From: Streptomyces sp. NBC_00654
Lineage (GTDB): Bacteria > Actinomycetota > Actinomycetes > Streptomycetales > Streptomycetaceae
Assembly: GCF_026341775.1 (NCBI RefSeq)
Contig: NZ_JAPEOB010000001.1
Location: 4,645,009 to 4,709,008, forward strand
Reading direction: 5' to 3'
DNA length: 64,000 bases
Shown: positions 1 to 64,000 of the stretch, one piece after another
Numbering within the stretch: position 1 is the first letter of the stretch
Layout of the letters: every line of letters starts with the position of its first letter
Position numbers and translations under genes: made by a program
Notes under the pieces: generated by a model
Databases searched by the model: none
Told to the model about the DNA's origin: nothing
What the model saw: the letters and a program-made list of their open reading frames with translations, nothing else

Positions 1-487
1 CGACCGGACCGGGTGGCCCGCAGTAGTCAGGGGCCGCCGCGAGCAATACCGCAGTAGCAGTACCCGTAAGTGCAGTTCGCAGTACCCAGCAGTGGAGTAA
101 ACGAGCGGTTCCTCGGTGAAGGCGTCGGCTGCGGGCGCGCGTGCCGGGAGGTTCGGCAGTGGGGTTCCAAGCCAGAGCAGACGCAGGACGGGCGACGGGG
201 CTGGCTGCCGAAGGCAGTGGCGCTACCGCAGGCCACCGAGCAGTACGCAACAGAGCAGTGCCAGCAGTAGGTAAGTGATTGATCCCAGAGGGAAGAACGG
301 AGGAGCCAGGCGCCATCAGGATCGCCCGGGCGGAGTGTTGAGCCCGGGTACCGCAGGACATCGATAGTGAGGTGGTCTCCGGTCAAGCAACCGCGATCCC
401 CGCACACGCCCTCATCCCCCGTGAGCCGGTGCGGAACAAGAAGGCCGGGCCAACAGCAGGGCCGGCAGATGGTGTAGCAGTTCCTTC
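1..487. other. No supported gene; CAGTA-rich start
   Basis: Reading frames here are not convincing: none has the codon bias, start context or recognisable sequence of a real protein. Bases 21-100 and 233-270 contain many copies of CAGTA/CAGTG motifs, which may be a decayed simple repeat. I see no gene. Confidence 0.4.
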
Positions 488-517
488 GGGCCCGGGTGCC
501 ACATGGCACCCGGGCCC
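488..517. terminator. Perfect 13-bp inverted repeat, likely terminator
   Basis: GGGCCCGGGTGCC at 488-500 pairs perfectly with its complement at 505-517 around a 4-base loop. It has no T-tract, as is usual in actinomycetes. It lies just before the MerR-type gene and would insulate it from upstream transcription. Confidence 0.7.
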
Positions 518-543
518 CTCCACGCGTTCCATGAGAGGTGCAA

Positions 544-882
544 GTGACAGCAGACGACTCGTTCGGCCGTCTCGACGACGACGACTACCCCGCCTACACC
601 ATGGGCCGGGCCGCCGAAATACTCGGCACCACCCACGGCTTCCTCCGAGCCATCGGCGAAGCCCGCCTCATCACCCCACTCCGCTCCGCAGGCGGCCACC
701 GCCGCTACTCCCGCTACCAGCTGCGCATCGCCGCCCGCGCCCGGGAGCTCGTCGACCAGGGCACCGCCATCGAATCCGCCTGCCGCATCGTCATCCTCGA
801 AGACCAGCTCGAGGAAGCCCAGCGCATCAACGCCGAACACCACCGAGACACCAAGCCGCCCAGCACGCCGACCTCGGCCTGA
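544..882 (+). CDS. MerR-type HTH regulator (short)
   Basis: A 112-residue protein. The segment YTMGRAAEILGTTHGFLRAI, followed by LITPLRSAGGHRRYS, is the winged helix-turn-helix with the G-G-H-R-Y wing of MerR-family DNA-binding proteins (residues about 18-60). The remaining helix is short and ends in a charged tail, with no C-terminal ligand domain, so any effector is not evident. I chose GTG at 544 because GAGAGG at 533-538 lies 5 bases ahead; GTG at 538 is in frame but overlaps that site. It stands alone behind a strong hairpin and is about 800 bp from the next gene. Its family is clear; its target is unknown. Confidence 0.8.
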   Translation: MTADDSFGRLDDDDYPAYTMGRAAEILGTTHGFLRAIGEARLITPLRSAGGHRRYSRYQLRIAARARELVDQGTAIESACRIVILEDQLEEAQRINAEHHRDTKPPSTPTSA

Positions 883-1678
883 AGCCCTGCGCGTCCGGTG
901 GAAAACCGGCAGGTGCTGAACCCGCCTGCCGCAAGTGTGCTCGAGGGCGGTCCCCTCCCTGCGGTTGTCATGCTCGAAAGAATGCTCTCGTCTTCGGCGT
1001 GGGTGCTCTGTCGTGCTGCTGCTTCTTCGCGCAAGATGTCCATCGGCTGGTCGGGGCGGCGTCTGCGAGGCGGCTTCTGCACGGTGAAGGGCTTCGGCCG
1101 CAGAGCCAGGGGCAGCTTCCCGGACGCGTACCGCCCAGTTCGTGATGTGCCCTTCGGGCTACCGTGAACTCCAGGCTGGTCAGGCCGTGATGTGTGACGA
1201 CACCCCGGGCCGGATAGCCCCCAGCCCACGAACGTCGGCCGCGCTTCTGGGCTGTTCGGCACCAGGTGTGCCTTCCCCGACCCTCCGTCCTGACGGGCGA
1301 CGCGCTGGTGCGCTGACCCGCATCCGAGCGGTCGGCATCCTCGCACTGCGAAGGGTAGGCATCCTTCCTGCAACGCTGTGCTCGGTGTGGGCCGATATCT
1401 ATGGCCACGGCATGAGGGTTCAATGCGCCGCGCCAGGAGTGTTTCTACCGCAGCAAAGAGAGCGGAATTATTCACCGTACGCGGACCATTACGACATGCT
1501 ACTGTCGCTCTCAGTTGCAGTTGTGGTTCCCAAAATTTCAAGCTTCTGCGTGGGAATTGTTCGACCAGCGGAAGCTTCATTGTATATCCGGTTTCCCTCC
1601 GGGTGGGGCATCATCGCGGCGACGCGGGATCCGTACATCACGGGTCTCGGCGTACTGCCCCCTCGAAGGAGATGCGAC
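883..1678. other. Long non-coding stretch before the cold-shock gene
   Basis: No frame here has convincing codon usage or a recognisable product. The last 250 bp are less GC-rich than the surroundings and probably hold the promoter and leader of the cold-shock gene. Confidence 0.4.
1558..1588 (+). promoter_or_regulatory. Possible promoter of the cold-shock gene
   Basis: TTGTTC at 1558-1563 and TATATC at 1583-1588 resemble -35 and -10 boxes with a 19-base spacer, slightly longer than ideal. Transcription from here would give a leader of roughly 80-85 bases before ATG 1679, consistent with the long leaders of cold-shock mRNAs. This is inferred from sequence only. Confidence 0.3.
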
Positions 1679-1882
1679 ATGGCGTCAGGCACTGTGAAGT
1701 GGTTCAACGCAGCCAAGGGTTTCGGCTTCATCGAGCAGGACGGTGGCGGCGCTGACGTGTTCGCCCACTTCTCGAACATCGCCGCCCAGGGCTTCCGTGA
1801 GCTGCTCGAAGGCCAGAAAGTCACCTTCGACATCGCACCGGGCCAGAAGGGCCCGACGGCCGAGAACATCGTTCCCGCCTGA
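1679..1882 (+). CDS. CspA-family cold-shock protein
   Basis: A 67-residue single cold-shock domain protein of the normal family length. The nucleic-acid-binding motifs are present: RNP1 as KGFGFI (residues 14-19) and RNP2 as VFAHFS (residues 28-33), with the TVKWFN start typical of the family. It should bind single-stranded RNA or DNA in the cytoplasm and melt secondary structure. ATG 1679 has AAGGAG at 1667-1672. A 14-bp hairpin closes the transcript. The next gene is an RNA helicase, a natural partner in RNA remodelling at low temperature. Confidence 0.95.
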
Positions 1883-1900
1883 CGCTGACGCGCACTTCGT

Positions 1901-1938
1901 AGCTGGGGCCCGCATCCTTCGGGGTGCGGGCCCCAGCT
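1901..1938 (+). terminator. Terminator of the cold-shock gene
   Basis: AGCTGGGGCCCGCA (1901-1914) and its perfect complement (1925-1938) form a 14-bp stem with a 10-base loop, 18 bases after the stop codon. Confidence 0.85.
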
Positions 1939-2172
1939 GCGGGCATTCTCCCGGAGTGGTGCCACCTGCGGTGGAACCTCCGCCCGCAGAGTCTTCTCGC
2001 TGCCCACTCCTTCCGAGTCCCACCTGTCGGTGGAACTGGATTCCTCGCCCATATGGCGTCACTCATTCCATGGCCTGCCTCCCGCTCCGGGATCAACCGC
2101 AGGTCTCATTTGATTTCGCATTCCGCTCGGCCCGTTCTTGTGATTCCCCGCGCTGTTCTTCCGCTGCGGGAA

Positions 2173-2200
2173 TTCCTTGATACGTGCCGTATCAAGGAAG
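2173..2200 (+). promoter_or_regulatory. Hairpin covering the helicase ribosome-binding site
   Basis: TTCCTTGATAC (2173-2183) is perfectly complementary to GTATCAAGGAA (2189-2199), leaving a 5-base loop. The right arm contains the Shine-Dalgarno sequence AAGGAAG (2194-2200) of the helicase that starts at 2208. In the folded RNA the ribosome site is closed, so initiation should depend on unfolding, by a cold-shock protein, a helicase, or temperature. The structure is seen; its regulatory role is inferred. Confidence 0.7.
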
Positions 2201-2207
2201 GTTCTGA

Positions 2208-3719
2208 ATGAACCCCACACGTACGAACAACCGCTCTTCCCGCAGCCGTGCCGCCGACTCCGGCCGGGGCGGTAGCCGCTTCAACTCGACCGCCTCGACC
2301 CGTTCCGCTGCCCCGGCCCGTTCCGGCGGTTCGGGCCGCTCGGGTGGCCATGGGCGGCGGCCCGCCGCAGTCCAGGGCGAGTTCGCCCTGCCGGTCACGG
2401 TCACTCCCGCGCTGCCCGCCGTCGGGGCGTTCGCCGACCTCGACATGCCGGGGCAGCTGCTGGCGGCGCTGACCGCGCAGGGGGTGAGCGTTCCGTTCCC
2501 GATCCAGGGGGCGACCCTGCCCAACACCCTCGCGGGCCGCGACGCTCTGGGACGTGGGCGCACCGGCTCCGGCAAGACCCTCGCTTTCGGCCTGGCTCTG
2601 CTGGCCCGTACCGCCGGTCAGCGTGCCGAGCCCCGACAGCCGCTGGCCCTGGTCCTGGTGCCGACGCGTGAGCTGGCCCAGCAGGTGACCGACGCCCTGG
2701 CCCCGTACGCCCGCTCGGTGAGGCTGCGCCTGGCTACCGTCGTCGGCGGGATGTCGATCGGGAGGCAGGCCAACGCGCTGCGCGGTGGCGCGGAGGTCCT
2801 CGTGGCGACGCCGGGCCGGCTCAAGGACCTCATCGACCGGGGTGACTGCCGGCTTGACCAGGTCGCGATCACCGTCCTGGACGAGGCCGATCAGATGGCT
2901 GACATGGGCTTCATGCCCCAGGTCACCGCGCTTTTGGACCAGGTACGCCCCGAGGGCCAGCGGATGCTGTTCTCCGCCACCCTGGACCGCAACGTCGACC
3001 GCTTGGTCCGCCGCTACCTCAGCGACCCGGTCGTCCACTCCGTCGACCCCTCAGCCGGTGCGGTCACGACGATGGAACACCACGTCCTGCACGTCCACGG
3101 CACCGACAAGCACCGGGCGACGACCGAGATCGCGGCGCGCGAAGGCCGGGTGATCATGTTCCTGGACACCAAGCGGGCCGTGGACAAGCTCACCGACCAC
3201 CTGCTGGCCAGCGGTGTGAGAGCCGCCGCTCTGCACGGCGGGAAGGCGCAGTCGCAGCGCACCCGGACCCTGACCCAGTTCAAGACCGGGCACGTCACTG
3301 TGCTCGTGGCCACGAACGTCGCCGCCCGCGGCATCCACGTCGACAACCTCGACCTCGTCGTCAACGTCGACCCGCCGACCGACCACAAGGACTACCTCCA
3401 CCGCGGCGGCCGAACCGCGCGGGCAGGGGAGTCCGGCAGCGTCGTCACCCTCGTCACCCCCAACCAGCGCCGAGACATGACCCGCCTCATGACCGCCGCC
3501 GGCATCGTGCCCCAGACCACCCAGGTCCGCTCCGGCGAAGAGGCACTCGGCCGCATCACCGGCGCCCAGACCCCCTCCGGCATTCCCGTGACGATCACCG
3601 CACCAGTGGCCGCGCGGCGTGAGCGCAGCCGCAGCACGGGCTCCCGCGGCCGACGCAGCCCCGCCTCCGCGGCCCGGCGCGTGACCGCGCATCAGTCTTC
3701 CTTCGACGCGGCTGCCTGA
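2208..3719 (+). CDS. DEAD-box ATP-dependent RNA helicase
   Basis: A 503-residue superfamily 2 helicase. Residues 1-60 are a disordered Arg/Ser/Gly-rich tail. The conserved motifs follow in order: FPIQ of the Q motif, Walker A GRTGSGKT (about 117-124), PTREL, TPGR, DEAD (225-228), SAT (about 257), then in the second RecA domain VATNVAARGI and HRGGRTARAG (about 398-407). A second basic, low-complexity tail closes the protein. It should unwind short RNA duplexes using ATP. ATG 2208 follows AAGGAAG, which is locked in a hairpin. The cold-shock gene upstream and the CBS and small genes downstream form a plausible cold-response group. Confidence 0.95.
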   Translation: MNPTRTNNRSSRSRAADSGRGGSRFNSTASTRSAAPARSGGSGRSGGHGRRPAAVQGEFALPVTVTPALPAVGAFADLDMPGQLLAALTAQGVSVPFPIQGATLPNTLAGRDALGRGRTGSGKTLAFGLALLARTAGQRAEPRQPLALVLVPTRELAQQVTDALAPYARSVRLRLATVVGGMSIGRQANALRGGAEVLVATPGRLKDLIDRGDCRLDQVAITVLDEADQMADMGFMPQVTALLDQVRPEGQRMLFSATLDRNVDRLVRRYLSDPVVHSVDPSAGAVTTMEHHVLHVHGTDKHRATTEIAAREGRVIMFLDTKRAVDKLTDHLLASGVRAAALHGGKAQSQRTRTLTQFKTGHVTVLVATNVAARGIHVDNLDLVVNVDPPTDHKDYLHRGGRTARAGESGSVVTLVTPNQRRDMTRLMTAAGIVPQTTQVRSGEEALGRITGAQTPSGIPVTITAPVAARRERSRSTGSRGRRSPASAARRVTAHQSSFDAAA

Positions 3720-3765
3720 GAACTCCGTGATCCGGAAACTCACCCACCTCTGCAGGAGGCACCTT

Positions 3766-4170
3766 TTGACGCTGGTCCAGATGCAGCCCCGCTCGACGAA
3801 TGCCACTGCCGTAGGCAGGACGGTGGCCGAAGCCATGGACACCGCCGGGCCACAGGTCTGTGACGACACGACCGTCGAGGTGGCCCTGTCCGTCATGGCC
3901 AGTGCCCGCACCAGGCATCTGCTCGTCTGCGACGACAGCGGCCGGTGTACCGGACTGGTCACTCACGCGCAGCTCGCAGCAGTTCGCGACGGCTCCGCGT
4001 ACTCGGACAGGATCCAGCTGCGGGACATCCTCGGAGACCGACGGCCGTTCACCTCACCGGTGACCACCATGGCCGAAGCCGGGCACATGATGCGCTACAG
4101 CGACGTCGACGCCCTGCCTGTGGTCGACGAACATGGCAGTGCCCTGGGCGTCCTCGCCGTCGCCCGCTGA
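3766..4170 (+). CDS. CBS-domain pair protein
   Basis: A 134-residue protein made of two CBS motifs. The first spans about residues 15-70 (TVAEAMD through GLVTHAQL) and the second about 75-134 (LRDILGD through LPVVDEHGSALGVLAVAR). Paired CBS motifs form a Bateman module that binds adenosine ligands and usually regulates a partner; no catalytic domain is attached here. I chose TTG 3766 because AGGAGG at 3754-3759 sits 6 bases upstream; the frame is also open from ATG 3727, which has no ribosome site. It follows the helicase by 46 bp on the same strand and is probably cotranscribed. Confidence 0.8.
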   Translation: MTLVQMQPRSTNATAVGRTVAEAMDTAGPQVCDDTTVEVALSVMASARTRHLLVCDDSGRCTGLVTHAQLAAVRDGSAYSDRIQLRDILGDRRPFTSPVTTMAEAGHMMRYSDVDALPVVDEHGSALGVLAVAR

Positions 4171-4226
4171 GCCCTCCACGCCGCGGCAGAACTACTCCCT
4201 CTTCGTTCCTCTCCCTGTGAGGCATC

Positions 4227-4538
4227 ATGCGCTGTGTCATCGCCCGCTTCCCGTTCGACCTGACCAGGAGCGGCGTCCTGGAATCGATGAAGGGCATCAA
4301 GCCCGAGCAGGCTTCCGGCGAGTCCGTGATCATCGGCCGGCGCACCTACCCCGTCAAACAGGTCGGCCAGGTCGTCACACGCCAGGACCGCCGCGACTTC
4401 AGCGCAGGAGAAGTCGTGCGGGCCATGACCCAGCTCGGCTTTACGTGCCCCGAGCGTCCCCAGGCCCCCGCACCCGCCCGCGTTCTCAACCCGTTGCAGC
4501 AGGCTTCCGCGATGCTCGGCGTCCCTGTGGCTGCCTGA
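4227..4538 (+). CDS. Small conserved protein of the cold-shock cassette
   Basis: A 103-residue soluble protein starting MRCVIARFPFDLTRSGVLES. It contains RRTYPVKQVGQVVTRQDRRD, an alternating basic and hydrophobic segment, followed by a helix with AGEVVRAMTQLGF and a Pro/Ala-rich end. I recall similar small proteins next to DEAD-box/cold-shock genes in Streptomyces but cannot assign a function. It lies 56 bp after the CBS gene in the same direction and before a strong terminator, so it is likely the last gene of this transcription unit. Confidence 0.7.
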   Translation: MRCVIARFPFDLTRSGVLESMKGIKPEQASGESVIIGRRTYPVKQVGQVVTRQDRRDFSAGEVVRAMTQLGFTCPERPQAPAPARVLNPLQQASAMLGVPVAA

Positions 4539-4571
4539 CCGACGGTCAGGCGCCAGCCGCCGGTAGGCAGT

Positions 4572-4611
4572 GGTGAGGGTCCGGCCGACGTACTCCGGCC
4601 GGGCCCTCACC
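4572..4611 (+). terminator. Terminator closing the cold-shock cassette
   Basis: GGTGAGGGTCCGGCC from 4572 pairs with GGCC...CCCTCACC ending at 4611 with one G-U pair and a short loop, giving a stem of about 15 bp. It follows the stop codon of the small gene by 34 bases. Confidence 0.8.
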
Positions 4612-4642
4612 GCGTATCGAGGTGTCCCGGCGCGGCAGTGGG

Positions 4643-4747
4643 TCAGTGGTCGGAGTAGCTGAAGTCGCCCATCGTCCAGGCGCTGACGTCCTCGATCGCG
4701 ACCCGGTACATCCCGCCTGTCTCCGGGATGTCCTCGGGCCGGACCTG
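4643..4747 (-). pseudogene. Possible C-terminal gene fragment
   Basis: The minus-strand frame ends MYRVAIEDVSAWTMGDFSYS then D, H and a stop, which reads like the true end of a soluble protein. Upstream of RPEDIPETGG the frame becomes Arg/Gly/Pro-rich shadow sequence. I regard it as the surviving tail of a lost gene; the family is not recognised. Confidence 0.3.
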
Positions 4748-4823
4748 CGGCCACCGGCCACCAGGCCCGCGCCCCGCCCGGCCGAACCGCCGACCTCCGG
4801 GCGCCCCTCCGGAGCGCGCCCGG

Positions 4824-5324
4824 ATGGGTTGCACCGCCTGGCTGCACAGGTGTGTTCGGTTCGTCGCTCTGCTCTTGGTCCTCGTCTCCGGGCTCGTCCT
4901 GGCCGGCCTGGCCTACGTCACCCACCGCCACCCCCGCCTGAAGAAGCCTCTGGGCGTCGCGGTCACTTCCGCCGGTGTCCTCGTCGCGATCGTCGCGGTC
5001 CTGGCCGCCGTCGTTGCCCTCACCACCAATGACGGGGCAAGCCGGTCAAGCCCGCCGACCTCTTTGCACGTAGTGCCGTGGAAGGAGGTCGGGTCAGGGA
5101 TCGGGTCAGCGGCGGGCGGTGCCGCGTCGAGCCAGCCTAAGGGTTGCCGCGGCGACGTCGTCCTGGTCGTGCTCTCCGGTCCCGGGCCGGGACCGGCGAC
5201 AGGGACACCGGGGCCGGCCGGAGGGACACCGGGGTGGTCAGGGGACGTCGCCTTCCCGGACCAGGGGCCGCCAGGGCTACCGGAGCGAGGCTGGCAGCTG
5301 CGTTTCGCTGTCAGTAATGGTTGA
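4824..5324 (+). CDS. Possible two-helix membrane protein
   Basis: A 166-residue frame beginning MGCTAWLHRC. It has two hydrophobic helices (about residues 11-30 and 42-65) separated by the basic loop THRHPRLKKP, then a Gly/Pro-rich tail that overlaps the convergent pentapeptide gene by 48 bp. The start could also be upstream, because the frame is open from 4728. No domain is recognised and no clear ribosome site is seen. The helices argue for a real membrane protein, but the tail may be spurious. Confidence 0.35.
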   Translation: MGCTAWLHRCVRFVALLLVLVSGLVLAGLAYVTHRHPRLKKPLGVAVTSAGVLVAIVAVLAAVVALTTNDGASRSSPPTSLHVVPWKEVGSGIGSAAGGAASSQPKGCRGDVVLVVLSGPGPGPATGTPGPAGGTPGWSGDVAFPDQGPPGLPERGWQLRFAVSNG

Positions 5325-6572
5325 GTCAACCTGCTTCCTCGTCAGGTTCTGCGCGCGGGTCAGGTCCGCGCCGCGCAGGTTCGCGTTGCTCAGGTCCGCG
5401 CCGCTCAGGTCCGCGCCGCTCAGGTTCACGCCGGTCAGGTCCGCGCCGCTCAGGTTCACGCCGCTCAGGTTCACGCCGGTCAGGTCCGCGCCGGTCAGGT
5501 CCGCGCCGGTCAGGTCCGCGCTGCTCAAGTTCACACCGCTCATGTGCGCACCCATGGTGACGACCCGCTGGTCGGCGATGCTCAGGTCCGCGATGTCTAG
5601 GTCCGCGATGTCTAGGTTCGTGAACTCCCGGTCCGCGATGTTTAGGTTCACGTCGCTCAGGTCCGCGCCGTGCTGGTCCGCGACGCTCAGGTTTGCGCCG
5701 CGCAGGTTCGCGTCGCTCAGGTCCGCGCCGCTCAGGTTCACGAAGCTCAGGTTCACGTCGCGCAGATTTGCGCCGCGCAGGTTCACGTCGCGCAGGTTCA
5801 CGTTGCGCAGGTCCGCGTTGCGCAGGTCCGTGTTGCCCAGGTCCGCGCGGCGTAGGTTCACACCGAGCAGGTCCGCGCCGTGCAGGTCCGCGTCGCTTAG
5901 GTCCGTGCCTGCCAAGGCCGCCCCCGACTTGATTGCGGCTAGGAGGTTGATGTTGGGGAGCTTGGCGGCATGGAGATCCAGGAGAAAAGTGCCGTCCCGG
6001 GTTGTGTCGCGGGTGGCGAGGACGGTGAGGGCGGCGTGGACGTCGGCCGGGACGTCCTGGCCCTTTGCTGGGGGTTTGGCGGCGTGGGTGCGGATGTAGG
6101 CGGCGAGGACGTCGGCGATGGTGGGATGGTCGCGGCGGGAGTCCTGCATGATCCGCTGCAAGGCATAGATGCCGCCCAGCCGCACGTCCACCTTGTCCTC
6201 ACCGAGGTTGCCCACCGCTGCCGTGTACCGGTCGGTGATCTGCCCCTCCTTGGCCAGCGCCCGGTCATCCCGCGCCTGAGTATTGGCCTGCTGGGCCTGC
6301 TCATTGGCCTGCCTGGTCTGAACGTTCGAGTACCAGAGACCCACCACCGCCACGACCGCGGCGACCACAACGGTGAACAACTCGATCCGCCGCGCCCAGT
6401 CCAGGGCCTCAGGACGTCCCTCAGGAGTCGGGTCAGCGGGAGTGGGAGTATCTGGTGGACGGGTGGAGCCTGCTCCCAGGCCGACGGAGGTCCGGGCAGT
6501 GAGACGGGTGGTACGGCGTAGCCGCGGGCGGCGGGCAGGCGTGGGAGGCATACCTGTATTCGATCCCAACAC
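5277..6572 (-). CDS. Membrane-anchored pentapeptide-repeat protein
   Basis: A 431-residue protein. A Pro/Thr-rich N-terminus is followed by a single membrane helix at about residues 64-82 (ELFTVVVAAVVAVVGLWYSN), a polar Gln/Ala-rich segment and a globular region (DRYTAAVGNLGEDKVDVRLG) that commonly precedes these repeats. Residues about 215-410 are roughly 35 pentapeptides of the A(D/N)LxG/S type, which build a right-handed quadrilateral beta-helix. Several repeats are off-consensus (NIADREF, NLDIADLDIADLSIADQ). Proteins of this type occur as membrane-tethered scaffolds of unknown role; some soluble relatives mimic DNA and protect gyrase. GTG 6572 has GGAG just upstream; ATG 6551 is possible. 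The DNA repeats at 5380-5900 are simply its coding sequence. Confidence 0.85.
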   Translation of the reverse strand: MLGSNTGMPPTPARRPRLRRTTRLTARTSVGLGAGSTRPPDTPTPADPTPEGRPEALDWARRIELFTVVVAAVVAVVGLWYSNVQTRQANEQAQQANTQARDDRALAKEGQITDRYTAAVGNLGEDKVDVRLGGIYALQRIMQDSRRDHPTIADVLAAYIRTHAAKPPAKGQDVPADVHAALTVLATRDTTRDGTFLLDLHAAKLPNINLLAAIKSGAALAGTDLSDADLHGADLLGVNLRRADLGNTDLRNADLRNVNLRDVNLRGANLRDVNLSFVNLSGADLSDANLRGANLSVADQHGADLSDVNLNIADREFTNLDIADLDIADLSIADQRVVTMGAHMSGVNLSSADLTGADLTGADLTGVNLSGVNLSGADLTGVNLSGADLSGADLSNANLRGADLTRAQNLTRKQVDSTITDSETQLPASLR

Positions 6573-6755
6573 CCCACTCCGGCGCAGCGATTCGGTTCTA
6601 TGAAGCCGAGGTCCCAGTGCGGCACACCAGTGGTGCGGCGGGTTTCCGGGAGCGGCGGCACTCCAGGGGTGCCGACCCGCTCCGGACCCGCTTCCTGGCT
6701 GGATTGCTCACCTGTGGGGGTGTCTGCCTCGTACGGTGAGGTGGTGGACGACACG

Positions 6756-6946
6756 ATGACCGAGGTCGAGTTGTACGGCGGGCCGTTCGATGGGTGGGTG
6801 GTGCCGGTGGACACCGGTGATCCGGACCCCCCTGGACCGCGATCATCAGTGACTACGGAGAGCATCCCGGTGGCCGGTCCCTGTGCGCACCCGATACGAC
6901 TGGTCGGTGGCGCTGGGTCCGGAACCTTGGGCCGGAGGAGATCTGA
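6756..6946 (+). pseudogene. Small YGGPFDG-type protein, frameshifted
   Basis: The frame opens MTEVELYGGPFDGWVVPVDT, a start I recognise from small Streptomyces proteins. At the C6 run 6827-6832 the frame must change: continuing in the other frame gives WTAIISDYGEHPGGRSLCAP then DTTGRWRWV and a stop at 6944-6946, which fits the same protein type. Without the shift the frame runs on as Arg/Gly-rich nonsense. Either one C was lost or gained in the homopolymer, or the read has an error there. Its stop overlaps the next start by one base, so the two genes look coupled. Confidence 0.65.
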
Positions 6947-7155
6947 TGGAACGGCTGCCCGACCCGGAGCCGGGCGATACCGCACGCCTCGATCAGCTGG
7001 CGGCCCACTGGCGGGAGGCACCGCCGGACATCCGTCAGGATGTTCTCACCGCGGCCGCGGCGGTCCAGGACGCACCGGAGCCCGGCCGCGTCGCCCACCT
7101 GCTGGAAACACTCGGCCGCCTGAAACTCCCGGACACCCCGGACGGCACCCCGTGA
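6946..7155 (+). CDS. Small helical protein ending LPDTPDGTP
   Basis: A 69-residue acidic protein, MERLPDPEPGDTARLDQLAA onward, probably a short helical bundle with no membrane segment. ATG 6946 overlaps the stop of the previous gene by one base and has GGAGGAG at 6934-6940. Its last 16 codons (ETLGRLKLPDTPDGTP) have a close match at 12637-12687, where they are joined to an unrelated gene. A structured 100-bp repeat starts 10 bases after the stop. Function unknown. Confidence 0.65.
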   Translation: MERLPDPEPGDTARLDQLAAHWREAPPDIRQDVLTAAAAVQDAPEPGRVAHLLETLGRLKLPDTPDGTP

Positions 7156-7165
7156 TGCTGGCGGC

Positions 7166-7270
7166 GCCGACACAGCACGAGACCCCGGGCGATGGCGCCC
7201 GGGGTCTCTCTGCGACATGACGTGACGTCTGTCCTGCCGGTTCAACGACCGGCCACGGCCGGTGTCACGC
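7166..7270. repeat. Structured intergenic repeat, copy A
   Basis: Copy A of a family seen five times in the window. It comprises GCCGACA, a strong hairpin (GAGACCCCGGGCG / CGCCCGGGGTCTC with loop ATGG, 7179-7208), the block GACATGACGTGACGTC, a small hairpin CCGGT-TCAACG-ACCGG and the closing GGTGTCACG. The first hairpin is a good factor-independent terminator for the small gene just upstream. Confidence 0.8.
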
Positions 7271-7602
7271 CCCATGCCGGCATCACCCCGCTTACCCCGA
7301 ACCCGCCGCGCTCGGGGGTGTGTTGGGCGGGCGGCCGGCGGTTCGGACGGGGGGATTGTCGTCCTGGGCCTGGAGGGCCGAAGTGACTCCGGGCGGCTGC
7401 AGGCGCGATGGGGCTGGTCGATTCATCTGCGAAGCCGCCCGTCGCCTCCGCCACCTGGTGCTGTTCGAGTCGTGTTCGTCGATGGGAGCCGTCTCACCGG
7501 GCACTGACACCGAACGCCGCGAGGCTTCGTCGTGTCACTCCTTCGGGTGTGATTTCGTGATTGTCGTTCTCCTGGCCGGAGTACGCGGATAGCTTCGCCG
7601 GC
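7271..7602. other. Intergenic stretch without a supported gene
   Basis: All frames here look like shadows. I see no convincing promoter, gene or structured RNA between repeat copy A and the next gene. Confidence 0.35.
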
Positions 7603-8110
7603 ATGGCGACAGGTGATGCTCGGGTGGAGATCGGCGCGGTGCAGGCGGCATGGGATCAGGCGTGTGTTCTCCGGTCGCAGGACGCCCTGGAGAAATGGCC
7701 CGGCCTGTCCAGAAGCATCACGGCGGCCACCGCCATCCACAGTGCTGACGAACTGCACCGGGGAACGGTGCTGCTCCTCGGCAGCGCGCTGGGGCAGATC
7801 GGGGCCGGCAGCCCCGCGGGACGGCGCAATGCCGAACGGTTCACCAGCACCCTGATGACCAAGGTCGGCCAGTGGGCCGGGACCGAGGCCGTGGAACGTT
7901 CCGACCTGCCGATGGTCCGCCAGGCCGTGACCGTCGCCTTCGAGGGCCGTGACCCGGTGGCCTGGCGGGACCGGGCCACCGGTCCCCGACAGCGAACGAC
8001 GCGCGATGACCTGCGCACTCGCATTGACCGCGGACTTCGTGGACCTGATCGACGGACCCGGATCATGCGAACGCACCCTCCTGGCATCATTCGGGCGCAC
8101 TCTCGACTGA
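7603..8110 (+). pseudogene. Unrecognised gene with probable frameshift near 7970
   Basis: From ATG 7603 the protein reads MATGDARVEIGAVQAAWDQA and continues as a convincing helical protein to about GRDPVAW (7965). After that the original frame becomes Arg-rich, while another frame gives a natural-looking end (RRAMTCALALTADFVDLIDG then PGSCERTLLASFGRTLD and a stop at 8108-8110). A single-base change at about 7965-7985 would join them into a protein of about 168 residues. The family is not recognised. It may be a real lesion or a sequencing error. Confidence 0.5.
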
Positions 8111-8253
8111 TCTGATGCCGACCGGGAGAAGCGGCCCGGTTTCGCGGAGCGGCTGCCTCGTCTGGGCAGCGGGTACCTCAGAGCAGTTCGGGCCGGTGGG
8201 CTTTCCGGGGAACCGGTCCGGCAACCCCGAGCGCGGCCATCGGACATGAGGCG

Positions 8254-8480
8254 ATGAGGGACTTCGAGGGCGTGGTGGCCGAGTTCCGTGCGACCGCCGC
8301 GCGATTGGCCCGGCAGGCTGACGCGCCGACTGATCCCCGCAAGGCCCTGTGCCTCAGTGAGACCGGCCGTGTACCGCCGGGCATCGCCGCCGACGCCCCG
8401 GCCCCCCGCCCACTTCCTGTGTCTTTACCGAGCCTGCCCGCAGGTTCGCCGCCCGTCGACCGCACCTGGACCACGACTGA
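8254..8480 (+). other. Possible N-terminal gene remnant
   Basis: A frame beginning MRDFEGVVAEFRATAARLAR looks like the start of a helical protein but soon turns into Pro/Ala-rich sequence. It runs in frame into the following hydrolase, yet a much better start for that gene exists at 8494. Probably a truncated small gene. Confidence 0.25.
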
Positions 8481-8493
8481 CAGGAGCCATGCT

Positions 8494-9168
8494 GTGCCAG
8501 ACGCCGGAACGAGTATCCATGCATGGCGTATCGACAACCGGGACTATCAGCGTCAGACGGAACGGCGCGGACGCCGGTTCGCCTACACGAGCCTCGATCC
8601 CGCGCGTACGGCGCTGGTCGTGATCGACATGGTGCCGTTCTTCCTCGACGCCAACCCCTACGCCCGCGGCATCGTCCCGAACATCCAGCACCTCGCCGAC
8701 CGCATGCGGAGCGCCGGCGGAACGGTCGCCTGGGTCCTGCCCGCGCGCACCGAACGCACCGAGGTCGGGGACGAATTCCACGGCCCCGAAGCGGCCGAGA
8801 TGTTCCGCAACGCCGGCGGTACCGGACCGCTGCCGGACCGGCTCTGGCACGGTCTCACCCCCGGCACCGACGACCTCCTGGTGAAGAAGTCCGCACCCAG
8901 CGCCTTCTTCCCCGGCCGCTGCCCACTGCCCGAACTGCTCCGGGAACGCGAGGTGAACACGGTTCTGATCACCGGCACCGTCACCAACGTGTGCTGCGAG
9001 TCATCGGCCCGCGACGCCTGGACCCTCGGCTACCGGGTCATCATGGTCGCCGACGCCAACGCGACCGGCCGCGACCAGGACCACAACGCCACACTGCGCA
9101 CGGTCTACCGGTCCTTCGGAGACGTCCGGTCAACCGCGGATGTCCATGCGCTGATCGGCGGCGGCTGA
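8494..9168 (+). CDS. Isochorismatase-family cysteine hydrolase
   Basis: A 224-residue protein with the expected catalytic triad of the isochorismatase/nicotinamidase fold: Asp in LVVIDMVPFF (about residue 45), Lys in LVKKSAPSAFF (about 131) and Cys in the signature TNVCCESSARDAW (about 167). The family hydrolyses small amides or vinyl ethers such as isochorismate, nicotinamide or N-carbamoyl compounds; the substrate cannot be read from sequence. GTG 8494 has AGGAG (8482-8486) 7 bases upstream, so the long in-frame extension back to 8254 is probably not part of it. There is no pathway neighbour. The 3' end overlaps a convergent gene by 64 bp. Confidence 0.85.
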   Translation: MPDAGTSIHAWRIDNRDYQRQTERRGRRFAYTSLDPARTALVVIDMVPFFLDANPYARGIVPNIQHLADRMRSAGGTVAWVLPARTERTEVGDEFHGPEAAEMFRNAGGTGPLPDRLWHGLTPGTDDLLVKKSAPSAFFPGRCPLPELLREREVNTVLITGTVTNVCCESSARDAWTLGYRVIMVADANATGRDQDHNATLRTVYRSFGDVRSTADVHALIGGG

Positions 9169-9641
9169 CCGCCCTCGCCGCCCGCGTCCCGCTCGGTGTG
9201 GTGGGCAGGCCTCTGGGCCGGGTCCGTAACCCGGGACTCGTGCAGTGCAAGGAGTTCGTGGAGGTCGTTGGCGACCATGACCTGCGCGAGACGGCCGGCG
9301 ACGGTCACGACCCGGGTCCAGCCCTCCGCGCGCAGGTACTCCACGTCGGTGTCGTTCGGGGCCTCCCCCTCGACGGCGGCGAGAGCGGCATCGAGCTGCC
9401 TCATGAGTACAACCTCTTCCTCGGTGCGCAGCCCGATGCCGAGGTACCGCTCGGGGTGCTGTGCATCACCGAAGTCGTCGAACAGGGTGTGGCAGACCTG
9501 GTCCAGGTTCTCGAACGTGGCCGGGTCGAGCCAGACATCACGTTGCCACGGCGGATTGGCCAGTGCCAGCACCGCCGGCACCAGATGGATTCGAGCACGC
9601 GCGGTGAGCAACTGGTCGTCCACCCGGCGGAGTTTATCCAC
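9105..9641 (-). CDS. Hypothetical protein resembling the SCO4402 type
   Basis: A 178-residue frame from GTG 9641. It begins VDKLRRVDDQLLTARARIHL and contains VPAVLALANPPWQRDVWLD and VEYLRAEGWTRVVTVAGRLAQVM, which resemble the small soluble SCO4402-type proteins of Streptomyces from memory. The last 40 residues overlap the convergent hydrolase gene and look non-native, so the original end may have been lost. Beyond the start the frame becomes shadow sequence. It is the first of several damaged minus-strand genes extending to 10.7 kb. Function unknown. Confidence 0.5.
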   Translation of the reverse strand: MDKLRRVDDQLLTARARIHLVPAVLALANPPWQRDVWLDPATFENLDQVCHTLFDDFGDAQHPERYLGIGLRTEEEVVLMRQLDAALAAVEGEAPNDTDVEYLRAEGWTRVVTVAGRLAQVMVANDLHELLALHESRVTDPAQRPAHHTERDAGGEGGQPPPISAWTSAVDRTSPKDR

Positions 9642-9837
9642 AGAGCGGACGACCAGTGCAGTCGGACGTCTTCCCAGGCTCCTGTCACGGTTCCACCGAG
9701 GGGGCGGGCGACGCGGTCCCGGGCCAGGAGCAGGGCGACCAGCTACTCCAGTTCCACAGGAGCGTCCGGACACAGAGTGCGCAGTCGGGGCAGGTGGCTC
9801 TTTGATGTGCTGGTATCAGGTGCCAGGATGTGCCAGT

Positions 9838-10008
9838 GAAGCGGTGCGGTGTGTCGGACAAAGCCTCGGGTGCCATGAAGGCCAGGGTGCCGATCAGGAC
9901 GCCGGTGGTGGTGATGTCGTGCCGCCCGTCACCGCTCTTGGTGATGCCGAAGTCCACGACGGTGGCCTCACCGTTGTCCCGGACCATGATGTTGGACGGC
10001 TTGATGTC
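9838..10008 (-). pseudogene. Ser/Thr protein kinase fragment
   Basis: A minus-strand stretch encodes DIKPSNIMVRDNGEATVVDF then GITKSGDGRHDITTTGVLIG and TLAFMAPEAL. These are the catalytic loop (DIKPSN), the DFG motif and the APE motif of a eukaryotic-type kinase. The N-lobe, the start and everything after the APE helix are missing. Its 5' edge is joined directly to the immunity-type gene below, so it is the scar of a recombination or deletion. Confidence 0.75.
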
Positions 10009-10396
10009 CTACGAACCGCTCGACCTTGCTCCGCAGGTCTGACGAGAGGTCGGAGAGGCTGCCGACGATGAAAGTCAGTTGCCTCGCAAGCTCCGGATAA
10101 GCACTCCAGACAGCCGAGTTCCTGGTCAGGACCGCCCGCAGCAGGTCGCCCTCGTACATGTGGCCTTCGGCCAGCGGGTTGTCACGAAGGACCTCCACCG
10201 CGAGCGGAAGAAGCACCGGCAGCCCAATGTCCTGCCCGATCAGCAGGCGCAGGTCCTCAACAGTCAGAGTCCCGACCGGCCGACTCCGCAGAGCAGCCGC
10301 CGTCGCGATGAGACGGGTGGCGTCAGGCGCGGGCGCCTGCCAACGATCACGCTCAAGCTCCTCAAGGGACCGCCGACGGTCGATAGATACAGTCAC
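9968..10396 (-). CDS. CdiI_2-type immunity protein, altered C-terminus
   Basis: From GTG 10396 the protein reads VTVSIDRRRSLEELERDRWQ and continues RSRPVGTLTVEDLRLLIGQD then LPVLLPLAVEVLRDNPLAEG. From memory this matches the actinobacterial proteins annotated as contact-dependent growth inhibition immunity proteins (CdiI_2). After about residue 127 (KVERF) the frame enters the kinase fragment at about 10008 and ends in GHQAVQHHGPGQR, which is not native. Most of the domain is therefore present but the tail was replaced by deletion. No toxin gene accompanies it. The family is likely; activity is doubtful. Confidence 0.6.
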   Translation of the reverse strand: MTVSIDRRRSLEELERDRWQAPAPDATRLIATAAALRSRPVGTLTVEDLRLLIGQDIGLPVLLPLAVEVLRDNPLAEGHMYEGDLLRAVLTRNSAVWSAYPELARQLTFIVGSLSDLSSDLRSKVERFVGHQAVQHHGPGQR

Positions 10397-10420
10397 CAGA
10401 CGATTCTCTCGTGAATGCGT

Positions 10421-10468
10421 GTGGTCGGGCAGCCGGAGACCATTGCTGATCTCCGGCTGCCCGACCAC
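10421..10468. terminator. 19-bp perfect hairpin
   Basis: GTGGTCGGGCAGCCGGAGA (10421-10439) is exactly complementary to 10450-10468, with a 10-base loop. It lies between a broken gene and the immunity gene on the minus strand and probably works as a terminator. It could also be an attenuator for the immunity gene, whose start lies 25 bases beyond it. Confidence 0.75.
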
Positions 10469-10469
10469 A

Positions 10470-10739
10470 ACGCGAGATCTCCAACACGGCCTTGATGCGG
10501 GAGTAGACGTCGCCGTCGGGTGAGCGCAGCTCCTCCGGTCGTCGGCCAGCCGGTGCAGGGCCCAGCCGGGGATGGCCCGCAGATCGGCGAAGCCGCGGGG
10601 GAAGCGCCGCAGCCCGGCTGTGATCACGCTCTCCACCTGGATTTCTTTGGGCCTGCCGCCGGACCTTCGCTCCCAAGACGAGCGACTGGACGTCCACCGA
10701 CGCGACCGCCTCGCTGGCCTCTTTCACGAATACCAACAT
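10470..10739 (-). pseudogene. Gene broken by two frameshifts, upstream of the CdiI gene
   Basis: Starting at ATG 10739, three frames must be joined: MLVFVKEASEAVASVDVQSL then VLGAKVRRQAQ; a shift near 10652 to ESVITAGLRRFPRGFADLRA then IPGWALHRLADD; a shift near 10533 to EELRSPDGDVYSRIKAVLEI. The pieces follow one another without gaps and look like one small soluble protein of about 90 residues. Two independent lesions argue for a real pseudogene. The family is not recognised. Confidence 0.55.
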
Positions 10740-10844
10740 GCCGCGTGACCAAAACGGATGTGGTTCACGGTACCTACAGGGTTGTGCGACCGCTGATGAC
10801 GATGGCCCCCAGGGCTCTTGAGTTCTAGTGGTCGTCGCAACACC

Positions 10845-10880
10845 CCAGTTCAACGACTGGCAGCGGTCGGCGTCACGCCC
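10845..10880. repeat. Fragment F of the structured repeat
   Basis: Only the second half of the repeat survives: CCAGTTCAACGACTGG followed by a GTCACGCCC end. Both arms of the small stem have changed together (CCGGT/ACCGG to CCAGT/ACTGG), so pairing is retained. The bases just before (about 10828-10843) resemble the end of an IS30-type element. Confidence 0.6.
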
Positions 10881-10963
10881 GCTCCATCGCCCGTCGCGTG
10901 TACCGGCTCGCGGTCATCTGTCAGCTTACGCTGGCCGGTTCTCCGTTCTCGGTTCTTACGGAG

Positions 10964-11377
10964 TCACGCGGAGGCATTCTCTGTCTTGCTGACGGAGCAG
11001 GTGGTTTCGAGGATGTTCCCGGACCCGTATTCTCCCAGGCAGACCTTGTAGCGAATCCACCCGTTTTCGGGGAGGTTCAGGTTGTGGTCGACCTTTCCGT
11101 CGCCGTCTGAGCCTGAGTGGTTCCACTTTTCCAGCGGCAGCCCGTCGGACCGTGATCCGGTGACAACGACGGAGTGGCCGTCGGCCTTGTTGTCCCAGAT
11201 CAGCATGTGGTCCCCGGCCTTGACGAAGGACGCTGACCCGGCACACGTGGTGTAGTTGTTGCTGGTGCACAGGTCGCCGACGTGCTGGGCTGCGGCCTGT
11301 GCGATGGCTGGGGGGACACCGACCGCGACCGCGGCGGTGAGCGAGGAAACCGCTAAGGCCCATTTACTGGCGTTCAT
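10964..11377 (-). CDS. Small secreted protein with four cysteines
   Basis: A 137-residue precursor. MNASKWALAVSSLTAAVAVG is the start of a Sec signal peptide, cleaved after about AIAQAAA (residues 25-31). The mature part has Cys in GDLCTSNNYTTCAG, YKVCLGEYG and ETTCSVSK, enough for two disulfides, and is rich in Asn, Asp and Gly (SDGDGKVDHNLNLPENGWIR), a beta-rich composition. ATG 11377 has AGGAGG about 10 bases upstream. No family is recognised. It stands alone, one of five small exported proteins in the window. Confidence 0.75.
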   Translation of the reverse strand: MNASKWALAVSSLTAAVAVGVPPAIAQAAAQHVGDLCTSNNYTTCAGSASFVKAGDHMLIWDNKADGHSVVVTGSRSDGLPLEKWNHSGSDGDGKVDHNLNLPENGWIRYKVCLGEYGSGNILETTCSVSKTENASA

Positions 11378-11969
11378 CTGGTTCGACCCTCCTGCGAAGT
11401 TGTCCAAGGGGGCGGGCCGGCATGCGGTGCGCCTCCGCTCCCTTCTTCGTAGATGAACTCTAGGGCCGTGTATTTGCGGGATACAGTCATGCGGCGGACA
11501 TTGGCGGATAACTGAGGACCGCTTGACACTTGACCATGCCTGGCATGACCTCGTCATGCTGCCCATTAGAGGGGGCTGTTCATACCCATACTGGTGGCCA
11601 CGGGGCTCCTCGCGAATGGCCGAGAATTCCGCCGTTCGCCCGTTGGCTCTGCCGGTAGAACCCTTACGAACCCATGGAAGTTCAACGACCGGCCATGCCC
11701 TGCGTCACGCTCGCTCCGCCCCGGGCCGCGCGAGCGGGGGCGCTGCGCCGCTCCGTGGGCGCCGTGAGGACGGTGCGGGTCCCTGTGGATCCCGCACTGT
11801 CCACTGTCGGTAGGCCCGCATCGCGCCTGTCAGGCGATGTCGTCTTCGCGGCACATATGGGTATGTATTAAGCAAGTGCCATTGAAATAGAGGCAGTTGG
11901 CATATTCGTGATGTACCGGCACTTTTTCATGCATCGCCCGGGTGGGTGGTGCGAGGGAGGGAGAGCAGC
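11378..11969. other. Intergenic region with a repeat fragment
   Basis: There is no supported gene. It holds the divergent upstream regions of the secreted protein and the HTH-like gene. Bases 11685-11716 (GTTCAACGACCGGCC and a following CGTCACGC) are a second fragment of the structured repeat. The last 100 bp are AT-richer and probably include the promoter of the next gene. Confidence 0.4.
11685..11716. repeat. Fragment G of the structured repeat
   Basis: A short remnant sharing GTTCAACGACCGGCC and the terminal GCGTCACGC with the full copies. The large terminator hairpin is absent. Confidence 0.4.
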
Positions 11970-12713
11970 ATGGGCAGGCGCATGGAGTACGACGGGGACC
12001 ATGCGGCCGGGCGGCTGGGGGTGCCGCAGTACGCGTTCCGGTGGGCGGTGCGCACCGGGGCCGTGCCGGCCCCGGACGCAGGCCCGGAGACATGGTCACG
12101 GGCCGCGGTGGAGGCGATGGACGCGGAGGCGATCCGCACCGCGATGGGAGGCGGGCCGCTGAGCGGCCGGCAGGCTGCCGACCGGCTGGCCGAGGCCCTG
12201 GGCACACCGGCCCCGTCCGGCGCGACGACCCTGGTGGAGCTGGAGAAGGCCGGGCTGCTGTTCAGCCTGTCCGCCGACCCGGAGCAGCTGCTGTTCCACC
12301 CCGGGCAGATCGCCACCCTGGCAGCCCGCCCCGACCCGGCCCGGCTGCTGGCCGGGGCGGCGCTGCTCGGCCCGGACCAGGCCGCCGCGCGCCTCGGTGT
12401 CCGCCGCACCGACTGGGACCACCTGAACCGGCTCGACTGGATCACCCCCGACCAGGAGGTACGGGTGAAGTTCGGCGCGGCCCAGGGCGGCACGCACCGG
12501 ATCCCGCTCTACCGCACCGACCGCATCGACCGGGTACCGGCAGACCACCCGGAAGCGGACTGGGACGCGCTGCGCGCGCTCCGCAAAGGACAGCGCTCAC
12601 CCCTCGCCAAGCTCACCAGCGGAGCGGAAAATAGAAGGGGAAGCGCTCGGCCACATGGAGTTCCCGAGTACCCCGGACGACGCCACGTGATGCCAGCTGC
12701 GCCGACAGCATGA
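11970..12713 (+). CDS. Predicted DNA-binding protein with a chimeric C-terminus
   Basis: ATG 11970 is preceded by GGGAGGGAG. The protein starts MGRRMEYDGDHAAGRLGVPQ and has three repeats of an HTH-like pattern: DHAAGRLGVPQYAFRWAVRT (about 10-29), GRQAADRLAEALGTPAPSG (about 68-86) and DQAAARLGVRRTDWDHLNRL (about 132-151). These look like excisionase or plasmid-type DNA-binding units. After about residue 220 (KLTSGAEN) the frame becomes Arg/Pro-rich: from 12637 the DNA instead encodes, in another frame, the tail of the small protein at 6946-7155. The native C-terminus was therefore replaced. A partial copy of residues 50-110 lies at 21237. Confidence 0.6.
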   Translation: MGRRMEYDGDHAAGRLGVPQYAFRWAVRTGAVPAPDAGPETWSRAAVEAMDAEAIRTAMGGGPLSGRQAADRLAEALGTPAPSGATTLVELEKAGLLFSLSADPEQLLFHPGQIATLAARPDPARLLAGAALLGPDQAAARLGVRRTDWDHLNRLDWITPDQEVRVKFGAAQGGTHRIPLYRTDRIDRVPADHPEADWDALRALRKGQRSPLAKLTSGAENRRGSARPHGVPEYPGRRHVMPAAPTA

Positions 12714-12804
12714 GACCCCGGGAGCCAACGCCCGGGGTCTCTGTGTGACATGACGTGACGTCTGTCCTGCCGGTTCAACGACCGGCCAAGGCTGGTGTCA
12801 CGCC
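12701..12804. repeat. Structured intergenic repeat, copy B
   Basis: The stem GAGACCCCGGG / CCCGGGGTCTC has the 8-base loop AGCCAACG. It is followed by the same GACATGACGTGACGTC block, CCGGTTCAACGACCGG hairpin and GGTGTCACG end as copy A. It also shares about 50 bp with copy A on the left, including the tail of the LPDTPDGTP-type gene. Confidence 0.8.
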
Positions 12805-12910
12805 CTACGTCTGAACAGCGGGCGTGACTGGAGAACGTGTCGCTGTGTGCTCCGGGCCCGCCGGCGCTGTTTGCGCGGGCGGGCTCAGTGTGTGGGCGGC
12901 GGTGTCGGGC

Positions 12911-13285
12911 TCAGCAGCCCTTGACCTTGTTGACCTTGGACGGGTAGGGCCACGTGTAGTGCCCCCTGTAGCCCTTACCGATCTTGGTGCACTTGAAGTC
13001 CGGGCCGTAGTCGAGGATCACCCTCACGCGCTTGGCGCTCTTGCACTTGTTGGTGATGTACAGGTGGTCCGTGGCGCCCGAGAAGTCGGTCTTGAACTTG
13101 ACGCACTTGGGAACGTTGACGCGGTCGACGATCTGCATGATGTGCGGCCCGGCGGCCTGGGACCGGTGAGCAGTGGTGCTTTCGGCGGTCGTGGCGGGGG
13201 ACGCGGAGGCGGCCGATGCCGGGCCGATCAGCGATCCCAGCCCCAGGCCGGCGACTGCTGCGATCAGGCCAAGTGTGCGCTTCAT
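12911..13285 (-). CDS. Small secreted protein with tendamistat-like cysteine spacing
   Basis: A 124-residue precursor. MKRTLGLIAAVAGLGLGSLI begins a signal peptide, cleaved near ASA (residues 24-30). The mature domain is basic and holds four Cys (VPKCVKF, TNKCKSA, FKCTKIG and the C-terminal KGC). The middle spacing, Cys-18 residues-Cys around RVRVILDY, and the final spacing of about 25 residues resemble the two-disulfide alpha-amylase inhibitors of Streptomyces such as tendamistat, but the WRY inhibitory triplet is not present. I infer a small beta-sandwich; the inhibitor role is only a possibility. ATG 13285 is preceded by GAGGAAG. Confidence 0.6.
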   Translation of the reverse strand: MKRTLGLIAAVAGLGLGSLIGPASAASASPATTAESTTAHRSQAAGPHIMQIVDRVNVPKCVKFKTDFSGATDHLYITNKCKSAKRVRVILDYGPDFKCTKIGKGYRGHYTWPYPSKVNKVKGC

Positions 13286-13664
13286 GCTGTTCTTCCTCGC
13301 TTCTCCCGTAGTCGGAACACGCTGTGCTGTCGGTGCCATGCGATTCATCTGTTCTCCCACGAAGGTGGCTGCTGTTCTGTCTGCCGGCCACGTGGCTGTG
13401 CTCTCGATCAGCAGCGCGGGTGGCTGACGTGGCTGGCGGAGGCGGGACAGTGATGCGGCAGTGCTGCCTGATGCCCCGCGGGCCGGGTTACGCGAGGGGC
13501 TCGACCGATGCAGCACTGGGGATACGGGAGCCGAACCAGTCGTGCACCCGGTCGACGGATCGGCACGCGAGAGCAGTCCGGCGGTGGCCCTGTTTACGTG
13601 TACTGACGGGAGTGGCCCATTGCGGGCGGCTCCCGGCAGCGCCAGGTGCTGGTGCTTGTTCAGG

Positions 13665-14072
13665 TCAGCACTTGTTGTCCGGGTGTACGGAGCCGCCGTC
13701 GTCCAGGCGGGCGTTGTAGACCCAGCCCTGGAAGGTGGTGTTGTCGACCCGGACGTGGGTCCACTTGTTGCCGGCGGAGTTCTTCACCCAGCAGTGGTAG
13801 TTCAGCACCACCGCGGTGCCGACCGTGTAGGTGACGCCGCAGTCCTCGCTGGGACCGGAACGGAGCAGGGCACTGTCCCCCTTGGCGGTGCCCGTCCCGG
13901 GGGACTTGTTCGACCAGCCGACACCGCCGGGGCAGGCACTGGATCCGGTGGGCACGGCGGTGGCCGCAGGTGCTGTCGCGGTGAGGACTGCGCCCGCCAT
14001 GAGGAGCGATGCGGCGGCCGCGGTGGCCCACTTCCTGGTCCGGACGGGCGAATTCAGTGTGCGTGTGCTCAT
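13665..14072 (-). CDS. Small secreted SH3-like protein
   Basis: A 135-residue precursor. Basic residues (RTRKW) and a hydrophobic stretch (ATAAAASLLMAGAVL) form a signal peptide with cleavage around ATAVPTG. The mature part, with TAKGDSALLRSGPSEDCGVT, CWVKNSAGNKWTHVRVD and GWVYNARLDDGG, has the pattern of bacterial SH3-like domains that bind cell-wall peptides. Four Cys may form two disulfides. ATG 14072 lies 7 bases after AAGGAG; ATG 14075 is the codon before. It is one of a row of exported small proteins on this strand. Confidence 0.75.
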   Translation of the reverse strand: MSTRTLNSPVRTRKWATAAAASLLMAGAVLTATAPAATAVPTGSSACPGGVGWSNKSPGTGTAKGDSALLRSGPSEDCGVTYTVGTAVVLNYHCWVKNSAGNKWTHVRVDNTTFQGWVYNARLDDGGSVHPDNKC

Positions 14073-14461
14073 CATGTTTCTCCTTGTTCCAGAGGCAGCC
14101 GGGCGGCTGCTCGGTCGAGTCGTTCCTGGGCGAGTCCTGCTCCTTCTTGGCCTGGGCTCCTTCCAATCGGGATGCGGTCCCCTGTGACGCACCCTGCGGG
14201 TGGCGGCTGGCCGTGATGGTTCGCCGGGTTCGGGTTTGTGGTTCGCGGGCCGGCCGACCGGGTGTTGCGGGGCGGTGGTGTGCGGTCCGACGAGTTCGAT
14301 TTCACCGGGCGGGGAGTTGATTGGCAGCCCGTCTGAGCTGCACTGATCAATCATTTTTGGGGGATGGCTCGTTTGGCACCTGCCCCGTTGCGGCCCTGTG
14401 GCCCGTTTCCCTACGGTGGCCGTTCGCACAGGGCCGGCCGGTGTGGGAGCGGGGAAAATAC
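14073..14461. other. Divergent upstream region
   Basis: There is no supported gene. It contains the upstream regions of the secreted SH3-like protein (minus) and of the large nSTAND gene (plus). The segment near 14340-14365 is AT-richer and could be the nSTAND promoter, but no clear boxes are seen. Confidence 0.35.
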
Positions 14462-17400
14462 GTGGGGCGTCCGGAGAACCCGATCGATCCGCAGGACGGG
14501 CCGATTGCGCGGTTCGCTCACGAGCTGCGCAAACTGCGGGACGAGGCCGGCGCACCCGCCTACCGGGCCATGGCACGGCGGGCCGGCTACTCCGGGGCGA
14601 CACTCTCGCAGGCCGCCGGGGGCGAGCGTCTACCGACCCTGCCGGTCCTCCTGGCCTACGTCACCGTGTGCCGCGGCGACACCGCGGACTGGCAGCACCG
14701 GTGGGAGCGGGCGAACGCGGAACTCCTGCGCCTGCCCCGCCCGGCGGACCAGGACACCGAACCCCCCTACCGGGGGCTCGCACGCTTCGAGCCGGGTGAC
14801 GCGGACCTGTTCTTCGGCCGCGACCACCTCATCGACGACCTGCTCGAACTGGCCCGCAACCGCCGTGTCACCGCCCTTGTCGGAGCGTCGGGCAGCGGCA
14901 AGTCCTCCCTCCTGCGCGCCGGCCTGGTACCCCACCTCCGCCACACCGACCAACCCGCCCCACGGCCCGCAGCACTGCGCATCATCACCCCCGGCGCCCA
15001 CCCACTGCGCACCCACGAACAACGCCTGACCCCCGTAGCCACGACGGGTGGGAACGAGGGGGCGGCGACGTGGCTGATCGTCGATCAGTTCGAGGAAATC
15101 TTCACCCTGTGCCGGGATCCGGCCGAACGCACCGCGTTCATCGACCGGCTCCTGACCGCCAACGATCCCGACAGCCGGCTGCGCGTCCTGATCGCGATCC
15201 GGGCCGACTTCTACAACCGGTGCCTCGAACACCACAACCTGACCACCGTGCTGCGCGACGCCACCATGCCCGTCGGGCCGATGAACGCGGACGAACTGCG
15301 GGAAGCGATCGTCAAGCCCGCCACCGCCCGCGGACTGATCGTCGAACGCGGCCTGACCGCCCGCATCCTCCAGGACATCGACGGCGAACCCGGTGCCCTG
15401 CCCCTGATGTCCCACGCCCTCCTGGAAACCTGGCGCCGCCGCAGAGGCAAAGCCCTCACCGAAGCCGCCTACGACGCCGCCGACGGACTCCACGGCGCCA
15501 TCACCCACACCGCCGAAACCGCCTACACCACCCTCACACCCGCCCAGACCCTCCTCGCCCGCCGTATTCTGCTCCGCCTCATCACTCCCGGCGAAGGGAC
15601 CCAGGACACCCGGCGCCCCGTCGACCGCACCGAGCTCGACACCGCGGACCCCACCGACACCAACGCCGTACTCGAACGCCTCACCTCCGCCCGCCTCCTC
15701 ACCGTCGACGGCCCCACCATCGACCTCGCCCACGAAGCCCTCATCACCGCCTGGCCCAGACTCCGCCGATGGATCGACGAAGACCGCGAACGCCTGCGCA
15801 TCCACCGCCAGCTCACCGAAGCCACCCACATCTGGAACAACCTCGACCACGACCCCGGAGCCCTCTACCGCGGCACCCGACTCGCCACCGCCGAAGAAAC
15901 CTTCACAACACCCCAGGCACGATCCGACCTCACCCTCCCGGAACAGGAATTCCTCACCACCAGCACCACCACCCGCCACCACGAAGAACACAACGCCACC
16001 CGCACCACACGACGCCTGCGCCGGCTCACCACCACCCTGGCCGTCCTCCTCGCCCTCGCCCTCACCGCAGGAACCATCGCCTGGGACCAGTACCGCACCA
16101 GCGACAAGGAACGCCGCAGAACGTCAACCGCACAGCGCGTGGCGCAGTCCCGGGAGCTCGCCGCGCAGTCGGCAGCGCTGCTCGGCACGGACTCCGACCT
16201 CGCCTCACTGCTGGCCATCCAGGCATACAAGAGCCACCGGACCCCTCAGGCGCTGGAGAGTCTCCAGGCGGCGGCTGCCGCTCCTCTGCTTCAGAGACTC
16301 ACCGGGCACAACAACTGGGTGCACGCGGTGGCTTTCAGCCCCGACGGCCGCACCCTGACCACCGTCGGCGACAACGAAGCCCTGCTGTGGAACGTGACTA
16401 CGGGCCGTCTCAGCAAGCCCGTTCCCGATTTCAGTAAAGGTGTGTCCGCCCCCATGTCTATCAGTCCAGACGGGCAGACTCTGGCCACAATCCCCTTTTC
16501 GGACGGCCAAGAGGTGAGGCTGTGGGATGCGGCTGCCGGCCGCCTCCGCACGTTTGTTGGCGAGCGGGCCCGCAGAACGTTCGCACTGCAATTCAGTCCC
16601 GATGGGCGTACCCTCGCCACCGCGAGCACCCACGGGATGGTTCTGTGGAATACAAAGACCGCCAGAGCTCTTACCACCATTCGTCTGCAGAGTGAGGACT
16701 ACATGGCAGTGATGGCGTTCAGCCCTGACGGACGTACCCTGGCCGCCATCAGAGGTTCCGACCACAAGATCCTGTTGTGGAACGCGGCTACGGGCCACCT
16801 CCGCAAGGCCTTTCCCGGAGTTGCCGGAATGGTCGGCTCCATGGTTTTCAGCCCCGATGGACAGACACTGGCCACCGCGTTCGGCACCAATAACACTCCG
16901 GTGCGACTGTGGGACACCTCCACAGGCCGCCTCCGCAGAAGCCTCGACAAGCAGGCCAACGAGACAACGTCGTTGGCCTTCAGCCCAGACGGGCACACTC
17001 TGGCGACCGGCGGAGCTGATCACACGGTACGGCTGTGGGACACAGCCACCGGCAGCTCCGTCGCCTCGCTGCCAGGGCATACCGACATAGTGTCGTCAGT
17101 CGTGTTCAGCCCCGACGGGCATACCCTCGCCACCGGCTCCTGGGACCAGACGGTCCGGCTGTGGGACATGACAGCCACCCGAACCCGAGCAGTCCTTGCC
17201 GGGGAGGCGGTATCAGATGTGACATTCAGTCCGGATGGGCGCTCCCTGGCAACCGCCAGCAGCTTTCCCACCCAGTTGGACAGGTGGGACATAGCTAGCC
17301 GGAAGCCCCGCCTCCGGGTCTCCATACCGTTCAAAACGCCGGGCACGGTGGTCTTCGGCCCAGACAGACGGACCGTGCTCGACGTCGGCTTCCCTGACGG

Positions 17401-18172
17401 GGGGGTGGCGTTGTGGGACGCGGACACCGGCCACCCCCGCCTGTCCATCGACACCAAGGACGTGAAGGGAGTAGAACTCAGCCCGGACGGACGCACTCTG
17501 GGTATCCACCACAGCGAAATGCTGGAAATCTGGGACCTGGCCGCCCATCGCCCCCGCAAAAAAATTCCCGAAGCCTTGACCGATTACGTCAGCTCGTTCG
17601 CGTTCAGTCCGGATGGGCACACCCTCGCCACCGAAAGAGACGACGGAAAAGTCCGGCTGTGGGATATGGCCACCGGCCGTCTCCGCAGAACCCTGACCGG
17701 GCATACCGACGGCGTTGGACTTCTCGCCTTCAGTCCGGACGGACGCACCCTGGCCACTGCCGGCGAAGACCGCGTTGTCCGGCTCTGGGACACGGCTACC
17801 GGCCGTCTCCGCAAGAGACTGCCCGGATACATCAACCCTCGACACTTCCTGGAATTCAGTCCGGACAACCGCACCCTGGCCACCGCAGGTATCGACGACC
17901 GCACCGTACGCCTGTGGGACACAAAAACCGACACGGTAGTAGCCACACTCTCCGGACACACCGGCATGACAACCGTCGTCGACTTCAGCCCCGACGGCCG
18001 CACCCTGGCCACCAGCAGCAATGACCGGACCGTAAGACTCTGGGACGTAGCCCTGCCCACCCCTACCGCGGCGATCAGCAAGATCTGCCACGCGGTTGGG
18101 CGCGAACTCACCAAGCAGGAAATAGCCGCCTACCTACCAGACCACCCCACCGGACGAACGTGCACGGTCTGA
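14462..18172 (+). CDS. HTH-nSTAND NTPase-WD40 repeat protein
   Basis: A 1236-residue multidomain protein. Residues about 10-90 form an XRE-like helical domain (FAHELRKLRDEAG ... SGATLSQAAGG). A nSTAND1-type NTPase follows, with PYRGLARFEPGDADLFFGR, Walker A GASGSGKSS (141-149) and Walker B LIVDQFEEIF (about 205-214). One membrane helix lies near 522-542 (LAVLLALALTAGTIAW). Residues 613-1206 hold about 14 WD40 repeats, each with FSPDGRTLAT ... VRLWD. Such proteins are signal-sensing NTPases of predicted conflict or programmed-death systems in multicellular bacteria: the propeller senses and the NTPase assembles. No effector nuclease or protease is visible. GTG 14462 is the likeliest start; upstream in-frame sequence lacks coding character. 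It is transcribed alone. Confidence 0.85.
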   Translation: MGRPENPIDPQDGPIARFAHELRKLRDEAGAPAYRAMARRAGYSGATLSQAAGGERLPTLPVLLAYVTVCRGDTADWQHRWERANAELLRLPRPADQDTEPPYRGLARFEPGDADLFFGRDHLIDDLLELARNRRVTALVGASGSGKSSLLRAGLVPHLRHTDQPAPRPAALRIITPGAHPLRTHEQRLTPVATTGGNEGAATWLIVDQFEEIFTLCRDPAERTAFIDRLLTANDPDSRLRVLIAIRADFYNRCLEHHNLTTVLRDATMPVGPMNADELREAIVKPATARGLIVERGLTARILQDIDGEPGALPLMSHALLETWRRRRGKALTEAAYDAADGLHGAITHTAETAYTTLTPAQTLLARRILLRLITPGEGTQDTRRPVDRTELDTADPTDTNAVLERLTSARLLTVDGPTIDLAHEALITAWPRLRRWIDEDRERLRIHRQLTEATHIWNNLDHDPGALYRGTRLATAEETFTTPQARSDLTLPEQEFLTTSTTTRHHEEHNATRTTRRLRRLTTTLAVLLALALTAGTIAWDQYRTSDKERRRTSTAQRVAQSRELAAQSAALLGTDSDLASLLAIQAYKSHRTPQALESLQAAAAAPLLQRLTGHNNWVHAVAFSPDGRTLTTVGDNEALLWNVTTGRLSKPVPDFSKGVSAPMSISPDGQTLATIPFSDGQEVRLWDAAAGRLRTFVGERARRTFALQFSPDGRTLATASTHGMVLWNTKTARALTTIRLQSEDYMAVMAFSPDGRTLAAIRGSDHKILLWNAATGHLRKAFPGVAGMVGSMVFSPDGQTLATAFGTNNTPVRLWDTSTGRLRRSLDKQANETTSLAFSPDGHTLATGGADHTVRLWDTATGSSVASLPGHTDIVSSVVFSPDGHTLATGSWDQTVRLWDMTATRTRAVLAGEAVSDVTFSPDGRSLATASSFPTQLDRWDIASRKPRLRVSIPFKTPGTVVFGPDRRTVLDVGFPDGGVALWDADTGHPRLSIDTKDVKGVELSPDGRTLGIHHSEMLEIWDLAAHRPRKKIPEALTDYVSSFAFSPDGHTLATERDDGKVRLWDMATGRLRRTLTGHTDGVGLLAFSPDGRTLATAGEDRVVRLWDTATGRLRKRLPGYINPRHFLEFSPDNRTLATAGIDDRTVRLWDTKTDTVVATLSGHTGMTTVVDFSPDGRTLATSSNDRTVRLWDVALPTPTAAISKICHAVGRELTKQEIAAYLPDHPTGRTCTV

Positions 18173-18204
18173 GCTGGCGGTCCTATGGGTGGTTTCATGT
18201 GCTC

Positions 18205-18486
18205 TGGACGAGGCGCCGCCTCTACCTCCACCACCTCGCCCTGGGAGAGGAGGAAACAGCAGGGCATGGGTGCGGCGGGCGGCCCAGGAGCAGGCGGCGA
18301 AGAAGGCGGCCGGGCATCGAGACGTCGCAGCGACTCGGCCGACATCGTTGGACCATCGAACGGACCATGGCCTGGCTCGCCGGCTGCCGACGACTCCACC
18401 GCCGCTACGAACGCAAAGCCGAGCACTTCCTCGCCTTCGCCGGCATCGCATGCACCCTCATCTGCTACCGCAGACTCGCTTCCTGA
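18205..18486 (+). pseudogene. Mosaic remnant: operon-gene piece plus IS5 transposase end
   Basis: Bases 18218-18258 closely match 32870-32910, encoding LYLHHLALGEEE of the 270-residue protein at 32518. This is followed by an unrelated spacer and the C-terminal end of an IS5-family transposase (RLGRHRWTIERTMAWLAGCR then AGIACTLICYRRLAS, 18310-18486). Neither gene is complete. The mosaic records at least two past rearrangements. Confidence 0.65.
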
Positions 18487-18520
18487 TACACAGGCATGGC
18501 ACCGGACGAGATGATTCGCG

Positions 18521-18832
18521 TTACGAACCCTCGACCGGCAGCCCTGCCACAAACACTGCAAGATCGGACGCTTGGGGCGGCGCCTGCCCATGCAGAAACC
18601 GCTGGTAGTGGTCAGCGACGAGACGGCGCAGGTCTGCCTCGGCCGGTTCATCACCCGTGAGCGCAAGGGCGACCTGATGTGGCTCACCCGTCATGCGCAA
18701 CGGTCTGGCCAGAGCATCGAACCCGCAGACGTACTCATCGGGCATCTCCCACCATGCCTCGGCGAAGGCTCGGTCTCGGAGGACATACATGTAGTGATCG
18801 TCATCGAAGAGGATCACAGGGCCGATCGGCAT
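18521..18832 (-). CDS. Small acidic protein, function unknown
   Basis: A 103-residue soluble protein from ATG 18832 (GTG 18838 is possible). It starts MPIGPVILFDDDHYMYVLRD and includes FAEAWWEMPDEYVCGFDALA and a final helix VADHYQRFLHGQAPP. The alternating beta-strand and helix pattern with many acidic and aromatic residues resembles immunity-type proteins, but no family is recognised. It lies between transposase remnants and has no partner gene. The codon usage is normal for the region. Confidence 0.6.
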   Translation of the reverse strand: MPIGPVILFDDDHYMYVLRDRAFAEAWWEMPDEYVCGFDALARPLRMTGEPHQVALALTGDEPAEADLRRLVADHYQRFLHGQAPPQASDLAVFVAGLPVEGS

Positions 18833-18926
18833 AGTCACTCGTGGGGTATTACGCACCCTGCAGGTCAGATGCATGCCTCAGCAACCTGAGCTCCAGGTCA
18901 GTACTGCCAAATGAGATGACGTCTTA

Positions 18927-19791
18927 GACCGTGTTTTATGTGGGCTCGGCTCGTTGGGTCGTTCATGGGGCGGGGTACGTGGAGTTGGATTGTTCCGGAT
19001 GGGCTGTGGGAGATCGCGGAGCCGCTGATCCCGCCGTCGAAGGTGCGACCGCAGGGCGGCGGGACCCAGGACACGCCTGATGAGACGCTGTTCGCCGCGA
19101 TCATCTATGTCCTGGTCAGCGGCTGTGCCTGGCGGGCCTTGCCGCCCTGCTTTGGGATATCGAAGTCGACGGCCCACCGCAGGTTCCTGATCTGGTCGAG
19201 AGCCGGTGTCTGGGGCCGGCTGCACGAGGAGATCCTGCACCGCCTGGACGACGCCGGCCTGCTCGACCTGTCCCGGGCCGTGCTCGATTCCGCGCACGTG
19301 AGGGCTAAAAAAGGGGCGAACTCACAGGTCCGAGCCCCGTGGACCGGGGCAAGCCGGGTTCCAAGATGCACGTCCTGTCGGACGCGAACGGACTGCCCCT
19401 CCTCGTCGGCGTCTCCGCGGCGAACACTCACGACAGCCTCGCGCTGAAGCCCATGATCGCGGGTCACCAAACGAGACACGACCCTCACCGAGGCCGCTAC
19501 TTCAAGCCCCAGCGTCTCCACGCGGACAAGGCGTACGACGTCCCTCACCTGCGTAAATGGCTATGGGGCAAGCACATCGGCGTCCGCATCGCCCGTAAGG
19601 GAGTCGAGTCCAGCGAACGGTTAGGGCGCCGACGTTGGGTCATCGAACGCACCATGTCGTGGCTGACCGGCTACCGCCGCCTCAACCACCGATACGAACG
19701 CCACCCCCGTAACTACCTGGCCTTCCTCGGACTCGCCGCCACACTCTGCTGCTACAAACGACTCGCCCGTCTCACCACATAGGACACGGTC
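18927..19791 (+). mobile_element. Intact IS5-family element (IS427-like)
   Basis: The 865-bp element has terminal inverted repeats GACCGTGTTTTATGTGG on the left and GACCGTGTCCTATGTGG on the right (complement), and is flanked by a TTA direct repeat (18924-18926 and 19792-19794). It carries one transposase in two overlapping frames. It interrupted an older IS5-type remnant whose sequence continues from 19795. Confidence 0.85.
18965..19782 (+). CDS. IS5-family transposase, two frames
   Basis: The first frame encodes MGRGTWSWIVPDGLWEIAEP and the DUF4096-like N-terminal domain up to LDSAHVRAKKGA. The second continues GPSPVDRGKPGSKMHVLSDA through the DDE part to RYERHPRNYLAFLGLAATLC. They overlap at an A6 run (19307-19312) followed by G4, a slippery site where a -1 shift makes the full-length enzyme, as is known for this IS group. 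Key residues visible are Asp in VLDSAHVRAKK, Asp in HADKAYD and Glu in RRRWVIERTMSWL. The open frames and clean ends suggest a functional element. Confidence 0.85.
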
Positions 19792-19794
19792 TTA

Positions 19795-20565
19795 ACGTGT
19801 GCGACTTCGTGTCGCACCTTGATCTTGTTGATGCACCGCTCGACCGTGTTCCGCTGTTTGTACGCTTCGCGCGCGAACGCCGGAGGGCGCCCACCGCGGC
19901 TGCCAAGCCGCTTGCGATTCGCTGCCTGGTCACCGGGTTGGGGAATCACCGCCCGGATCCCGCGATGTCGCAGGTAGGTGCGGATCGCGCGAGACGAATA
20001 CGCTTTGTCCGCGAGGACCGCGGTGGGCGTCGTTCAGGGTCTGCCGACCGGCCGAGGCACCCGGATCCCCGTCATCACGTCCGGGAATGCCGGGGCGTCA
20101 CCTGCCTGGCCGGGGGTAATTACGAAGGCCAGCGGGCGGCAGCGGCTGTCGGCCGCCAGGTGGATCTTCGTTGTCAGCCCACCACGAGACCGCCCCAGTG
20201 CATGATGGTCCGGTTCCTCGACCAGGGCCCCTTTCTACGGGCTCCGGCCGCGTGCTGGTGAGCACGAACGACCGTGGAGTCCACCGCGACGGCCCAGTCC
20301 AGATCGCCCTCGGCATCAGCCTGGGCGAGGAGGTTCGTGAAGACCCTTCTCCAGGTGCCGTCAGCTGCCCACTTCCGCAGCCTGTTGTGGACGCCCTTCC
20401 ACGAACCGAAGTGCTCGGGTAGGTCCACCCACGGAATCCCGGTGCGGTACTTGAACGCGATCGCGTCGATCACCTGCCGGTGATCCCGCCACCGCCGCCC
20501 CGCCTCGGCGTCCGATCCGGCAGCAACGGCTCGATCCGCGCCCACTGCGCATCACTCAACGACAT
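19795..20565 (-). pseudogene. Degenerate IS5-family transposase
   Basis: The minus strand starts MSLSDAQWARIEPLLPDRTP at 20565. It shifts frame at a G-rich run (about 20490), continues RQVIDAIAFKYRTGIPWVDL and VAVDSTVVRAHQHAAGARRK, and ends near 19800 with KQRNTVERCINKIKVRHEVA after further frame breaks. The 3' end is cut by the younger IS element at 19791. It is not functional. Confidence 0.8.
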
Positions 20566-20617
20566 GCCCCAACGAACGACTCGCATCTGCCGAGGCAACG
20601 GCCGCCCGCCGTACCGG

Positions 20618-21121
20618 TCAGATGGGCCGCAGTACCTGATCAGGCTCTGCGGAAGCAGCCCCGACGTACTCTGCGAAGTCCACGTTGCCGAGCGCCAGGT
20701 CCACCTGGACGCCGTGCACCGCGGCGGGCAGGGCTCGAAACTCCCTGGGATCCGGCGACTCGATGAGTTCCTGGTAATAGACGGGGTCAAGGCCACTCAC
20801 GTCCTCCCGGACGGTCGACAAAGCCAGCAACGCCCGCGCCGGCGACTTCATCGTGTCGCGGTCAGCGAGGAAGACGACCATCAGGTCCTCATCCACCACG
20901 GCAGCAAGAACCTCATCGGCCGTTGCTCCTGACCAAGCAGGCGCATCGACCAGCTGCACTGCTGCGGCAAACTCACCGCCCGGCCCCCACGGCCGGTGCA
21001 ACTCCCCAACCACCGCGTTCCACGAATCGTCGTCGCTGAAGTCGGTCCTGATGACGAGAACGTCGAACAAGTCGCGTCCGATCTCAGGCAGCACTCGCTC
21101 AAGGTTCTCCGGCAACGTCAT
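20618..21121 (-). CDS. DUF6924-type protein
   Basis: A 167-residue soluble protein from ATG 21121 (MTLPENLERVLPEIGRDLFD). The pattern LVIRTDFSDDDSWNAVVGEL near the start, VVFLADRDTMKSPARALLAL in the middle and a late REFRALPAAVHGVQVDLALG matches, from memory, the actinobacterial DUF6924 family, in which a conserved RTDF motif and an N-x-(D/N)F end are typical (here LALGNVDFAEYV). The family's function is unknown. GGGAGAG lies upstream of the start. It is isolated between an IS remnant and a fragment of the HTH-like gene. Confidence 0.75.
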   Translation of the reverse strand: MTLPENLERVLPEIGRDLFDVLVIRTDFSDDDSWNAVVGELHRPWGPGGEFAAAVQLVDAPAWSGATADEVLAAVVDEDLMVVFLADRDTMKSPARALLALSTVREDVSGLDPVYYQELIESPDPREFRALPAAVHGVQVDLALGNVDFAEYVGAASAEPDQVLRPI

Positions 21122-21236
21122 GCCCAGGACTCTCCCACCCCGCACTGACAACCAGCTCCTGCGTGAGTGATCCGGAGGAAACGGCCTAGCCCACCGCTCC
21201 CTCGACAGGAAGGCACATCATGGCCGAGGACAGTCG

Positions 21237-21413
21237 ATGGTCGCGGAGGCGATCCGCACCGCGATGGGAGACGGGCCGCTGGACGGCTGGCAGGCTGCCG
21301 ACCGGCTGGCCGAGGCCCTGGGCACACCGGCCCCACCCGGCGGCCCCGCCACGGTGAGCGTGGCCGTCCTGGTGGAGCTGGTGACGGCCGGGCTGCTCGT
21401 CAACCTGTCATGA
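21237..21413 (+). CDS. Truncated copy of the HTH-like gene at 11970
   Basis: A 58-residue frame starting MVAEAIRTAMGDGPLDGWQA. Its first 110 bp are over 90% identical to 12118-12225, inside the DNA-binding gene at 11970, including AADRLAEALGTPAP. It then diverges, ends LVELVTAGLLVNLS, and its TGA overlaps the next ATG by four bases. Only the middle HTH-like unit is kept. It may be a genuine small gene made by recombination or a remnant. Confidence 0.5.
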   Translation: MVAEAIRTAMGDGPLDGWQAADRLAEALGTPAPPGGPATVSVAVLVELVTAGLLVNLS

Positions 21414-21562
21414 CCGGGACTTCCCACCACAACGGCGGCATGCGCCCGATCAGCGCCACGTTCCGCATGACCGAACCCACCGACGAGCAAGCGATGGAGT
21501 GGATGACCGCGACCATGCGCCACGCACTGCGCTGGGGCAGCTCGCGTCCCACCCCGGCTTGA
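21410..21562 (+). CDS. Small coupled protein of 50 residues
   Basis: ATG 21410 overlaps the stop of the previous frame (ATGA). It encodes MTGTSHHNGGMRPISATFRM followed by TEPTDEQAMEWMTATMRHAL, a short amphipathic helix. No family is recognised. The overlap suggests coupled translation with the truncated HTH-like frame. Confidence 0.45.
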   Translation: MTGTSHHNGGMRPISATFRMTEPTDEQAMEWMTATMRHALRWGSSRPTPA

Positions 21563-21680
21563 CGACTGCCACACCCACCCGGACAGCGCAGCGGCCCACC
21601 GCACCTCGTGCAGCATCACGCTCGGGGTGCAACAGAGTCCGCGTTGCGCCCCAGACCAGTCAGAGCATCGGCCAACGCGC

Positions 21681-21783
21681 GGCCACAGCACGAGACCCCG
21701 GGCGAATACCCGGGGTCTCTGTGTGACATGACGTGACGTCTGTCCAGCCGGTTCAACGACCTGCCACGGCTGGTGTCACGCCC
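21681..21783. repeat. Structured intergenic repeat, copy C
   Basis: The stem GAGACCCCGGG / CCCGGGGTCTC has the 6-base loop CGAATA. The GACATGACGTGACGTC block and the GGTGTCACG end are intact, but the small hairpin carries a mismatch (GACCTG in place of GACCGG). On its right it keeps the last codons of a helicase gene, on its left the HTH-gene fragment. Confidence 0.8.
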
Positions 21784-21805
21784 ACTCCACCCCGAGCCCG
21801 GCGAA
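21776..21805 (-). pseudogene. Stranded helicase C-terminal codons
   Basis: On the minus strand the last nine codons read FAGLGVEWA then TGA. The complete helicases at 39404 and 61304 end LAELGMEWA and LTELGMEWT in the same position relative to the repeat. Only this tail remains; the rest was replaced by the operon beginning at 21.8 kb. Confidence 0.6.
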
Positions 21806-21814
21806 TCATCGGGA

Positions 21815-22386
21815 ACGACGGCCACGGTCGGCGCGGCTCGGCCTGCTACTTCGGCCACCGCAGCGGCGCCGGCACACGACAGCAGTTCGAACTTCCCGAG
21901 GTCTTCCCGTACCTGTCGGAGAGCACCACGCGTTCGATTCTCACCAGTACGCCCGGAGCTGCCCGGCCGTTCCGGGAGCGCACCGCCGAGCTGCTGGCCG
22001 TCCCGCCGTTCCCGGACGATCTTGCACGGCGCAGCGTGGGGGCGGACCTGCCTCCCGTGGGTCCCGGCACACCGGTGTACGAACTGTGGCTCACCGCCTT
22101 CGCGAGCGGCTTGCTGCTCACCGGTGGCGGGCACGCCACACCCGAGGAGGTACGACAGCACGCCGCTACGCCGCCCGGGCGGGCGGCCGCGGCGTCGCTG
22201 GCCCCTGGCGGCCTCAGCCTGAGCGTTTCCATGCCGCGCCTGGCGGCCGCGGCGGGCCTGCTCACCGAAATCGTCCTGCATGGGCTGGCCCAGGGCGCGG
22301 ACGCCGGCGTCGCCCGCCGGTGGCCCACGGCCACCGAACTGCTGTCCGCCCGGACAGCGCATCGCAGAGAGGCAACACCCGGATGA
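21815..22386 (+). CDS. 5'-truncated first gene of the methyltransferase operon
   Basis: The frame is convincing from about ELPEVFPYLSESTTRSILTS onward (about 21890), through LPPVGPGTPVYELWLTAFAS to a C-terminal helix AAAAGLLTEIVLHGLAQGAD. There is no start codon between the repeat at 21783 and this sequence; the only in-frame starts are inside the repeat, so the 5' part was lost there. The TGA at 22384-22386 overlaps the next ATG (ATGA). The product is not recognised. It was presumably an enzyme of the same pathway as the four genes that follow. Confidence 0.6.
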
Positions 22387-23162
22387 CCGAAGGTCAGTTC
22401 AAGAATCCACGCACCCTTCCCCACGAGTCCGACCAGGAGCGGACCGCCCGGGTCAGCTTGACGGAGTTGATGCTCGGCTCGCCGATCCCCTCCGACTACC
22501 TCCTCGACAGCCTCAGCCTCTACATGCGCCGCCATCAGCTGGTCGACATGCTGTCGATGGACGCGCTCTACCGCATGAGCATGAAGGTGCCCGGTGTCGT
22601 CATGGAGTTCGGCGTCTTCCATGGCCGCCACCTGGCCACGTTCACCGCGCTGCGCAACATTTACGAGCCCTACAACTCGACCCGCCGGATCATCGGGTTC
22701 GATACCTTCACCGGATTCCCCGACCTCGCCGACCTGGACCGGGTCAGTCCAAGCGCCAGCCTCGGCCGGTTCGCCACACCGTCCGGGTACGCCGACCACC
22801 TGCGTGACGTCCTGGACGCCCACGAATCCCTGGACCCGCTCGCGCACATCCAGCGGACCATGGTCGTCGAGGGCGACGTGCGGGAGACCCTTCCCACGTA
22901 TCTGAGCGAGAATCCGCAGACAGTCGTCGCGCTCGCCTACTTCGATCTCGACATCTACGAGCCGACCCGCGCGGCCCTCGACGCGATCAGGCCGTACCTG
23001 ACGAACGGAAGCATCCTGGCGTTCGACGAGATCGCCCACCCGAAGTGGCCCGGCGAGACAGCCGCCCTTCGCGAGACCCTCGGCGACGAGGGGATGGAAC
23101 TGCGCATGCTCGACATCCAGGGGCGCGAGGCGCCCATCGCGTACGTGCGGTGGAACAGGTGA
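22383..23162 (+). CDS. TylF/MycF-type SAM-dependent O-methyltransferase
   Basis: A 259-residue class I methyltransferase. The SAM-binding start is GVVMEFGVFHGRHLATFTAL (about residues 68-87). The following IIGFDTFTGFPDL, the metal-site strand LAYFDLDIYEPTRAALDAI (about 182-200) and LAFDEIAHPKWPGETAAL (about 210-227) are characteristic of macrocin/mycinamicin 3'-O-methyltransferases, which use Mg2+ to methylate sugar hydroxyls. ATG 22383 overlaps the previous stop and its own TGA overlaps the next GTG, so it is translated within a coupled operon. A deoxysugar or glycoside of the product made here is the likely substrate. Confidence 0.85.
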   Translation: MTEGQFKNPRTLPHESDQERTARVSLTELMLGSPIPSDYLLDSLSLYMRRHQLVDMLSMDALYRMSMKVPGVVMEFGVFHGRHLATFTALRNIYEPYNSTRRIIGFDTFTGFPDLADLDRVSPSASLGRFATPSGYADHLRDVLDAHESLDPLAHIQRTMVVEGDVRETLPTYLSENPQTVVALAYFDLDIYEPTRAALDAIRPYLTNGSILAFDEIAHPKWPGETAALRETLGDEGMELRMLDIQGREAPIAYVRWNR

Positions 23163-23896
23163 CAGTGAGCGGGCCATGGCCGGCCGGCGCTCAGATCATG
23201 TTGCGTCACGCGGTCGCGGACCGTACATGGGCGCTGGTCCCGGTCACCGTGGTACATAACACGGCAGAGGCGACGCTGCTGCGGATCAGCGCGGGATCTC
23301 TGTACCTGGCGCCGCACGATGACAACGGCCGGCTACTCCGGCTGGGGCCTGACCGGTGGACGCCGGTGCCACGGCTGTGGACCACCCACGACGTGCACTA
23401 TCTCCTGCCCCGCGACCGGTGGTTCGCGCTCGGCCTGCTGCTTCGCCCGGGTACTCCGGAGCCGGTGGGTTGGTACCTCAACTTCCAGGACGCCCCCGTC
23501 TACCGGCCCTGGGGCATCGACACCCTCGATCTTGAGCTCGACATGGTCGCCCCGGCCGATCATCGGGACCGACTCCGGTGGAAGTTGAAGGACGCCCCAC
23601 GGTTCCGGCACCTGGTCACCACCGGATTCCTCAGTAAGGAACAGATGCGGCAGACGGTCGCGGGGGTGCGGGAGCTGCGTGCCCCGGACTCGCTGCGGGA
23701 CGAACGCGCCGAGCTGTTGCGGTCCGCGGGCCCGCACGGCCCGCCCGCCGACCTGGCCACGGCCGCCGCCTTCTGCGGCGCACTGCCACCCGATCTCACG
23801 GCGCGGGATCTTCCTGGCGCGGGCTGCGCCCCGGCCGACGTACGGTCGGCACAAGCCCGGCCCCGAGCCTTCTGGAAGCGAGTCACGAATGACTGA
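23159..23896 (+). CDS. DUF402-family protein
   Basis: A 245-residue protein from GTG 23159, which overlaps the methyltransferase stop; GTG 23165 is an alternative. The core LRPGTPEPVGWYLNFQDAPV then YRPWGIDTLDLELDMVAPAD (about residues 100-140) is the DUF402 motif: a Tyr/Asn strand and the metal-binding D-x-x-D-L-x-x-D. In this family FomD hydrolyses a cytidylylated phosphonate in fosfomycin biosynthesis and others are nucleotide phosphatases. Here it may act on a nucleotide-activated intermediate, an inference from the operon. The C-terminal 60 residues are Ala/Arg-rich and outside the domain. Confidence 0.8.
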   Translation: MTVSGPWPAGAQIMLRHAVADRTWALVPVTVVHNTAEATLLRISAGSLYLAPHDDNGRLLRLGPDRWTPVPRLWTTHDVHYLLPRDRWFALGLLLRPGTPEPVGWYLNFQDAPVYRPWGIDTLDLELDMVAPADHRDRLRWKLKDAPRFRHLVTTGFLSKEQMRQTVAGVRELRAPDSLRDERAELLRSAGPHGPPADLATAAAFCGALPPDLTARDLPGAGCAPADVRSAQARPRAFWKRVTND

Positions 23897-24659
23897 ATGG
23901 CAGGAATTCCGCGGCGGCGTGAACATCGTGCGCCGCCACGGTGACGTCATCCACCGGCCTGCGTCCGCGGCGACACCGGCGATCCACCGGCTGCTGCGGC
24001 ACATCCATGAGCAGGGTTTTCACGGCGTGCCGGAGCCACGGGGCTTCGACAGCGAGGGCAACGAGTTGCTCACCTTCCTTGACGGCGAGGTCCACGACGC
24101 GCTCACGCCGGAGCTGCGTACGCCCGAACTTCTTCACTCCGCGGCCACCCTGCTACGAGGCCTTCACGACGCGAGCGCCACCTTCCGGCCGCGTTCCGAC
24201 GACCGCTGGCTGCTCCCGGTCCGGCATCCGGCCGAGGTCATGTGCCACGGTGACGCGGCGCAGTACAACTGCGTCGTGAAGGACGGAGTGGCGGTCGGTT
24301 TCATCGACTTCGACGCGGCACACCCCGGGCCCCGAGTCTGGGACGTCGCCTACTCCGTGTACCGGTTCGCGCCGTTGCAGGGGCCGGACAATCCGGAGAG
24401 CTTCGGCACACCGGAGGAGCAGGGGCGCCGGGTCGCCGCTTTCTGCCGGGCGTACGGGCCAGGCGTGGGCGCCGAGGTCGTGGATGTCGTCCCCGACCGG
24501 CTACAGGCCCTCATCGGCTTCATGCGCGACCAGGCCGCTCAGGGCAACGAGGCGTTCCAGCAGCACATCGAGGAGGGCCACACCGACCTGTACGAGGCGG
24601 ACATTCGCTACGTGCGCGCCCAACGCGACACCTTGCGCGCCGCCTTCGAGGTGGGATAG
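23889..24659 (+). CDS. Aminoglycoside-type (APH) phosphotransferase
   Basis: A 256-residue kinase-like fold protein. The catalytic Brenner motif is VMCHGDAAQYNCVVKDG (about residues 117-133), followed by the metal-binding FIDFDAAHPGPRVWDVAY (about 139-156). The N-lobe starts MTEWQEFRGGVNIVRRHGDV and has no clear P-loop, as in this family. It would transfer phosphate from ATP to a hydroxyl of a sugar, choline-like or antibiotic substrate. ATG 23889 overlaps the DUF402 gene by 8 bp. In this operon it could modify the product for self-protection or be a biosynthetic step. Confidence 0.85.
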   Translation: MTEWQEFRGGVNIVRRHGDVIHRPASAATPAIHRLLRHIHEQGFHGVPEPRGFDSEGNELLTFLDGEVHDALTPELRTPELLHSAATLLRGLHDASATFRPRSDDRWLLPVRHPAEVMCHGDAAQYNCVVKDGVAVGFIDFDAAHPGPRVWDVAYSVYRFAPLQGPDNPESFGTPEEQGRRVAAFCRAYGPGVGAEVVDVVPDRLQALIGFMRDQAAQGNEAFQQHIEEGHTDLYEADIRYVRAQRDTLRAAFEVG

Positions 24660-24661
24660 CC

Positions 24662-25882
24662 GTGCCGCACGCGCTGCTGCTGGCCCCGTGGTTCCCGCCG
24701 TCCCCAGGGGGCGCGGAGAGGTACGCCCATCGCCTGTTCACGCATGCGCCGCAGAGCGGATGGACCGTCTCTGTGGCCACCGACGGTCATACCGGGTCGC
24801 TGCGCGAAACCGTGCCTGAGTACGAAGCGGGAGTACACCGATTGACCCGCTACACCGAGCAGCTCGCGGACAGTCGCCGCGTGGCCTGGCGCTCGATGCA
24901 GTTCGCGGTGCTCGACGATCTGCGGAACGTGCTGGATGATCTCGGCGCTGTCGATCTCGTTCACGCGAACAGCATCGAGACCGCGGTCCTCGGCCGGATC
25001 GTCGCAGACCACCATGGCGTCCCGCTGGTCGTCACCATTCATGAACACGCCCCGCAGAATGAGACGTTCGGCCGGGGCCGCCTCCAGCTCGTCTTCCGCA
25101 GGCTGGCCCCCGACGCGGTCGTCGCCCCCAGCTCGTTCTACTACGACCGGGCACGCGCGGAGGGTGTCCCGTCCGAGCGTATCCACCTCATACCCCACGG
25201 TGTCGAAGTGCCGGCGGTGGTTCCCGCCCGGCCGGCCGCCGGATACGGGCCTGCGTGGGGACTGCCCGAGGACACCTGGATCGCCCTGTGCGTGGGGCGC
25301 ATCTACCGGCCCAAGGGAACACTGGAGCTGATCCGGGCTGCGGCGATCGCGCGACGCCATGTGCCGCGGCTGCGCGTGATGATCGTGGGTCCGGACGGTC
25401 CGTCCGCGTACGCGCGCGCGGCAAGGGACGAGGCGCGGCGCCTGGGCCTCGACGACGTCGTCCGTTTCGCCGGTCCCCGCCTGCCGGAGGAGATGCCCGG
25501 GGTGCTGTCGCAGGCCGACGCAATCGTCGCTCCCAGCCTGGCGGAGGGATTTGGCCTGGCGGTGGCCGAAGGCATGGGGCTCGGCAAACCGGTGGTCGCC
25601 ACAGCCGTCGGCGGGCTGGCCGACCTCGTCACGCACGGCGTCAACGGAGAAGTGGTGACCGCGGGTGACCCTCAGTCGCTCGCTGAGGCTCTCGTCCGGC
25701 TGGCCACGGACCCGGAACGCTGCGCCCGGCTCGGTGCCGCGGCCCGGCGCTCGGTCCTCGAACACCACGATGTGGGAAAGATGGCCGCCGAGACGACCGC
25801 ACTCTACGAACACCTGGTCACGACACGAAGCCCTGACCGCCTCGCAGCGCCGGAAGACAACACCGCGGGCGTCACCCGGTAA
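24662..25882 (+). CDS. GT4-family glycosyltransferase
   Basis: A 406-residue GT-B enzyme. The N-terminal domain starts LLLAPWFPPSPGGAERYAHR with the glycine-rich loop. The C-terminal domain has ALCVGRIYRPKGTLELIRAA (about residues 203-222) and the donor-binding E-x7-E motif in PSLAEGFGLAVAEGMGLGKP (about 290-309). It retains sugar configuration and uses an NDP-sugar. GTG 24662 lies 2 bases after the previous stop. It is the last gene of the coupled operon; a transferase, a methyltransferase and a phosphotransferase together suggest a glycosylated small molecule. The acceptor is unknown. Confidence 0.85.
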   Translation: MPHALLLAPWFPPSPGGAERYAHRLFTHAPQSGWTVSVATDGHTGSLRETVPEYEAGVHRLTRYTEQLADSRRVAWRSMQFAVLDDLRNVLDDLGAVDLVHANSIETAVLGRIVADHHGVPLVVTIHEHAPQNETFGRGRLQLVFRRLAPDAVVAPSSFYYDRARAEGVPSERIHLIPHGVEVPAVVPARPAAGYGPAWGLPEDTWIALCVGRIYRPKGTLELIRAAAIARRHVPRLRVMIVGPDGPSAYARAARDEARRLGLDDVVRFAGPRLPEEMPGVLSQADAIVAPSLAEGFGLAVAEGMGLGKPVVATAVGGLADLVTHGVNGEVVTAGDPQSLAEALVRLATDPERCARLGAAARRSVLEHHDVGKMAAETTALYEHLVTTRSPDRLAAPEDNTAGVTR

Positions 25883-25904
25883 CACTGCCCGAGGCCCATC
25901 TGCC

Positions 25905-26408
25905 GAGTGGAGAACCCACGCGCGGAGGCCAGGCAGGTTCTGTCGGAGTTCGCCGGGGCAGGGGGCATCGGGTCCGTTCTCGGCCGCAACATGCGGGCGA
26001 GGGCGTCGACACCCGAACCTGCGACTCCGTGTACTGGGCGGACGTCCGCGGCTCCATGCCCGACCTGCGCGTCCCGTTCACCTTCCGCGTGCCTGCCGTC
26101 GACGACCAGAAGGGGGAGGAAGAGGAGGCGACGGGTGGCCAGCCTCGCTCGCCGAGTTCCCACTGGGGCAATGGATCGCCGAGGCTCGGCGGTTCTACGC
26201 CCGCGGCAAGATGGACGGGGACCGTATCGCCCAGCTGGAGAAGTTGGGCATGATCTGGTCCCACTTCGACGTCGCGTGGGAGGAATGCCTGAACGCCGCG
26301 CGCGGATGGGCCGCCGAGGCGGGCCACCTCCTGGCACCGCTCGACGCCGCCTTCGGTGGTGAGCCCACAGAGTTGAGGATCCTGTGGGAAGGGGCCTGCG
26401 GGATCTGA
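25905..26408 (+). pseudogene. Decayed helicase with HA-type repeat
   Basis: Two readable pieces remain. Around 25998-26070 the DNA encodes GEGVDTRTCDSVYWADVRGS then MPDL, which aligns with motif V of the complete helicases (GEGVDIVGERGVEAVCFADT). From about 26150 to 26408 another frame encodes FPLGQWIAEARRFYARGKMD and a helicase-associated repeat, ending LRILWEGACGI. Most motifs are missing and the frames are broken. It is a relative, not a copy, of the two 886-residue helicases. The IS3 element begins within its last codons. Confidence 0.65.
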
Positions 26409-26474
26409 GGTGACCCCTGTGGTGTGGACACACCTGACAATGGATCTTGCTGATCCTGGAAGGTGTAGATCTAC

Positions 26475-26783
26475 GTGGCACGGCCCTCGAAGTACAGTGC
26501 GGAGTTCCGGTCCGACGCGATCGCGTTGTGGCGGGCTTCGGCCGGCAGGCGGACGTTCAAGGACGTCGCGGCTGATCTGAACGTCAACCCCGAAACGCTG
26601 CGGACCTGGGTGCGTGATGCCGACGGTCGTCCAGTCGCCGCAGGCGCGTCGCAGGACACCGAGGCCGAGTTGGCCCGGCTGCGCGCGGAGAACGCGCGGC
26701 TGGCCAAGGCGGAGAAGGAATGGCAGCTGGAACGCGAGATCCTGCGACGGGCAGCCGCCTATTTCGCCCGGGAGATGAAGTGA
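26475..26783 (+). CDS. IS3 OrfA (transposase DNA-binding subunit)
   Basis: A 102-residue protein with an HTH domain (RSDAIALWRASAGRRTFKDV then AADLNVNPETLRTWVRD) and a leucine-zipper-like helix (ELARLRAENARLAKAEKEWQ) used for dimerisation. GTG 26475 begins it. Its TGA overlaps orfB by four bases, the usual arrangement for producing an OrfAB fusion by -1 frameshift in IS3 elements. Confidence 0.9.
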   Translation: MARPSKYSAEFRSDAIALWRASAGRRTFKDVAADLNVNPETLRTWVRDADGRPVAAGASQDTEAELARLRAENARLAKAEKEWQLEREILRRAAAYFAREMK

Positions 26784-27679
26784 AGACCGCCGCTTGGGAC
26801 TTCGTCTCCACCCACGCCGAGATGTTCGGCATCAAGCGGATATGCCGGGTACTGGAGGTCTCCCGCTCGGGCTACTACCGGTGGATCACCGGCGCCGAGG
26901 CGCGGGCGGGACGGCAGTTCGAGGAGGACGCCCTGGTCGAGGAGATCCGCGAAATCCATGCCGAACACCGCGGGAACTACGGCGCGCTTCGAGTCCATGC
27001 CGAACTGCGCGGCTTCGGCCACACGGTCAACCACAAGCGCGTGGCCAGGCTGATGCGCAAGCACGGCATCGTCGGCCGTCACCTGCGGAAGAAGAAGCGC
27101 ACCACGATCCCGGACCGCCTCGCGCCGCCAGTGGCGGACCTGGTCCAGCGGGACTTCACCGCCAGTACGCTGGACGAGAAGTGGCGCGGCGACATCACAT
27201 ACGTGCAGGTCGGAGCCGCGTGGCTCTACCTCGCTTGCGTCATCGATATCCGGTCGCGCCGAGTGCTCGGCTGGTCGATGGCCCCGCACATGCGGGCCGA
27301 GCTCGTCATCGACGCACTCCAGGCCGCGGTCGCGACCCGCGGCGGCGACGTGGCCGGAGTGATCTTCCACGCGGACCGCGGATCGCAATACACCTCGGCC
27401 GCGTTCGCCCAGGTCTGCGACCTGCACGGCATCCGCAGAAGCATGGGCAGGGTCGGCTCCAGCTACGACAACGCCCTGGCCGAGAGCTTCTGGCAGGGAC
27501 TGAAGCGAGAAACGATGCACAGGAGAGTGTTCGTGACGATGTCTCAGGCAAGGCTCGAGATATTCCGGTGGCTCACCTACTACAACGCCCGACGCCGACA
27601 CAGCGCGCTCTCCTACCTCTCCCCGATGGAGTTCGAACAGCACCACCACAAGACAGCTAAACTCTCACTCGCAGCATGA
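26780..27679 (+). CDS. IS3 OrfB (DDE integrase-like transposase)
   Basis: A 299-residue catalytic subunit from GTG 26780. It has the HTH_21 segment (ALVEEIREIHAEHRGNYGAL) and the retroviral-integrase-type core with Asp in WRGDITYVQ, Asp in IFHADRGSQYTS and Glu in DNALAESFWQGLKRE. The frame is complete to a TGA near the right inverted repeat. It is likely functional. Confidence 0.9.
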   Translation: MKTAAWDFVSTHAEMFGIKRICRVLEVSRSGYYRWITGAEARAGRQFEEDALVEEIREIHAEHRGNYGALRVHAELRGFGHTVNHKRVARLMRKHGIVGRHLRKKKRTTIPDRLAPPVADLVQRDFTASTLDEKWRGDITYVQVGAAWLYLACVIDIRSRRVLGWSMAPHMRAELVIDALQAAVATRGGDVAGVIFHADRGSQYTSAAFAQVCDLHGIRRSMGRVGSSYDNALAESFWQGLKRETMHRRVFVTMSQARLEIFRWLTYYNARRRHSALSYLSPMEFEQHHHKTAKLSLAA

Positions 27680-27711
27680 ACCCCTGTGTCCACACTCCGG
27701 GGGTCACCTCA

Positions 27712-28311
27712 GTCCGAGCCATACCCGACGCTTGCTGGCACCCCGCCCTGGACCAGAACGGAACTCTGCGTGACGGCGCCGAGGTCGCCGAGCTCACCGG
27801 CATGGTCGACCTGACCGGCTACCCGGCCGACACCCGCATCATCGTGCGCCGAGAGCGCCCGCACCCCGGAGCCCAGCTCTCCCTGTTCGATCAGGACGAG
27901 GGCCTGCGCCATCAGGTCTTCCTCACCGACACCCCGTCCTGCGGTGGCGGTCCCGCCCAGTTCCTGGAGGCCCGTCACCGCGGGCATGCCACCGTCGAGG
28001 ACCACATCCGATGCGGCAAGACCACCGGCTTCGGCCGCTTCCCCTCCCGGGACTTCGCCATCAACGCCGTCTGGCTCGAACTCAGCCTCGCGGCGATCGA
28101 CCTGCTGGCCTGGACCCGCGTCCTGCTGCTGAACGGCGAACTGGCCACTGCCGAACCGAAAAAGCTCCGCTACCGACTGCTGCACGTCGCCGCCCGCCTC
28201 ACCCGCGGCGGCCGACGCCTCCGCCTGCGGATATCGGCGACCTGGCCCTGGAGAAACGAACTCGCCGACGCTTTCCATCGCCTTGCCGCACTGCCCCGAC
28301 CAGCCGGCTGA
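27712..28311 (+). pseudogene. IS1380-family transposase, C-terminal part
   Basis: The frame enters from the IS3 end without a start and reads NGTLRDGAEVAELTGMVDLT, RHRGHATVEDHIRCGKTTGF, then a C-terminal TWPWRNELADAFHRLAALPR, which is typical of IS1380 transposases. The N-terminal half is missing, cut at the IS3 boundary. It is not functional. Confidence 0.75.
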
Positions 28312-28685
28312 CCGACAACCCCTGCCCGCCCACGACCCGAAGGACCCTGGAGAACCCGACCACCGCGCCGGGCCTCCGCCATGCCTACACAGCCAAATCA
28401 CCTCGCCCACCCGGCGGCTAACGATCAGCGACGACTCATCACCCCAACCGAAACGGCGAGGCTAGATGGGAGGTGCGTGACTGTTGCCAGACCTCATGAC
28501 GCGTTGTCCGAACGGCAGGGCCAGTCAGGCAAGTTGCGCCCGTGCCAGTGGAGCCAGTTGATAGCGCTTTCGAGACATTCGCTGCTAAACCGGTGGTCAG
28601 CTGATCAATGGGGGCAGAGGATTCGTGCTGCTGCCGATCTTCCGTGAAGAACGCGAAGTGGAGCAGCTAAAGGGGAGGGAACACC
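28312..28685. other. Intergenic region upstream of a secreted protein
   Basis: There is no supported gene. The first 100 bp are probably the end of the IS1380 remnant. The rest is the upstream region of the secreted protein at 28686; AGGGGAGGGAACACC directly before its ATG is a strong ribosome site. Confidence 0.4.
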
Positions 28686-29081
28686 ATGCTTAAGAAGACT
28701 GCGGCTGTGGCCGTGTCGCTCGCCAGCATCTTGGCTCTCAGCGCTGGAACGGCTGCTGCCTTCGGCTCCAAGAGCACCACGCTATCCAACGGCGTGCTGA
28801 CCATCACGGCGGACGACGGCTGCTCCGTCAGCGGAAACTGCACGCTGTACTACTCCGCGACCACGTACAAGAAGACTGGTGGCGGTACCGTTTCCATCGA
28901 GCTCGCAATGAACACATCGGATGCCCTCTACAAGGCTGCCGCTGTGAACATTTCGTCTGGACAGACCAAGACGCATAGCTGGGGCGGGAAGGCGAAGTCC
29001 CAGGTCTCGGACTGTGACATCACCGGTTACATGGTGGCGTCCACCGGCAGTTACTACACCCCTCCCGTCGACGTCTGCTAG
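28686..29081 (+). CDS. Small secreted protein, Thr/Ser-rich
   Basis: A 131-residue precursor. MLKKTAAVAVSLASILALSA is a signal peptide, cleaved around GTAAAF (residue 26). The mature part alternates small and Thr/Ser residues (FGSKSTTLSNGVLTITADDG), suggesting a beta-sandwich, and has four Cys in CSVSGNC, DCDITGY and the final VDVC. ATG 28686 is preceded by a strong AGGGGAGGG. No family is recognised. A terminator follows immediately. Confidence 0.75.
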   Translation: MLKKTAAVAVSLASILALSAGTAAAFGSKSTTLSNGVLTITADDGCSVSGNCTLYYSATTYKKTGGGTVSIELAMNTSDALYKAAAVNISSGQTKTHSWGGKAKSQVSDCDITGYMVASTGSYYTPPVDVC

Positions 29082-29093
29082 TTCCGCTGATCC

Positions 29094-29122
29094 GGGGCTG
29101 GGCAATTCCATTGCCCGGCCCC
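29094..29122 (+). terminator. Terminator after the secreted protein
   Basis: GGGGCTGGGCAAT (29094-29106) pairs with ATTGCCCGGCCCC (29110-29122) with one G-U pair and a 3-base loop. It follows the stop codon by 12 bases. Confidence 0.85.
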
Positions 29123-29144
29123 GGGCCGTTCTTGAGGTCACGCT

Positions 29145-30404
29145 GTGATTGAAGCCTCCATCGGCGCCGTCCCCGGCCTGATTATCTCTTTCCTTGTTCT
29201 GGCTGCGATCACCGCGATCCCCGCAGCCCTCATCTGCAGGGCCCGCGGCAGACCGGCTCTCCTGCCGGCTCTGGCCGTGGTGGCGACCGCGGGAATCGTG
29301 ACGGTCACCCTGCTTCCCAGCAGCGCCGGCATTTCGAGCGGGCAGTGCGACGCTGGCATGCCGCAGCACGTGCTCACCTCATCCAGCGCCCTGCTCAACA
29401 TCGCCTTGTTCGTTCCGGCTACGGCTCTTGCCGCTATGGCCTCCCGGCGGCCGGTGACCATCGCCACGGCGTTCGTGGCGTTCAGCGCCTGCATCGAGTT
29501 CCTGCAGTCGGTGCTTCCTCTCGGCCGCGCCTGCAGTGTCACCGACATGACAGCCAACTCGATGGGCTCCCTGATCGGCACCGCCCTCGGCGTCCTCGGC
29601 ATGAAGCTGGGCAAGCGGCCCATCCAGCGGCTCAAACGTGATGCGGTCTGGGGCGTCAGCATCGCCGCGGTTTCCGCGGCGATCCTCGCGGGGTCGTTCC
29701 AGACGCAGGTTCGGGCGGTCGACGCCGTGGCGATCGAGGACAGGAACAGAGCGTACGGCGACGGCCTCGACGGTTCGGATGAGTGGATCCTCGACGCGGC
29801 GGTCGGCGTTTTCGGCAAGGGGACGCAGGTCACGGAGACTTCCGCCGAGAAGAGTGGACAGCATTCCCTGATCACCGCCGTGACCAACCGGGGCCCCATC
29901 TCCGGGTGGTGGCCCGACCGGACGCTGGTCCAGGCATGGGCGACGGACAACCAGGGCGACGAAGGAAAACTCTCCGAGGCCCAAGCCGGGGAAGTCGCCC
30001 ACTCCTATGCCCACAAATGGTTTCCCGACAGCGTCAAGGACAGCACGAAGAAGACTCGGCAGGTCGGTGAGGACCACGCACAGGCCGTCTATGCCGTGAC
30101 CTACCGGCGCTACGTCCACGACGTGATGATGCCGATGCGCCTCGACATCACCGTCACCAAAACGGGCCGCATCATGGGCTTCACCTCCAAGCCCGTCAAG
30201 GACCCCGTACTGCCACCGACAGCAATCACCGAAAAAGACGCCATGAGACTCGTGGAAGAAGAAGTCGGCGCGAAGCCAACAAGCACGAAGCTACTCGCTC
30301 AGCAAGTAGGAGGGAAGTGGCGGCCGGTCTGGCTGGTCGGCGTGAACGGAGGCGACGCCTTCATCGACGCTGCCACGGGACAGAAGACTCAACCCGATAG
30401 GTGA
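29145..30404 (+). CDS. VanZ-like membrane protein with extracytoplasmic domain
   Basis: A 419-residue protein. The first 185 residues have five or six membrane helices, including the VanZ pattern: LLNIALFVPATALA, a later CIEFLQSVLPLGRACSVTDM and TANSMGSLIGTALGVLGM. VanZ of the glycopeptide-resistance cluster lowers teicoplanin sensitivity by an unknown mechanism. The C-terminal 200 residues are soluble, with repeated Tyr/Arg/Val strands (AVYAVTYRRYVHDVMMPMRL) resembling PepSY-like or similar extracellular domains. GTG 29145 has no strong ribosome site. It follows the terminator of the secreted protein and is probably transcribed alone. Confidence 0.75.
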   Translation: MIEASIGAVPGLIISFLVLAAITAIPAALICRARGRPALLPALAVVATAGIVTVTLLPSSAGISSGQCDAGMPQHVLTSSSALLNIALFVPATALAAMASRRPVTIATAFVAFSACIEFLQSVLPLGRACSVTDMTANSMGSLIGTALGVLGMKLGKRPIQRLKRDAVWGVSIAAVSAAILAGSFQTQVRAVDAVAIEDRNRAYGDGLDGSDEWILDAAVGVFGKGTQVTETSAEKSGQHSLITAVTNRGPISGWWPDRTLVQAWATDNQGDEGKLSEAQAGEVAHSYAHKWFPDSVKDSTKKTRQVGEDHAQAVYAVTYRRYVHDVMMPMRLDITVTKTGRIMGFTSKPVKDPVLPPTAITEKDAMRLVEEEVGAKPTSTKLLAQQVGGKWRPVWLVGVNGGDAFIDAATGQKTQPDR

Positions 30405-30455
30405 GTCACCCTGCCAGATCCGGGTTCAGGGACGAGTACCGCCTCGGCTGATTCC

Positions 30456-30749
30456 TCACACGGATCCGTAACGCCGCACGTTCCTGCCCTGCTCCGCCGG
30501 TGCGCAGCGGTCACTCACCGCGGTGGCTGCACCCTGGGTGCTGGCCGGAGCGAGGTCGTTGGTGTCGGCGTGGACGCGTGCCCGGATGCCGGGCTGTCCG
30601 GGAGTCCGCTGCCCGGTGGGGACGCCGGATGTCGCCCACTGTTCCTGAAGGGCGGTCATCACCGTGTTCGGGGTGGTTTCGTCGGGTGCGGTGATGTCCA
30701 GGACGACGAGGCCGGGTTCGGATAGGTGCCGTTCGTGGATCGGGTGCAT
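30456..30749 (-). CDS. DUF6207-family protein
   Basis: A 97-residue protein. MHPIHERHLSEPGLVVLDIT followed by TALQEQWATSGVP and GQPGIRARVHADTNDL matches, from memory, the Streptomyces DUF6207 family: an Ile/Asn/Glu start, the EPGL turn, the WATS segment and the PG-x-R strand. It is a small soluble protein, about a third longer than the core because of the tail after TNDL. Function unknown. Streptomyces chromosomes carry many copies, often near accessory regions. It is convergent with the VanZ-like gene. Confidence 0.8.
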   Translation of the reverse strand: MHPIHERHLSEPGLVVLDITAPDETTPNTVMTALQEQWATSGVPTGQRTPGQPGIRARVHADTNDLAPASTQGAATAVSDRCAPAEQGRNVRRYGSV

Positions 30750-31373
30750 GTTGTCACCGACGCTCCTGTCTGCTGGGGCGGTTCGGGGGAGTGCGCGGTC
30801 CTGCCCGGACGGGGAAGGCGGAGGGCCTGTTGCCTGTCCTGTTCACATGAGTCACGCCCGTCTCGGGTTCCGGGAGTTCATCGCCGCTGTCGGCCGCCGG
30901 GTGACTCGGTGCGGAAGGGGGCGGGGGCGTGTCAGTGTCCTGCGTTACGGTCGTTGCGTCCCGCTCCGAGAGACGCGCGTTCCCGCCCGGCCTCCAAGAG
31001 GGGCCGGGCAGGAACGGGTTGCCCGCTCCCCGGTTGTTCTGGCACGGGAGCGGGCTCTTCCGGATGGAAGGCCGACACCAAGGTGTCCTGCTTCCATTGG
31101 CGGGGGTCGCCGGGGGGATTGCAAGGAAAACCCGGAACTTCACCCCTCGCGCTGACGGCATGCCGTACAGGTGCGCCGGAGCGGTCGTCCCCGCGCATCG
31201 GCTGACGCTCCATGAAGCCTAATGTTCCGTGATTCCTTGATCACGTGGCGTAGCCGTGCGGTGTCGGTCCATCCTGTCCTCACCTTCAACAGCGGCGTGG
31301 CACCCGCTCGTTGAAGCATCCCCTTTTCCGACGTGGTCTTCCGGATGGCTGCGGCACGACCGAAAGGAGTGTG
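30750..31373. other. Intergenic region, no supported gene
   Basis: The best frame (minus, ending near 30754) has a Pro/Thr-rich segment but no clear start or recognisable domain, so I do not call it. CGTGAT (31228-31233) and ATCACG (31240-31245) form a small inverted repeat ahead of the next operon and may be an operator. Confidence 0.35.
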
Positions 31374-31598
31374 ATGGACACCAGGAGGACAGTGATCACG
31401 GCAATGCTGGTCACGGCGGTGGTGTTCGGCTGGAGCACGGTGATGGCGGTGACGGGCCATACGGCGGTGCTCGCCTCGCTGGCCCCCGTCCTGGGACTGA
31501 CGGTCCAGCAGGTCGCCCGCGCGTTCCGCACGCCGGCCGCACCGGCCTCGGGACACCGCGCGGCCCCGGTGCCCGACACCAAGGACGGTGCCCTGTGA
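31374..31598 (+). CDS. Small membrane protein leading a three-gene operon
   Basis: A 74-residue protein. MDTRRTVITAMLVTAVVFGW begins a first helix and HTAVLASLAPVLGLTVQQV a second, so two membrane segments with a short polar tail. ATG 31374 has AAAGGAG at 31363-31369. Its stop overlaps the GTG of the next gene (GTGA). As leader of an operon with a sigma-like regulator it might act like a small membrane sensor or anchor; this is inference. Confidence 0.65.
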   Translation: MDTRRTVITAMLVTAVVFGWSTVMAVTGHTAVLASLAPVLGLTVQQVARAFRTPAAPASGHRAAPVPDTKDGAL

Positions 31599-32521
31599 CG
31601 AAACCCTCCGAGCGGGCATCAGCCTTCGGACCGGTACCCGCCCCCAGAGCGGCACCGGTCCGCCCCGGCCGCAAGCTCGGCCCGGTCGTCCGCGGTGTGA
31701 GCAGCTCGCACCGGGCCTGGCTGGAGCCGGTCCGCGACACGTACCTCGACAGCGGACAGACCCTCGCCGACCTCAGCTACCGGGTACTGCTCGCCAAGTC
31801 CAAACTCTCCGAACTGCTGCGCGGCGTCGGGCTCTATCCCCGGTGGGAAGTCGTCCACCGCCTCTCCGCCGAGCTGGACATGCCCAACTGGCCCCTGTAC
31901 CGCTTGTGGAAACAGGCCGTTCTGGACGCGGGCAAGCCCCGGGAATGGATCGAACGGTCCACGGAGAATTCCGCCCCCGGCCCCGCAACCGACCGGTACC
32001 GGCCGCCCCTGGAACACGGCGCCCTGCGCGAGATGGTCGAGGACGACTACCGCTTCTACGCCCAGGTCTTCCTCTCCGATAAGTCCCGCGACGCCGCCGT
32101 GAAGGACACCTTCGCCATCCTCTGGCTCCACTGGAACACCGCCCTGTGCAGCCCGGACATCCGCTTCTTCGCCTGGTCCATCCTGCGCACCACCGTCATG
32201 GCCCGGGCCACCTACCGCGACGGCCGCCCCGAGCTGGAGACCGCCGTGTTCGACACCGTCGCACTGCGCAACCACACCTCCCCGGCCGACGGCGCGGCAC
32301 AGCTGGCCGAAAGCCTGGAACTGTTCAAGGCGATCAGCCGGCTCCCCGCAGCACAGCTCGACGTCATGGTGCTGCTCCATCTGTGCGGCTTCACCGCCGA
32401 GAAGGCGTCCGGTCTTCTCGGTGTTCCGCTGGCCACTGTCCGGGCCGACGAGCGTCGGGCCGGACGGTATCTGGAGAGCGTCGTCAGTCTGCCGCCCGAG
32501 ACCGAAGGACCCACCGCATGA
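31595..32521 (+). CDS. Regulator with XRE-like N-terminus and sigma-4-like C-terminus
   Basis: A 308-residue soluble protein from GTG 31595. Residues about 45-105 (LEPVRDTYLDSGQTLADLSY ... SKLSELLRGVGLYPRWEVVH) have the pattern of an HTH_XRE domain. The C-terminal part, ISRLPAAQLDVMVLLHLCGF then TAEKASGLLGVPLATVRADE and RRAGRYL, matches region 4 of ECF-type sigma factors (helix-turn-helix recognising -35). No region 2 is present, so it is not a complete sigma factor. It probably binds DNA and regulates the operon. The start overlaps the membrane gene and the end overlaps the partner gene by four bases. Confidence 0.75.
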   Translation: MTKPSERASAFGPVPAPRAAPVRPGRKLGPVVRGVSSSHRAWLEPVRDTYLDSGQTLADLSYRVLLAKSKLSELLRGVGLYPRWEVVHRLSAELDMPNWPLYRLWKQAVLDAGKPREWIERSTENSAPGPATDRYRPPLEHGALREMVEDDYRFYAQVFLSDKSRDAAVKDTFAILWLHWNTALCSPDIRFFAWSILRTTVMARATYRDGRPELETAVFDTVALRNHTSPADGAAQLAESLELFKAISRLPAAQLDVMVLLHLCGFTAEKASGLLGVPLATVRADERRAGRYLESVVSLPPETEGPTA

Positions 32522-33330
32522 CACCGCTCGAAGAGATCCTGTCCCGGGCGCTGCTGGTACGGGAGCGTGCCGTGCCCCGCGACGTCGTTCCGAGCAGAGA
32601 GGCGCAGCGCCGCGCACCTCGTCCCGAAGCCGCGGGCCACGGAGTCGTCACGCCGTCGAACGCGGCGGCCGAGGACCTGCGCGCGCTGTGCGAGACACTC
32701 GTCGTCCACACCCCCGCCGAAGCCATGGCGGACTTCGTCACCGACCAGGTGCCCGAACCGCGCAGCGCGCTGGTTCTGGCCTGTGTCCTGCAGCTGACCG
32801 ATACCGGTGACGGGGCCCGATTCTGGTGGCAGTACGCCGCCGGCGCCGGGCAGCCGGCGGCCGCGTACTGCCTCTACCTCCACCACCTTGCCCTGGGGGA
32901 GGAGGAAGCGGCCCGGTGGTGGCACGACCAGGCCGATGACGTTGAACCGCCCTCCGGCAACCGCACCCCCGCCCGTCCGGACCGGCTCGACACCGCGTCG
33001 ACCACGACGATGCTGCGGATCCTTCGCCGTCTCGCCAAGAACACTGCCCGCCGTCCGCGCCCGGCCGTCGTCACCGAGCTCATGACGTACATGCCCACCG
33101 CGGTCGCGGTCGGATACCTCCGCGAGCCGGACATGGAACTGCCCCTGCCCGGACCCGGCTTCGCCACCACCGTCCGGGAACTCCTCGTCGCGGTCGCGGA
33201 CCGCCCCGACACATCAGGCCAGTCCCCGGCCCGAACTGACGGAGCCTCCCTCAGGCGCCGCGACACCGACACCGTCCGTACGGCACGGACAGACCGCTCA
33301 CCCCAGCTGGGAGAAACCGCGAAGCGCTGA
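32518..33330 (+). CDS. Partner protein of the XRE/sigma-like regulator
   Basis: A 270-residue protein from ATG 32518, coupled by ATGA to the regulator. The core LTDTGDGARFWWQYAAGAGQ then AAYCLYLHHLALGEEEAARW resembles a tetratricopeptide-like helical pair with a conserved Tyr/His/Leu signature. A piece of the same gene survives at 18218-18258. The C-terminal 60 residues are polar. From its position it may bind or inhibit the regulator, as anti-sigma-like partners do, but no anti-sigma motif is visible. No enzymatic motif. Confidence 0.65.
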   Translation: MTPLEEILSRALLVRERAVPRDVVPSREAQRRAPRPEAAGHGVVTPSNAAAEDLRALCETLVVHTPAEAMADFVTDQVPEPRSALVLACVLQLTDTGDGARFWWQYAAGAGQPAAAYCLYLHHLALGEEEAARWWHDQADDVEPPSGNRTPARPDRLDTASTTTMLRILRRLAKNTARRPRPAVVTELMTYMPTAVAVGYLREPDMELPLPGPGFATTVRELLVAVADRPDTSGQSPARTDGASLRRRDTDTVRTARTDRSPQLGETAKR

Positions 33331-33516
33331 ACCCATTCGCGCGGTGCGAGATCCGGCCCGGTACCGCGCGGATGACCGGGCCCGCCAGCTCCGCCCCCGC
33401 AGGCAGCACGGCACACGCGGGGGCGAGCGGGACCGCTCCGGCTGGGCCAGCGGCACACCCCTGAACGGCCCCGGGCCGACTCGCCCACCGAACCGGTGCG
33501 GGGCACGCTGGGAGGC

Positions 33517-33741
33517 GTGACCAGCGCACCGATCGTCGTGCACCGGCCCTCCCGTGCGGGCGGTCGGAGAGTCACCGTGCACAGCCACGGCCTCGACGAG
33601 GTCCTCGGTACCGCCTACAGCGACCACGACCTGGTCGTGTTCCTCGAGGGCGCCGGCGTCGCCGAACCCGAGGCCATCCTGGACGACCCGCATTGGGTGG
33701 AGTGGCGCGGCGGCCCCGCCCACCAGTTCAGGGCCACTTGA
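33517..33741 (+). CDS. Small conserved-looking protein
   Basis: A 74-residue soluble protein read as VTSAPIVVHRPSRAGGRRVT, then LDEVLGTAYSDHDLVVFLEG and a final DDPHWVEWRGGPAHQF. The Gly/Arg turn and the end WVEWRGG resemble small Streptomyces proteins I recall without a function. GTG 33517 is the assumed start, but GGAGG lies only one base before it, so the in-frame GTG 33496 may be used. It is on its own. Confidence 0.55.
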   Translation: MTSAPIVVHRPSRAGGRRVTVHSHGLDEVLGTAYSDHDLVVFLEGAGVAEPEAILDDPHWVEWRGGPAHQFRAT

Positions 33742-34102
33742 CGTCCGCGACACGAGGTCGGACAGGAAGGTCCTGCCCGATCCCGCAGGTCAGTCGATCA
33801 GGCTATGCAGCCCTACCGTGCAGCCCCCAGCAGCGATGACACCGGCGAGCACTGCCATGGGGGTGGGACGCGATCAAGTGATCACCACGGAACGTGACAA
33901 CGACCCGTCAGCGGCGATGTCACACCCACTCACACCCGGCTTCGCGAGCCGTGTCGCACCGGTGTCCTTCTCCTCGTACATGGTGTGGATCTTTCGAATG
34001 GGGGTGAGACGCGAAAGGGGCACGGTGCGCGGAAGGGCAGCAGGGGACGGCCAGGGCGGGGATCCTGCTGTCTTCACCCCGACAAAAGAGGAGAAACAGC
34101 AG
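33742..34102. other. Upstream region of the DUF3761 protein
   Basis: There is no supported gene. The palindrome GTGATCAC near 33879-33886 and the nearby GATCAAGTGATC could bind a regulator. AAGAGGAG before 34103 is the ribosome site of the next gene. Confidence 0.35.
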
Positions 34103-34348
34103 ATGCTGACCAGAGTGCGTGCTGGCCTTGCCGGGCTCGTGGTTGCGGGAGCTTTGCTGGTGCCAGTGGGCGCCGCGCCCGATGCGGTCGCTGCTTCCTG
34201 TGCGCCCCACACCACTGGTGTATGCGGGGCTAACAACCCGCACCCGGCTGGGGCTACCGCGCTGTGCAAGGACGGCACCTACAGCTACAGCAAAAGCTTC
34301 CGCGGCACGTGCAGCCGTCACGAGGGCGTGCGGTACTGGTACCGGTAA
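34103..34348 (+). CDS. Secreted DUF3761-type protein
   Basis: An 81-residue precursor. MLTRVRAGLAGLVVAGALLV begins a signal peptide, cleaved around AVAAS (residues 27-32). The mature end ATALCKDGTYSYSKSFRGTC then SRHEGVRYWYR is the DUF3761 motif: a Cys pair around a Tyr/Ser-rich turn with a final aromatic strand. Such tiny secreted domains also occur as tails of nucleases and lipoproteins; function unknown. ATG 34103 follows AGAGGAG by about 10 bases. Confidence 0.8.
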   Translation: MLTRVRAGLAGLVVAGALLVPVGAAPDAVAASCAPHTTGVCGANNPHPAGATALCKDGTYSYSKSFRGTCSRHEGVRYWYR

Positions 34349-34356
34349 ACAGCTGA

Positions 34357-34524
34357 CGATCGGCGTTCACGCCGTATGTGTTCCGTACCGAATCCACGTG
34401 GCAGGCCATCGGCTCGTCGGTCATGCTCATCGGCACCGTCGGCTTCATCGCCGGGCTGATCCGGGCTGAGTTGCTGATCCGCTTGCTGAACCGGCGAACC
34501 AGCAGTGACGTCCCCGAGTCCTGA
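34357..34524 (+). pseudogene. C-terminal piece of a membrane protein
   Basis: The frame starts without an initiation codon after a stop at 34354 and reads FTPYVFRTESTWQAIGSSVM then LIGTVGFIAGLIRAELLIRL and ends VPES. It has one membrane helix and looks like the true end of a longer integral membrane protein. GTG 34378 could start a short product but has no ribosome site. Confidence 0.4.
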
Positions 34525-34534
34525 TGGCTCTGCG

Positions 34535-34795
34535 TCACGTGGTCCGCCCCAGCTGCGGCACGCTGTGAGCCGTCCCGTTCCGCTCGGCTCGTGCACGTCG
34601 TAGGGCAGCGGCCTCGGTGGCCGCAGCCTGACGACGGCGCTGGGCGCGGACCGCCTCGATCGGGGACGGCGCATCGTCCAGCACCGTCTCCGGAGCGGGG
34701 AACGCCTTGGCAGTGAGCGCGCGCATCGAACGGGTCTGCCGCTCAATGATCAGAGTGTCCACGAGCAAGGGGAAACGCCCGAAGGCTGTGGGCAC
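34535..34795 (-). pseudogene. Truncated gene with Arg/Ala-rich tail
   Basis: The minus-strand frame (GRFPLLVDTLIIERQTRSMR then ALTAKAFPAPETVLDD and an Arg/Ala-rich end) looks like the C-terminal part of a soluble protein. Its 5' side runs into an IS5 remnant at about 34800, so the start is lost. The family is not recognised. Confidence 0.4.
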
Positions 34796-34825
34796 TCGGT
34801 CCGTAAGCGGTTCGTGCGGGGCGGG

Positions 34826-35345
34826 GAGTGCCTGTCGGCGGCAAGGCCCGACTGAAGGCCGCGAAGCTGGGGCGTTCCCGGGGCGGGCTGACGTCCAAGA
34901 TCCATCTTGCGGTCGAGCGTCGCTGCCGACCGCTGTCGATCACCTCACCCCCGGACAGCCCGCAGTTCATTCCGGTCCTGCGCAAGATCAGGGTGCGTGG
35001 TCCGGTCGGCCGGCCCCGCTCTCGGCCCGACGCTGTCGCCGGGGACAAGGCGTACTCCTCCCGAGCCAACCGCGCTCACCTGCGCAAACGGAAGATCAAG
35101 GCGGTGATCCCGGAGAAGGCCGACCAGGCGGCCAACCGCCAGAAAAAGGGATCGGCCGGAGGCTGCCCGGTCGGCCACGACGCCACGCTCTACAAAGACT
35201 GCAACACCGTGGAGCGCGCCATCAACAGGTTCAGGAGTGGCGGGGGCTGGCTACCCGTTACGACACGACACCCGAAAGCTACGAAGCCGGACTGCACCTA
35301 CGCGGCGCAATCATCTGGCTCCGCAGCCTCCCGGCGACCCCATGA
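34826..35345 (+). pseudogene. IS5-family transposase, C-terminal remnant
   Basis: The frame encodes KLGRSRGGLTSKIHLAVERR, DAVAGDKAYSSRANRAHLRK and KDCNTVERAINRFR, then shifts frame near 35220 to EWRGLATRYDTTPESYEAGL and IIWLRSLPATP. These are the DDE-core segments of the IS5 family. The N-terminal half is missing. It is of a different subgroup from the IS at 18927. Confidence 0.75.
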
Positions 35346-35416
35346 TCCCGACTCAGAACAGGCCCTAGCAGGGAACGAAGCCGCCCGGGGCGGAACATCA
35401 AACCTGGTGCCGGAGT

Positions 35417-37768
35417 TCAGGGGTGGGGGTGGTCGGCAAGCCATTGTTGAAGTTCGCGGTGGCGGAACTGGTAGCCGGGCCCGCTGTAGCGAAGGAGACC
35501 GGCGGTGACGGTCCAGTCGAGGAAGATGCCGAGGCGGAAGGGCAGCTTGCCGCGTGAGCACAGCAGGAACACCCCGTACCTCCGCGCCGCGCCAGCGAAC
35601 CCGCTCGCGAGCCCGACCACAAGTCCAACCATGCACGCGGCCGTGAATCCGGCTAGGAGTCCGGCCGTGAGTCCGGCTGGGAGTCCGGCCGTGCGTCCGA
35701 TCAGGAGTCCGGCCGTGAGCCCGACTAGGAGTCCGGCCGTGAGTCCGGCCAGGGGCCCGACCAGAAGTCCGTAGACCATGTCGTCGCGGATAATTTCCCG
35801 AGGGTTGGCCACGGTGGTTGGCTCCCCTTTGAGCCCGCGCATGAATCCACCCGCGAGCCCGCCGACAAGCGCGAGCGCGAGCGCGAGCCAGAGCCCGAAC
35901 CAGACCCCGAGCCAGACCCCGAGCCCGAGGTTGACCACAAGCCCAACCGTGAACCAGCCCCTGAACCAGGCCTTGAATCCGTCTGCGAACCCACCTGCCA
36001 GCCCGCCCATGAATCCGCCGATAAGACCGGTCTCGATGCTTAGCGCCATTACGGCCGCGTCCGTGATGGCGTCCGTGATGGCGTCCGCGATGCCGATGCT
36101 GTCTGGGATGCCGATGCTGTTCGTGATGACGTCCGTGATGGCAATCGTGAAGCCGACGGTGAACCAGGTCTTGAATCCGGCCCAGAACCTGGCTGTGAAC
36201 CCGCCCTGGAGTGTTCCCCGGGTAATGCGGAATCGGTTGGGCCGGAGTGTCGGGCGGAATGCGATGATGCCGGTGAACGCAGTGAACGCGACGAAGAGGA
36301 TGACCGGAAATTTGTAGTTCCCAAGAACCGGGCTAGCGAAAAACCAAACAAAGCCGGTCTCGGCGAGGGCGAAGGAAAAGGCGTAGGCAGAGTCGGAGGC
36401 GAAGACGGTGGCGAGGTAGCAGGCGGGAGCGAGGGTGAGGGTGGTGAGGAGGAGGTCGGCGATACGGACGCGGGTGGTGCCGGCGAGGGTCCAGAGGTGG
36501 TGGAGGGTGATGTCGGTGGCCGGGGCGTTTGTAGTGGTGCCGGTGAGGTGGCCGGTGAGGTGGTGGAGCCAGCGGTGGACGTCGTCGGGCTGGTAGTGGT
36601 GGGGGTTGGGGGTGTTGGCAACAGCGGAGGGGAGGTAGCGGGCCAGGAGGTGCTGGTCGAGGTCGTGCCCGTCGGGGTGGTGGAGGAGTTCTGAGGGGTT
36701 GCCGTCGCGGTGGTAGACGGTGGCGGTCAGACACAGCCGCCAGGGCGTGGACAGGGTGGTGGCGAGTGGGCCGGCGGGCTGGGTGTCGAGGTGGTCGATC
36801 AGGGGCTGCCAGCGGGGTGCGTCACGGGCCCGGTCACGGAGGTAGGCGACAGCATGACGGGTGTCGATGGGGGCGATGGCGATGCGGGCGGCGTCGATCA
36901 GCCGGGACACGGGGGCGAATGCGTCGTAGTGCCCGGTGCGGCAAGTCAGGACGAGAGGCCCTGCCTCCAGACCGTCCTGGTAGGCATTGAGCGCCTCCAG
37001 AGCCGCGCGGGCGCGGGGCGCCTCGGGGTCGGGGGTGCCGTCCGTACGCAGGGGGTCCATCTCGTCCAGCCCGTCCAGGACCGGCAGCACCATCCCGTGA
37101 GCGACCAGTCCGGCAGCCATCCCGGTGGGCCATTTATAGGCCTCGACCAGACGCTGCACCAGCAGGGTGGTCAGGGGCTGGGTAGTGTCCCACTGGGCCA
37201 GCGGGATCCGGACTGGGACGGGATCGCCCTCGCCGCGGTGTTTGATGAGGGCGAGCATGAGTTCCAGGGCCAGGACAGTCTTGCCTGCCCCGGGAGCACC
37301 GGTGACGACCAGACGCCGGGGCTGGGTGGAGCGGTAGTACTCCAGGACATCGGGCAGGGTAGCGGGCCCGTCATCGAATGTACGCCCGGCCGGCGGAGCT
37401 GTCGCGACCCGTGCGGTCGCGGAATGCAGAACATAGGTGAGATTGATGCGCCGGGTGTCGGCACCGAGCAACTGCGACCGTACCCGGCTCTCGCTCTCCC
37501 GGACCTGCCGGGCGAGCTTTCCGGCACGGCTACGCGCGAGCTCAACACCATTGTCCTCGGCCGACTTACGCAGCGCCACGACAGCGATCACCAGACCGAT
37601 CACACCGATCGGAACACCGAGGAGGGTCGCAGTATCGGGAGGCTCGTGCTTTTCGTCGGCGATGATGGCCCATACGGCGAAAGCCACACTCGCCACGACC
37701 ATCACCGCACAAACAGCGCGCACAGCCTGCCACTTACGCCGATCACGGCGCTCCCCTAATACGAGCAT
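35417..37768 (-). CDS. NACHT NTPase with Gly-rich membrane C-terminus
   Basis: A 783-residue protein from ATG 37768 (the frame is open 21 codons further). Two membrane helices lie at about 13-36 and 49-66. The NACHT P-loop is VVTGAPGAGKTVLALELMLA (about 156-175) and Walker B is VLPVLDGLDEMDPL (about 225-238), with the Gly-Leu-Asp-Glu typical of NACHT. LTCRTGHYDAF is the sensor arginine strand. From about residue 430 there are many hydrophobic helices, and 573-713 is a run of Gly/Ala/Leu repeats (GLTAGLLVGLTAGLLIGRTA). NACHT proteins are STAND-class sensors in bacterial defence and host immunity. The membrane-buried C-terminus suggests a pore-forming or membrane-perturbing output, an inference. 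It is a single gene. Confidence 0.85.
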   Translation of the reverse strand: MLVLGERRDRRKWQAVRAVCAVMVVASVAFAVWAIIADEKHEPPDTATLLGVPIGVIGLVIAVVALRKSAEDNGVELARSRAGKLARQVRESESRVRSQLLGADTRRINLTYVLHSATARVATAPPAGRTFDDGPATLPDVLEYYRSTQPRRLVVTGAPGAGKTVLALELMLALIKHRGEGDPVPVRIPLAQWDTTQPLTTLLVQRLVEAYKWPTGMAAGLVAHGMVLPVLDGLDEMDPLRTDGTPDPEAPRARAALEALNAYQDGLEAGPLVLTCRTGHYDAFAPVSRLIDAARIAIAPIDTRHAVAYLRDRARDAPRWQPLIDHLDTQPAGPLATTLSTPWRLCLTATVYHRDGNPSELLHHPDGHDLDQHLLARYLPSAVANTPNPHHYQPDDVHRWLHHLTGHLTGTTTNAPATDITLHHLWTLAGTTRVRIADLLLTTLTLAPACYLATVFASDSAYAFSFALAETGFVWFFASPVLGNYKFPVILFVAFTAFTGIIAFRPTLRPNRFRITRGTLQGGFTARFWAGFKTWFTVGFTIAITDVITNSIGIPDSIGIADAITDAITDAAVMALSIETGLIGGFMGGLAGGFADGFKAWFRGWFTVGLVVNLGLGVWLGVWFGLWLALALALVGGLAGGFMRGLKGEPTTVANPREIIRDDMVYGLLVGPLAGLTAGLLVGLTAGLLIGRTAGLPAGLTAGLLAGFTAACMVGLVVGLASGFAGAARRYGVFLLCSRGKLPFRLGIFLDWTVTAGLLRYSGPGYQFRHRELQQWLADHPHP

Positions 37769-38271
37769 CCCCCGATCATGCCGCCTCGCTGGGCACATCG
37801 TGACCCGTTCGGCTCGCTTCGTGAACGCCACCCACGCCCCTGGCCGCAGCTACTCAACCTGCCGACGCTACCGCGCTATGGCCCCGCGATGGACGCCTAC
37901 CCGCAGCGCTGGAGCGCACTGCCCGCTGCGTCCAGAACCGTGCCCATCTCGTGCGGGCACCCTGCACGCGGCTGGACCGCTTCACGGAGCCCTTCCCACC
38001 GCCACGTAGCCCGCAGGGGAGCAGCCCAGGATCTACAACGCACTCCAGTGCGATGCCACGGCGTCCAGGCCCACGACATCAAACTGGAGTGCGTGTAGGC
38101 CCTGGGACGCGGTACCGCTGGCCCGGGTCAGCGGAAGACCCGTTCGACGTCGGCTGACCTGGCTGCGTAGGTGAGAACTGGCTCTGGTCCACTTCTTGTG
38201 GTGCGTTCACGCTCGGTGATGTGGCTGAGACTGCGTCGGTTCGGTTGACGCTGAGATCTATGCTCGGACAC
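37769..38271. other. Intergenic region with a long inverted repeat
   Basis: There is no supported gene. It holds the divergent starts of the NACHT gene and the acetyltransferase, and the inverted repeat described separately at 38033-38098. Confidence 0.4.
38033..38098. repeat. 16-bp inverted repeat with 33-base spacer
   Basis: CTACAACGCACTCCAGT (38033-38049) and ACTGGAGTGCGTGTAG (38083-38098) are complementary apart from one bulged A; the inner 11 bp are perfect. It could be a terminator, an operator for the divergent genes, or the ends of a deleted element. Confidence 0.6.
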
Positions 38272-38778
38272 ATGATCGAGACTGAGCGGTTGCTCCTGCG
38301 ACCTCTTCGTGTGTCTGACCTCGACGTTTTCGTCGAGCTTCATGCTGACCCGCTGGTCAACCGCTTCGTCGGAGCCTTCTCGCGTCAACAGGCGCTGGAA
38401 CGGCTCACTGGGATCGAGCGGCAGTGGGATGAACGAGGTCATGGTCTGTGCGCCATTGAGCTCAAGTCGAGCGGCGCATTCGTCGGTCGAAGCGGTCTGC
38501 AGTACTGGGAACAGTTCGATGAAGTGGAACTGGGTTGGACCCTCCGAGCGGATCACTGGGGGCACGGGTATGCGACCGAGGCCGCTCAATCGTGCCTGGA
38601 CTGGGGTTTTGCCACGCTTGAAAACGACTACTTCACGGCTCTCATGCGGCCGGGCAACGAGGCATCGGTGAAGGTGGCCGAGCGTCTGGGGTTCTCGCCG
38701 CGTCGCGAGGACCAGCTGCAGGGCAGCCCAGTCACGGTGTATGCCCTGGATCGCCCAGCCAGTCTGCCCTCTCGTTGA
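38272..38778 (+). CDS. GNAT N-acetyltransferase (RimJ/RimL type)
   Basis: A 168-residue enzyme. The start MIETERLLLRPLRVSDLDVF is typical for this subgroup, and VELGWTLRADHWGHGYATEA (about residues 85-104) holds the acetyl-CoA pyrophosphate-binding G-x-G-x-A loop. MRPGNEASVKVAERLGF (about 124-140) is the C-terminal N-x-A-S motif. It transfers acetyl from acetyl-CoA to an amine; the substrate is unknown. ATG 38272 was chosen because upstream frame is not family-like; ATG 38263 is possible. Transcribed alone. Confidence 0.85.
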   Translation: MIETERLLLRPLRVSDLDVFVELHADPLVNRFVGAFSRQQALERLTGIERQWDERGHGLCAIELKSSGAFVGRSGLQYWEQFDEVELGWTLRADHWGHGYATEAAQSCLDWGFATLENDYFTALMRPGNEASVKVAERLGFSPRREDQLQGSPVTVYALDRPASLPSR

Positions 38779-38791
38779 TCCTCCGCATGAG

Positions 38792-39235
38792 TCACGAGAG
38801 CAGGACTCTCTTCCTCAACAGGGCGAATCCTGCGCGGCCGAAAATCTGACGCTTGAGCATCTTGATCCGGTTGACATGGCCCTCAACGACACCCGAGTTC
38901 CACGGTTGTGTGAGGCCGGCGGTGACGGCGTCGAGGTCGCGTTCGAGGTGCTGAGCGAACCGGCGGAGACTGGGCAGCTCGGTGCTGGTGGCCGCTTCGA
39001 TCCATGTCGGCAGCTGGTCGCCTTGCAGGTGGGTGAGCATGTGGGCGAAGGAGCGGACATGCTCAGCGAGTGCTGCCACCTCAGGGCAGTTGGCCAGGAC
39101 GGCCTTGAGCTGGAGCCGGTCGCCCTCGGCCAGGGCGTCGGGGTGGGTGAGGATCCAGCGGGCGACGGCGCGGGCCGAAGGCGGCCGAGGTCCGACCGGT
39201 TGGTCTGACTGTAACCACGGACTTCGACCCGCCAT
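38792..39235 (-). pseudogene. ISL3-family transposase, C-terminal part
   Basis: The frame reads AVARWILTHPDALAEGDRLQ, EVAALAEHVRSFAHMLTHLQ and the signature LTQPWNSGVVEGHVNRIKML then KRQIFGRAGFALLRKRVLLS, which is the ISL3 C-terminus with the catalytic Glu in VVEGHVN. The N-terminal two thirds are missing beyond 39235, so it is inactive. Confidence 0.85.
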
Positions 39236-39315
39236 TGCCCGTGATCAGGAATGCCGGGTTACGTCGTTTTCCCGACCGCTTATGACCATGCGTCATGCCC
39301 TCTGCCGGACACGGT

Positions 39316-39410
39316 GCCGACAGCACGAGACCCCGGGGGATGATGCCCGGGGTCTCTCTGTGCAGTGCCGTTCGTCCGGTTCAACGACCGGCCGCAGCTG
39401 GTGTCACGCC
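39316..39410. repeat. Structured intergenic repeat, copy D
   Basis: The stem GAGACCCCGGG / CCCGGGGTCTC has the 8-base loop GGATGATG. The middle block is shortened (TGTGCAGTGCCGTTCG in place of the GACATGACGTGACGTC block), but the small hairpin CCGGTTCAACGACCGG and the GGTGTCACG end are kept. The GTCACGCCC end holds the stop codon of the helicase on the minus strand. Confidence 0.8.
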
Positions 39411-42064
39411 CATTCCATCCCGAGCTCGGCGAGGGCCTGGCGTTGTTCGGGGGTGAGCTGGTGGCGTCGGGTTTTGGTGTTGCTGATGAATACGCCGAGT
39501 TTCACGACGTGCTTCTGGCCGTCGACCTCGACGGGTTCTTCGTGTTTCCTCGGGACGGGCCGTTCGTGTCCTTCGCGCTGGAGGTACTGCGCAAGGGCCG
39601 CGACTCCCCGCCGGAACGGCGCCGACAAACCGCCCGCCCCCTTCGCCACGCGTGTTGTCACCGGGGCGGGTTCCGGCTCGTCCGGTGTCACGCCGAGCCT
39701 GCCGAGGCGTTCCTGCTGCTCATCGCTCAGCTGCGCCCAGGTGTGCGCCTTCCGCTGCTGCGCCAGCCATTTCCCCAGGTCGTCGCCTTCGAAGAGGACA
39801 CCGGGCTGGATGTCGGGGAGGTTTCCGCTGGCCTCGGTGTCGGCAAGATCAGCGAGGACCCGGTGGTGCCGTTGCCAGTCGAGTGGCCACAAACAGTTCC
39901 AGTCTTCATCGATGGCGGCCAGCTGCATGGCGCGTGTCCCGGCCCGTTCCGGGTCTTTGCCCAGGCCGTCCTTCCTCCGCAGGTTGGCCATGAGCTGCCC
40001 GATCGCTACCAGTTCGTCGTCCGCCTCGCCCCACACGGCGTCCTGCCGCGGCGCCAGATGCCCGTGGGCCCGGTGGAAAGACCGCAGCGCGGCGAGCTTC
40101 GCTTCCCACGCCTCGTCGCCGGGCTCCCAGACCATGCTCTCCTGGTCGAGGAGTTCCTTGCGGTGGTCGTCGAGCTCACCGGCGCGCAGCGCACGCCGCT
40201 GCTGGTGGACCCACCGGCCGAGGGGGAACCGGGTGACGCCGACTTCGGTCTCGGTGTCGTACGGCACCGCGTACAGCCCCGCAATCTCGTGCTCTTCCCT
40301 CCACCGTCGCAGTGCCTGGTATCCGTCGAGCCACACCAGTGACTCCGGCCGGAACACCCGGGTCCGGAGAAACGCCGCGATCGTCGCCGGGTCACGCGGC
40401 GTCGAGAAGTGCAGCAGCGCCGACTCGACCACGGCCTCCGTGCCGTCCTCCAGGGCGACGGCCTCACCCTCGCCCTCGGCCGGGATGATCCGCCCGTCCT
40501 CGTCCCGCTGAATGTGCACCGGCCGTTCCCGGCTGCTCCGTGTCAGGGCACGGGAGGCGAGTTGCTCGACCAGGCGCTCATCATGAGAGCGGAGGCCCTG
40601 AAGGAGGGCTACAAGGGGTGCAAATGAGGCGGAGGCGACCATGTCGGTGGGGTCCTCACCAGGCTGCAGGAACACTGGGACGATGATCCTGGCGACCTTC
40701 GTCGTCCCGTCCGGGTTCGGGCGCAGCGCACGTCCGATGTTCTGGACGATCTCGACCTGCGACCCGCGGGTGTCCGCGAAGCAGACGGCTTCGACGCCGC
40801 GTTCGCCGACGATGTCGACGCCTTCCCCGAGGATGCGTACGGAGGCGAGGAATGCCCGGTGCACGCGGCGGTCCTCCGCATCGATCCCGTTGGCGAACTG
40901 GCGGAGGACTTCGCGCCGCTCGCTCACGAGGTGGTCGCCGCACAGCCAGTTCGCCCAGACCCGGTCCGGCGGGACATGCCGGTACGGTTCCAGGTCGTAG
41001 AGCTCCGCCTTGATCGAGGACGTCGGCAGCTTGGCGGCGTCCTTGAGGAACCGGTCGGACGCCTCGGTCGCGTAGAGCTCGGCGGCGGTCTCGGGCAGCT
41101 TCTCCGCGAAGACTCGGGCCTCCTCGACCCGCTGGTGGAACGTCAGCACGGTGCGCAGATTGTGGGCGGCCGCGTGCTCCAGGAGCGCGGTCTGCAAAAG
41201 GGCGAGGCGCCGGCCGCGCAGCGCTTCCTCGGACAGGCCGAGGACTGGTTCGGGGTCGCGGATCTCGATCACGTCGATCTCAAAGCCCGCGAGTACGCCC
41301 CGTTCGACGCTCTCCGAGAGCCCCAGCTCGAAAATCCACTCGCCGTAAGGGCCAACCGGATCGCTGCTCATGCTCGCGATCTCCAGTTCCTTACCGTCCT
41401 TGCCCTTCTGCGGCCGCGGCGAGGCCAGGATCCGCGGGGTGGCGGTGAGGTACAGGCGGAAGTCAGCCGGGATGCGGGCGTTGTCGTGGATCGCTGCCCA
41501 CGGACGGCCAAGGTCACCGGCTGTGGAGTGCGCTTCGTCGATGATGGCAAGGTCGAAGCCGCTCATGGACTGCCCGTACAGCCGCTCACCACCCGCGAGA
41601 GCGGCCTCCAGCGGCCCCCGCACCCTCTCCTGACCCACCGGGGCATCGACATCCTCCCGGTCCACGAGGGAGGCGTACGTGGCGAACACCACCACCGGCC
41701 CGCGCCCGGCCCACAACGCCAACTGGATCGGGTTCGTGGTCGTGTTCACCCCGAGCGCCTCCAGGACGTCGTCCTTCTCCAGCGAACACACCGCGACCAT
41801 CGGCCCGTTGTGGCCGACCCTGCGCCAGACGAGGGCGGTCTGCACGAGGAGGTCCAGGGTGGGGATCATGACGAGGATCCGGCCGTCCCGGAAGTTGTCC
41901 AGGGCGGCCCACGCGGCGGTGATGGTCTTGCCGGACCCGGTGGCCGACACGACCGTGGCGCGGGCACCGCTCTCCGAGACGGCCGTTCTTGCAGGGAACC
42001 CCACCCACTTGCGGATGCGCGCGTTCGCATCCACCTGGTGTTCCCGAAGCTGAATAGCGGCCAT
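39404..42064 (-). CDS. SF2 helicase with helicase-associated repeats, copy 1
   Basis: An 886-residue protein from ATG 42064 (MAAIQLREHQVDANARIRKW). The first RecA domain has Walker A VVSATGSGKTITAAW (about 38-52), DEAH (176-179) and TATPRILASP (about 207-216). The second domain has GEGVDIVGERGVEAVCFADT and EIVQNIGRALRPN (about 430-470). The last 300 residues are three or more helicase-associated repeats of about 65 residues with W and G-x-L-x-P patterns. It is an ATP-dependent translocase on nucleic acid. AAAGGGA lies upstream. A second copy at 61304 differs by about 55 residues with no gaps. The family is widespread on actinobacterial mobile DNA; its role is unknown, with anti-phage or element maintenance as possibilities. 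Confidence 0.9.
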   Translation of the reverse strand: MAAIQLREHQVDANARIRKWVGFPARTAVSESGARATVVSATGSGKTITAAWAALDNFRDGRILVMIPTLDLLVQTALVWRRVGHNGPMVAVCSLEKDDVLEALGVNTTTNPIQLALWAGRGPVVVFATYASLVDREDVDAPVGQERVRGPLEAALAGGERLYGQSMSGFDLAIIDEAHSTAGDLGRPWAAIHDNARIPADFRLYLTATPRILASPRPQKGKDGKELEIASMSSDPVGPYGEWIFELGLSESVERGVLAGFEIDVIEIRDPEPVLGLSEEALRGRRLALLQTALLEHAAAHNLRTVLTFHQRVEEARVFAEKLPETAAELYATEASDRFLKDAAKLPTSSIKAELYDLEPYRHVPPDRVWANWLCGDHLVSERREVLRQFANGIDAEDRRVHRAFLASVRILGEGVDIVGERGVEAVCFADTRGSQVEIVQNIGRALRPNPDGTTKVARIIVPVFLQPGEDPTDMVASASFAPLVALLQGLRSHDERLVEQLASRALTRSSRERPVHIQRDEDGRIIPAEGEGEAVALEDGTEAVVESALLHFSTPRDPATIAAFLRTRVFRPESLVWLDGYQALRRWREEHEIAGLYAVPYDTETEVGVTRFPLGRWVHQQRRALRAGELDDHRKELLDQESMVWEPGDEAWEAKLAALRSFHRAHGHLAPRQDAVWGEADDELVAIGQLMANLRRKDGLGKDPERAGTRAMQLAAIDEDWNCLWPLDWQRHHRVLADLADTEASGNLPDIQPGVLFEGDDLGKWLAQQRKAHTWAQLSDEQQERLGRLGVTPDEPEPAPVTTRVAKGAGGLSAPFRRGVAALAQYLQREGHERPVPRKHEEPVEVDGQKHVVKLGVFISNTKTRRHQLTPEQRQALAELGMEWA

Positions 42065-42231
42065 TCCTTGACGTCCCTTTCTAGAAGTTGTGCGGCGCGA
42101 ACGGCGGAACGGCGAGGACGCCCGCTGAGCCGACCGCGCCGTGCTGCGCGAGCTGGGGGAGGGCCTGCTCCACGGTGGGGCCTGTGCGCTCGGACACCGT
42201 AAGGAGCCGGCGGCCGGCAACACGGGTGGGG

Positions 42232-42705
42232 TCAGTTCCTCATCATGCGCAGGGCGATGGGGCGTGACACGGCCGGGGCGGCGCGGCGGGCGAGCTCGTT
42301 GGCGCCGTGCCCCCGGGACCGGGCGGTGCGCAGGGCTTCGGCGAGCTGGTCTTCGGCAGCGCTGGTCTGGGCGGCCAGCCATCGCATGCGGTCGCGTGCG
42401 GCGTCCACGGCGTCGAGTTCGACGGCCGGGTCCTCCAGCTCGGTGCAGTGCACTGTGGTGAACGGTTCGCCGTAGCCGTCGGGTGCGTCGGCGAAGGCGA
42501 CGGTGACGCGGAGCTTGGGGTTTCCGTACTCGTCGGTGAGTTCGTCGCCGGAGAGGTCCTCGTCACTGATCCAGTTGCGGAGCACGGTCCGGCCGTAGTC
42601 GCCGGTGGTGCCCTCATGCTCCTCCGGGGCGTCGCCGGTGATGACGGTGAACCATTCGGGCTGCTCGCCGGAGGCGGCGGCTTCGATCGTGTGCAGGAGC
42701 TGCAT
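42232..42705 (-). CDS. Hypothetical protein upstream of helicase copy 1
   Basis: A 157-residue acidic protein. MQLLHTIEAAASGEQPEWFT begins it; the middle FADAPDGYGEPFTTVHCTEL suggests a beta-sheet and the last 60 residues form a long helix ending in RRAAPAVSRPIALRMMRN. ATG 42705 has GGGAGG 8 bases upstream. It is co-oriented with the helicase, 167 bp away, so the two may share a transcript. No family recognised. Confidence 0.65.
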   Translation of the reverse strand: MQLLHTIEAAASGEQPEWFTVITGDAPEEHEGTTGDYGRTVLRNWISDEDLSGDELTDEYGNPKLRVTVAFADAPDGYGEPFTTVHCTELEDPAVELDAVDAARDRMRWLAAQTSAAEDQLAEALRTARSRGHGANELARRAAPAVSRPIALRMMRN

Positions 42706-42795
42706 GAGTGGGGTCCTCCCGTTGCTGCGATACCACCACCATAGCGGTCAACACTTTGACCGGTCAAGATGTTAACCGCCTATCTGGGTGGGGTT

Positions 42796-43506
42796 TCACC
42801 CGCCCCGCACCCCTTTCTTCCTGCTGAGCTGCCCCGCATAGTGGGTCTTGCAGTGTCCGCGAGCGTGGTGCGGCTGGTCACAGCCGTCCTTGCTGCACAC
42901 AGGACGCGAGTGCTTCACGACAGGGCTGCCGTCGCCGACCACTTCGGCGTGGATCTGCTCAGCAGTCGCCTCCTGGTCGCGCTTCCGCGCCTGCAGATAC
43001 CGCATGTAGTGCGAGCCGCAGTACCCGCGCGACATGTGGGCCCGGCCGCATTCAGGCACGGTGCAGCGAGACGGTTCACGCTCCCGGGTCGCCGTCTCCA
43101 TCGCGGCTTTCACCGCGGCGTCGAACGCGGGGTCCTCCAGCCGTATCCGGCGGAGCGTCCGGTAGGTGATCCGGGCCCGCTCGTACGCCTGCACCAGTGG
43201 GCCACCGTCTCCGAGTACGTCCAGGACGGCCTGCTTCGCCTCACGGTCGTTCCCGCCCGTGTTGGTTGCGGTGCCGATCGGTACCACCGGCGACCCCTGG
43301 CCCTGTGTGCCCGTCAGCCCGCCACGGCGTGCCGCGTCCATGACCGCGGCCTCGAACGCCAGGTCCTGGCGGCGTTCGTCGTAGTACAGCCACCCATGGA
43401 CGCCACTGCGCCGGAGCACCTCGACGGTATGGTGCCCGGCCGCGAGGAGGCGGAGGACCTCGGTCTTCTCGTCGTCCGTCAGTCTGCGACCACCCGGCTG
43501 CCCCAT
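42796..43506 (-). CDS. HTH and double zinc-finger protein
   Basis: A 236-residue protein from ATG 43506. The start MGQPGGRRLTDDEKTEVLRL then LAAGHHTVEVLRRSGVHGWL is an HTH-like domain, and residues 75-145 repeat that fold. The C-terminus carries two zinc-binding units of the same type: CTVPECGRAHMSRGYCGSHY (about 151-170) and CSKDGCDQPHHARGHCKTHY (about 204-223), each C-x4-C-x8-C-x2-H. This motif is known from HNH endonuclease and phage DNA-binding proteins, but no HNH catalytic block is visible. It likely binds DNA. It is oriented with the helicase genes downstream. Confidence 0.7.
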   Translation of the reverse strand: MGQPGGRRLTDDEKTEVLRLLAAGHHTVEVLRRSGVHGWLYYDERRQDLAFEAAVMDAARRGGLTGTQGQGSPVVPIGTATNTGGNDREAKQAVLDVLGDGGPLVQAYERARITYRTLRRIRLEDPAFDAAVKAAMETATREREPSRCTVPECGRAHMSRGYCGSHYMRYLQARKRDQEATAEQIHAEVVGDGSPVVKHSRPVCSKDGCDQPHHARGHCKTHYAGQLSRKKGVRGG

Positions 43507-44008
43507 ACTCCGAGTATCGCCATTCGCCCACGGCCCGAGTGTGGAGTTCGCCAACACCGTTGCTGTCAGCCCCTCCCGTGGCCGTGGTCCTGGTTACGAT
43601 CTCTCGGTTTCGGGACAGTGGTGGTGAGAGACAGTCGTCATTCCCTGGTTGTCACTGGTCAGCAGCGGTTCCGGGACGCGGTTTCACTGTCCTGGAAGTG
43701 AGAGACGGCCTTGCCGCCCGCAAGGCGTTGGCGCGCGGGCTGCCCGCGACTCCGAGCGCTGCTCCTCGCGACGGCGGATAGCTGAGTCCTCAGTGTCAGC
43801 CGGGCCTCAAAAAACAGGCGTGCTGTTGTGGACGGGGTGACGAGGCGGCGCGCTGACTCGGTGACCACTTCCTTGCCTCGGCCAAGTGAAACTCCAGGTC
43901 AGTACCGATCCTGGTGACAGCTTTCGCGCTTCGGCCCAACGGAAGTGGCATCCGGGCAGTCCCGTAAGAGCCCACGGGATGTCAGCGGTCTCCCCTACAG
44001 TCGCGGCC
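43507..44008. other. Divergent region with an IS-like remnant
   Basis: There is no supported gene. Bases 43680-43711 (GGTTTCACTGTCCTGG and GTGAGAGACGG) share GGTTTCACTGTC with 61069-61080 and repeat partly within the region, so an old element end is possible. TACAGT at 43996-44001, seven bases before GTG 44009, looks like a -10 box for a leaderless transcript. Confidence 0.35.
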
Positions 44009-45145
44009 GTGACCACTTCCACGCCGGGCGGCGATTCCTATGTGTACGTGATCGGCTCTGCCGGATCGAGCCGCGTCAAGATCGGCACCAGCGTCTGTCC
44101 TGAGAAGCGGCTGAAAGAATTACAGACCGGCAACCCCGACCGTCTCGATGTGCTCTGGTACACGCCCGGTGGCCGTGAACTGGAGGCCCAACTGCACCAG
44201 GCGTTTGCCGACCAGCGTGTTGAGGGCGAGTGGTTCGACTTCGGCGACGTGCAACCGGTCGGCGCGATTCCCGCCGCCGTTCACCAGCACGCCGGGATCA
44301 CCCCGCGCGCTGGCCGGCCGACCGCGCGCACCGCACCCAGGGGTTCTGGCGCACGCACCGGGCGCGGTGAGCAGATTACGCCGGAACGACTGGCCGGCAT
44401 CGTCCGGGAGGGCGTACTGAGCGTCGTCCCGGACGTCGTACGGGCCGTCGTCCGCCCAGAACCTGAGCCGGTGAAGGACGACGACCAAGAGAGGGTGCCG
44501 GTCAGGAGGAAGCGCGTCGACGGTGATCTGAACCGTCTGATGGCGTTCCTGTTCGGGCCCCTCGCCGCTCAGCACGCGTTGCGCACTGCCGCAGGGAAAA
44601 GGGGGTTGGCTGCCCTCGGCGGCTGGCCCAGCCTCGTCGGCTTCGCTGTGCTGGCGGTCGTCGCGATGCCGGTCACCGCGTTCCTCATACTGCGAGTGAT
44701 CACGCGGGACATCTGGCCCGTGCGGAAACTCCCCCTTCTCGCCGGGCTGGCATTCATACTGTGGGACCTCTTCGGGTTCGACAAGGTAATCCGGGACTTG
44801 GTCCTCGCCCGGCTCCCGCTGGAGGACATCGAGACCTTCGCCCGCACCTACTTCACCCAGCCCGCCGTGACGAGCGCCTGGGCTCTCGCCCTCTTCTCAT
44901 TCGCGATGTGCCTGGCTGGGTACGACGAGCAGCTCAAAGGCCACACGGACGAACAGCGGGCCAAGGACGAGGCGAAGCTGCGTAAGACAGCACGGCCGCC
45001 TCTCGTCGGCAGTACGCAGCTTCCAGCGGCTCCAGCAGCCAAGTCGGTGAGCGCCAGGCCCAGCACCGGCCAGATGCCTCCTCCGCCGTCGATCGCCGAC
45101 CTTCCTCCAGGCATCCCCCGGCAGCCGCCTGCCAAGAACCCCTGA
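44009..45145 (+). CDS. GIY-YIG-like (T5orf172/MUG113) membrane protein
   Basis: A 378-residue protein. Residues about 8-90, YVYVIGSAGSSRVKIGTSVC then LKELQTGNPDRLDVLWYTPG and LHQAFADQRVEGEWFDF, are the T5orf172/MUG113 branch of the GIY-YIG nuclease fold: the Y-V-Y and K-I-G-x-S strands and the late Glu are visible. A polar linker follows, then three hydrophobic helices (about 218-235, 254-275 and 298-320), and a Pro-rich tail. A nuclease-like domain on a membrane anchor is unusual. GTG 44009 fits a leaderless start; ATG 43979 is possible. It precedes the CoiA-like gene by 52 bp. Confidence 0.75.
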   Translation: MTTSTPGGDSYVYVIGSAGSSRVKIGTSVCPEKRLKELQTGNPDRLDVLWYTPGGRELEAQLHQAFADQRVEGEWFDFGDVQPVGAIPAAVHQHAGITPRAGRPTARTAPRGSGARTGRGEQITPERLAGIVREGVLSVVPDVVRAVVRPEPEPVKDDDQERVPVRRKRVDGDLNRLMAFLFGPLAAQHALRTAAGKRGLAALGGWPSLVGFAVLAVVAMPVTAFLILRVITRDIWPVRKLPLLAGLAFILWDLFGFDKVIRDLVLARLPLEDIETFARTYFTQPAVTSAWALALFSFAMCLAGYDEQLKGHTDEQRAKDEAKLRKTARPPLVGSTQLPAAPAAKSVSARPSTGQMPPPPSIADLPPGIPRQPPAKNP

Positions 45146-45197
45146 CCTCAACACGAATCTGTGATTGACCTTCGGAGCCAACAACACGGATGGCAGG

Positions 45198-47051
45198 ATG
45201 AGTTGGGTCGAAAGGTGGGGGTTCGTGCGGGGTGACAGGCGGCAGATTCAGACGGCGGTCCTGGGCGGTGACGACTCGGAGGAGCCGTTGATGCTGCCGC
45301 TGGAGGCGATCGAGCTGGACGCCTTCCGCCGCCGGCACGAGCACGACACGTTCTGGTGCGGGCTGCTCCTCGGTGGCTGTGGTGGCCGGCTGACGACGAA
45401 GCTGTACACCGACCGTGTCTGCCACTTCGCACACCACCCGGGCCCGGACGGGCTGCCCCACCTCTGCGGCCGCCATGCCCGGGGAGTGAACAGCGCGGAC
45501 CACTTGTATGTGAAGTCCGCGGCCGCCGCCTGGCTCCGTGCCCGCGACGACCGGGCCGACTTCGGCTTCGCCCGGCCGGACGGCGCGGAGATCGGCTCGG
45601 TCGTCGACATCCGGTTCCAGCACCGCGGGCTGCGTGTGCACCTGGACCAGGCGGTGACGCCCGTCTGGGACGCGGAAGGCCACGAACCGGTGCTCGGGGT
45701 ATCAGTACCGGTGGACCAGGACACGCTGATCCGCCGCTGGTACGTCCACCGCATCCGTCTCGACAGCGAGGGCACCGCACGCCGGGTCCGGATCGGCACC
45801 GAGGCCTTCGCCCGGCCCACCGAGTGGTTCTCGTTGGACGAGTGCGCGATGACGGAGCGGGGCCTGTCGACCCCGGCGGTCGAGCGGATCGTCCGTTCCC
45901 GCAGCACACCTCCGCCGGTCCGCCGGGCCTTAGGAAAGGACAGGAAGGCGCCGGACGTGCGGACCCGGGTCCAGGTCCTCTTCCGTCGCATCGAGGAGGC
46001 CCGCGCCGTGGGGGCCGTGGTCGTGGTGGCCAGGGTGAGCCACACCCTGGCCACCCTGGACGGGGTGGACCAGGAGACGCGCGCACAGATCGACACCGTC
46101 CTTCAGGACGCCAAGGTCTGGCTCCAGGAGCAGGCCGTGGCCCGCCAGGAGATGTTCTCCCGGCTCAGCGAAGCCGTGGCCGAGGAGAACGTCCAGGAGG
46201 CCCGCAGTCTTCTGACCCGGGTCAATGCGATCGCCGCCCACGACCGCACCGACACCGAGAACCAGACGGTCGGCGCGGCCGCCGGTTTCCTCGCCGGGAT
46301 GCTCAGGAAGCAGGAAGAAGCAGCCCGGAAGCTGCACGCCGCAGCCGAGGCCAAGGAAGAGGCCCGCCGGAGGAAGGCCCGGCAGAAGACGGAGGCGGTT
46401 CAGCGGGTACGGACGACCTTGCGCACCCTGCGCAGTCACGGCCGTTCCATGCCGGAGACGGAAAAGCGGCGCCGGGTCACGATGCTCACCGACCTGGCCC
46501 CCACGGCTGGTGATCAACTCACGCGCAGCGAGACCAACCAGATCGAGGCATGGAAGGCCCGCGTGCAACGCGAGCGAGAAGCGGCAGCACCTGAACGTGC
46601 GCTTCCAGCGCAGAAGAAGCACGACCCGGTACGGCCGCCGAAAACCAACCGGGACGGACGCACGCAGCAGAAGAAGGGCGAGCCCCGGCTGCACCACCAG
46701 GTGGCACGCGGGGACTGGTACAGCGAGACCTGCCCGCGGTGCTACGCCGGGCCCGGGAAGCCGTGCGGCAACGACGACCGCGTCGGACCCGGCCCGACGC
46801 GGCAGATCCCGCACGACGAACGCCTGCGCAGAGTCCTGCACCACAGCGACACCCGACACCTGCCTCCACAGCCGCGCCGGGAGAAGCGAGCAGAACAACA
46901 GACCGGCGGTACGGCGGCCCGGACCTGGCACGCGCGGGAAGTCAGGTGCCCGAAGTGCCAGGCCCCGCCCGCAACCCCCTGTACACCCCACGGCCCGCAC
47001 CACGAACGGGTGGAGTGGGCGCAGGAGTTCACCCGCAAGCTGTGGGGCTGA
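45198..47051 (+). CDS. CoiA-like protein with coiled coil and zinc ribbons
   Basis: A 617-residue protein. The N-terminal 200 residues have the competence-CoiA-like pattern: a Cys/His block LLLGGCGGRLTTKLYTDRVC then HFAHHPG (about residues 55-80) and a nuclease-like strand FGFARPDGAEIGSVVDIRF with an Asp in the REase-fold position. A long helical, Glu/Arg-rich coiled coil spans about 290-470. The end holds two zinc ribbons, CPRCYAGPGKPC and CPKCQAPPATPC. CoiA helps process incoming DNA in competent bacteria; the actinobacterial relatives are uncharacterised. ATG 45198 or GTG 45228 may start it. It follows the GIY-YIG gene on the same strand. Confidence 0.7.
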   Translation: MSWVERWGFVRGDRRQIQTAVLGGDDSEEPLMLPLEAIELDAFRRRHEHDTFWCGLLLGGCGGRLTTKLYTDRVCHFAHHPGPDGLPHLCGRHARGVNSADHLYVKSAAAAWLRARDDRADFGFARPDGAEIGSVVDIRFQHRGLRVHLDQAVTPVWDAEGHEPVLGVSVPVDQDTLIRRWYVHRIRLDSEGTARRVRIGTEAFARPTEWFSLDECAMTERGLSTPAVERIVRSRSTPPPVRRALGKDRKAPDVRTRVQVLFRRIEEARAVGAVVVVARVSHTLATLDGVDQETRAQIDTVLQDAKVWLQEQAVARQEMFSRLSEAVAEENVQEARSLLTRVNAIAAHDRTDTENQTVGAAAGFLAGMLRKQEEAARKLHAAAEAKEEARRRKARQKTEAVQRVRTTLRTLRSHGRSMPETEKRRRVTMLTDLAPTAGDQLTRSETNQIEAWKARVQREREAAAPERALPAQKKHDPVRPPKTNRDGRTQQKKGEPRLHHQVARGDWYSETCPRCYAGPGKPCGNDDRVGPGPTRQIPHDERLRRVLHHSDTRHLPPQPRREKRAEQQTGGTAARTWHAREVRCPKCQAPPATPCTPHGPHHERVEWAQEFTRKLWG

Positions 47052-47715
47052 TCCACGGGCGCCTATCCGGATGCGCATGGTCTAGCGACGACGGCGGAAC
47101 GGCCACCACCTGCGGCGTGCGGGGCGGCGAGGCGGGCCCTACTGGGCGCCGTCGACGTAGCGTCCGACGAGGAGAGCGGTGTGCTCGATCTCCTGCTCGG
47201 TGCGGGTGGAGTAGTCGATGCGGCCGGTGCGGTGGCCGGGCTGGCGGTACAGGCAGCGGGCCAGGCCCCGACAGACGAGGTGACGGCGCCGGTTCGCGTC
47301 CGGGTGCCGGCCGGGACAGTGGATCACCTGGCCTCCGCGACCAGATCCGCCGGCCGCGCCCCGAGCTGGCGGCCGGGTTCGACTGATCACCCAGCACCTC
47401 CCACCCGTGTACGCCGCCCGCCTCTTCGACGCCCAGGCCGCCGGCGCCACCGACGCGGAGCTCCAGGCCGTCGTCGCCGAGGGGCTCCAGGCCAGTACTT
47501 CACCGACCGCGGCCGCCGCGCCCGGGGCCCTGAGGTGGAGTGCACTGACATCGACGCTGTAGCTCCTGGGGAGGGGCGTGCGGCGACGGGGGCGGATGTG
47601 TGCGGCTGGGGCAGGGGGGTGAGTTTCTCCGTTCGGCCTCTCTCGCGGTGACGATGTGATGGGCTGTCATTTTGGGTGCTTGGTGGGATGTTCTGTTCTG
47701 TTGGAGGGGTAGTTG
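47052..47715. other. Two broken coding fragments
   Basis: On the minus strand, bases 47142-47220 encode HRTGRIDYSTRTEQEIEHTA and a natural-looking end LLVGRYVDGAQ. On the plus strand 47405-47560 encodes PVYAARLFDAQAAGATDAEL and more in an open frame without a start. Both look like tails of lost genes. Nothing else is supported. Confidence 0.4.
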
Positions 47716-48066
47716 ATGCAGGGCTTGACGCGGGTGCCGCTGGAGGGCGGCGGGGCGATTCTGTTCGAGGCCGGGCCGGAGCTGGAGCTGGGCGGGCCGG
47801 TGAAGGCGGGGCGGGTCGGGGATACGATTCGTGAGCTGCCTCAGACGCTGCAGTCCGCTCTGGTGCCGGTCCGGGAAACGGCGCGGGCGGTGCTGGAGCA
47901 GTTGAAGGAGGCCGGGCCGGACGAGGTCGAGGTGGAGTTCGGGGTCGATCTCTCGTCTCAGGCCGGTGCCGTCATCATCAAGAGCGACGTGGCCGTTCAT
48001 CTGAAGGTCCGGTTGCTCTGGAAGAACGATGAGCCCGTCCCCGCCGCGGGGGACGCCGGAGCATGA
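47716..48066 (+). CDS. Trypsin-co-occurring domain (Trypco1/CU044_2847) protein
   Basis: A 116-residue soluble protein. MQGLTRVPLEGGGAILFEAG then GDTIRELPQTLQSALVPVRE and EVEVEFGVDLSSQAGAVIIK are the conserved segments of the Trypco1 family, a beta-strand, a helix with LPQTL, and the strand of EVEFGV. Trypco proteins always sit beside a trypsin-like/nSTAND gene in predicted conflict systems, where they are proposed regulators or substrates. ATG 47716 has GGAGG 8 bases upstream (47703-47707). Its stop overlaps the next ATG (ATGA), so the pair is translated together. Confidence 0.85.
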   Translation: MQGLTRVPLEGGGAILFEAGPELELGGPVKAGRVGDTIRELPQTLQSALVPVRETARAVLEQLKEAGPDEVEVEFGVDLSSQAGAVIIKSDVAVHLKVRLLWKNDEPVPAAGDAGA

Positions 48067-51000
48067 GTATCAGGGACGGTCTGCCTACGGGCCACGGCAT
48101 CAACGGACTCGTGGGGGCCGACCCCGATCGGGCGGCCTCCGGTGCGGGACGTGGTTCCGTGCCGGGTTCGGTGGTTCAGGTCCTGGCGCTGGACGGTGGG
48201 GTGGCCGGGGCCGGGTTTCTGGTCGGCGAGGGTGTCGTCGTCACCTGTGCGCATGTGGTGCGCGCAGCCGGGCGGGAGCCGGGCAGCCAGGTGGAGCTCG
48301 CTTTCCCGCACCTGCCGGGTGCGCCGCGGGTGTGGGGAGCGGTGCTGGCGGAGCAGTGGCGGGAGCCGAAGGCCGAAGACATCGCATTCGTAGAGCTGGA
48401 CAGTGTTCCACCAGGCGTACGGGCGTTGCCGTTGGGGTCAGGGGCGGGGTGTCAGGGGCACGGGGTGTCCTCGTTCGGGTTTCCCACCCAGGCACCGCCC
48501 GGTGGCCACTTCGGATGGGGCACGGTCGGTGACCTGTTGCCCGACAGCACGGGTACAGGTGTGCTGTTGCAGTTGTCCGGGGCCAACGAGCTGACGACCG
48601 GTTTCAGCGGCGGCCCGGTCGTGGACGGGGTGAGCGGGCTGGTGATCGGCATGGTCACATCGATCGCCTCCCCCGATGCCCACCTCAGGGGTCTGGGGAT
48701 CGCCTACTGCACCCCCGCCGAGGTCCTGCGTAAGGTCCGGCCGGACCTGGCCGAGCACCAGGTATGCCCCTACCGGGGGCTGGAACCGTTCACCGCGGAA
48801 CACACGCAGTGGTTCCACGGCCGGGAAACCGCCGTGGAAAGCGTGCTGGACGCACTCGGCGGGCAACGGCGGATGCTGTTACTGCTGGGCCCCTCCGGCG
48901 CCGGCAAGTCATCCCTCATCCAGGCCGGTGTCCTGCCCGCCCTCACCGACGGTGACCTGCCGGGCAGCGACCGCTGGCTGTCTCTGGTCACCCGCCCCGG
49001 CCAGGACCTGTTCACCGAACTGGAACAGGCGGGACTGCCCGGCGCCACATCCGACGGCCTCCTGCCCGCGGTACAACGCCGCCTGGACAACGAACCCGGC
49101 CAGGACCGCCTGCTCCTGGTGATCGACCAGTTCGAGGAACTCCTCACGCAGCTGGCCCCCACGGAACACGGAACACCCGACCGTCGTGCGGCTGCCGTGG
49201 CCGAACTGCTGGCGTTGATCGATTCACCGGCCGCTGCGAGCGTGATCCTGATCATGCGCGATGACTTCTATCCACAACTCGCGGCCCTGGCCCCGGGACT
49301 GCTGGAAGCCGCAGCACCCGCCACCCTCAACGTTCCTGCCACCCTCAACGACCGTGAACTCGAAGCCATCATCACCCTGCCCGCCCAGGCAGTCGGCCTG
49401 GGAATCGAGGACGGACTGACGGCACGGATCACCACCGATATCCGTGCCACCGACCCCGGCAACCGTGCACCCGTTACCCTACTTCCGCCCCTGGAGCTGG
49501 CACTGAGCCAGCTGTGGGAGCGTCGTGAGAACGGGCGGCTCACCCACCGGGCTTACGAGCAGATTGGAGGCGTCACCGGCAGCCTGGCCACCTGGTGCGA
49601 CTCCGCCATCCGCCGGCTGCCCGCCGAACACGAATCGACCGCCAAACATATCCTCACCTCCCTGGTCCGGCCCGCCGACCAAGCCCACGCCATCCCGGCC
49701 ACACGCCAACAGATTCCTCTCTCCCGCCTGCGCGCTTCCACAACCGGCTCCACGGCAGCGGGAGAGGCGTCAGGTGTCTTCAAGAGCGTGCTGGACGCCC
49801 TTATCGGCTACCGCATCATCACCACCCGCACGGTGAAACAGCCGGGTGCCGCCATGGGGGAATCGACCGCGGAACTCATTCACGACGCTCTCATCCGCGA
49901 CTGGGGCGCCCTACGGGACTGGGTGGCACAGGACCACAACTTCCAGGTCTGGCTTCACCGCATCGACGAACAGCAGAGGCGCCACGCGGAGACCGGCATG
50001 CCCGGCGACTTGCTGGATGGAACAGCCCTCGCGGAAGGCACGGATTGGGTCCGCCGCCATCGTCCACTCTCACCAGAGATCACCACCTACCTCGCCACCA
50101 GCCAACAACGCCAGCAGGCCACACGTGCGGAAGACTCTCGTAGGCACCGGCAGCGCCGCAGGCTACGGAGCGGAATCGCGGTGCTGTTGGTGACGGCGCT
50201 GACGGCGGGCGCGGTGGCCTGGCAGTTCCGGCGGACGAACGCGGAACAGCAGGCGCTGGCCACCGCGCGGACGGTGGCGGCGGTGGCCAACGGTATGCGC
50301 GCGACCGATCCGGAGACCGCCGCGCTGCTCAGCATCGCCGCGTGGCGGACAGCGCCCGCAGTTGAGGCCAGAGGGGCGCTGTCCCAGTCTGCCGTGCAGC
50401 GGGAGATCGCCGTCTTCCACGACCCGACGAAGAGTCCAGGCGCTTTTGAGGCCGAAATGTCTCGCGCTCTGTCCGCCGACGGCCGATACCTGACGACGGA
50501 GGTACACGCAGCAGCGCTGGCCACAAAAACAACCCGTTTCGACATTCGTACCGGTAAGCCGGCCGCTCTGGACAAGGACGGCAAGACGTTCGACATCGTG
50601 GCGCCTGACGGCAAGTTCGCACTGTCCGGCGGTGTGGTGTCGGATATCGGTACCGATGAGCCCGTCGGGAAGGTGCCGGATACCGAAGATTACGCCCGAG
50701 CTCTGGCGTCCGGTGGTGGGCGGGTACTCACCACCAAGGCCGACACCGGGCCCTCCTCCGTCATTGACACGCAAACGGGTCGCACTCTGCTTCAGGTGCC
50801 TGATCCGCATCCGGCCCTCTCCGACGACGGACGATACTTGGCGTCCTGCCCCGAGGGTGGCTACCCGGTCCTGTACGACACCGAGAGTGATGGCTCGACG
50901 AAACTGCAGGACGCGAACCCCGAGGCGAAATGCGACGATACATCCGCAGTGTGGTCAAGCGCCGACGGCACCAGGCTGTTGACTAGCACAGGCGGACGTC

Positions 51001-52406
51001 TGTACGCGTGGGACACGGCCGCCCGAAAGCTCCTGTCGTACGGATACGTTGATGAGGACGCCGCAAGCGTGACCACACACATGAGCCCGGACGGAACGCT
51101 CGTGGCCAGGAAGGTGAAAGGCGCCATCGTCGTCTCCAGCAGCGAGCACCTGGAAACCCCCCTACTGACACAGGAGACGGCGATGTGGAGCGAGAAGGAG
51201 GGTGGAATGGACGCCGGGGGCGGGGCAAACGTCGGGTGGGGGCTGGCTATCAACTCCGAGGCGCACGAGTTGGTTTACCTGGACGGCAACTCGGTACACA
51301 CACTGGATCTGGACACCTTGAAGCTTCCTCGGCAGGCGGAGTTTGCCGAAATCGGCCGCTATGACGCAGAGACCGGGAGTCTGCAGATCGTGGTCACGGG
51401 CAAGGGCTCACGGGTGCAGTCGTGGGAGATTCCCGACGGGACGCGAACGAGCCGCGCGCTGCCGGAAATGGCGTCCGACGTACCCGCTACGCTCACTTCC
51501 TCCTATCCAAGTCTGGGCAGGCATCTCGGAGACGAAGACCTTCCGGCCGTGTTCAGCCCGGACGGGACCACTGTGGCATACCCCGATAATGCAGGGTCTC
51601 AGGAGGGAAAACCCTTCCATATGGTTCTGCAGGACGTACGCACGGGAAAAGTGCGTCATTCCGTGCTGCTGGAAGAGCCGGAGCGCGGCTACGTCACCTC
51701 AATGGCCTTCAGCTCCGATGGGCGAACGCTTGCGGTGAGCCGTTTGGTGGCTGTCAACCAGGACGCATGGTCCGTCGACATCGTCGATGTCAGGAAAGGC
51801 AGGAAAACCCGCACACTGGATGGAGTCGGCGGCTACGGGATCGCCCTGGGCGGGGCCGGGGACGACATGGTCCTCGTGACCACGTCGGGCGACCGGGCTG
51901 ACCTGTCGGGCGGAAAGAAAGTCCGTGGGGCGCTCGGCACGGTCGAACTCAGCGATGTGGAGTTCAGTCCTGATGGAAAGACACTGGCTGTCGGTGAACC
52001 AGAGGGGGTCGCGCTGTGGAACGCGGACGGGACGCAGCGGGTGGGACGACTGCCCGCCCCGGAGGGCGGCGGTGATCGCCGAGTTTCGAACCTGCGGTTC
52101 TCCCCCGACGGCCGTTCGCTCGTCGGCGTGGTGGGGGAGAACCGGATCCAGATCTGGGACGTGCCCTCCCGGCAACCGGTGGGCGGCGTCCTGCCCGGTG
52201 TCGGGGACCGGTTGCTCGACGTGGTGTTCGACGACAAGGGGAACCTTCACCTGGCCGGGGAGAAAGTCCGCTCGTACACACTGACCCTCGATCCGGACAA
52301 GCTCGCCGGGGACATCTGCCGGCGGGTGCACCGGGCGAAGAACCTGACCCGGGCGGAGTGGGCGCAGAACGTGCCGAACGCGCCGTACCAGAAGGTCTGT
52401 GCCTGA
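48063..52406 (+). CDS. Trypsin-nSTAND NTPase-WD40 giant protein
   Basis: A 1447-residue protein. Residues 30-240 are a trypsin-like serine protease with His in TCAHVV (about 62), Asp in EDIAFVELD (about 106) and Ser in TGFSGGPVVDG (about 181). A nSTAND1 NTPase follows, with PYRGLEPFTAEHTQWFHGRE, Walker A GPSGAGKSS (about 276-284) and Walker B LLLVIDQFEELL (about 349-360). One membrane helix lies near 703-722 (AVLLVTALTAGAVAW). Residues 780-1440 are WD40-like blades with FSPDGKTLAV and RLPAPEGG-type turns, more divergent than those of the gene at 14462. The protease is the likely effector, released by NTPase assembly. Coupled to the Trypco1 gene. Confidence 0.9.
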   Translation: MSIRDGLPTGHGINGLVGADPDRAASGAGRGSVPGSVVQVLALDGGVAGAGFLVGEGVVVTCAHVVRAAGREPGSQVELAFPHLPGAPRVWGAVLAEQWREPKAEDIAFVELDSVPPGVRALPLGSGAGCQGHGVSSFGFPTQAPPGGHFGWGTVGDLLPDSTGTGVLLQLSGANELTTGFSGGPVVDGVSGLVIGMVTSIASPDAHLRGLGIAYCTPAEVLRKVRPDLAEHQVCPYRGLEPFTAEHTQWFHGRETAVESVLDALGGQRRMLLLLGPSGAGKSSLIQAGVLPALTDGDLPGSDRWLSLVTRPGQDLFTELEQAGLPGATSDGLLPAVQRRLDNEPGQDRLLLVIDQFEELLTQLAPTEHGTPDRRAAAVAELLALIDSPAAASVILIMRDDFYPQLAALAPGLLEAAAPATLNVPATLNDRELEAIITLPAQAVGLGIEDGLTARITTDIRATDPGNRAPVTLLPPLELALSQLWERRENGRLTHRAYEQIGGVTGSLATWCDSAIRRLPAEHESTAKHILTSLVRPADQAHAIPATRQQIPLSRLRASTTGSTAAGEASGVFKSVLDALIGYRIITTRTVKQPGAAMGESTAELIHDALIRDWGALRDWVAQDHNFQVWLHRIDEQQRRHAETGMPGDLLDGTALAEGTDWVRRHRPLSPEITTYLATSQQRQQATRAEDSRRHRQRRRLRSGIAVLLVTALTAGAVAWQFRRTNAEQQALATARTVAAVANGMRATDPETAALLSIAAWRTAPAVEARGALSQSAVQREIAVFHDPTKSPGAFEAEMSRALSADGRYLTTEVHAAALATKTTRFDIRTGKPAALDKDGKTFDIVAPDGKFALSGGVVSDIGTDEPVGKVPDTEDYARALASGGGRVLTTKADTGPSSVIDTQTGRTLLQVPDPHPALSDDGRYLASCPEGGYPVLYDTESDGSTKLQDANPEAKCDDTSAVWSSADGTRLLTSTGGRLYAWDTAARKLLSYGYVDEDAASVTTHMSPDGTLVARKVKGAIVVSSSEHLETPLLTQETAMWSEKEGGMDAGGGANVGWGLAINSEAHELVYLDGNSVHTLDLDTLKLPRQAEFAEIGRYDAETGSLQIVVTGKGSRVQSWEIPDGTRTSRALPEMASDVPATLTSSYPSLGRHLGDEDLPAVFSPDGTTVAYPDNAGSQEGKPFHMVLQDVRTGKVRHSVLLEEPERGYVTSMAFSSDGRTLAVSRLVAVNQDAWSVDIVDVRKGRKTRTLDGVGGYGIALGGAGDDMVLVTTSGDRADLSGGKKVRGALGTVELSDVEFSPDGKTLAVGEPEGVALWNADGTQRVGRLPAPEGGGDRRVSNLRFSPDGRSLVGVVGENRIQIWDVPSRQPVGGVLPGVGDRLLDVVFDDKGNLHLAGEKVRSYTLTLDPDKLAGDICRRVHRAKNLTRAEWAQNVPNAPYQKVCA

Positions 52407-52622
52407 GTGCGTTGTGGCAAACCGGATCTTGTTCGAGGTGCGCGGCCGGTGATCATCTGGACGGAGGTACGGGTATGACCGCGGGCATGAAAGAACGGGC
52501 TCCTTGGTAGTGACGCGGTTACGACACCCAGCACGACCAAGGAAGCCCGTTGCCTGATCAGTTGAGCAGTATCTCTGTGCCTGCGTCCACCGCGGTCACC
52601 CCTGGGTGTGATTGCTACGTGC
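52407..52622. other. Intergenic region, possible transposase start remnant
   Basis: From about 52550 the plus strand encodes LPDQLSSISVPASTAVTPGC then stops at the IS3 boundary, as if the start of a gene had been cut by that insertion; it could be the N-terminus of an IS transposase. ACGGAGG upstream may be its ribosome site. No complete gene is present. Confidence 0.3.
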
Positions 52623-52654
52623 TGAGGTGACCCCCGGAGTGTGGACACAGGGGT

Positions 52655-52865
52655 TCATGCTGCGAGTGAGAGTTTAGCTGTCTTGTGGTGGTGCTGTTCG
52701 AACTCCATCGGGGAGAGGTAGGAGAGCGCGCTGTGTCGGCGTCGGGCGTTGTAGTAGGTGAGCCACCGGAATATCTCGAGCCTTGCCTGAGACATCGTCA
52801 CGAACACTCTCCTGTGCATCGTTTCTCGCTTCAGTCCCTGCCAGAAGCTCTCGGCCAGGGCGTTG
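52655..52865 (-). pseudogene. OrfB end of the split IS3 copy
   Basis: It encodes the final part of OrfB (NALAESFWQGLKRETMHRRV ... EFEQHHHKTAKLSLAA), matching copy 1, but is separated from its N-terminus by the 2.6-kb insert. Confidence 0.85.
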
Positions 52866-52880
52866 ACGCTCCTATAGTTG

Positions 52881-53951
52881 TCAACTCGCTGTGGGGACGG
52901 TCCGTGGTGCGGGTCGGATCAGGTGGTAGACCTCGCGGATGACGTAGCGTTTGAGGCAGCGGATGATCTCGCGTTTCGTCTTGCCCTCGGCGGTGCGGCG
53001 GGTAACGTAGTCGATCGTCGGTTGGTGGAATCGCATGCGGACGATGACGGTGCGGTAGATCGCGGCGTTGAGCTGGCGGTGGCCGCCGTGGTTGATGCGG
53101 TGCCTGCCGCTGGTCATGCCGGAGCCGGTGGGCACAGGAGCGATGCCCGCAAGCTTGGCGAGGGCGGCTTCGGACTTGATGCGTTCGGGGTTGTCGCCGG
53201 CCACGACGAGGATCTCCGCGGCGGTGTCCACACCGATGCCGAATGGTTCGAGTAGTTGCGGGGCGGCACGGTGGACCAGCTCAGCGATCATTTTCGTCAG
53301 TTCCCTGGCCTCGGCGTCGAGGTACTGCCACCGTTTGGCCAGTGTTCGAAGGGCGTGACGCAGTGCGTCCTCGGGGCCCTCCAGCTGTCGAGGACGCAGG
53401 CCCGCCAGGCGCCGGGCCAGAGCGATTTGAGTTTTGCCCGCGGTCTCGTTGCGCAAGAGATCAGGAGCGTGGACAAGCATCGCTTTCATGGTGACCATCG
53501 CCGCTGAGCGCTGTTCGACGGCCTGGTCATGGGCGATCTTGAGCTGCCGGATCATCTCGGCTTCACCGTCGGCGCTCTTGGGCGTGGCCGTCGCGAACCC
53601 TGCCAGGACGGCTCGGGCGGCGTTCTCGGCGTCCAGGGTGTCGGACTTGCCGTTCATCCGTCGCAGCCGCCGGTCCGGGCGGCCGGCCTCGACCACCTTG
53701 TGCCCGGCCCGTCGAAGGAACGAGGCCAGGGTGGCGCCGTAGGAGCCGGTACCCTCGATTCCGAAGGCCAGAATCCTGCCGTATGAGCCTGCCCAGTCCA
53801 GGAGTTGCTGAAATCCGCCGGTGTCGGTGGGGATCGTCAAGGTCGCCAGGATCCCGCCGATCGTGTCCATCACTGCAGCGACGTGCACATGCTTGTGTGT
53901 GTCGACGCCGATCACGACGTGCCCGGACCTGTGCTGCTCGTTGTTGTCCAC
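52881..53951 (-). CDS. IS110-family transposase 1
   Basis: A 356-residue enzyme from GTG 53951, 5 bases after GAAGGGA. The N-terminal RuvC-like DEDD domain starts GHVVIGVDTHKHVHVAAVMD and includes GIEGTGSYGATLASFLRRAG and MNGKSDTLDAENAARAVLAG. The C-terminal Tnp20 domain has LAGIAPVPTGSGMTSGRHRI then NHGGHRQLNAAIYRTVIVRM with the catalytic Ser. It recombines DNA as an RNA-guided enzyme. The frame is intact. Confidence 0.85.
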   Translation of the reverse strand: MDNNEQHRSGHVVIGVDTHKHVHVAAVMDTIGGILATLTIPTDTGGFQQLLDWAGSYGRILAFGIEGTGSYGATLASFLRRAGHKVVEAGRPDRRLRRMNGKSDTLDAENAARAVLAGFATATPKSADGEAEMIRQLKIAHDQAVEQRSAAMVTMKAMLVHAPDLLRNETAGKTQIALARRLAGLRPRQLEGPEDALRHALRTLAKRWQYLDAEARELTKMIAELVHRAAPQLLEPFGIGVDTAAEILVVAGDNPERIKSEAALAKLAGIAPVPTGSGMTSGRHRINHGGHRQLNAAIYRTVIVRMRFHQPTIDYVTRRTAEGKTKREIIRCLKRYVIREVYHLIRPAPRTVPTAS

Positions 53952-54282
53952 CGCGTTCCCTTCGGTCGGTAGCGTGGGGTGCACGCTGTCGCCGGCCGGA
54001 GGGACAGGACTGTCACGGGGACGCTTTGACGAGTTGGCTCCAGGCTCCTGACTTGTTCAATTGCGCCCAGACGCGCGGTCTGCAGCCGTAGCGTCCAGGG
54101 TGTCGGTCGGCACGGGCCCGCAGTGCTCCTTGCCGCCCTCGGGCTGGCTCACTGATAGCGTGCCGCCGCCGGCCGACACCCGCGCGGTGTGGCTCGACAG
54201 AGGCATGAAGGTGACGCAGTGACTTCAAGTCAGGGTGCCCACCGCACTGCCCTTCCTGTCTCATCGAGTGCGAGGCCAGCCT

Positions 54283-55317
54283 GTGATCCTGATCGGTATC
54301 GATCCCCACAAGTCGTCCCACACCGCCGTTGCCGTTGACTCTTCAGGTCATCAGGTGGCCCAGCGCCGGTTCGTCGTCAACGCGGGCACGTTCCGCCAGC
54401 TCATGCGCTGGTGCGAGCAGTGGCCTGAACGCCGTTTCGCCGTCGAAGGTGCCGGCGGCCTGGGCCGTTCGCTCGCCCAGCAGCTGGCCGCCGCGGGCGA
54501 GAACGTGGTCGACGTGCCTTCCACTCTGTCGGCCAGGGCCCGGCTTCTGGCCACCGGCGGAGACCGCAAGACCGACGCCAAGGACGCCCTCCACGTCGCC
54601 CAGGCCGCCCTGTTCCGGAACGACCTGCGGGCCGTGGTGCAGGAAGACCAGACCACGATCCTGCGGCTGCTGACCGAACGGCGCGACGACCTGGTCCACG
54701 AGCGCACCCGCGTCCTCAACCGAATGCATGCCGTTCTGCGTGATCTGCTGCCGGGCGGTGCCCCCACGGGGTTGTCGGCCGACAAGGCCGCCGCTCTGAT
54801 GAAGGGCATCCGGCCAGTTACGGCCACCGACAACTGCCGCCGGGACATAGCGCGTGACCTGCTGGCCGACCTCCGCCGTCTGGACCGGCAGGTCAAGGAC
54901 AACGAGGCCGAGATGCGCGAGGCTGTCGCGGCCACCCGCACCACGCTGACCGTCCTGCCGGGCCTGGGCACCGTGCTGGCCGCGAAGGTCATCGGCCACA
55001 TCGGGGACGTCAGCCGCTTCCCCACCGAGCACCACTTCGCCAGCTACACCGGAAGCGCGCCTCTGGACGCCTCCAGCGGCAACAACGTCCGGCACCGGCT
55101 CAACACCGGCGGCAACCGTGCACTGAACTCGGTCCTGCACACGATCGCCGTCTGCCAGATCCGTGACGGCGGGCGCGGACAGGACTACTACCTGCGCAAG
55201 ATCGCGGAGGGCAAGACGCCGGCAGAGGCTCGAAGGGCCCTGAAACGGCGTCTGTCCAATGTGGTCTACCGGATCATGAAACGCGACCAACGGACCCACC
55301 TCGCTCAGGCCGCTTGA
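54283..55317 (+). CDS. IS110-family transposase 2
   Basis: A 344-residue enzyme from GTG 54283, with ILIGIDPHKSSHTAVAVDSS, RFAVEGAGGLGRSLAQQLAA, GGDRKTDAKDALHVAQAALF in the RuvC domain and FASYTGSAPLDASSGNNVRH then RLNTGGNRALNSVLHTIAVC in the Tnp20 domain. It is of a different subgroup from transposase 1 (shorter, different spacing), so it is a separate insertion. The frame is intact. Confidence 0.85.
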   Translation: MILIGIDPHKSSHTAVAVDSSGHQVAQRRFVVNAGTFRQLMRWCEQWPERRFAVEGAGGLGRSLAQQLAAAGENVVDVPSTLSARARLLATGGDRKTDAKDALHVAQAALFRNDLRAVVQEDQTTILRLLTERRDDLVHERTRVLNRMHAVLRDLLPGGAPTGLSADKAAALMKGIRPVTATDNCRRDIARDLLADLRRLDRQVKDNEAEMREAVAATRTTLTVLPGLGTVLAAKVIGHIGDVSRFPTEHHFASYTGSAPLDASSGNNVRHRLNTGGNRALNSVLHTIAVCQIRDGGRGQDYYLRKIAEGKTPAEARRALKRRLSNVVYRIMKRDQRTHLAQAA

Positions 55318-55492
55318 CACACAGAGGCGCTATGAGGTCACGTCCGTCCGGCGGCAGCGCTTGTTGCATGCCCGGCCGGACGGTCGACAGATCAACGCCA
55401 GGACACCCGTGGGGTCGGTCGTAAGCAAGAGTCAGACCGTCACGGCCGGGACTACCCGATCCTCGCGGGATCCGGTACGAAGAGACTGACAG

Positions 55493-56181
55493 TCGTAGCT
55501 GGAGCCGACCCTGCCCATGCTTCTGCGGATGCCGTGCAGGTCGCAGACCTGGGCGAACGCGGCCGAGGTGTATTGCGATCCGCGGTCCGCGTGGAAGATC
55601 ACTCCGGCCACGTCGCCGCCGCGGGTCGCGACCGCGGCCTGGAGCGCGTCGATGACGAGCTCGGCCCGCATGTGCGGGGCCATCGACCAGCCGAGCACTC
55701 GGCGCGACCGGATATCGATGACGCAAGCGAGGTAGAGCCACGCGGCTCCGACCTGCACGTATGTGATGTCGCCGCACCACTTCTCGTCCAGCGTACCGGC
55801 GGTGAAGTCCCGCTGGACCAGGTCCGCCACCGGCGGCGCGAGGCGGTCCGGGATCGTGGTGCGCTTCTTCTTCCGCAGGTGACGGCCGACGATGCCGTAC
55901 TTGCGCATCAGCCTGGCCACGCGCTTGTGGTTGACCGTGTGGCCGAAGCCGCGCAGTTCGGCATGGACTCGAAGCGCGCCGTAGTTCCCGCGGTGTTCGG
56001 CATGGATTTCGCGGATCTCCTCGACCAGGGCGTCCTCCTCGAACTGCCGCCCCGCCCGCGCCTCGGCGCCGGTGATCCACCGGTAGTAGCCCGAGCGGGA
56101 GACCTCCAGTACCCGGCATATCCGCTTGATGCCGAACATTCCGGCGTGGGTGGAGACGAAGTCCCAAGCGGCGGTCTTCAC
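55493..56181 (-). pseudogene. OrfB N-terminal part of the split IS3 copy
   Basis: It encodes the GTG-started OrfB up to GVGSSYD-like GRVGSSYD, where the IS110 insert follows. The two first acidic residues (WCGDITYVQ and IFHADRGSQYTS) are here; the catalytic Glu is on the other piece. The domain reads as in copy 1 except for a few substitutions (HAGMFG, RKYGIV, KWCGDI). Confidence 0.85.
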
Positions 56182-56486
56182 TTCATCTCCCGGGCGAAAT
56201 AGGCCGCTGCCCGACGCAGGATCTCGCGTTCCAGCTGCCATTCCTTCTCCGCCTTGGCCAGCCGCGCGTTCTCCGCGCGCAGCCGGGCCAACTCGGCCTC
56301 GGTGTCCTGCGACGCGCCTGCGGCGACTGCACGACCGTCGGCATCACGCACCCAGGTCCGCAGCGTTTCGGGGTTGACGTTCAGATCAGCCGCGACGTCC
56401 TTGAACGTCCGCCTGCCGGCCGAAGCCCTCCACAACGCGATCGCGTCGGACCGGAACTCCGCACTGTACTTCGAGGGCCGTGCCAC
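56178..56486 (-). CDS. OrfA of the split IS3 copy
   Basis: A 102-residue OrfA, differing from copy 1 by one visible substitution (GRAVAAG in place of GRPVAAG). It is intact and could still bind the element ends, and possibly act in trans or inhibit the other copy. Confidence 0.8.
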   Translation of the reverse strand: MARPSKYSAEFRSDAIALWRASAGRRTFKDVAADLNVNPETLRTWVRDADGRAVAAGASQDTEAELARLRAENARLAKAEKEWQLEREILRRAAAYFAREMK

Positions 56487-56555
56487 GTAGATCTACACCT
56501 TCCAGGATCAGCAAGATCCATTGTCAGGTGTGTCCACACCACAGGGGTCACCTCA

Positions 56556-57613
56556 CCAATCCCACCACCTGGCCCGACGACAAAGAATTCCTCGGCAAGC
56601 CCGCTGACGCCACCACCGGCCTCACCCACATCGGCGCCCGTGAATACGACCCGGGAATCGGCCAGTTCATCAGCGTCGACCCCATCCTCGAACTCGGAAA
56701 ACACCAGACACTCAACGGATACAGCTACGCCGGCCAGAGCCCTGCCACCAACTCGGACCCCACCGGCACCTGCCTCGACCCGGGCAACGGCCACTGCCAA
56801 CCGGGCAACAACAGCGGCAAGCCAGACCCGGCCTTCCCGATCAACACCAACCCGGCACCGAGCACAGGTGGTACTGCCGGTGGCGGCGGTGGCGGCGGCA
56901 ACGGGGGCGGCAACGGGGGGGTCAGTTATACGGGACAAAATGGGCTGCCAGGTTTTGGTCCGACTATCGGACCTGTGCCGGTGAATCTTCCCTACGTCCC
57001 CCCCATGGTGGCAGCTCCTGGGTATACGCAGATAAGAGATTGTGCCATGAACCCTACGTATCTTGACTGTAACCCTGAGGATGCCGTTTTGACAGGCGGA
57101 GTTGATGGTTTCGTCGAGATCGGGAAGAAGTGGTTCTTGGGTGCACTAGAGCGATATGCAGAATACGGGGAAGATAGTGTGGTTGCTCGACAGGTGATGA
57201 TGTCTGATGTCACTGCAGCGCATAGGAAGGAGATATCGAAGCGCTACTGGGAAGAGGGAAGGGCTAGCGGAGAGCTGTCGTCAAACTCCATAGCAAAAAA
57301 AGGGAACAAGTTTGAACAATTCTCAAAGGATGCTCTTTCGATGGTGGCCGGTGACACGAATGTGGCAACGGCGGTAATGGGGTCGTACACGGCGAACTAT
57401 AAGATCCTGAGAGCCAATAGGCATGGAATCCAAGCGCGAATAACCATCAGGAACTCGATGACTATTTCCTCGTTTGCTCACATTGCAACGGGATATGGAA
57501 CGGGATCGGAGCGTTTTGTTCAGCGGTGGCTGGACAATGATGGGATAATTGCGGCCGATGGAGTTGGTCGGAGTCATGACATGACGATCGTCTTCCGGGT
57601 TGTCATGCCGTAG
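56556..57613 (+). CDS. Orphan RHS C-terminal tip with a toxin domain, 5' truncated
   Basis: The frame enters from the IS3 end without its own start (the only in-frame GTG, 56480, is inside IS3). It opens NPTTWPDDKEFLGKPADATT then TGLTHIGAREYDPGIGQFIS and DPILELGKHQTLNGYSYAGQ, the conserved RHS core end that is cleaved before the toxin. A Gly-rich linker (56860-56930) and about 215 variable residues follow, ending GIIAADGVGRSHDMTIVFRV and VMP. The last 600 bp are markedly AT-richer than the window, a sign of transfer. The toxin family is not recognised. Without the RHS body it needs recombination or an IS promoter to be expressed. Confidence 0.75.
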
Positions 57614-57702
57614 ACCTGTGTGATCTGGGCGCTCATGGCGTTGGATGCCCAGACTCCTGCGGTACCCAGACCGGTTGGTAGTCTCTGGTAATGGAGCGAG
57701 AT

Positions 57703-58149
57703 ATGCGCGAAAAGGGATCAATTTTGACTTTCTGCAGTGCTCTAGTCACCACGTCGGTGATGGTTATTTCGCTGTCGGGTTGTGCATTCCTTGACAATGA
57801 GGCTACTGTGAAATATCCCGACGGCAAGGTGGTGAGTTCGGAAATTCTTGTTGGTAAATGGGTGTCAGGTGAAGCGGAATTGAACTTGCAGCAGGGTGGG
57901 AAATTTTTGGCTGCCGCCGTTATTGGTAGATACTTCGACTGTGTCGATGGCGGGCTGAATGGCGTACAGAGGAAAACTGGTGGAGGAGATTGGCGTAGTC
58001 GTGAAAGTCTGGGCGCCAGTACGGTATTCCTGGATTTTGGCGAAGGATGCTATACTGCTTTGACTGTGGGGGATGTGGGGAATAATATGGTTCTGTGGAA
58101 TCATGTCGAGGGTCGAGATGGCCGACCGACGGTATTTACTCGAGAATAG
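57703..58149 (+). CDS. Lipoprotein, probable immunity protein of the RHS toxin
   Basis: A 148-residue precursor from ATG 57703, with GGAG 6 bases upstream (ATG 57691 is an in-frame alternative). The signal peptide ends in the lipobox LSGC (residue about 27), so it should be anchored outside the membrane. The mature part, NEATVKYPDGKVVSSEILVG then ELNLQQGGKFLAAAVIGRYF and EGCYTALTVGDVGNN, looks like a small beta-barrel with two later Cys. It lies 90 bp after the toxin tip, shares its low GC content and orientation, and has no family match. The immunity role is inferred from position. Confidence 0.7.
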   Translation: MREKGSILTFCSALVTTSVMVISLSGCAFLDNEATVKYPDGKVVSSEILVGKWVSGEAELNLQQGGKFLAAAVIGRYFDCVDGGLNGVQRKTGGGDWRSRESLGASTVFLDFGEGCYTALTVGDVGNNMVLWNHVEGRDGRPTVFTRE

Positions 58150-58266
58150 GTGTCGGCGTACGGTCTTTTAGACGCCTAACTGTCCGATATGTTCCGAGGA
58201 TTTTCGGCCATAAATTCCCGCACAGGAAGAAGAACGCGCCCTTTTGGTTGCCGACCATCATGTCTA
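58150..58266. other. Gap before the IS630 element
   Basis: There is no gene; it is the end of the AT-rich island, up to the left end of IS630. Confidence 0.4.
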
Positions 58267-59370
58267 TTGATCCGAAACGCTTTGGGTTCAGGCTCGTTGA
58301 CGGTGTGTGAGTGATCTGGTGGGGATGCGCGGGCCTGGTCGCCGGACGCGCAGGAGGCCGTGCGGTTGCTGGCAGTGTCCGCGCTGGTGGAGGGCCGGGA
58401 CCGGGTAGAGGTTGCCGCCCTGTTCAAGGTGTCGGTCAGGGCCGTGGACAACTGGTGGGCGAAGTGGCAGGCCGGCGGGCGGGGCGCACTGTTCTCCCGC
58501 GCGCGGGGTCGTCGCGTGGGTGAGCATCAGGTCCTGTCGGAGGCCGAGCAGGCCGCCGTGCGGCAGGCTGTCCTCGATCACATCCCCTCCGACCTGGGGC
58601 TTTCGGGTCAACTGTGGACACGGGGGCAGATAGGCGAGCTGATCTTCAAGCTGTACCGGGTCCGCTTCACCGAGCCCGGGGTGGGCAAGTACCTCAAGCG
58701 TGGGGACTGACCTTCCAGCGTCCGGACAAGCGGGCGGTCGAGCAGGATCCGGAAGCGGTCCGCCTCTGGCACGAGGAGACCTGGCCGGTGATCCGGGCCA
58801 GGGCGAAGGCGGAGAGCGCCGAGGTTCTCTTCGGCGACCAGGTCGGGATCCGCTCGGACCAGGTCACCGGCCGCACCTGGGGCGCCAAGGGCACGACTCC
58901 CATCGTCCGCCGGACTGGGAACCGGTTCTCCGTGAACGCCATGTCCGCGATCAGCACCCGCGGCCGGATGCACTTCATGGTCTTCACCGAGTCGTTCGAC
59001 GCGAAGGTCATGTGCCGCTTCCTCGCCCGGCTCGTCGGGCACTTCGACCGGAAGATCCACCTGATCGTCGACCGGCATTCGGCCCACCGCTCGAAGACCG
59101 TCCGGGCCTGGCTCGCCGGCCACAAGGACCAGATCGAGCTGCACTTCCTGCCTTCGTACTCACCCGAGCTGAACCCCGACGAGCTGGTCAACGCCGACCT
59201 CAAACGCAGCCTGCCCCACACCCACCGGGCCAGGAACCAGACCGAACTCGCCGCCGAAACCCGCAGGTTCTTCCATAGACGCCAGCGTCAACCACACATC
59301 GTCCGCGGCTACTTCGGCGGCCCGCACGTCCGCTACGTCCTGGACGAGAACCCTTTGAGTTTCTGATCAA
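58267..59370 (+). mobile_element. IS630-family element
   Basis: The inverted ends read TTGATCCGAAACGC at 58267 on the left and, as the complement, TTGATCAGAAACTC at the right end 59370; GGGTTC is shared a few bases inwards. TA precedes the left end, as expected for IS630. The transposase inside is frameshifted. Confidence 0.75.
58360..59366 (+). pseudogene. IS630 transposase with a one-base frameshift
   Basis: The N-terminal HTH part (MRLLAVSALVEGRDRVEVAA ... RAVDNWWAKWQ) ends YLKRGD at 58710. The catalytic part continues in another frame as GLTFQRPDKRAVEQDPEAVR. Inserting one base near 58700 joins YLKR to WGLTFQRP, so a base was lost. The DDE residues are in EVLFGDQVG, LIVDRHSAHR and YSPELNPDE. 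The lesion is a single base, so the element may be a recently inactivated copy, or it may use a frameshift. Confidence 0.75.
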
Positions 59371-60264
59371 TGAGCCTTTTCCAACCTCATGTTGAGGCGT
59401 GGTGGAGGACGAGGACTGCCTTCACGATGTCGGTGATCCGGTTGGTGCTGCAGCGGAGCTTCCGCAGGAGGCGCCAACCTTTCAGCACGGCCATGGCCTG
59501 CTCGCCGACGCAGCGGATCTTGGCGTGACTGCTGTTGTGCCGTCGCTTCCAGCGCTTGAGCCGTCGGCCCCGGAAGGGGACTCGAATGTGCCGGCCGGCG
59601 CCTTGGTAGGCCTTGTCCGCCCAGCACTTCAGTCCTGCGGCCGCGAGCGCGTCGACGATGCCATGGCTTCGGGCCGCGGTCAGGTCGTGAGTGGCTCCAG
59701 GCAGAGCCGGGGAAGCCCAGAGCAGTCGGCCGAATGGGTCGGTGAGGACCTGGACGTTCATGCCGTGCCGCTTGTGTTTTCCCGAGTAGTAGGGGGTGTC
59801 GGCGGCGATCCGGTCGATCGGCAGCAGAGTGCCGTCCAGGATCACGAACGCTTTCGTCCGGGCCGTCTCCATCGCCTGGGCCAGGGTCGGAGCGCGAACG
59901 GCCAGGACTTCGATGGCCTCGTGTATGTACCGGTAGACGGTAGCGATGCCGATTCCGAAGCCGGCGGCAAGCTGGGCGTAGGTGTCGCCGCACCGCAGGT
60001 GGGCCAGGGCGAGCAGGGCCTGGCGGCCGGCGGGCAGGCGTCGCCACCGGGTACCGATCTCCCGTCGCCGGACTGCAAGCTGCTCGGCCAGGTGCTGCAA
60101 GGTACTGCTGGAAAGATCGATCGACGACGGGTAGGCAAGCACGCGAAGCTCCTGGCGGACACGGGTGATCTTGGTCGAGAACCCGTCTACCAGGAGCTTC
60201 GTCGTTCCGTACAGCCCGCACCAACCAACACCACAGCCCCACGGTCAGGTTGAAAAGGACTCCA
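59371..60264 (-). mobile_element. IS5-family (ISL2-like) element
   Basis: The ends AGCCTTTTCCAACCTC near 59373 and AGGTTGAAAAGGACTC near 60262 are inverted repeats with one bulge. An ATG flanks both (59370-59372 and 60264-60266), a possible 3-bp target duplication. The element inserted directly next to the IS630 end. It carries one full-length transposase. Confidence 0.75.
59387..60142 (-). CDS. IS5/ISL2-type transposase (DDE_4)
   Basis: A 251-residue transposase from ATG 60142. It has an HTH (YAQLAAGFGIGIATVYRYIH) and a DDE_Tnp_4 core: Asp in KAFVILDGTLLPIDRI, Asp in LKCWADKAYQGAGRHI and Glu in IRCVGEQAMAVLKGW. The frame is complete, ending just inside the element, and looks intact. Confidence 0.85.
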   Translation of the reverse strand: MLAYPSSIDLSSSTLQHLAEQLAVRRREIGTRWRRLPAGRQALLALAHLRCGDTYAQLAAGFGIGIATVYRYIHEAIEVLAVRAPTLAQAMETARTKAFVILDGTLLPIDRIAADTPYYSGKHKRHGMNVQVLTDPFGRLLWASPALPGATHDLTAARSHGIVDALAAAGLKCWADKAYQGAGRHIRVPFRGRRLKRWKRRHNSSHAKIRCVGEQAMAVLKGWRLLRKLRCSTNRITDIVKAVLVLHHAST

Positions 60265-60385
60265 TGTATGCAGATAGTTGGGGGCGACCGGAACGACCGA
60301 GCGATCGCCGGGCCGACGTACGGATGCCGCACGTCGGCCTGGTATTTCGGTTCTGGTAGCCCCAAGGTAAAAGTGAAGGTGAAAT

Positions 60386-60802
60386 GTGAAGATAATTTGG
60401 CCCCTAATCAGGCTCGGATGCATCGTTTTGTCGGCAGTCGCGCCATTGTCCGTCCTCTACTACGTCTTTTTCGGCGTGTTCGAGGCGCAGTCCGGAGCGG
60501 ATGTGCAGAGCGGGGGTCGGTGGGCGGTTGCACTCCAGGTTGCCCTTCCCGCAGCGGCCGTCGAATTGGGGACCATCATGGTCGTGATGCTCTGGGCCAA
60601 GGCGATGAGCACCAATCCCGCCTCACGTTCCGCTCGCGTTGTCTCGGTCGCAATGGCCGCCCTCTGCGCGAGTATCCTCACCTCGTTCTTCGTGGGCCTG
60701 GCGGCGTGGCCCGTGGTCCTATTGAGCTGCATTGTGCCTGCCAGCCTGGCCTCCTCTGCCTTCATGCGGTCTACTACGGCCGTGACCACCCCGCGCGCCT
60801 GA
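60386..60802 (+). CDS. Small membrane protein of unknown function
   Basis: A 138-residue protein from GTG 60386, with GAAGG 6 bases upstream. Four hydrophobic helices: IIWPLIRLGCIVLSAVAPLS (about 3-22), VALQVALPAAAVELGTIMVV (about 48-67), VVSVAMAALCASILTSFFVG (about 85-104) and AAWPVVLLSCIVPASLASSA (about 106-125). No conserved motif is recognised. It stands alone between IS copies. Confidence 0.7.
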   Translation: MKIIWPLIRLGCIVLSAVAPLSVLYYVFFGVFEAQSGADVQSGGRWAVALQVALPAAAVELGTIMVVMLWAKAMSTNPASRSARVVSVAMAALCASILTSFFVGLAAWPVVLLSCIVPASLASSAFMRSTTAVTTPRA

Positions 60803-61203
60803 GAGTGGCGAATTCCAGGGTCGTAGCAACACAGTGATCAACTGGCTGTTGCCAGGAGCTTAGCGAGACGCTCGGCTGGGGTTTCCCAGCTGAGCGTTTT
60901 GCGTGGTCGGCTGTCCAGCTCGGCCGCGACGGCGTCCAGTTCCTCACAGGTTGTAGCGGGCCAGGTGGGTGCCTGCGATCTCTCGGGTTGGTGTCAGTGG
61001 CGGTGAGGGTCAGTGGCGGGGATTGTTGTCGTGGGTTCTTGTTGCTGGTCAGAGCGGTGTCGATCGTCTGGTTTCACTGTCATGAGGCGTTATCTCATGG
61101 TGGGTGACGCTGTCTCAGGTTCGAGAGTTCTTATGTAGTGAGGCCGGTGGGCGCGGTCTGACCGTACCCGGGCCGCCGACCCCGACGCGCTCTGATCACA
61201 GCG
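60803..61203. other. Debris between IS elements
   Basis: It holds the IS30 remnant at 60838-60950 and the GGTTTCACTGTC-type remnant at 61069-61080 that also occurs near 43680. The frame ending ADPDAL at 61194 is the tail of a lost gene next to repeat copy E. No complete gene is present. Confidence 0.4.
60838..60950 (-). pseudogene. IS30-family transposase, C-terminal end
   Basis: The minus strand encodes CEELDAVAAELDSRPRKTLS then WETPAERLAKLLATAS and a stop. RPRKTL and W-x-TPAERL are the hallmark end of IS30 transposases. Only about 37 codons remain. Confidence 0.8.
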
Positions 61204-61310
61204 GCCGACAGCACGAGACCCCGGGCGGTAAGGGCCGCCCGGGGTCTCTGTGTGACATGACGTGACGTCTGTCAGCCGGTTCAGCGGCGGGCTGCGGCTG
61301 GTGTCACGTC
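61204..61310. repeat. Structured intergenic repeat, copy E
   Basis: The stem is extended with matching pairs (GAGACCCCGGGCGG / CCGCCCGGGGTCTC, loop TAAGGG). The GACATGACGTGACGTC block and the GGTGTCACG end are kept, while the small hairpin has drifted (CCGGTTCAGCGGCGGG). The end holds the stop codon of helicase copy 2 on the minus strand, as copy D does for helicase copy 1. Confidence 0.8.
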
Positions 61311-63964
61311 CATTCCATTCCGAGTTCGGTGAGGGCGTCGCGTTGTTCGGGGGTGAGCTGGTGGCGTCGGGTTTTGGTGTTGCTGATGAATACGCCGAGT
61401 TTCACCAGGTGCTTCTGGCCGTCGATGTCGACGGGTTCTTCGTGTTTCCTCGGTACCGGCCGTTCGTGTCCTTCGCGCTGAAGGTACTGCGCAAGGGCCG
61501 CGACTCCCCGTCGGAACGGAGCCGACAACCCGCCCGCCCCTTTCGTCGCGCGTGTTGTCACCGGGGTGGGTTCCGGCTCGTCGGGTGTCACACCGAGCCC
61601 GGTCAGCCGCTCTTGCTGCTCACCGCTCAGCTGTGCCCAGGTGTGTGCCTTCCGCTGCTGTGCCAGCCATTTCCCCAGGTCGTCACCCTCGAAGAGGACA
61701 CCGGGCTGGATGTCGGGGAGGTTTCCGCTGGCCTCGGTGTCGGCAAGGTCCGCGAGGACCCGGTAGTGGCGTTGCCAGTCCAGCGGCCACGAACAGTTCC
61801 AGTCCTCATCAATGGTAGCCAGCTGCTCGGCCCGCGTCCCGGCCCGTTCCGGGTCTTTGCTCAGGCCGTCCTTCCTGCGCAGGTTGGCCATGAGCTGCCC
61901 GATTGCCACCAGGTCGTCGTCCGCCTCACCCCACACGGCGTCCTGCCGCGGCGCCAGATGCCCATGGGCCCGGCGGAAGGACCGCAGCGCGGCAAGCTTC
62001 GCCTCCCATGCTTCGTCCCCTGGTTCCCACACCATCCCCTCCTCATCGAGGAGTTCTTTGCGATGGTCATCGAGCTCACCGGCCCGCTGCGCCCGCCGTT
62101 GCTGGTGGACCCACCGCCCCAGCGGGAACCGGGTGACGCCGACTTCGGTCTCGGTGTCGTACGGCACGGCGTAGAGTCCGGTGATCTCATGCTCACCACG
62201 CCAGCGTCGCAGGGCTTGGTAGCCGTCGAGCCAGACCAGTGACTCCGGCCGGAATACCCGGGTCCGGAGGAACGCCGCGATCGTCGCGGGATCGCGTGGC
62301 GTGGAGAAGTGCAGCAGCGCGGACTCCACCACGGCCTCCGTCCCGTCCTCCAGGGCGACGGCCTCACCCTCCCCTTCGGCCGGGATGATCCGCCCGTCCT
62401 CATCCCGTGTCACGTGCACCGGCCGCTCCCGGCTGCTCCGTGTCAGGGCACGCGAAGCCAGCTGCTCGACCAGACGCTCATCATGAGAGCGGAGCCCCTG
62501 AAGGAGAGCGACAAGGGGTGCATACGAGGCTGAGGCGATCATGTCGGTGGGGTCCTCGCCGGGGTGCAGCAAGACCGGCACGATGATGCGGGCGGTCTTC
62601 GTCGTCCCGTCCGGGTTCGGGCGCAGCGCCCGTCCGATGTTCTGGACGATCTCGACCTGGGAGCCGCGGGTGTCGGCGAAGCAGACGGCTTCGACGCCGC
62701 GTTCGCCGACGATGTCGACGCCTTCGCCGAGGATGCGTACGGAGGCGAGGAATGCCCGGTGCACGCGGCGGTCCTCCGGATCAGTCCCGTTGGCGAACTG
62801 GCGGAGTACCTCGCGCCGCTCGCTGACGAGGTGGTCGCCGCACAGCCAGTCTGCCCAGACCCGGTCCGGTGGGACGTGCCGGTAGGGCTCCAGCTCGTAG
62901 CGCTTGGCCTTGATTGAGGATGCCGGCAGTTTGGCGGCGTCTTTGAGGAACCGGTCGGATGCCTCGGTGGCGTAGAGCTCGGCTGCGGTCTCGGGAAGCT
63001 TCTCCGCGAACGCACGCGCCTCCTCGACCCGCTGGTGAAAGGTGAGGACGGTGCGCAGGTTGTGGGCGGCCGCGTGTTCCAGGAGGGCGGTCTGGAGGAG
63101 GGCGAGGCGCCGGCCGCGCAGCGCTTCCTCGGACATGCCCGGGACTGGTTCGGGGTCGCGGATCTCGATGACGTCGATCTCGAAGCCCGCGAGGACGCCC
63201 CGTTCGATGCTCTCGGAGAGCCCCAGCTCGAAGACCCATTCGCCGTAGGGGCCTGCCGGGTCGGAGGTCATGCTCGCGATCTCCAGCTCCTTGCCGTCCT
63301 TGCCCTTCTGCGGCCGAGGCGAGGCAAGGATCCGGGGCGTGGCAGTCAGATACAGGCGGAAGTCAGCCGGGATGCGGGCGTTGTCGTGGATCGCTGCCCA
63401 CGGACGGCCAAGGTCACCGGCTGTGGAGTGAGCCTCGTCAATGATGGCGAGGTCGAAGCCGCTCATGGACTGCCCGTACAGCCGCTCCCCACCCGCGAGA
63501 GCAGCCTCCAGCGGCCCCCGTACCTTCTCCTCGCCCAAGGGGGCGTTGACGTCTTCGCGGTCCACGAGGGAGGCGTACGTGGCGAACACGACCACCGGCC
63601 CGCGCCCGGCCCACAACGCCAACTGGATCGGGTTCGTGGTCGTGTTCACCCCGAGCGCCTCCAGGACGTCGTCCTTCTCCAGCGAGCACACCGCCACCAT
63701 CGGCTCGTTGTGGCCGACCCTGCGCCACACCAGAGTGGTCTGCACGAGGAGATCCAGCGTGGGAACCATGACGAGGATCCGCCCGTCCCTAAAGTTGTCC
63801 AGCGCGGCCCAGGCAGCCGTGATGGTCTTGCCGGACCCGGTCGCCGACACAACGGTGGCGCGAGCACCCCTCTCCGGCACAGCGGTTCTTGCAGGGAACC
63901 CCACCCACTTCCGGATACGCGCATTCGCATCCACCTGATGTTCCCGCAGCTGAATAGCAGACAT
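61304..63964 (-). CDS. SF2 helicase with helicase-associated repeats, copy 2
   Basis: An 886-residue protein from ATG 63964 (MSAIQLREHQVDANARIRKW) with all motifs of copy 1: Walker A VVSATGSGKT, DEAH, TATPRILASP, GEGVDIVGERGVEAVCFADT and EIVQNIGRALRPN, and the helicase-associated repeats. It differs from copy 1 by about 55 scattered residues (about 94% identical) with no gaps, so the duplication is neither brand new nor ancient. AAAGGGA lies upstream. The region before its start runs out of the window, so neighbours are unknown. It has the same 3' repeat as copy 1. Confidence 0.9.
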   Translation of the reverse strand: MSAIQLREHQVDANARIRKWVGFPARTAVPERGARATVVSATGSGKTITAAWAALDNFRDGRILVMVPTLDLLVQTTLVWRRVGHNEPMVAVCSLEKDDVLEALGVNTTTNPIQLALWAGRGPVVVFATYASLVDREDVNAPLGEEKVRGPLEAALAGGERLYGQSMSGFDLAIIDEAHSTAGDLGRPWAAIHDNARIPADFRLYLTATPRILASPRPQKGKDGKELEIASMTSDPAGPYGEWVFELGLSESIERGVLAGFEIDVIEIRDPEPVPGMSEEALRGRRLALLQTALLEHAAAHNLRTVLTFHQRVEEARAFAEKLPETAAELYATEASDRFLKDAAKLPASSIKAKRYELEPYRHVPPDRVWADWLCGDHLVSERREVLRQFANGTDPEDRRVHRAFLASVRILGEGVDIVGERGVEAVCFADTRGSQVEIVQNIGRALRPNPDGTTKTARIIVPVLLHPGEDPTDMIASASYAPLVALLQGLRSHDERLVEQLASRALTRSSRERPVHVTRDEDGRIIPAEGEGEAVALEDGTEAVVESALLHFSTPRDPATIAAFLRTRVFRPESLVWLDGYQALRRWRGEHEITGLYAVPYDTETEVGVTRFPLGRWVHQQRRAQRAGELDDHRKELLDEEGMVWEPGDEAWEAKLAALRSFRRAHGHLAPRQDAVWGEADDDLVAIGQLMANLRRKDGLSKDPERAGTRAEQLATIDEDWNCSWPLDWQRHYRVLADLADTEASGNLPDIQPGVLFEGDDLGKWLAQQRKAHTWAQLSGEQQERLTGLGVTPDEPEPTPVTTRATKGAGGLSAPFRRGVAALAQYLQREGHERPVPRKHEEPVDIDGQKHLVKLGVFISNTKTRRHQLTPEQRDALTELGMEWT

Positions 63965-64000
63965 TCCCTGGTCCCTTTCTAGGAATTGACCGGCGTGAAA

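Follow-up and report, generated by a model that had tools for sequence, protein, structure and literature searches.

A short polar repeat accompanying the terminal helicase gene of linear Streptomyces replicons seems to mark present and former replicon ends

An intergenic repeat of about 105 bases recurs in Streptomyces sp. NBC_00654, and its conserved end, GGTGTCACGCC, when read on the opposite strand, consists of the stop codon and last codons of an inward-transcribed terminal DEAD/HA helicase (ttrA-like, as assigned by domain, position, and orientation). We consider it probable that the repeat is a hairpin terminator module that accompanies this helicase and represents the scar, perhaps also a homology patch, of successive replacements of replicon ends. 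Its copies seem to mark present or former ends and not accessory-gene boundaries in general. A first-pass annotation of the stretch of 64,000 nucleotides analyzed here (the window) had already described a structured, dispersed family, and this part of its interpretation stands; it had missed the helicase-derived tail, the polarity relative to the telomere, and the marking of replicon ends.

The window contains five full copies, all on the + strand, and one clear fragment, together with two terminal-type helicase genes:

7172-7278, + strand: full copy, long allele (with the GACATGACGTGACGTCTGTC block), found by profile HMM and blastn; no helicase detected on its right side.
10845-10887, + strand: fragment with the tail and second hairpin only and a compensated stem, CCAGT/ACTGG (HMM 19 bits, E 2.7e-4).
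11680-11715, + strand: marginal fragment with GTTCAACGACCGGCC and the GTCACG tail (HMM 11.5 bits, E 0.07; 31-bp blastn match, E 0.0017).
12705-12811, + strand: full copy, long allele (HMM); the copy and both flanks are common to a plasmid of Streptomyces sp. NBC_00053.
21685-21789, + strand: full copy, long allele; behind it, a very short relic of the helicase 3' end extends 15 bp past the model.
39320-39417, + strand: full copy of the short allele (GCAGTGCCGTTC) that overlaps the stop codon of the helicase.
39404..42382, − strand: terminal-type DEAD/ResIII helicase with HA domains, 992 aa, C-terminus ELGMEWA.
61208-61317, + strand: full copy, long allele; its first stem is the longest among the window copies, and it overlaps the stop codon of the helicase.
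61304..63964, − strand: terminal-type helicase, 886 aa, with 36 bp between its start codon and the end of contig C1.

The HMM was derived from the five full copies themselves, which it scores at 87-111 bits. The annotation had counted two fragments in addition to them, of which the one at 10845 is sound and the one at 11680 marginal (E 0.07). It had correctly noted the replaced middle block of copy 39320, the extended first stem of copy 61208, and the compensated CCAGT/ACTGG stem of fragment 10845, while its invariant 11-bp stem with differing loops, GAGACCCCGGG/CCCGGGGTCTC, is indeed identical in the five window copies but varies in the wider family. A search of the window against Rfam gave no match above the gathering threshold. 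The copies are arranged head to tail.

The HMM found 24 copies, full or close to full, in the searched stretches of this genome, and blastn with the 7172 copy located 21 additional genomic sites at E 1e-10 or better, including the other four window copies. Matches also occur in 14 Streptomyces plasmids and, at E 1e-6, in at least 21 of 295 congeneric genomes (at least 73 at E 1e-3); strict filters with at most 13 candidates scored per genome make these counts lower bounds, as are those of a further congener search with 14 candidates per genome, and at least three of the 21 genomes (our own, NBC_01237, and NBC_01260) supplied sequences to the model. Many of the weaker matches among the 295 genomes are distant from contig ends and were taken as chance hairpins. 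No phage record matched at E 1e-3, and a phage origin was rejected. The profile searches and the copies in plasmids and congeners thus bear out a real, structured, dispersed intergenic family, and the tail is conserved beyond this genome, contrary to what a merely local duplication of one terminator, the fallback considered in the annotation, would predict.

Read outward, an intact end presents the inner gene, then the repeat, the helicase, and the telomere. The repeat overlaps an annotated helicase CDS in six plasmids, as it does the helicase ORFs at 39404 and 61304 here, and in 60 of the 60 plasmid rows listed (of 415 matching records) the helicase is transcribed inward with its 5' end at most 6.4 kb from the record end. 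An exception is NBC_00289, in which the repeat and an intact helicase lie about 15 kb inside the plasmid end. Such a location, a few kb from the end and with inward transcription, is that described for the Streptomyces terminal helicase TtrA on chromosomes and plasmids, with named exceptions, among them a plasmid on which ttrA is directed outward (PMC8743542). The portion of that report available to us covers the gene and its position, but mentions neither a conserved module behind the stop codon nor stacked 3' relics (PMC8743542).

The copies are strongly polar. In a hand-chosen list of 43, 39 are oriented toward the nearer replicon end (p 3e-8; 35/38 without G009 and four further NBC_01237 copies), and the four with the opposite orientation lie 94-298 kb from an end. 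This list is restricted to one representative of TIR duplicates (without C3 of NBC_01237 and C2 of G118). It likewise omits the second copy of G174 and that of G091 C2, two kinds of poorer material, namely weak copies (one in G118; L087_6710 in NBC_01237) and those from short draft contigs, and our own draft genome. Of 31 genome copies, 29 are found within 300 kb of an end (the other two at 0.7 and 2.5 Mb), and in one congener four contig ends each have a copy about 3.8 kb inside, directed outward in every case. The proposed siting at the 3' ends of accessory genes holds in part only, as the terminal helicase is, or formerly was, the gene on the outer side; with a helicase end there, a general accessory-gene boundary element was rejected.

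These features are consistent with a module situated between the last inner gene and the terminal helicase of linear Streptomyces replicons, with the second hairpin directly behind the helicase stop codon, which would move together with the helicase when replicon ends are exchanged. If an end were lost by a break in or beside this module and repaired using the DNA of a different end, what remained would be a scar consisting of the module and a shortened 3' part of the helicase gene. The relics fit this expectation in their one-sidedness: among 18 incomplete helicases of this genome (neighboring match rows joined by hand), the 3' end is reached in 13, the 5' end in none, and neither in five. 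Across 65 copies, the adjoining helicase is intact or continues to the edge of the stretch in 12, whereas remnants measure 300-2299 bp in nine and 31-299 bp in 12; in 31, at most 30 bp or nothing was detected, and one copy was too short to judge (inclusion of L046, an NBC_01237 copy with no adjoining helicase, gives 32/66 in the shortest class). Relic lengths thus deviate widely from a uniform distribution. Since 31 of the 64 assessable copies keep at most 30 bp, a single random break in a 2.7-kb gene is no explanation, and the relic lengths need either later decay or a preferred breakpoint.

As many ends carry the repeat in the same polarity, it probably also serves as a shared sequence for recombination between ends, by which scars would stack and inner and outer flanks would mix. 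Flanks are indeed mixed. Among 62 pairs of copies that share the left flank, the block allele differs in 29, the right flanks are unrelated in 48, and one or the other applies to 51 (without L046, 27, 46, and 49 of 60), and in 77 of 90 pairs with a shared right flank the left flanks are unrelated. For 46 of 60 pairs, the point at which homology stops falls in the repeat or in the 50 bp that follow, compared with 16/60, 12/44, 6/32, 6/26, and 9/20 in successive 100-bp windows leftward, the repeat bin being 155 bp wide and L046 not included; the pairs in both the flank and the break counts are not independent. Antisense self-matches of hairpin 1, L036 (contig end), L018_4243 (short flanks), copies truncated in the HMM match, and L050 (the same copy as L086_9439) had been dropped. 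Individual mosaics exist as well: L033_2779 matches window copy 39320 with one mismatch from the left flank through CCGGTTCA and window copy 61208 from CCGGTTCAGC through CGTCCATT, and its helicase is 98% identical to that at 61304 and 93% to that at 39404. Likewise, L033_16025 and L029_827 are identical up to GACCCCGG and diverge beyond. As our assembly is a draft of 15 contigs that are interrupted in these very repeats, a mosaic might contain a chimaeric join.

Hairpin 1 is probably a terminator, judging from its fold and covariation, and might be usable from both strands. In an alignment of 46 of 48 sequences (one each from L055 and L018 omitted), 91% of its cells are paired and four of 13 pairs change on both sides, A-U to G-C in eight of the 46 sequences and C-G to U-A in four and in three. 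The covarying stems of the first-pass annotation are thus clear for hairpin 1 but hardly so for the second (tail) hairpin, in which one cell changed on both sides and many pairs are broken, and to which two alternative pairings are in parts no worse; in the long allele, pairing between block and tail (CGTGAC with GTCACG) is kept and hardly varies. Folding of five copies (three from the window, two others) gave z values of -2.8 to -8.8 on the + strand and of -4.6, -2.5, -6.1, -8.0, and -2.6 on the − strand. A U-rich tract behind the stem is not present, the window copies continuing with TCTG or TGTG and few U, nor are there A-rich tracts in the repeat. Streptomyces terminators, as characterized in PMC12207403, are long stable hairpins with few U, and A-rich tracts, a feature of bidirectional terminators, are virtually absent in this genus. 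With its GC-rich stem of 11-20 bp, small loop, and compensatory changes, hairpin 1 resembles them; unlike them, the repeat is conserved over about 105 bp including two more parts, and many copies have no clear gene to terminate, as far as a crude gene finder can tell.

An alternative would be that the terminal helicase simply has an ordinary terminator region, which was duplicated along with adjacent DNA and is maintained because termination is selected for, whereas the dead helicases around it decay; the repeat would then have no role in recombination. The covariation of hairpin 1, its good folding on both strands, and the conservation of the repeat between nearly random flanks in the long copies all agree with such a scenario, as do ten hand-picked 3' flanks of other terminal helicases, five of which show a strong hairpin by eye and RNAfold (best model match 27 bits). 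We nevertheless regard it as unlikely, as the block allele differs in many pairs with the same left flank, homology breaks peak at the repeat, and the terminator stem is less conserved than the 20-bp block. Moreover, the orphan copies show no clear preference for gene 3' ends: 62 copies comprise 20 convergent, 33 co-directional, and nine divergent settings as compared to 72, 141, and 67 among 280 control gaps, according to a crude home-made GC3 gene finder that misses genes. The general tie to gene 3' ends suggested by the annotation is accordingly not strong by these counts. Both the ten flanks and the placement of the orphan copies count against the preferred reading, too.

The preferred reading, a helicase-borne module left behind by end replacement, has parallels elsewhere. 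Yeast X and Y' elements are subtelomeric repeats that mediate end exchange, and the Streptomyces repeat is similarly polar, close to ends, common to unlike ends, and mixed in its flanks, but differs in being bacterial, 105 bp long, and derived from a gene 3' flank. Streptomyces ends are known for their fast turnover, and it is difficult to reconstruct past events. With a short polar marker that stems from the region of the terminal helicase, former ends could be counted and ordered; such a marker also supplies an origin for debris in Streptomyces subtelomeres and makes the focusing of end exchange at one sequence a testable question. For Streptomyces arms, loss and replacement, recombination between duplicated sequences, NHEJ with DNA capture, and telomere replacement have been described (PMC5869714, PMC7205883). 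The end replacement proposed here is of the same kind as the events in these accounts, which in the parts at hand describe no recurring short junction sequence (PMC5869714, PMC7205883).

Carried to its extreme, the repeat would be a bacterial subtelomeric element, polar and dedicated to exchange, in which the hairpin and 20-bp palindrome actively cause ends to break or pair. Chromosome and linear plasmids would then trade genes, helicases, and telomeres like interchangeable segments, and stacked copies would form a readable record of past ends; we find this doubtful. Still more doubtful is the specific extension of the preferred reading to a dedicated exchange site, at which GACATGACGTGACGTCTGTC and hairpin 1 would be recognized by a protein or cut as a cruciform and ends would break or recombine. 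The block is a near-invariant imperfect palindrome with a diversity of 0.087 in long copies, as opposed to 0.24 for hairpin 1 and 0.56-0.58, near random, for the flanks (34 rows classed as long, of which at least two, L084_11706 and L087_6710, lack a true block). In this genome, 13 of 14 block matches with up to three mismatches lie inside the repeat (the 14th, with three mismatches, lies outside; the reversed control gave none), which, along with the concentration of homology breaks at the repeat, would suit such a site. However, the short allele lacks the block and is still found at working ends and in mosaics, and recent spread could also explain block identity. Finally, a small mobile element (MITE or REP-like) that inserts itself at gene ends would account for the many copies with differing flanks, the sharp boundaries of the long allele on both sides, and a 20-bp block identical in several strains, but it is very improbable, given that orientation is not free of replicon polarity (39/43 toward the nearer end) and that the right end of the repeat is helicase coding sequence.

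The repeat, an intergenic module of about 105 bases between the last inner gene and the terminal helicase of linear Streptomyces replicons, is best read as a subtelomeric repeat that probably derives from the terminator region of a gene. From its inner to its outer side it runs from CCGACAGCAC through hairpin 1 (GAGACCCCGGG, a loop and CCCGGGGTCTC) and a middle block to CCGGTTCAACGACCGG and finally GGTGTCACGCC. On the opposite strand, this tail reads GCG TGA CAC C, the closing codons, together with the stop, of a helicase of DEAD/ResIII type that carries HA domains. The window makes up the rightmost part of contig C1 in the 15-contig, 9.6-Mb genome and holds the following copies and helicases:

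7172-7278, + strand, full copy of the repeat
10845-10887, + strand, clear fragment of the repeat
11680-11715, + strand, marginal fragment of the repeat
12705-12811, + strand, full copy of the repeat
21685-21789, + strand, full copy of the repeat
39320-39417, + strand, full copy of the repeat
39404-42382, DEAD/ResIII helicase with HA domains, its 3' end being the repeat tail on the opposite strand
61208-61317, + strand, full copy of the repeat
61304-63964, DEAD/ResIII helicase with HA domains, its 3' end being the repeat tail on the opposite strand

In six linear plasmids, the annotated helicase stop codon is overlapped by the repeat; the helicase 5' end lies at most about 2 kb from the record end in five of them, where one or two small genes follow it outward, the exception being NBC_00289 (about 15 kb inside). 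A tblastn search against plasmids matched 415 records, and in 60 of 60 among the matches listed the helicase 5' end lies within 6.4 kb of the record end with transcription directed inward (topology as given in the fetched records only, one of which, CP128849, is labelled circular). By position, the terminal helicase is ttrA-like, as ttrA has been described at the same place (PMC8743542). Among ten further hand-picked terminal-helicase 3' flanks, two of them unannotated and with the stop set by hand, the best model match reached 27 bits; five contain a strong hairpin, that of SAP1 including CCGGTTCAATGATCGG.

The covarying stems proposed in the first-pass annotation were borne out for hairpin 1, where 8 of 46 sequences show a compensated change from A-U to G-C, and where C-G becomes U-A in 4 of 46 at one pair and 3 of 46 at another, but not for the tail hairpin behind the helicase stop codon, where convincing covariation was not found in the alignment of repeat copies. 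The middle block exists as a long allele (GACATGACGTGACGTCTGTC) and as shorter ones, for example, GCAGTGCCGTTC. In the long allele, its 20-bp block is able to pair with the tail, and this stem is retained and nearly invariant. For the 34 sequences classed as long, of which two or more do not belong there, mean site diversity is lowest in the block (0.087), followed by the GGTTCAACGACC core (0.16) and hairpin 1 (0.24), and reaches 0.56-0.58 in the two flanks.

When the window and another 15 stretches fetched from the same genome were searched with the HMM, leaving short fragments aside, 24 copies proved full or nearly so and three partial, and blastn located at least one more beyond these stretches (C8:21911). 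The copies are clustered and occupy a single strand within each contig: + at 4.56-4.71 Mb of C1 and on C5, - on C6, C8, and C12 and within 125 kb of the start of C2. Both C1 (window 64000) and C6 (G000:C6:1) break off about 40 bp or less from the starts of terminal helicases that are nearly identical to each other, so that the assembly seems to have been interrupted in a repeated replicon end.

Among 43 copies hand-picked by score on contigs with known ends, 39 are directed to the nearer replicon end (binomial p 3e-8), comprising 27 of 31 genome copies and 12 of 12 plasmid copies; counted per replicon end, the figure is 23 of 26. Most genome copies (29/31) are no farther than 300 kb from an end, the remaining two being at 0.7 and 2.5 Mb, and one congener has four contig ends that each carry an outward-pointing copy about 3.8 kb inside. 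The four wrong-way copies, three of which belong to NBC_01237, are at distances of 94-298 kb from an end. In genome G019, inward-pointing copies are paired (one of the four is weak) at 7.94 Mb of C1 and 1.30 Mb of C2, some 290-300 kb inside the right ends of these two replicons, and look as if a whole segment had been inverted.

Loss of the helicase is one-sided in the own genome. Here, 18 incomplete helicases (derived from 41 rows of the helicase search) include 13 that reach the 3' end, none that reaches the 5' end, and five that reach neither; the farther a relic is from the end of the contig, the lower its identity (Spearman -0.72, n=11, p 0.013, a small set on unfinished contigs). Across all sources, 12 of 65 copies adjoin a helicase that is either complete or continues up to the limit of the stretch, nine retain 300-2299 bp of it, 12 retain 31-299 bp, 31 retain at most 30 bp or nothing detectable, and one was not assessable. 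This surplus of very short relics misfits one uniform break and requires decay or a preferred breakpoint.

The copies are also mosaics, as judged from 63 copies with flanks and with shuffled maxima as the chance level. Of 62 pairs sharing the left 100 bp (at least 85%), 29 carry unlike block alleles, in 48 the similarity of the right flanks does not exceed the shuffled maximum, and 51 show one or the other; conversely, left flanks are unrelated in 77 of 90 pairs with a common right flank (at least 80%). For example, the copy L033_2779 follows that at window 39320 with one mismatch from the left flank through CCGGTTCA and that at 61208 between CCGGTTCAGC and CGTCCATT, while L033_16025 and L029_827 are identical through GACCCCGG and diverge after it. 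Homology spanning the left edge stops in the repeat or the following 50 bp (a 155-bp bin) in 46 of 60 pairs, as compared to 16/60, 12/44, 6/32, 6/26, and 9/20 in successive 100-bp windows leftward and 6/14, 0/8, 2/8, and 0/6 farther right, counts that are descriptive only because the pairs overlap.

The place, polarity, and mosaic make-up of the copies, the origin of their tail, and the one-sided helicase loss are observed facts; the probable scenario that goes beyond them is that hairpin 1 stops transcripts, perhaps from both sides, that replicon ends break within or near the repeat, and that new ends attach through it or beside it. Unequal exchange between non-allelic copies, for which shared polarity would be needed, may then generate the stacked copies. 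In Streptomyces, it is documented that arms are lost after breaks, that recombination between sequence copies serves repair, that NHEJ captures DNA, and that telomeres are switched (PMC5869714, PMC7205883).

By blastn, the repeat occurs in 14 Streptomyces plasmids and in at least two of 61 genomes including its own, with no match among phage records. Eight matches to the exact block come from the two assemblies named in the genome collection search, TSRI0281 and AW19M42, and in the own genome 13 of 14 matches with up to three mismatches fall inside the repeat. Of 295 congeners, the covariance model matches at least 73 at E 1e-3 and at least 21 at E 1e-6, and the latter include no fewer than three that had supplied sequences to it. 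A published account of such a repeat was not found in the titles and abstract openings of the matches listed, subscription literature being mostly outside the scope. A second set of copies with the long allele (L012, L014, L016, L019, and L022, from NBC_01237 and TSRI0281) has shared sequence reaching about 600 bp to the left and 400 bp to the right at most. It comes with a small gene on the minus strand whose product ends near WPQDED and, in L012 and L014, with pentapeptide-repeat genes farther out.

Other genes in the window include:

14321-18172, + strand, large nSTAND1-WD40 protein
35417-37831, - strand, NACHT protein
48063-52406, + strand, large nSTAND1-WD40 protein with a trypsin-like domain
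52881-53984, - strand, IS110-family transposase
54235-55317, + strand, IS110-family transposase

The nSTAND1-WD40 and NACHT proteins are STAND-type NTPases, genes for which are common in defence islands, and all lie in one subtelomere; the two transposase genes are divergent, with about 250 bp between them.
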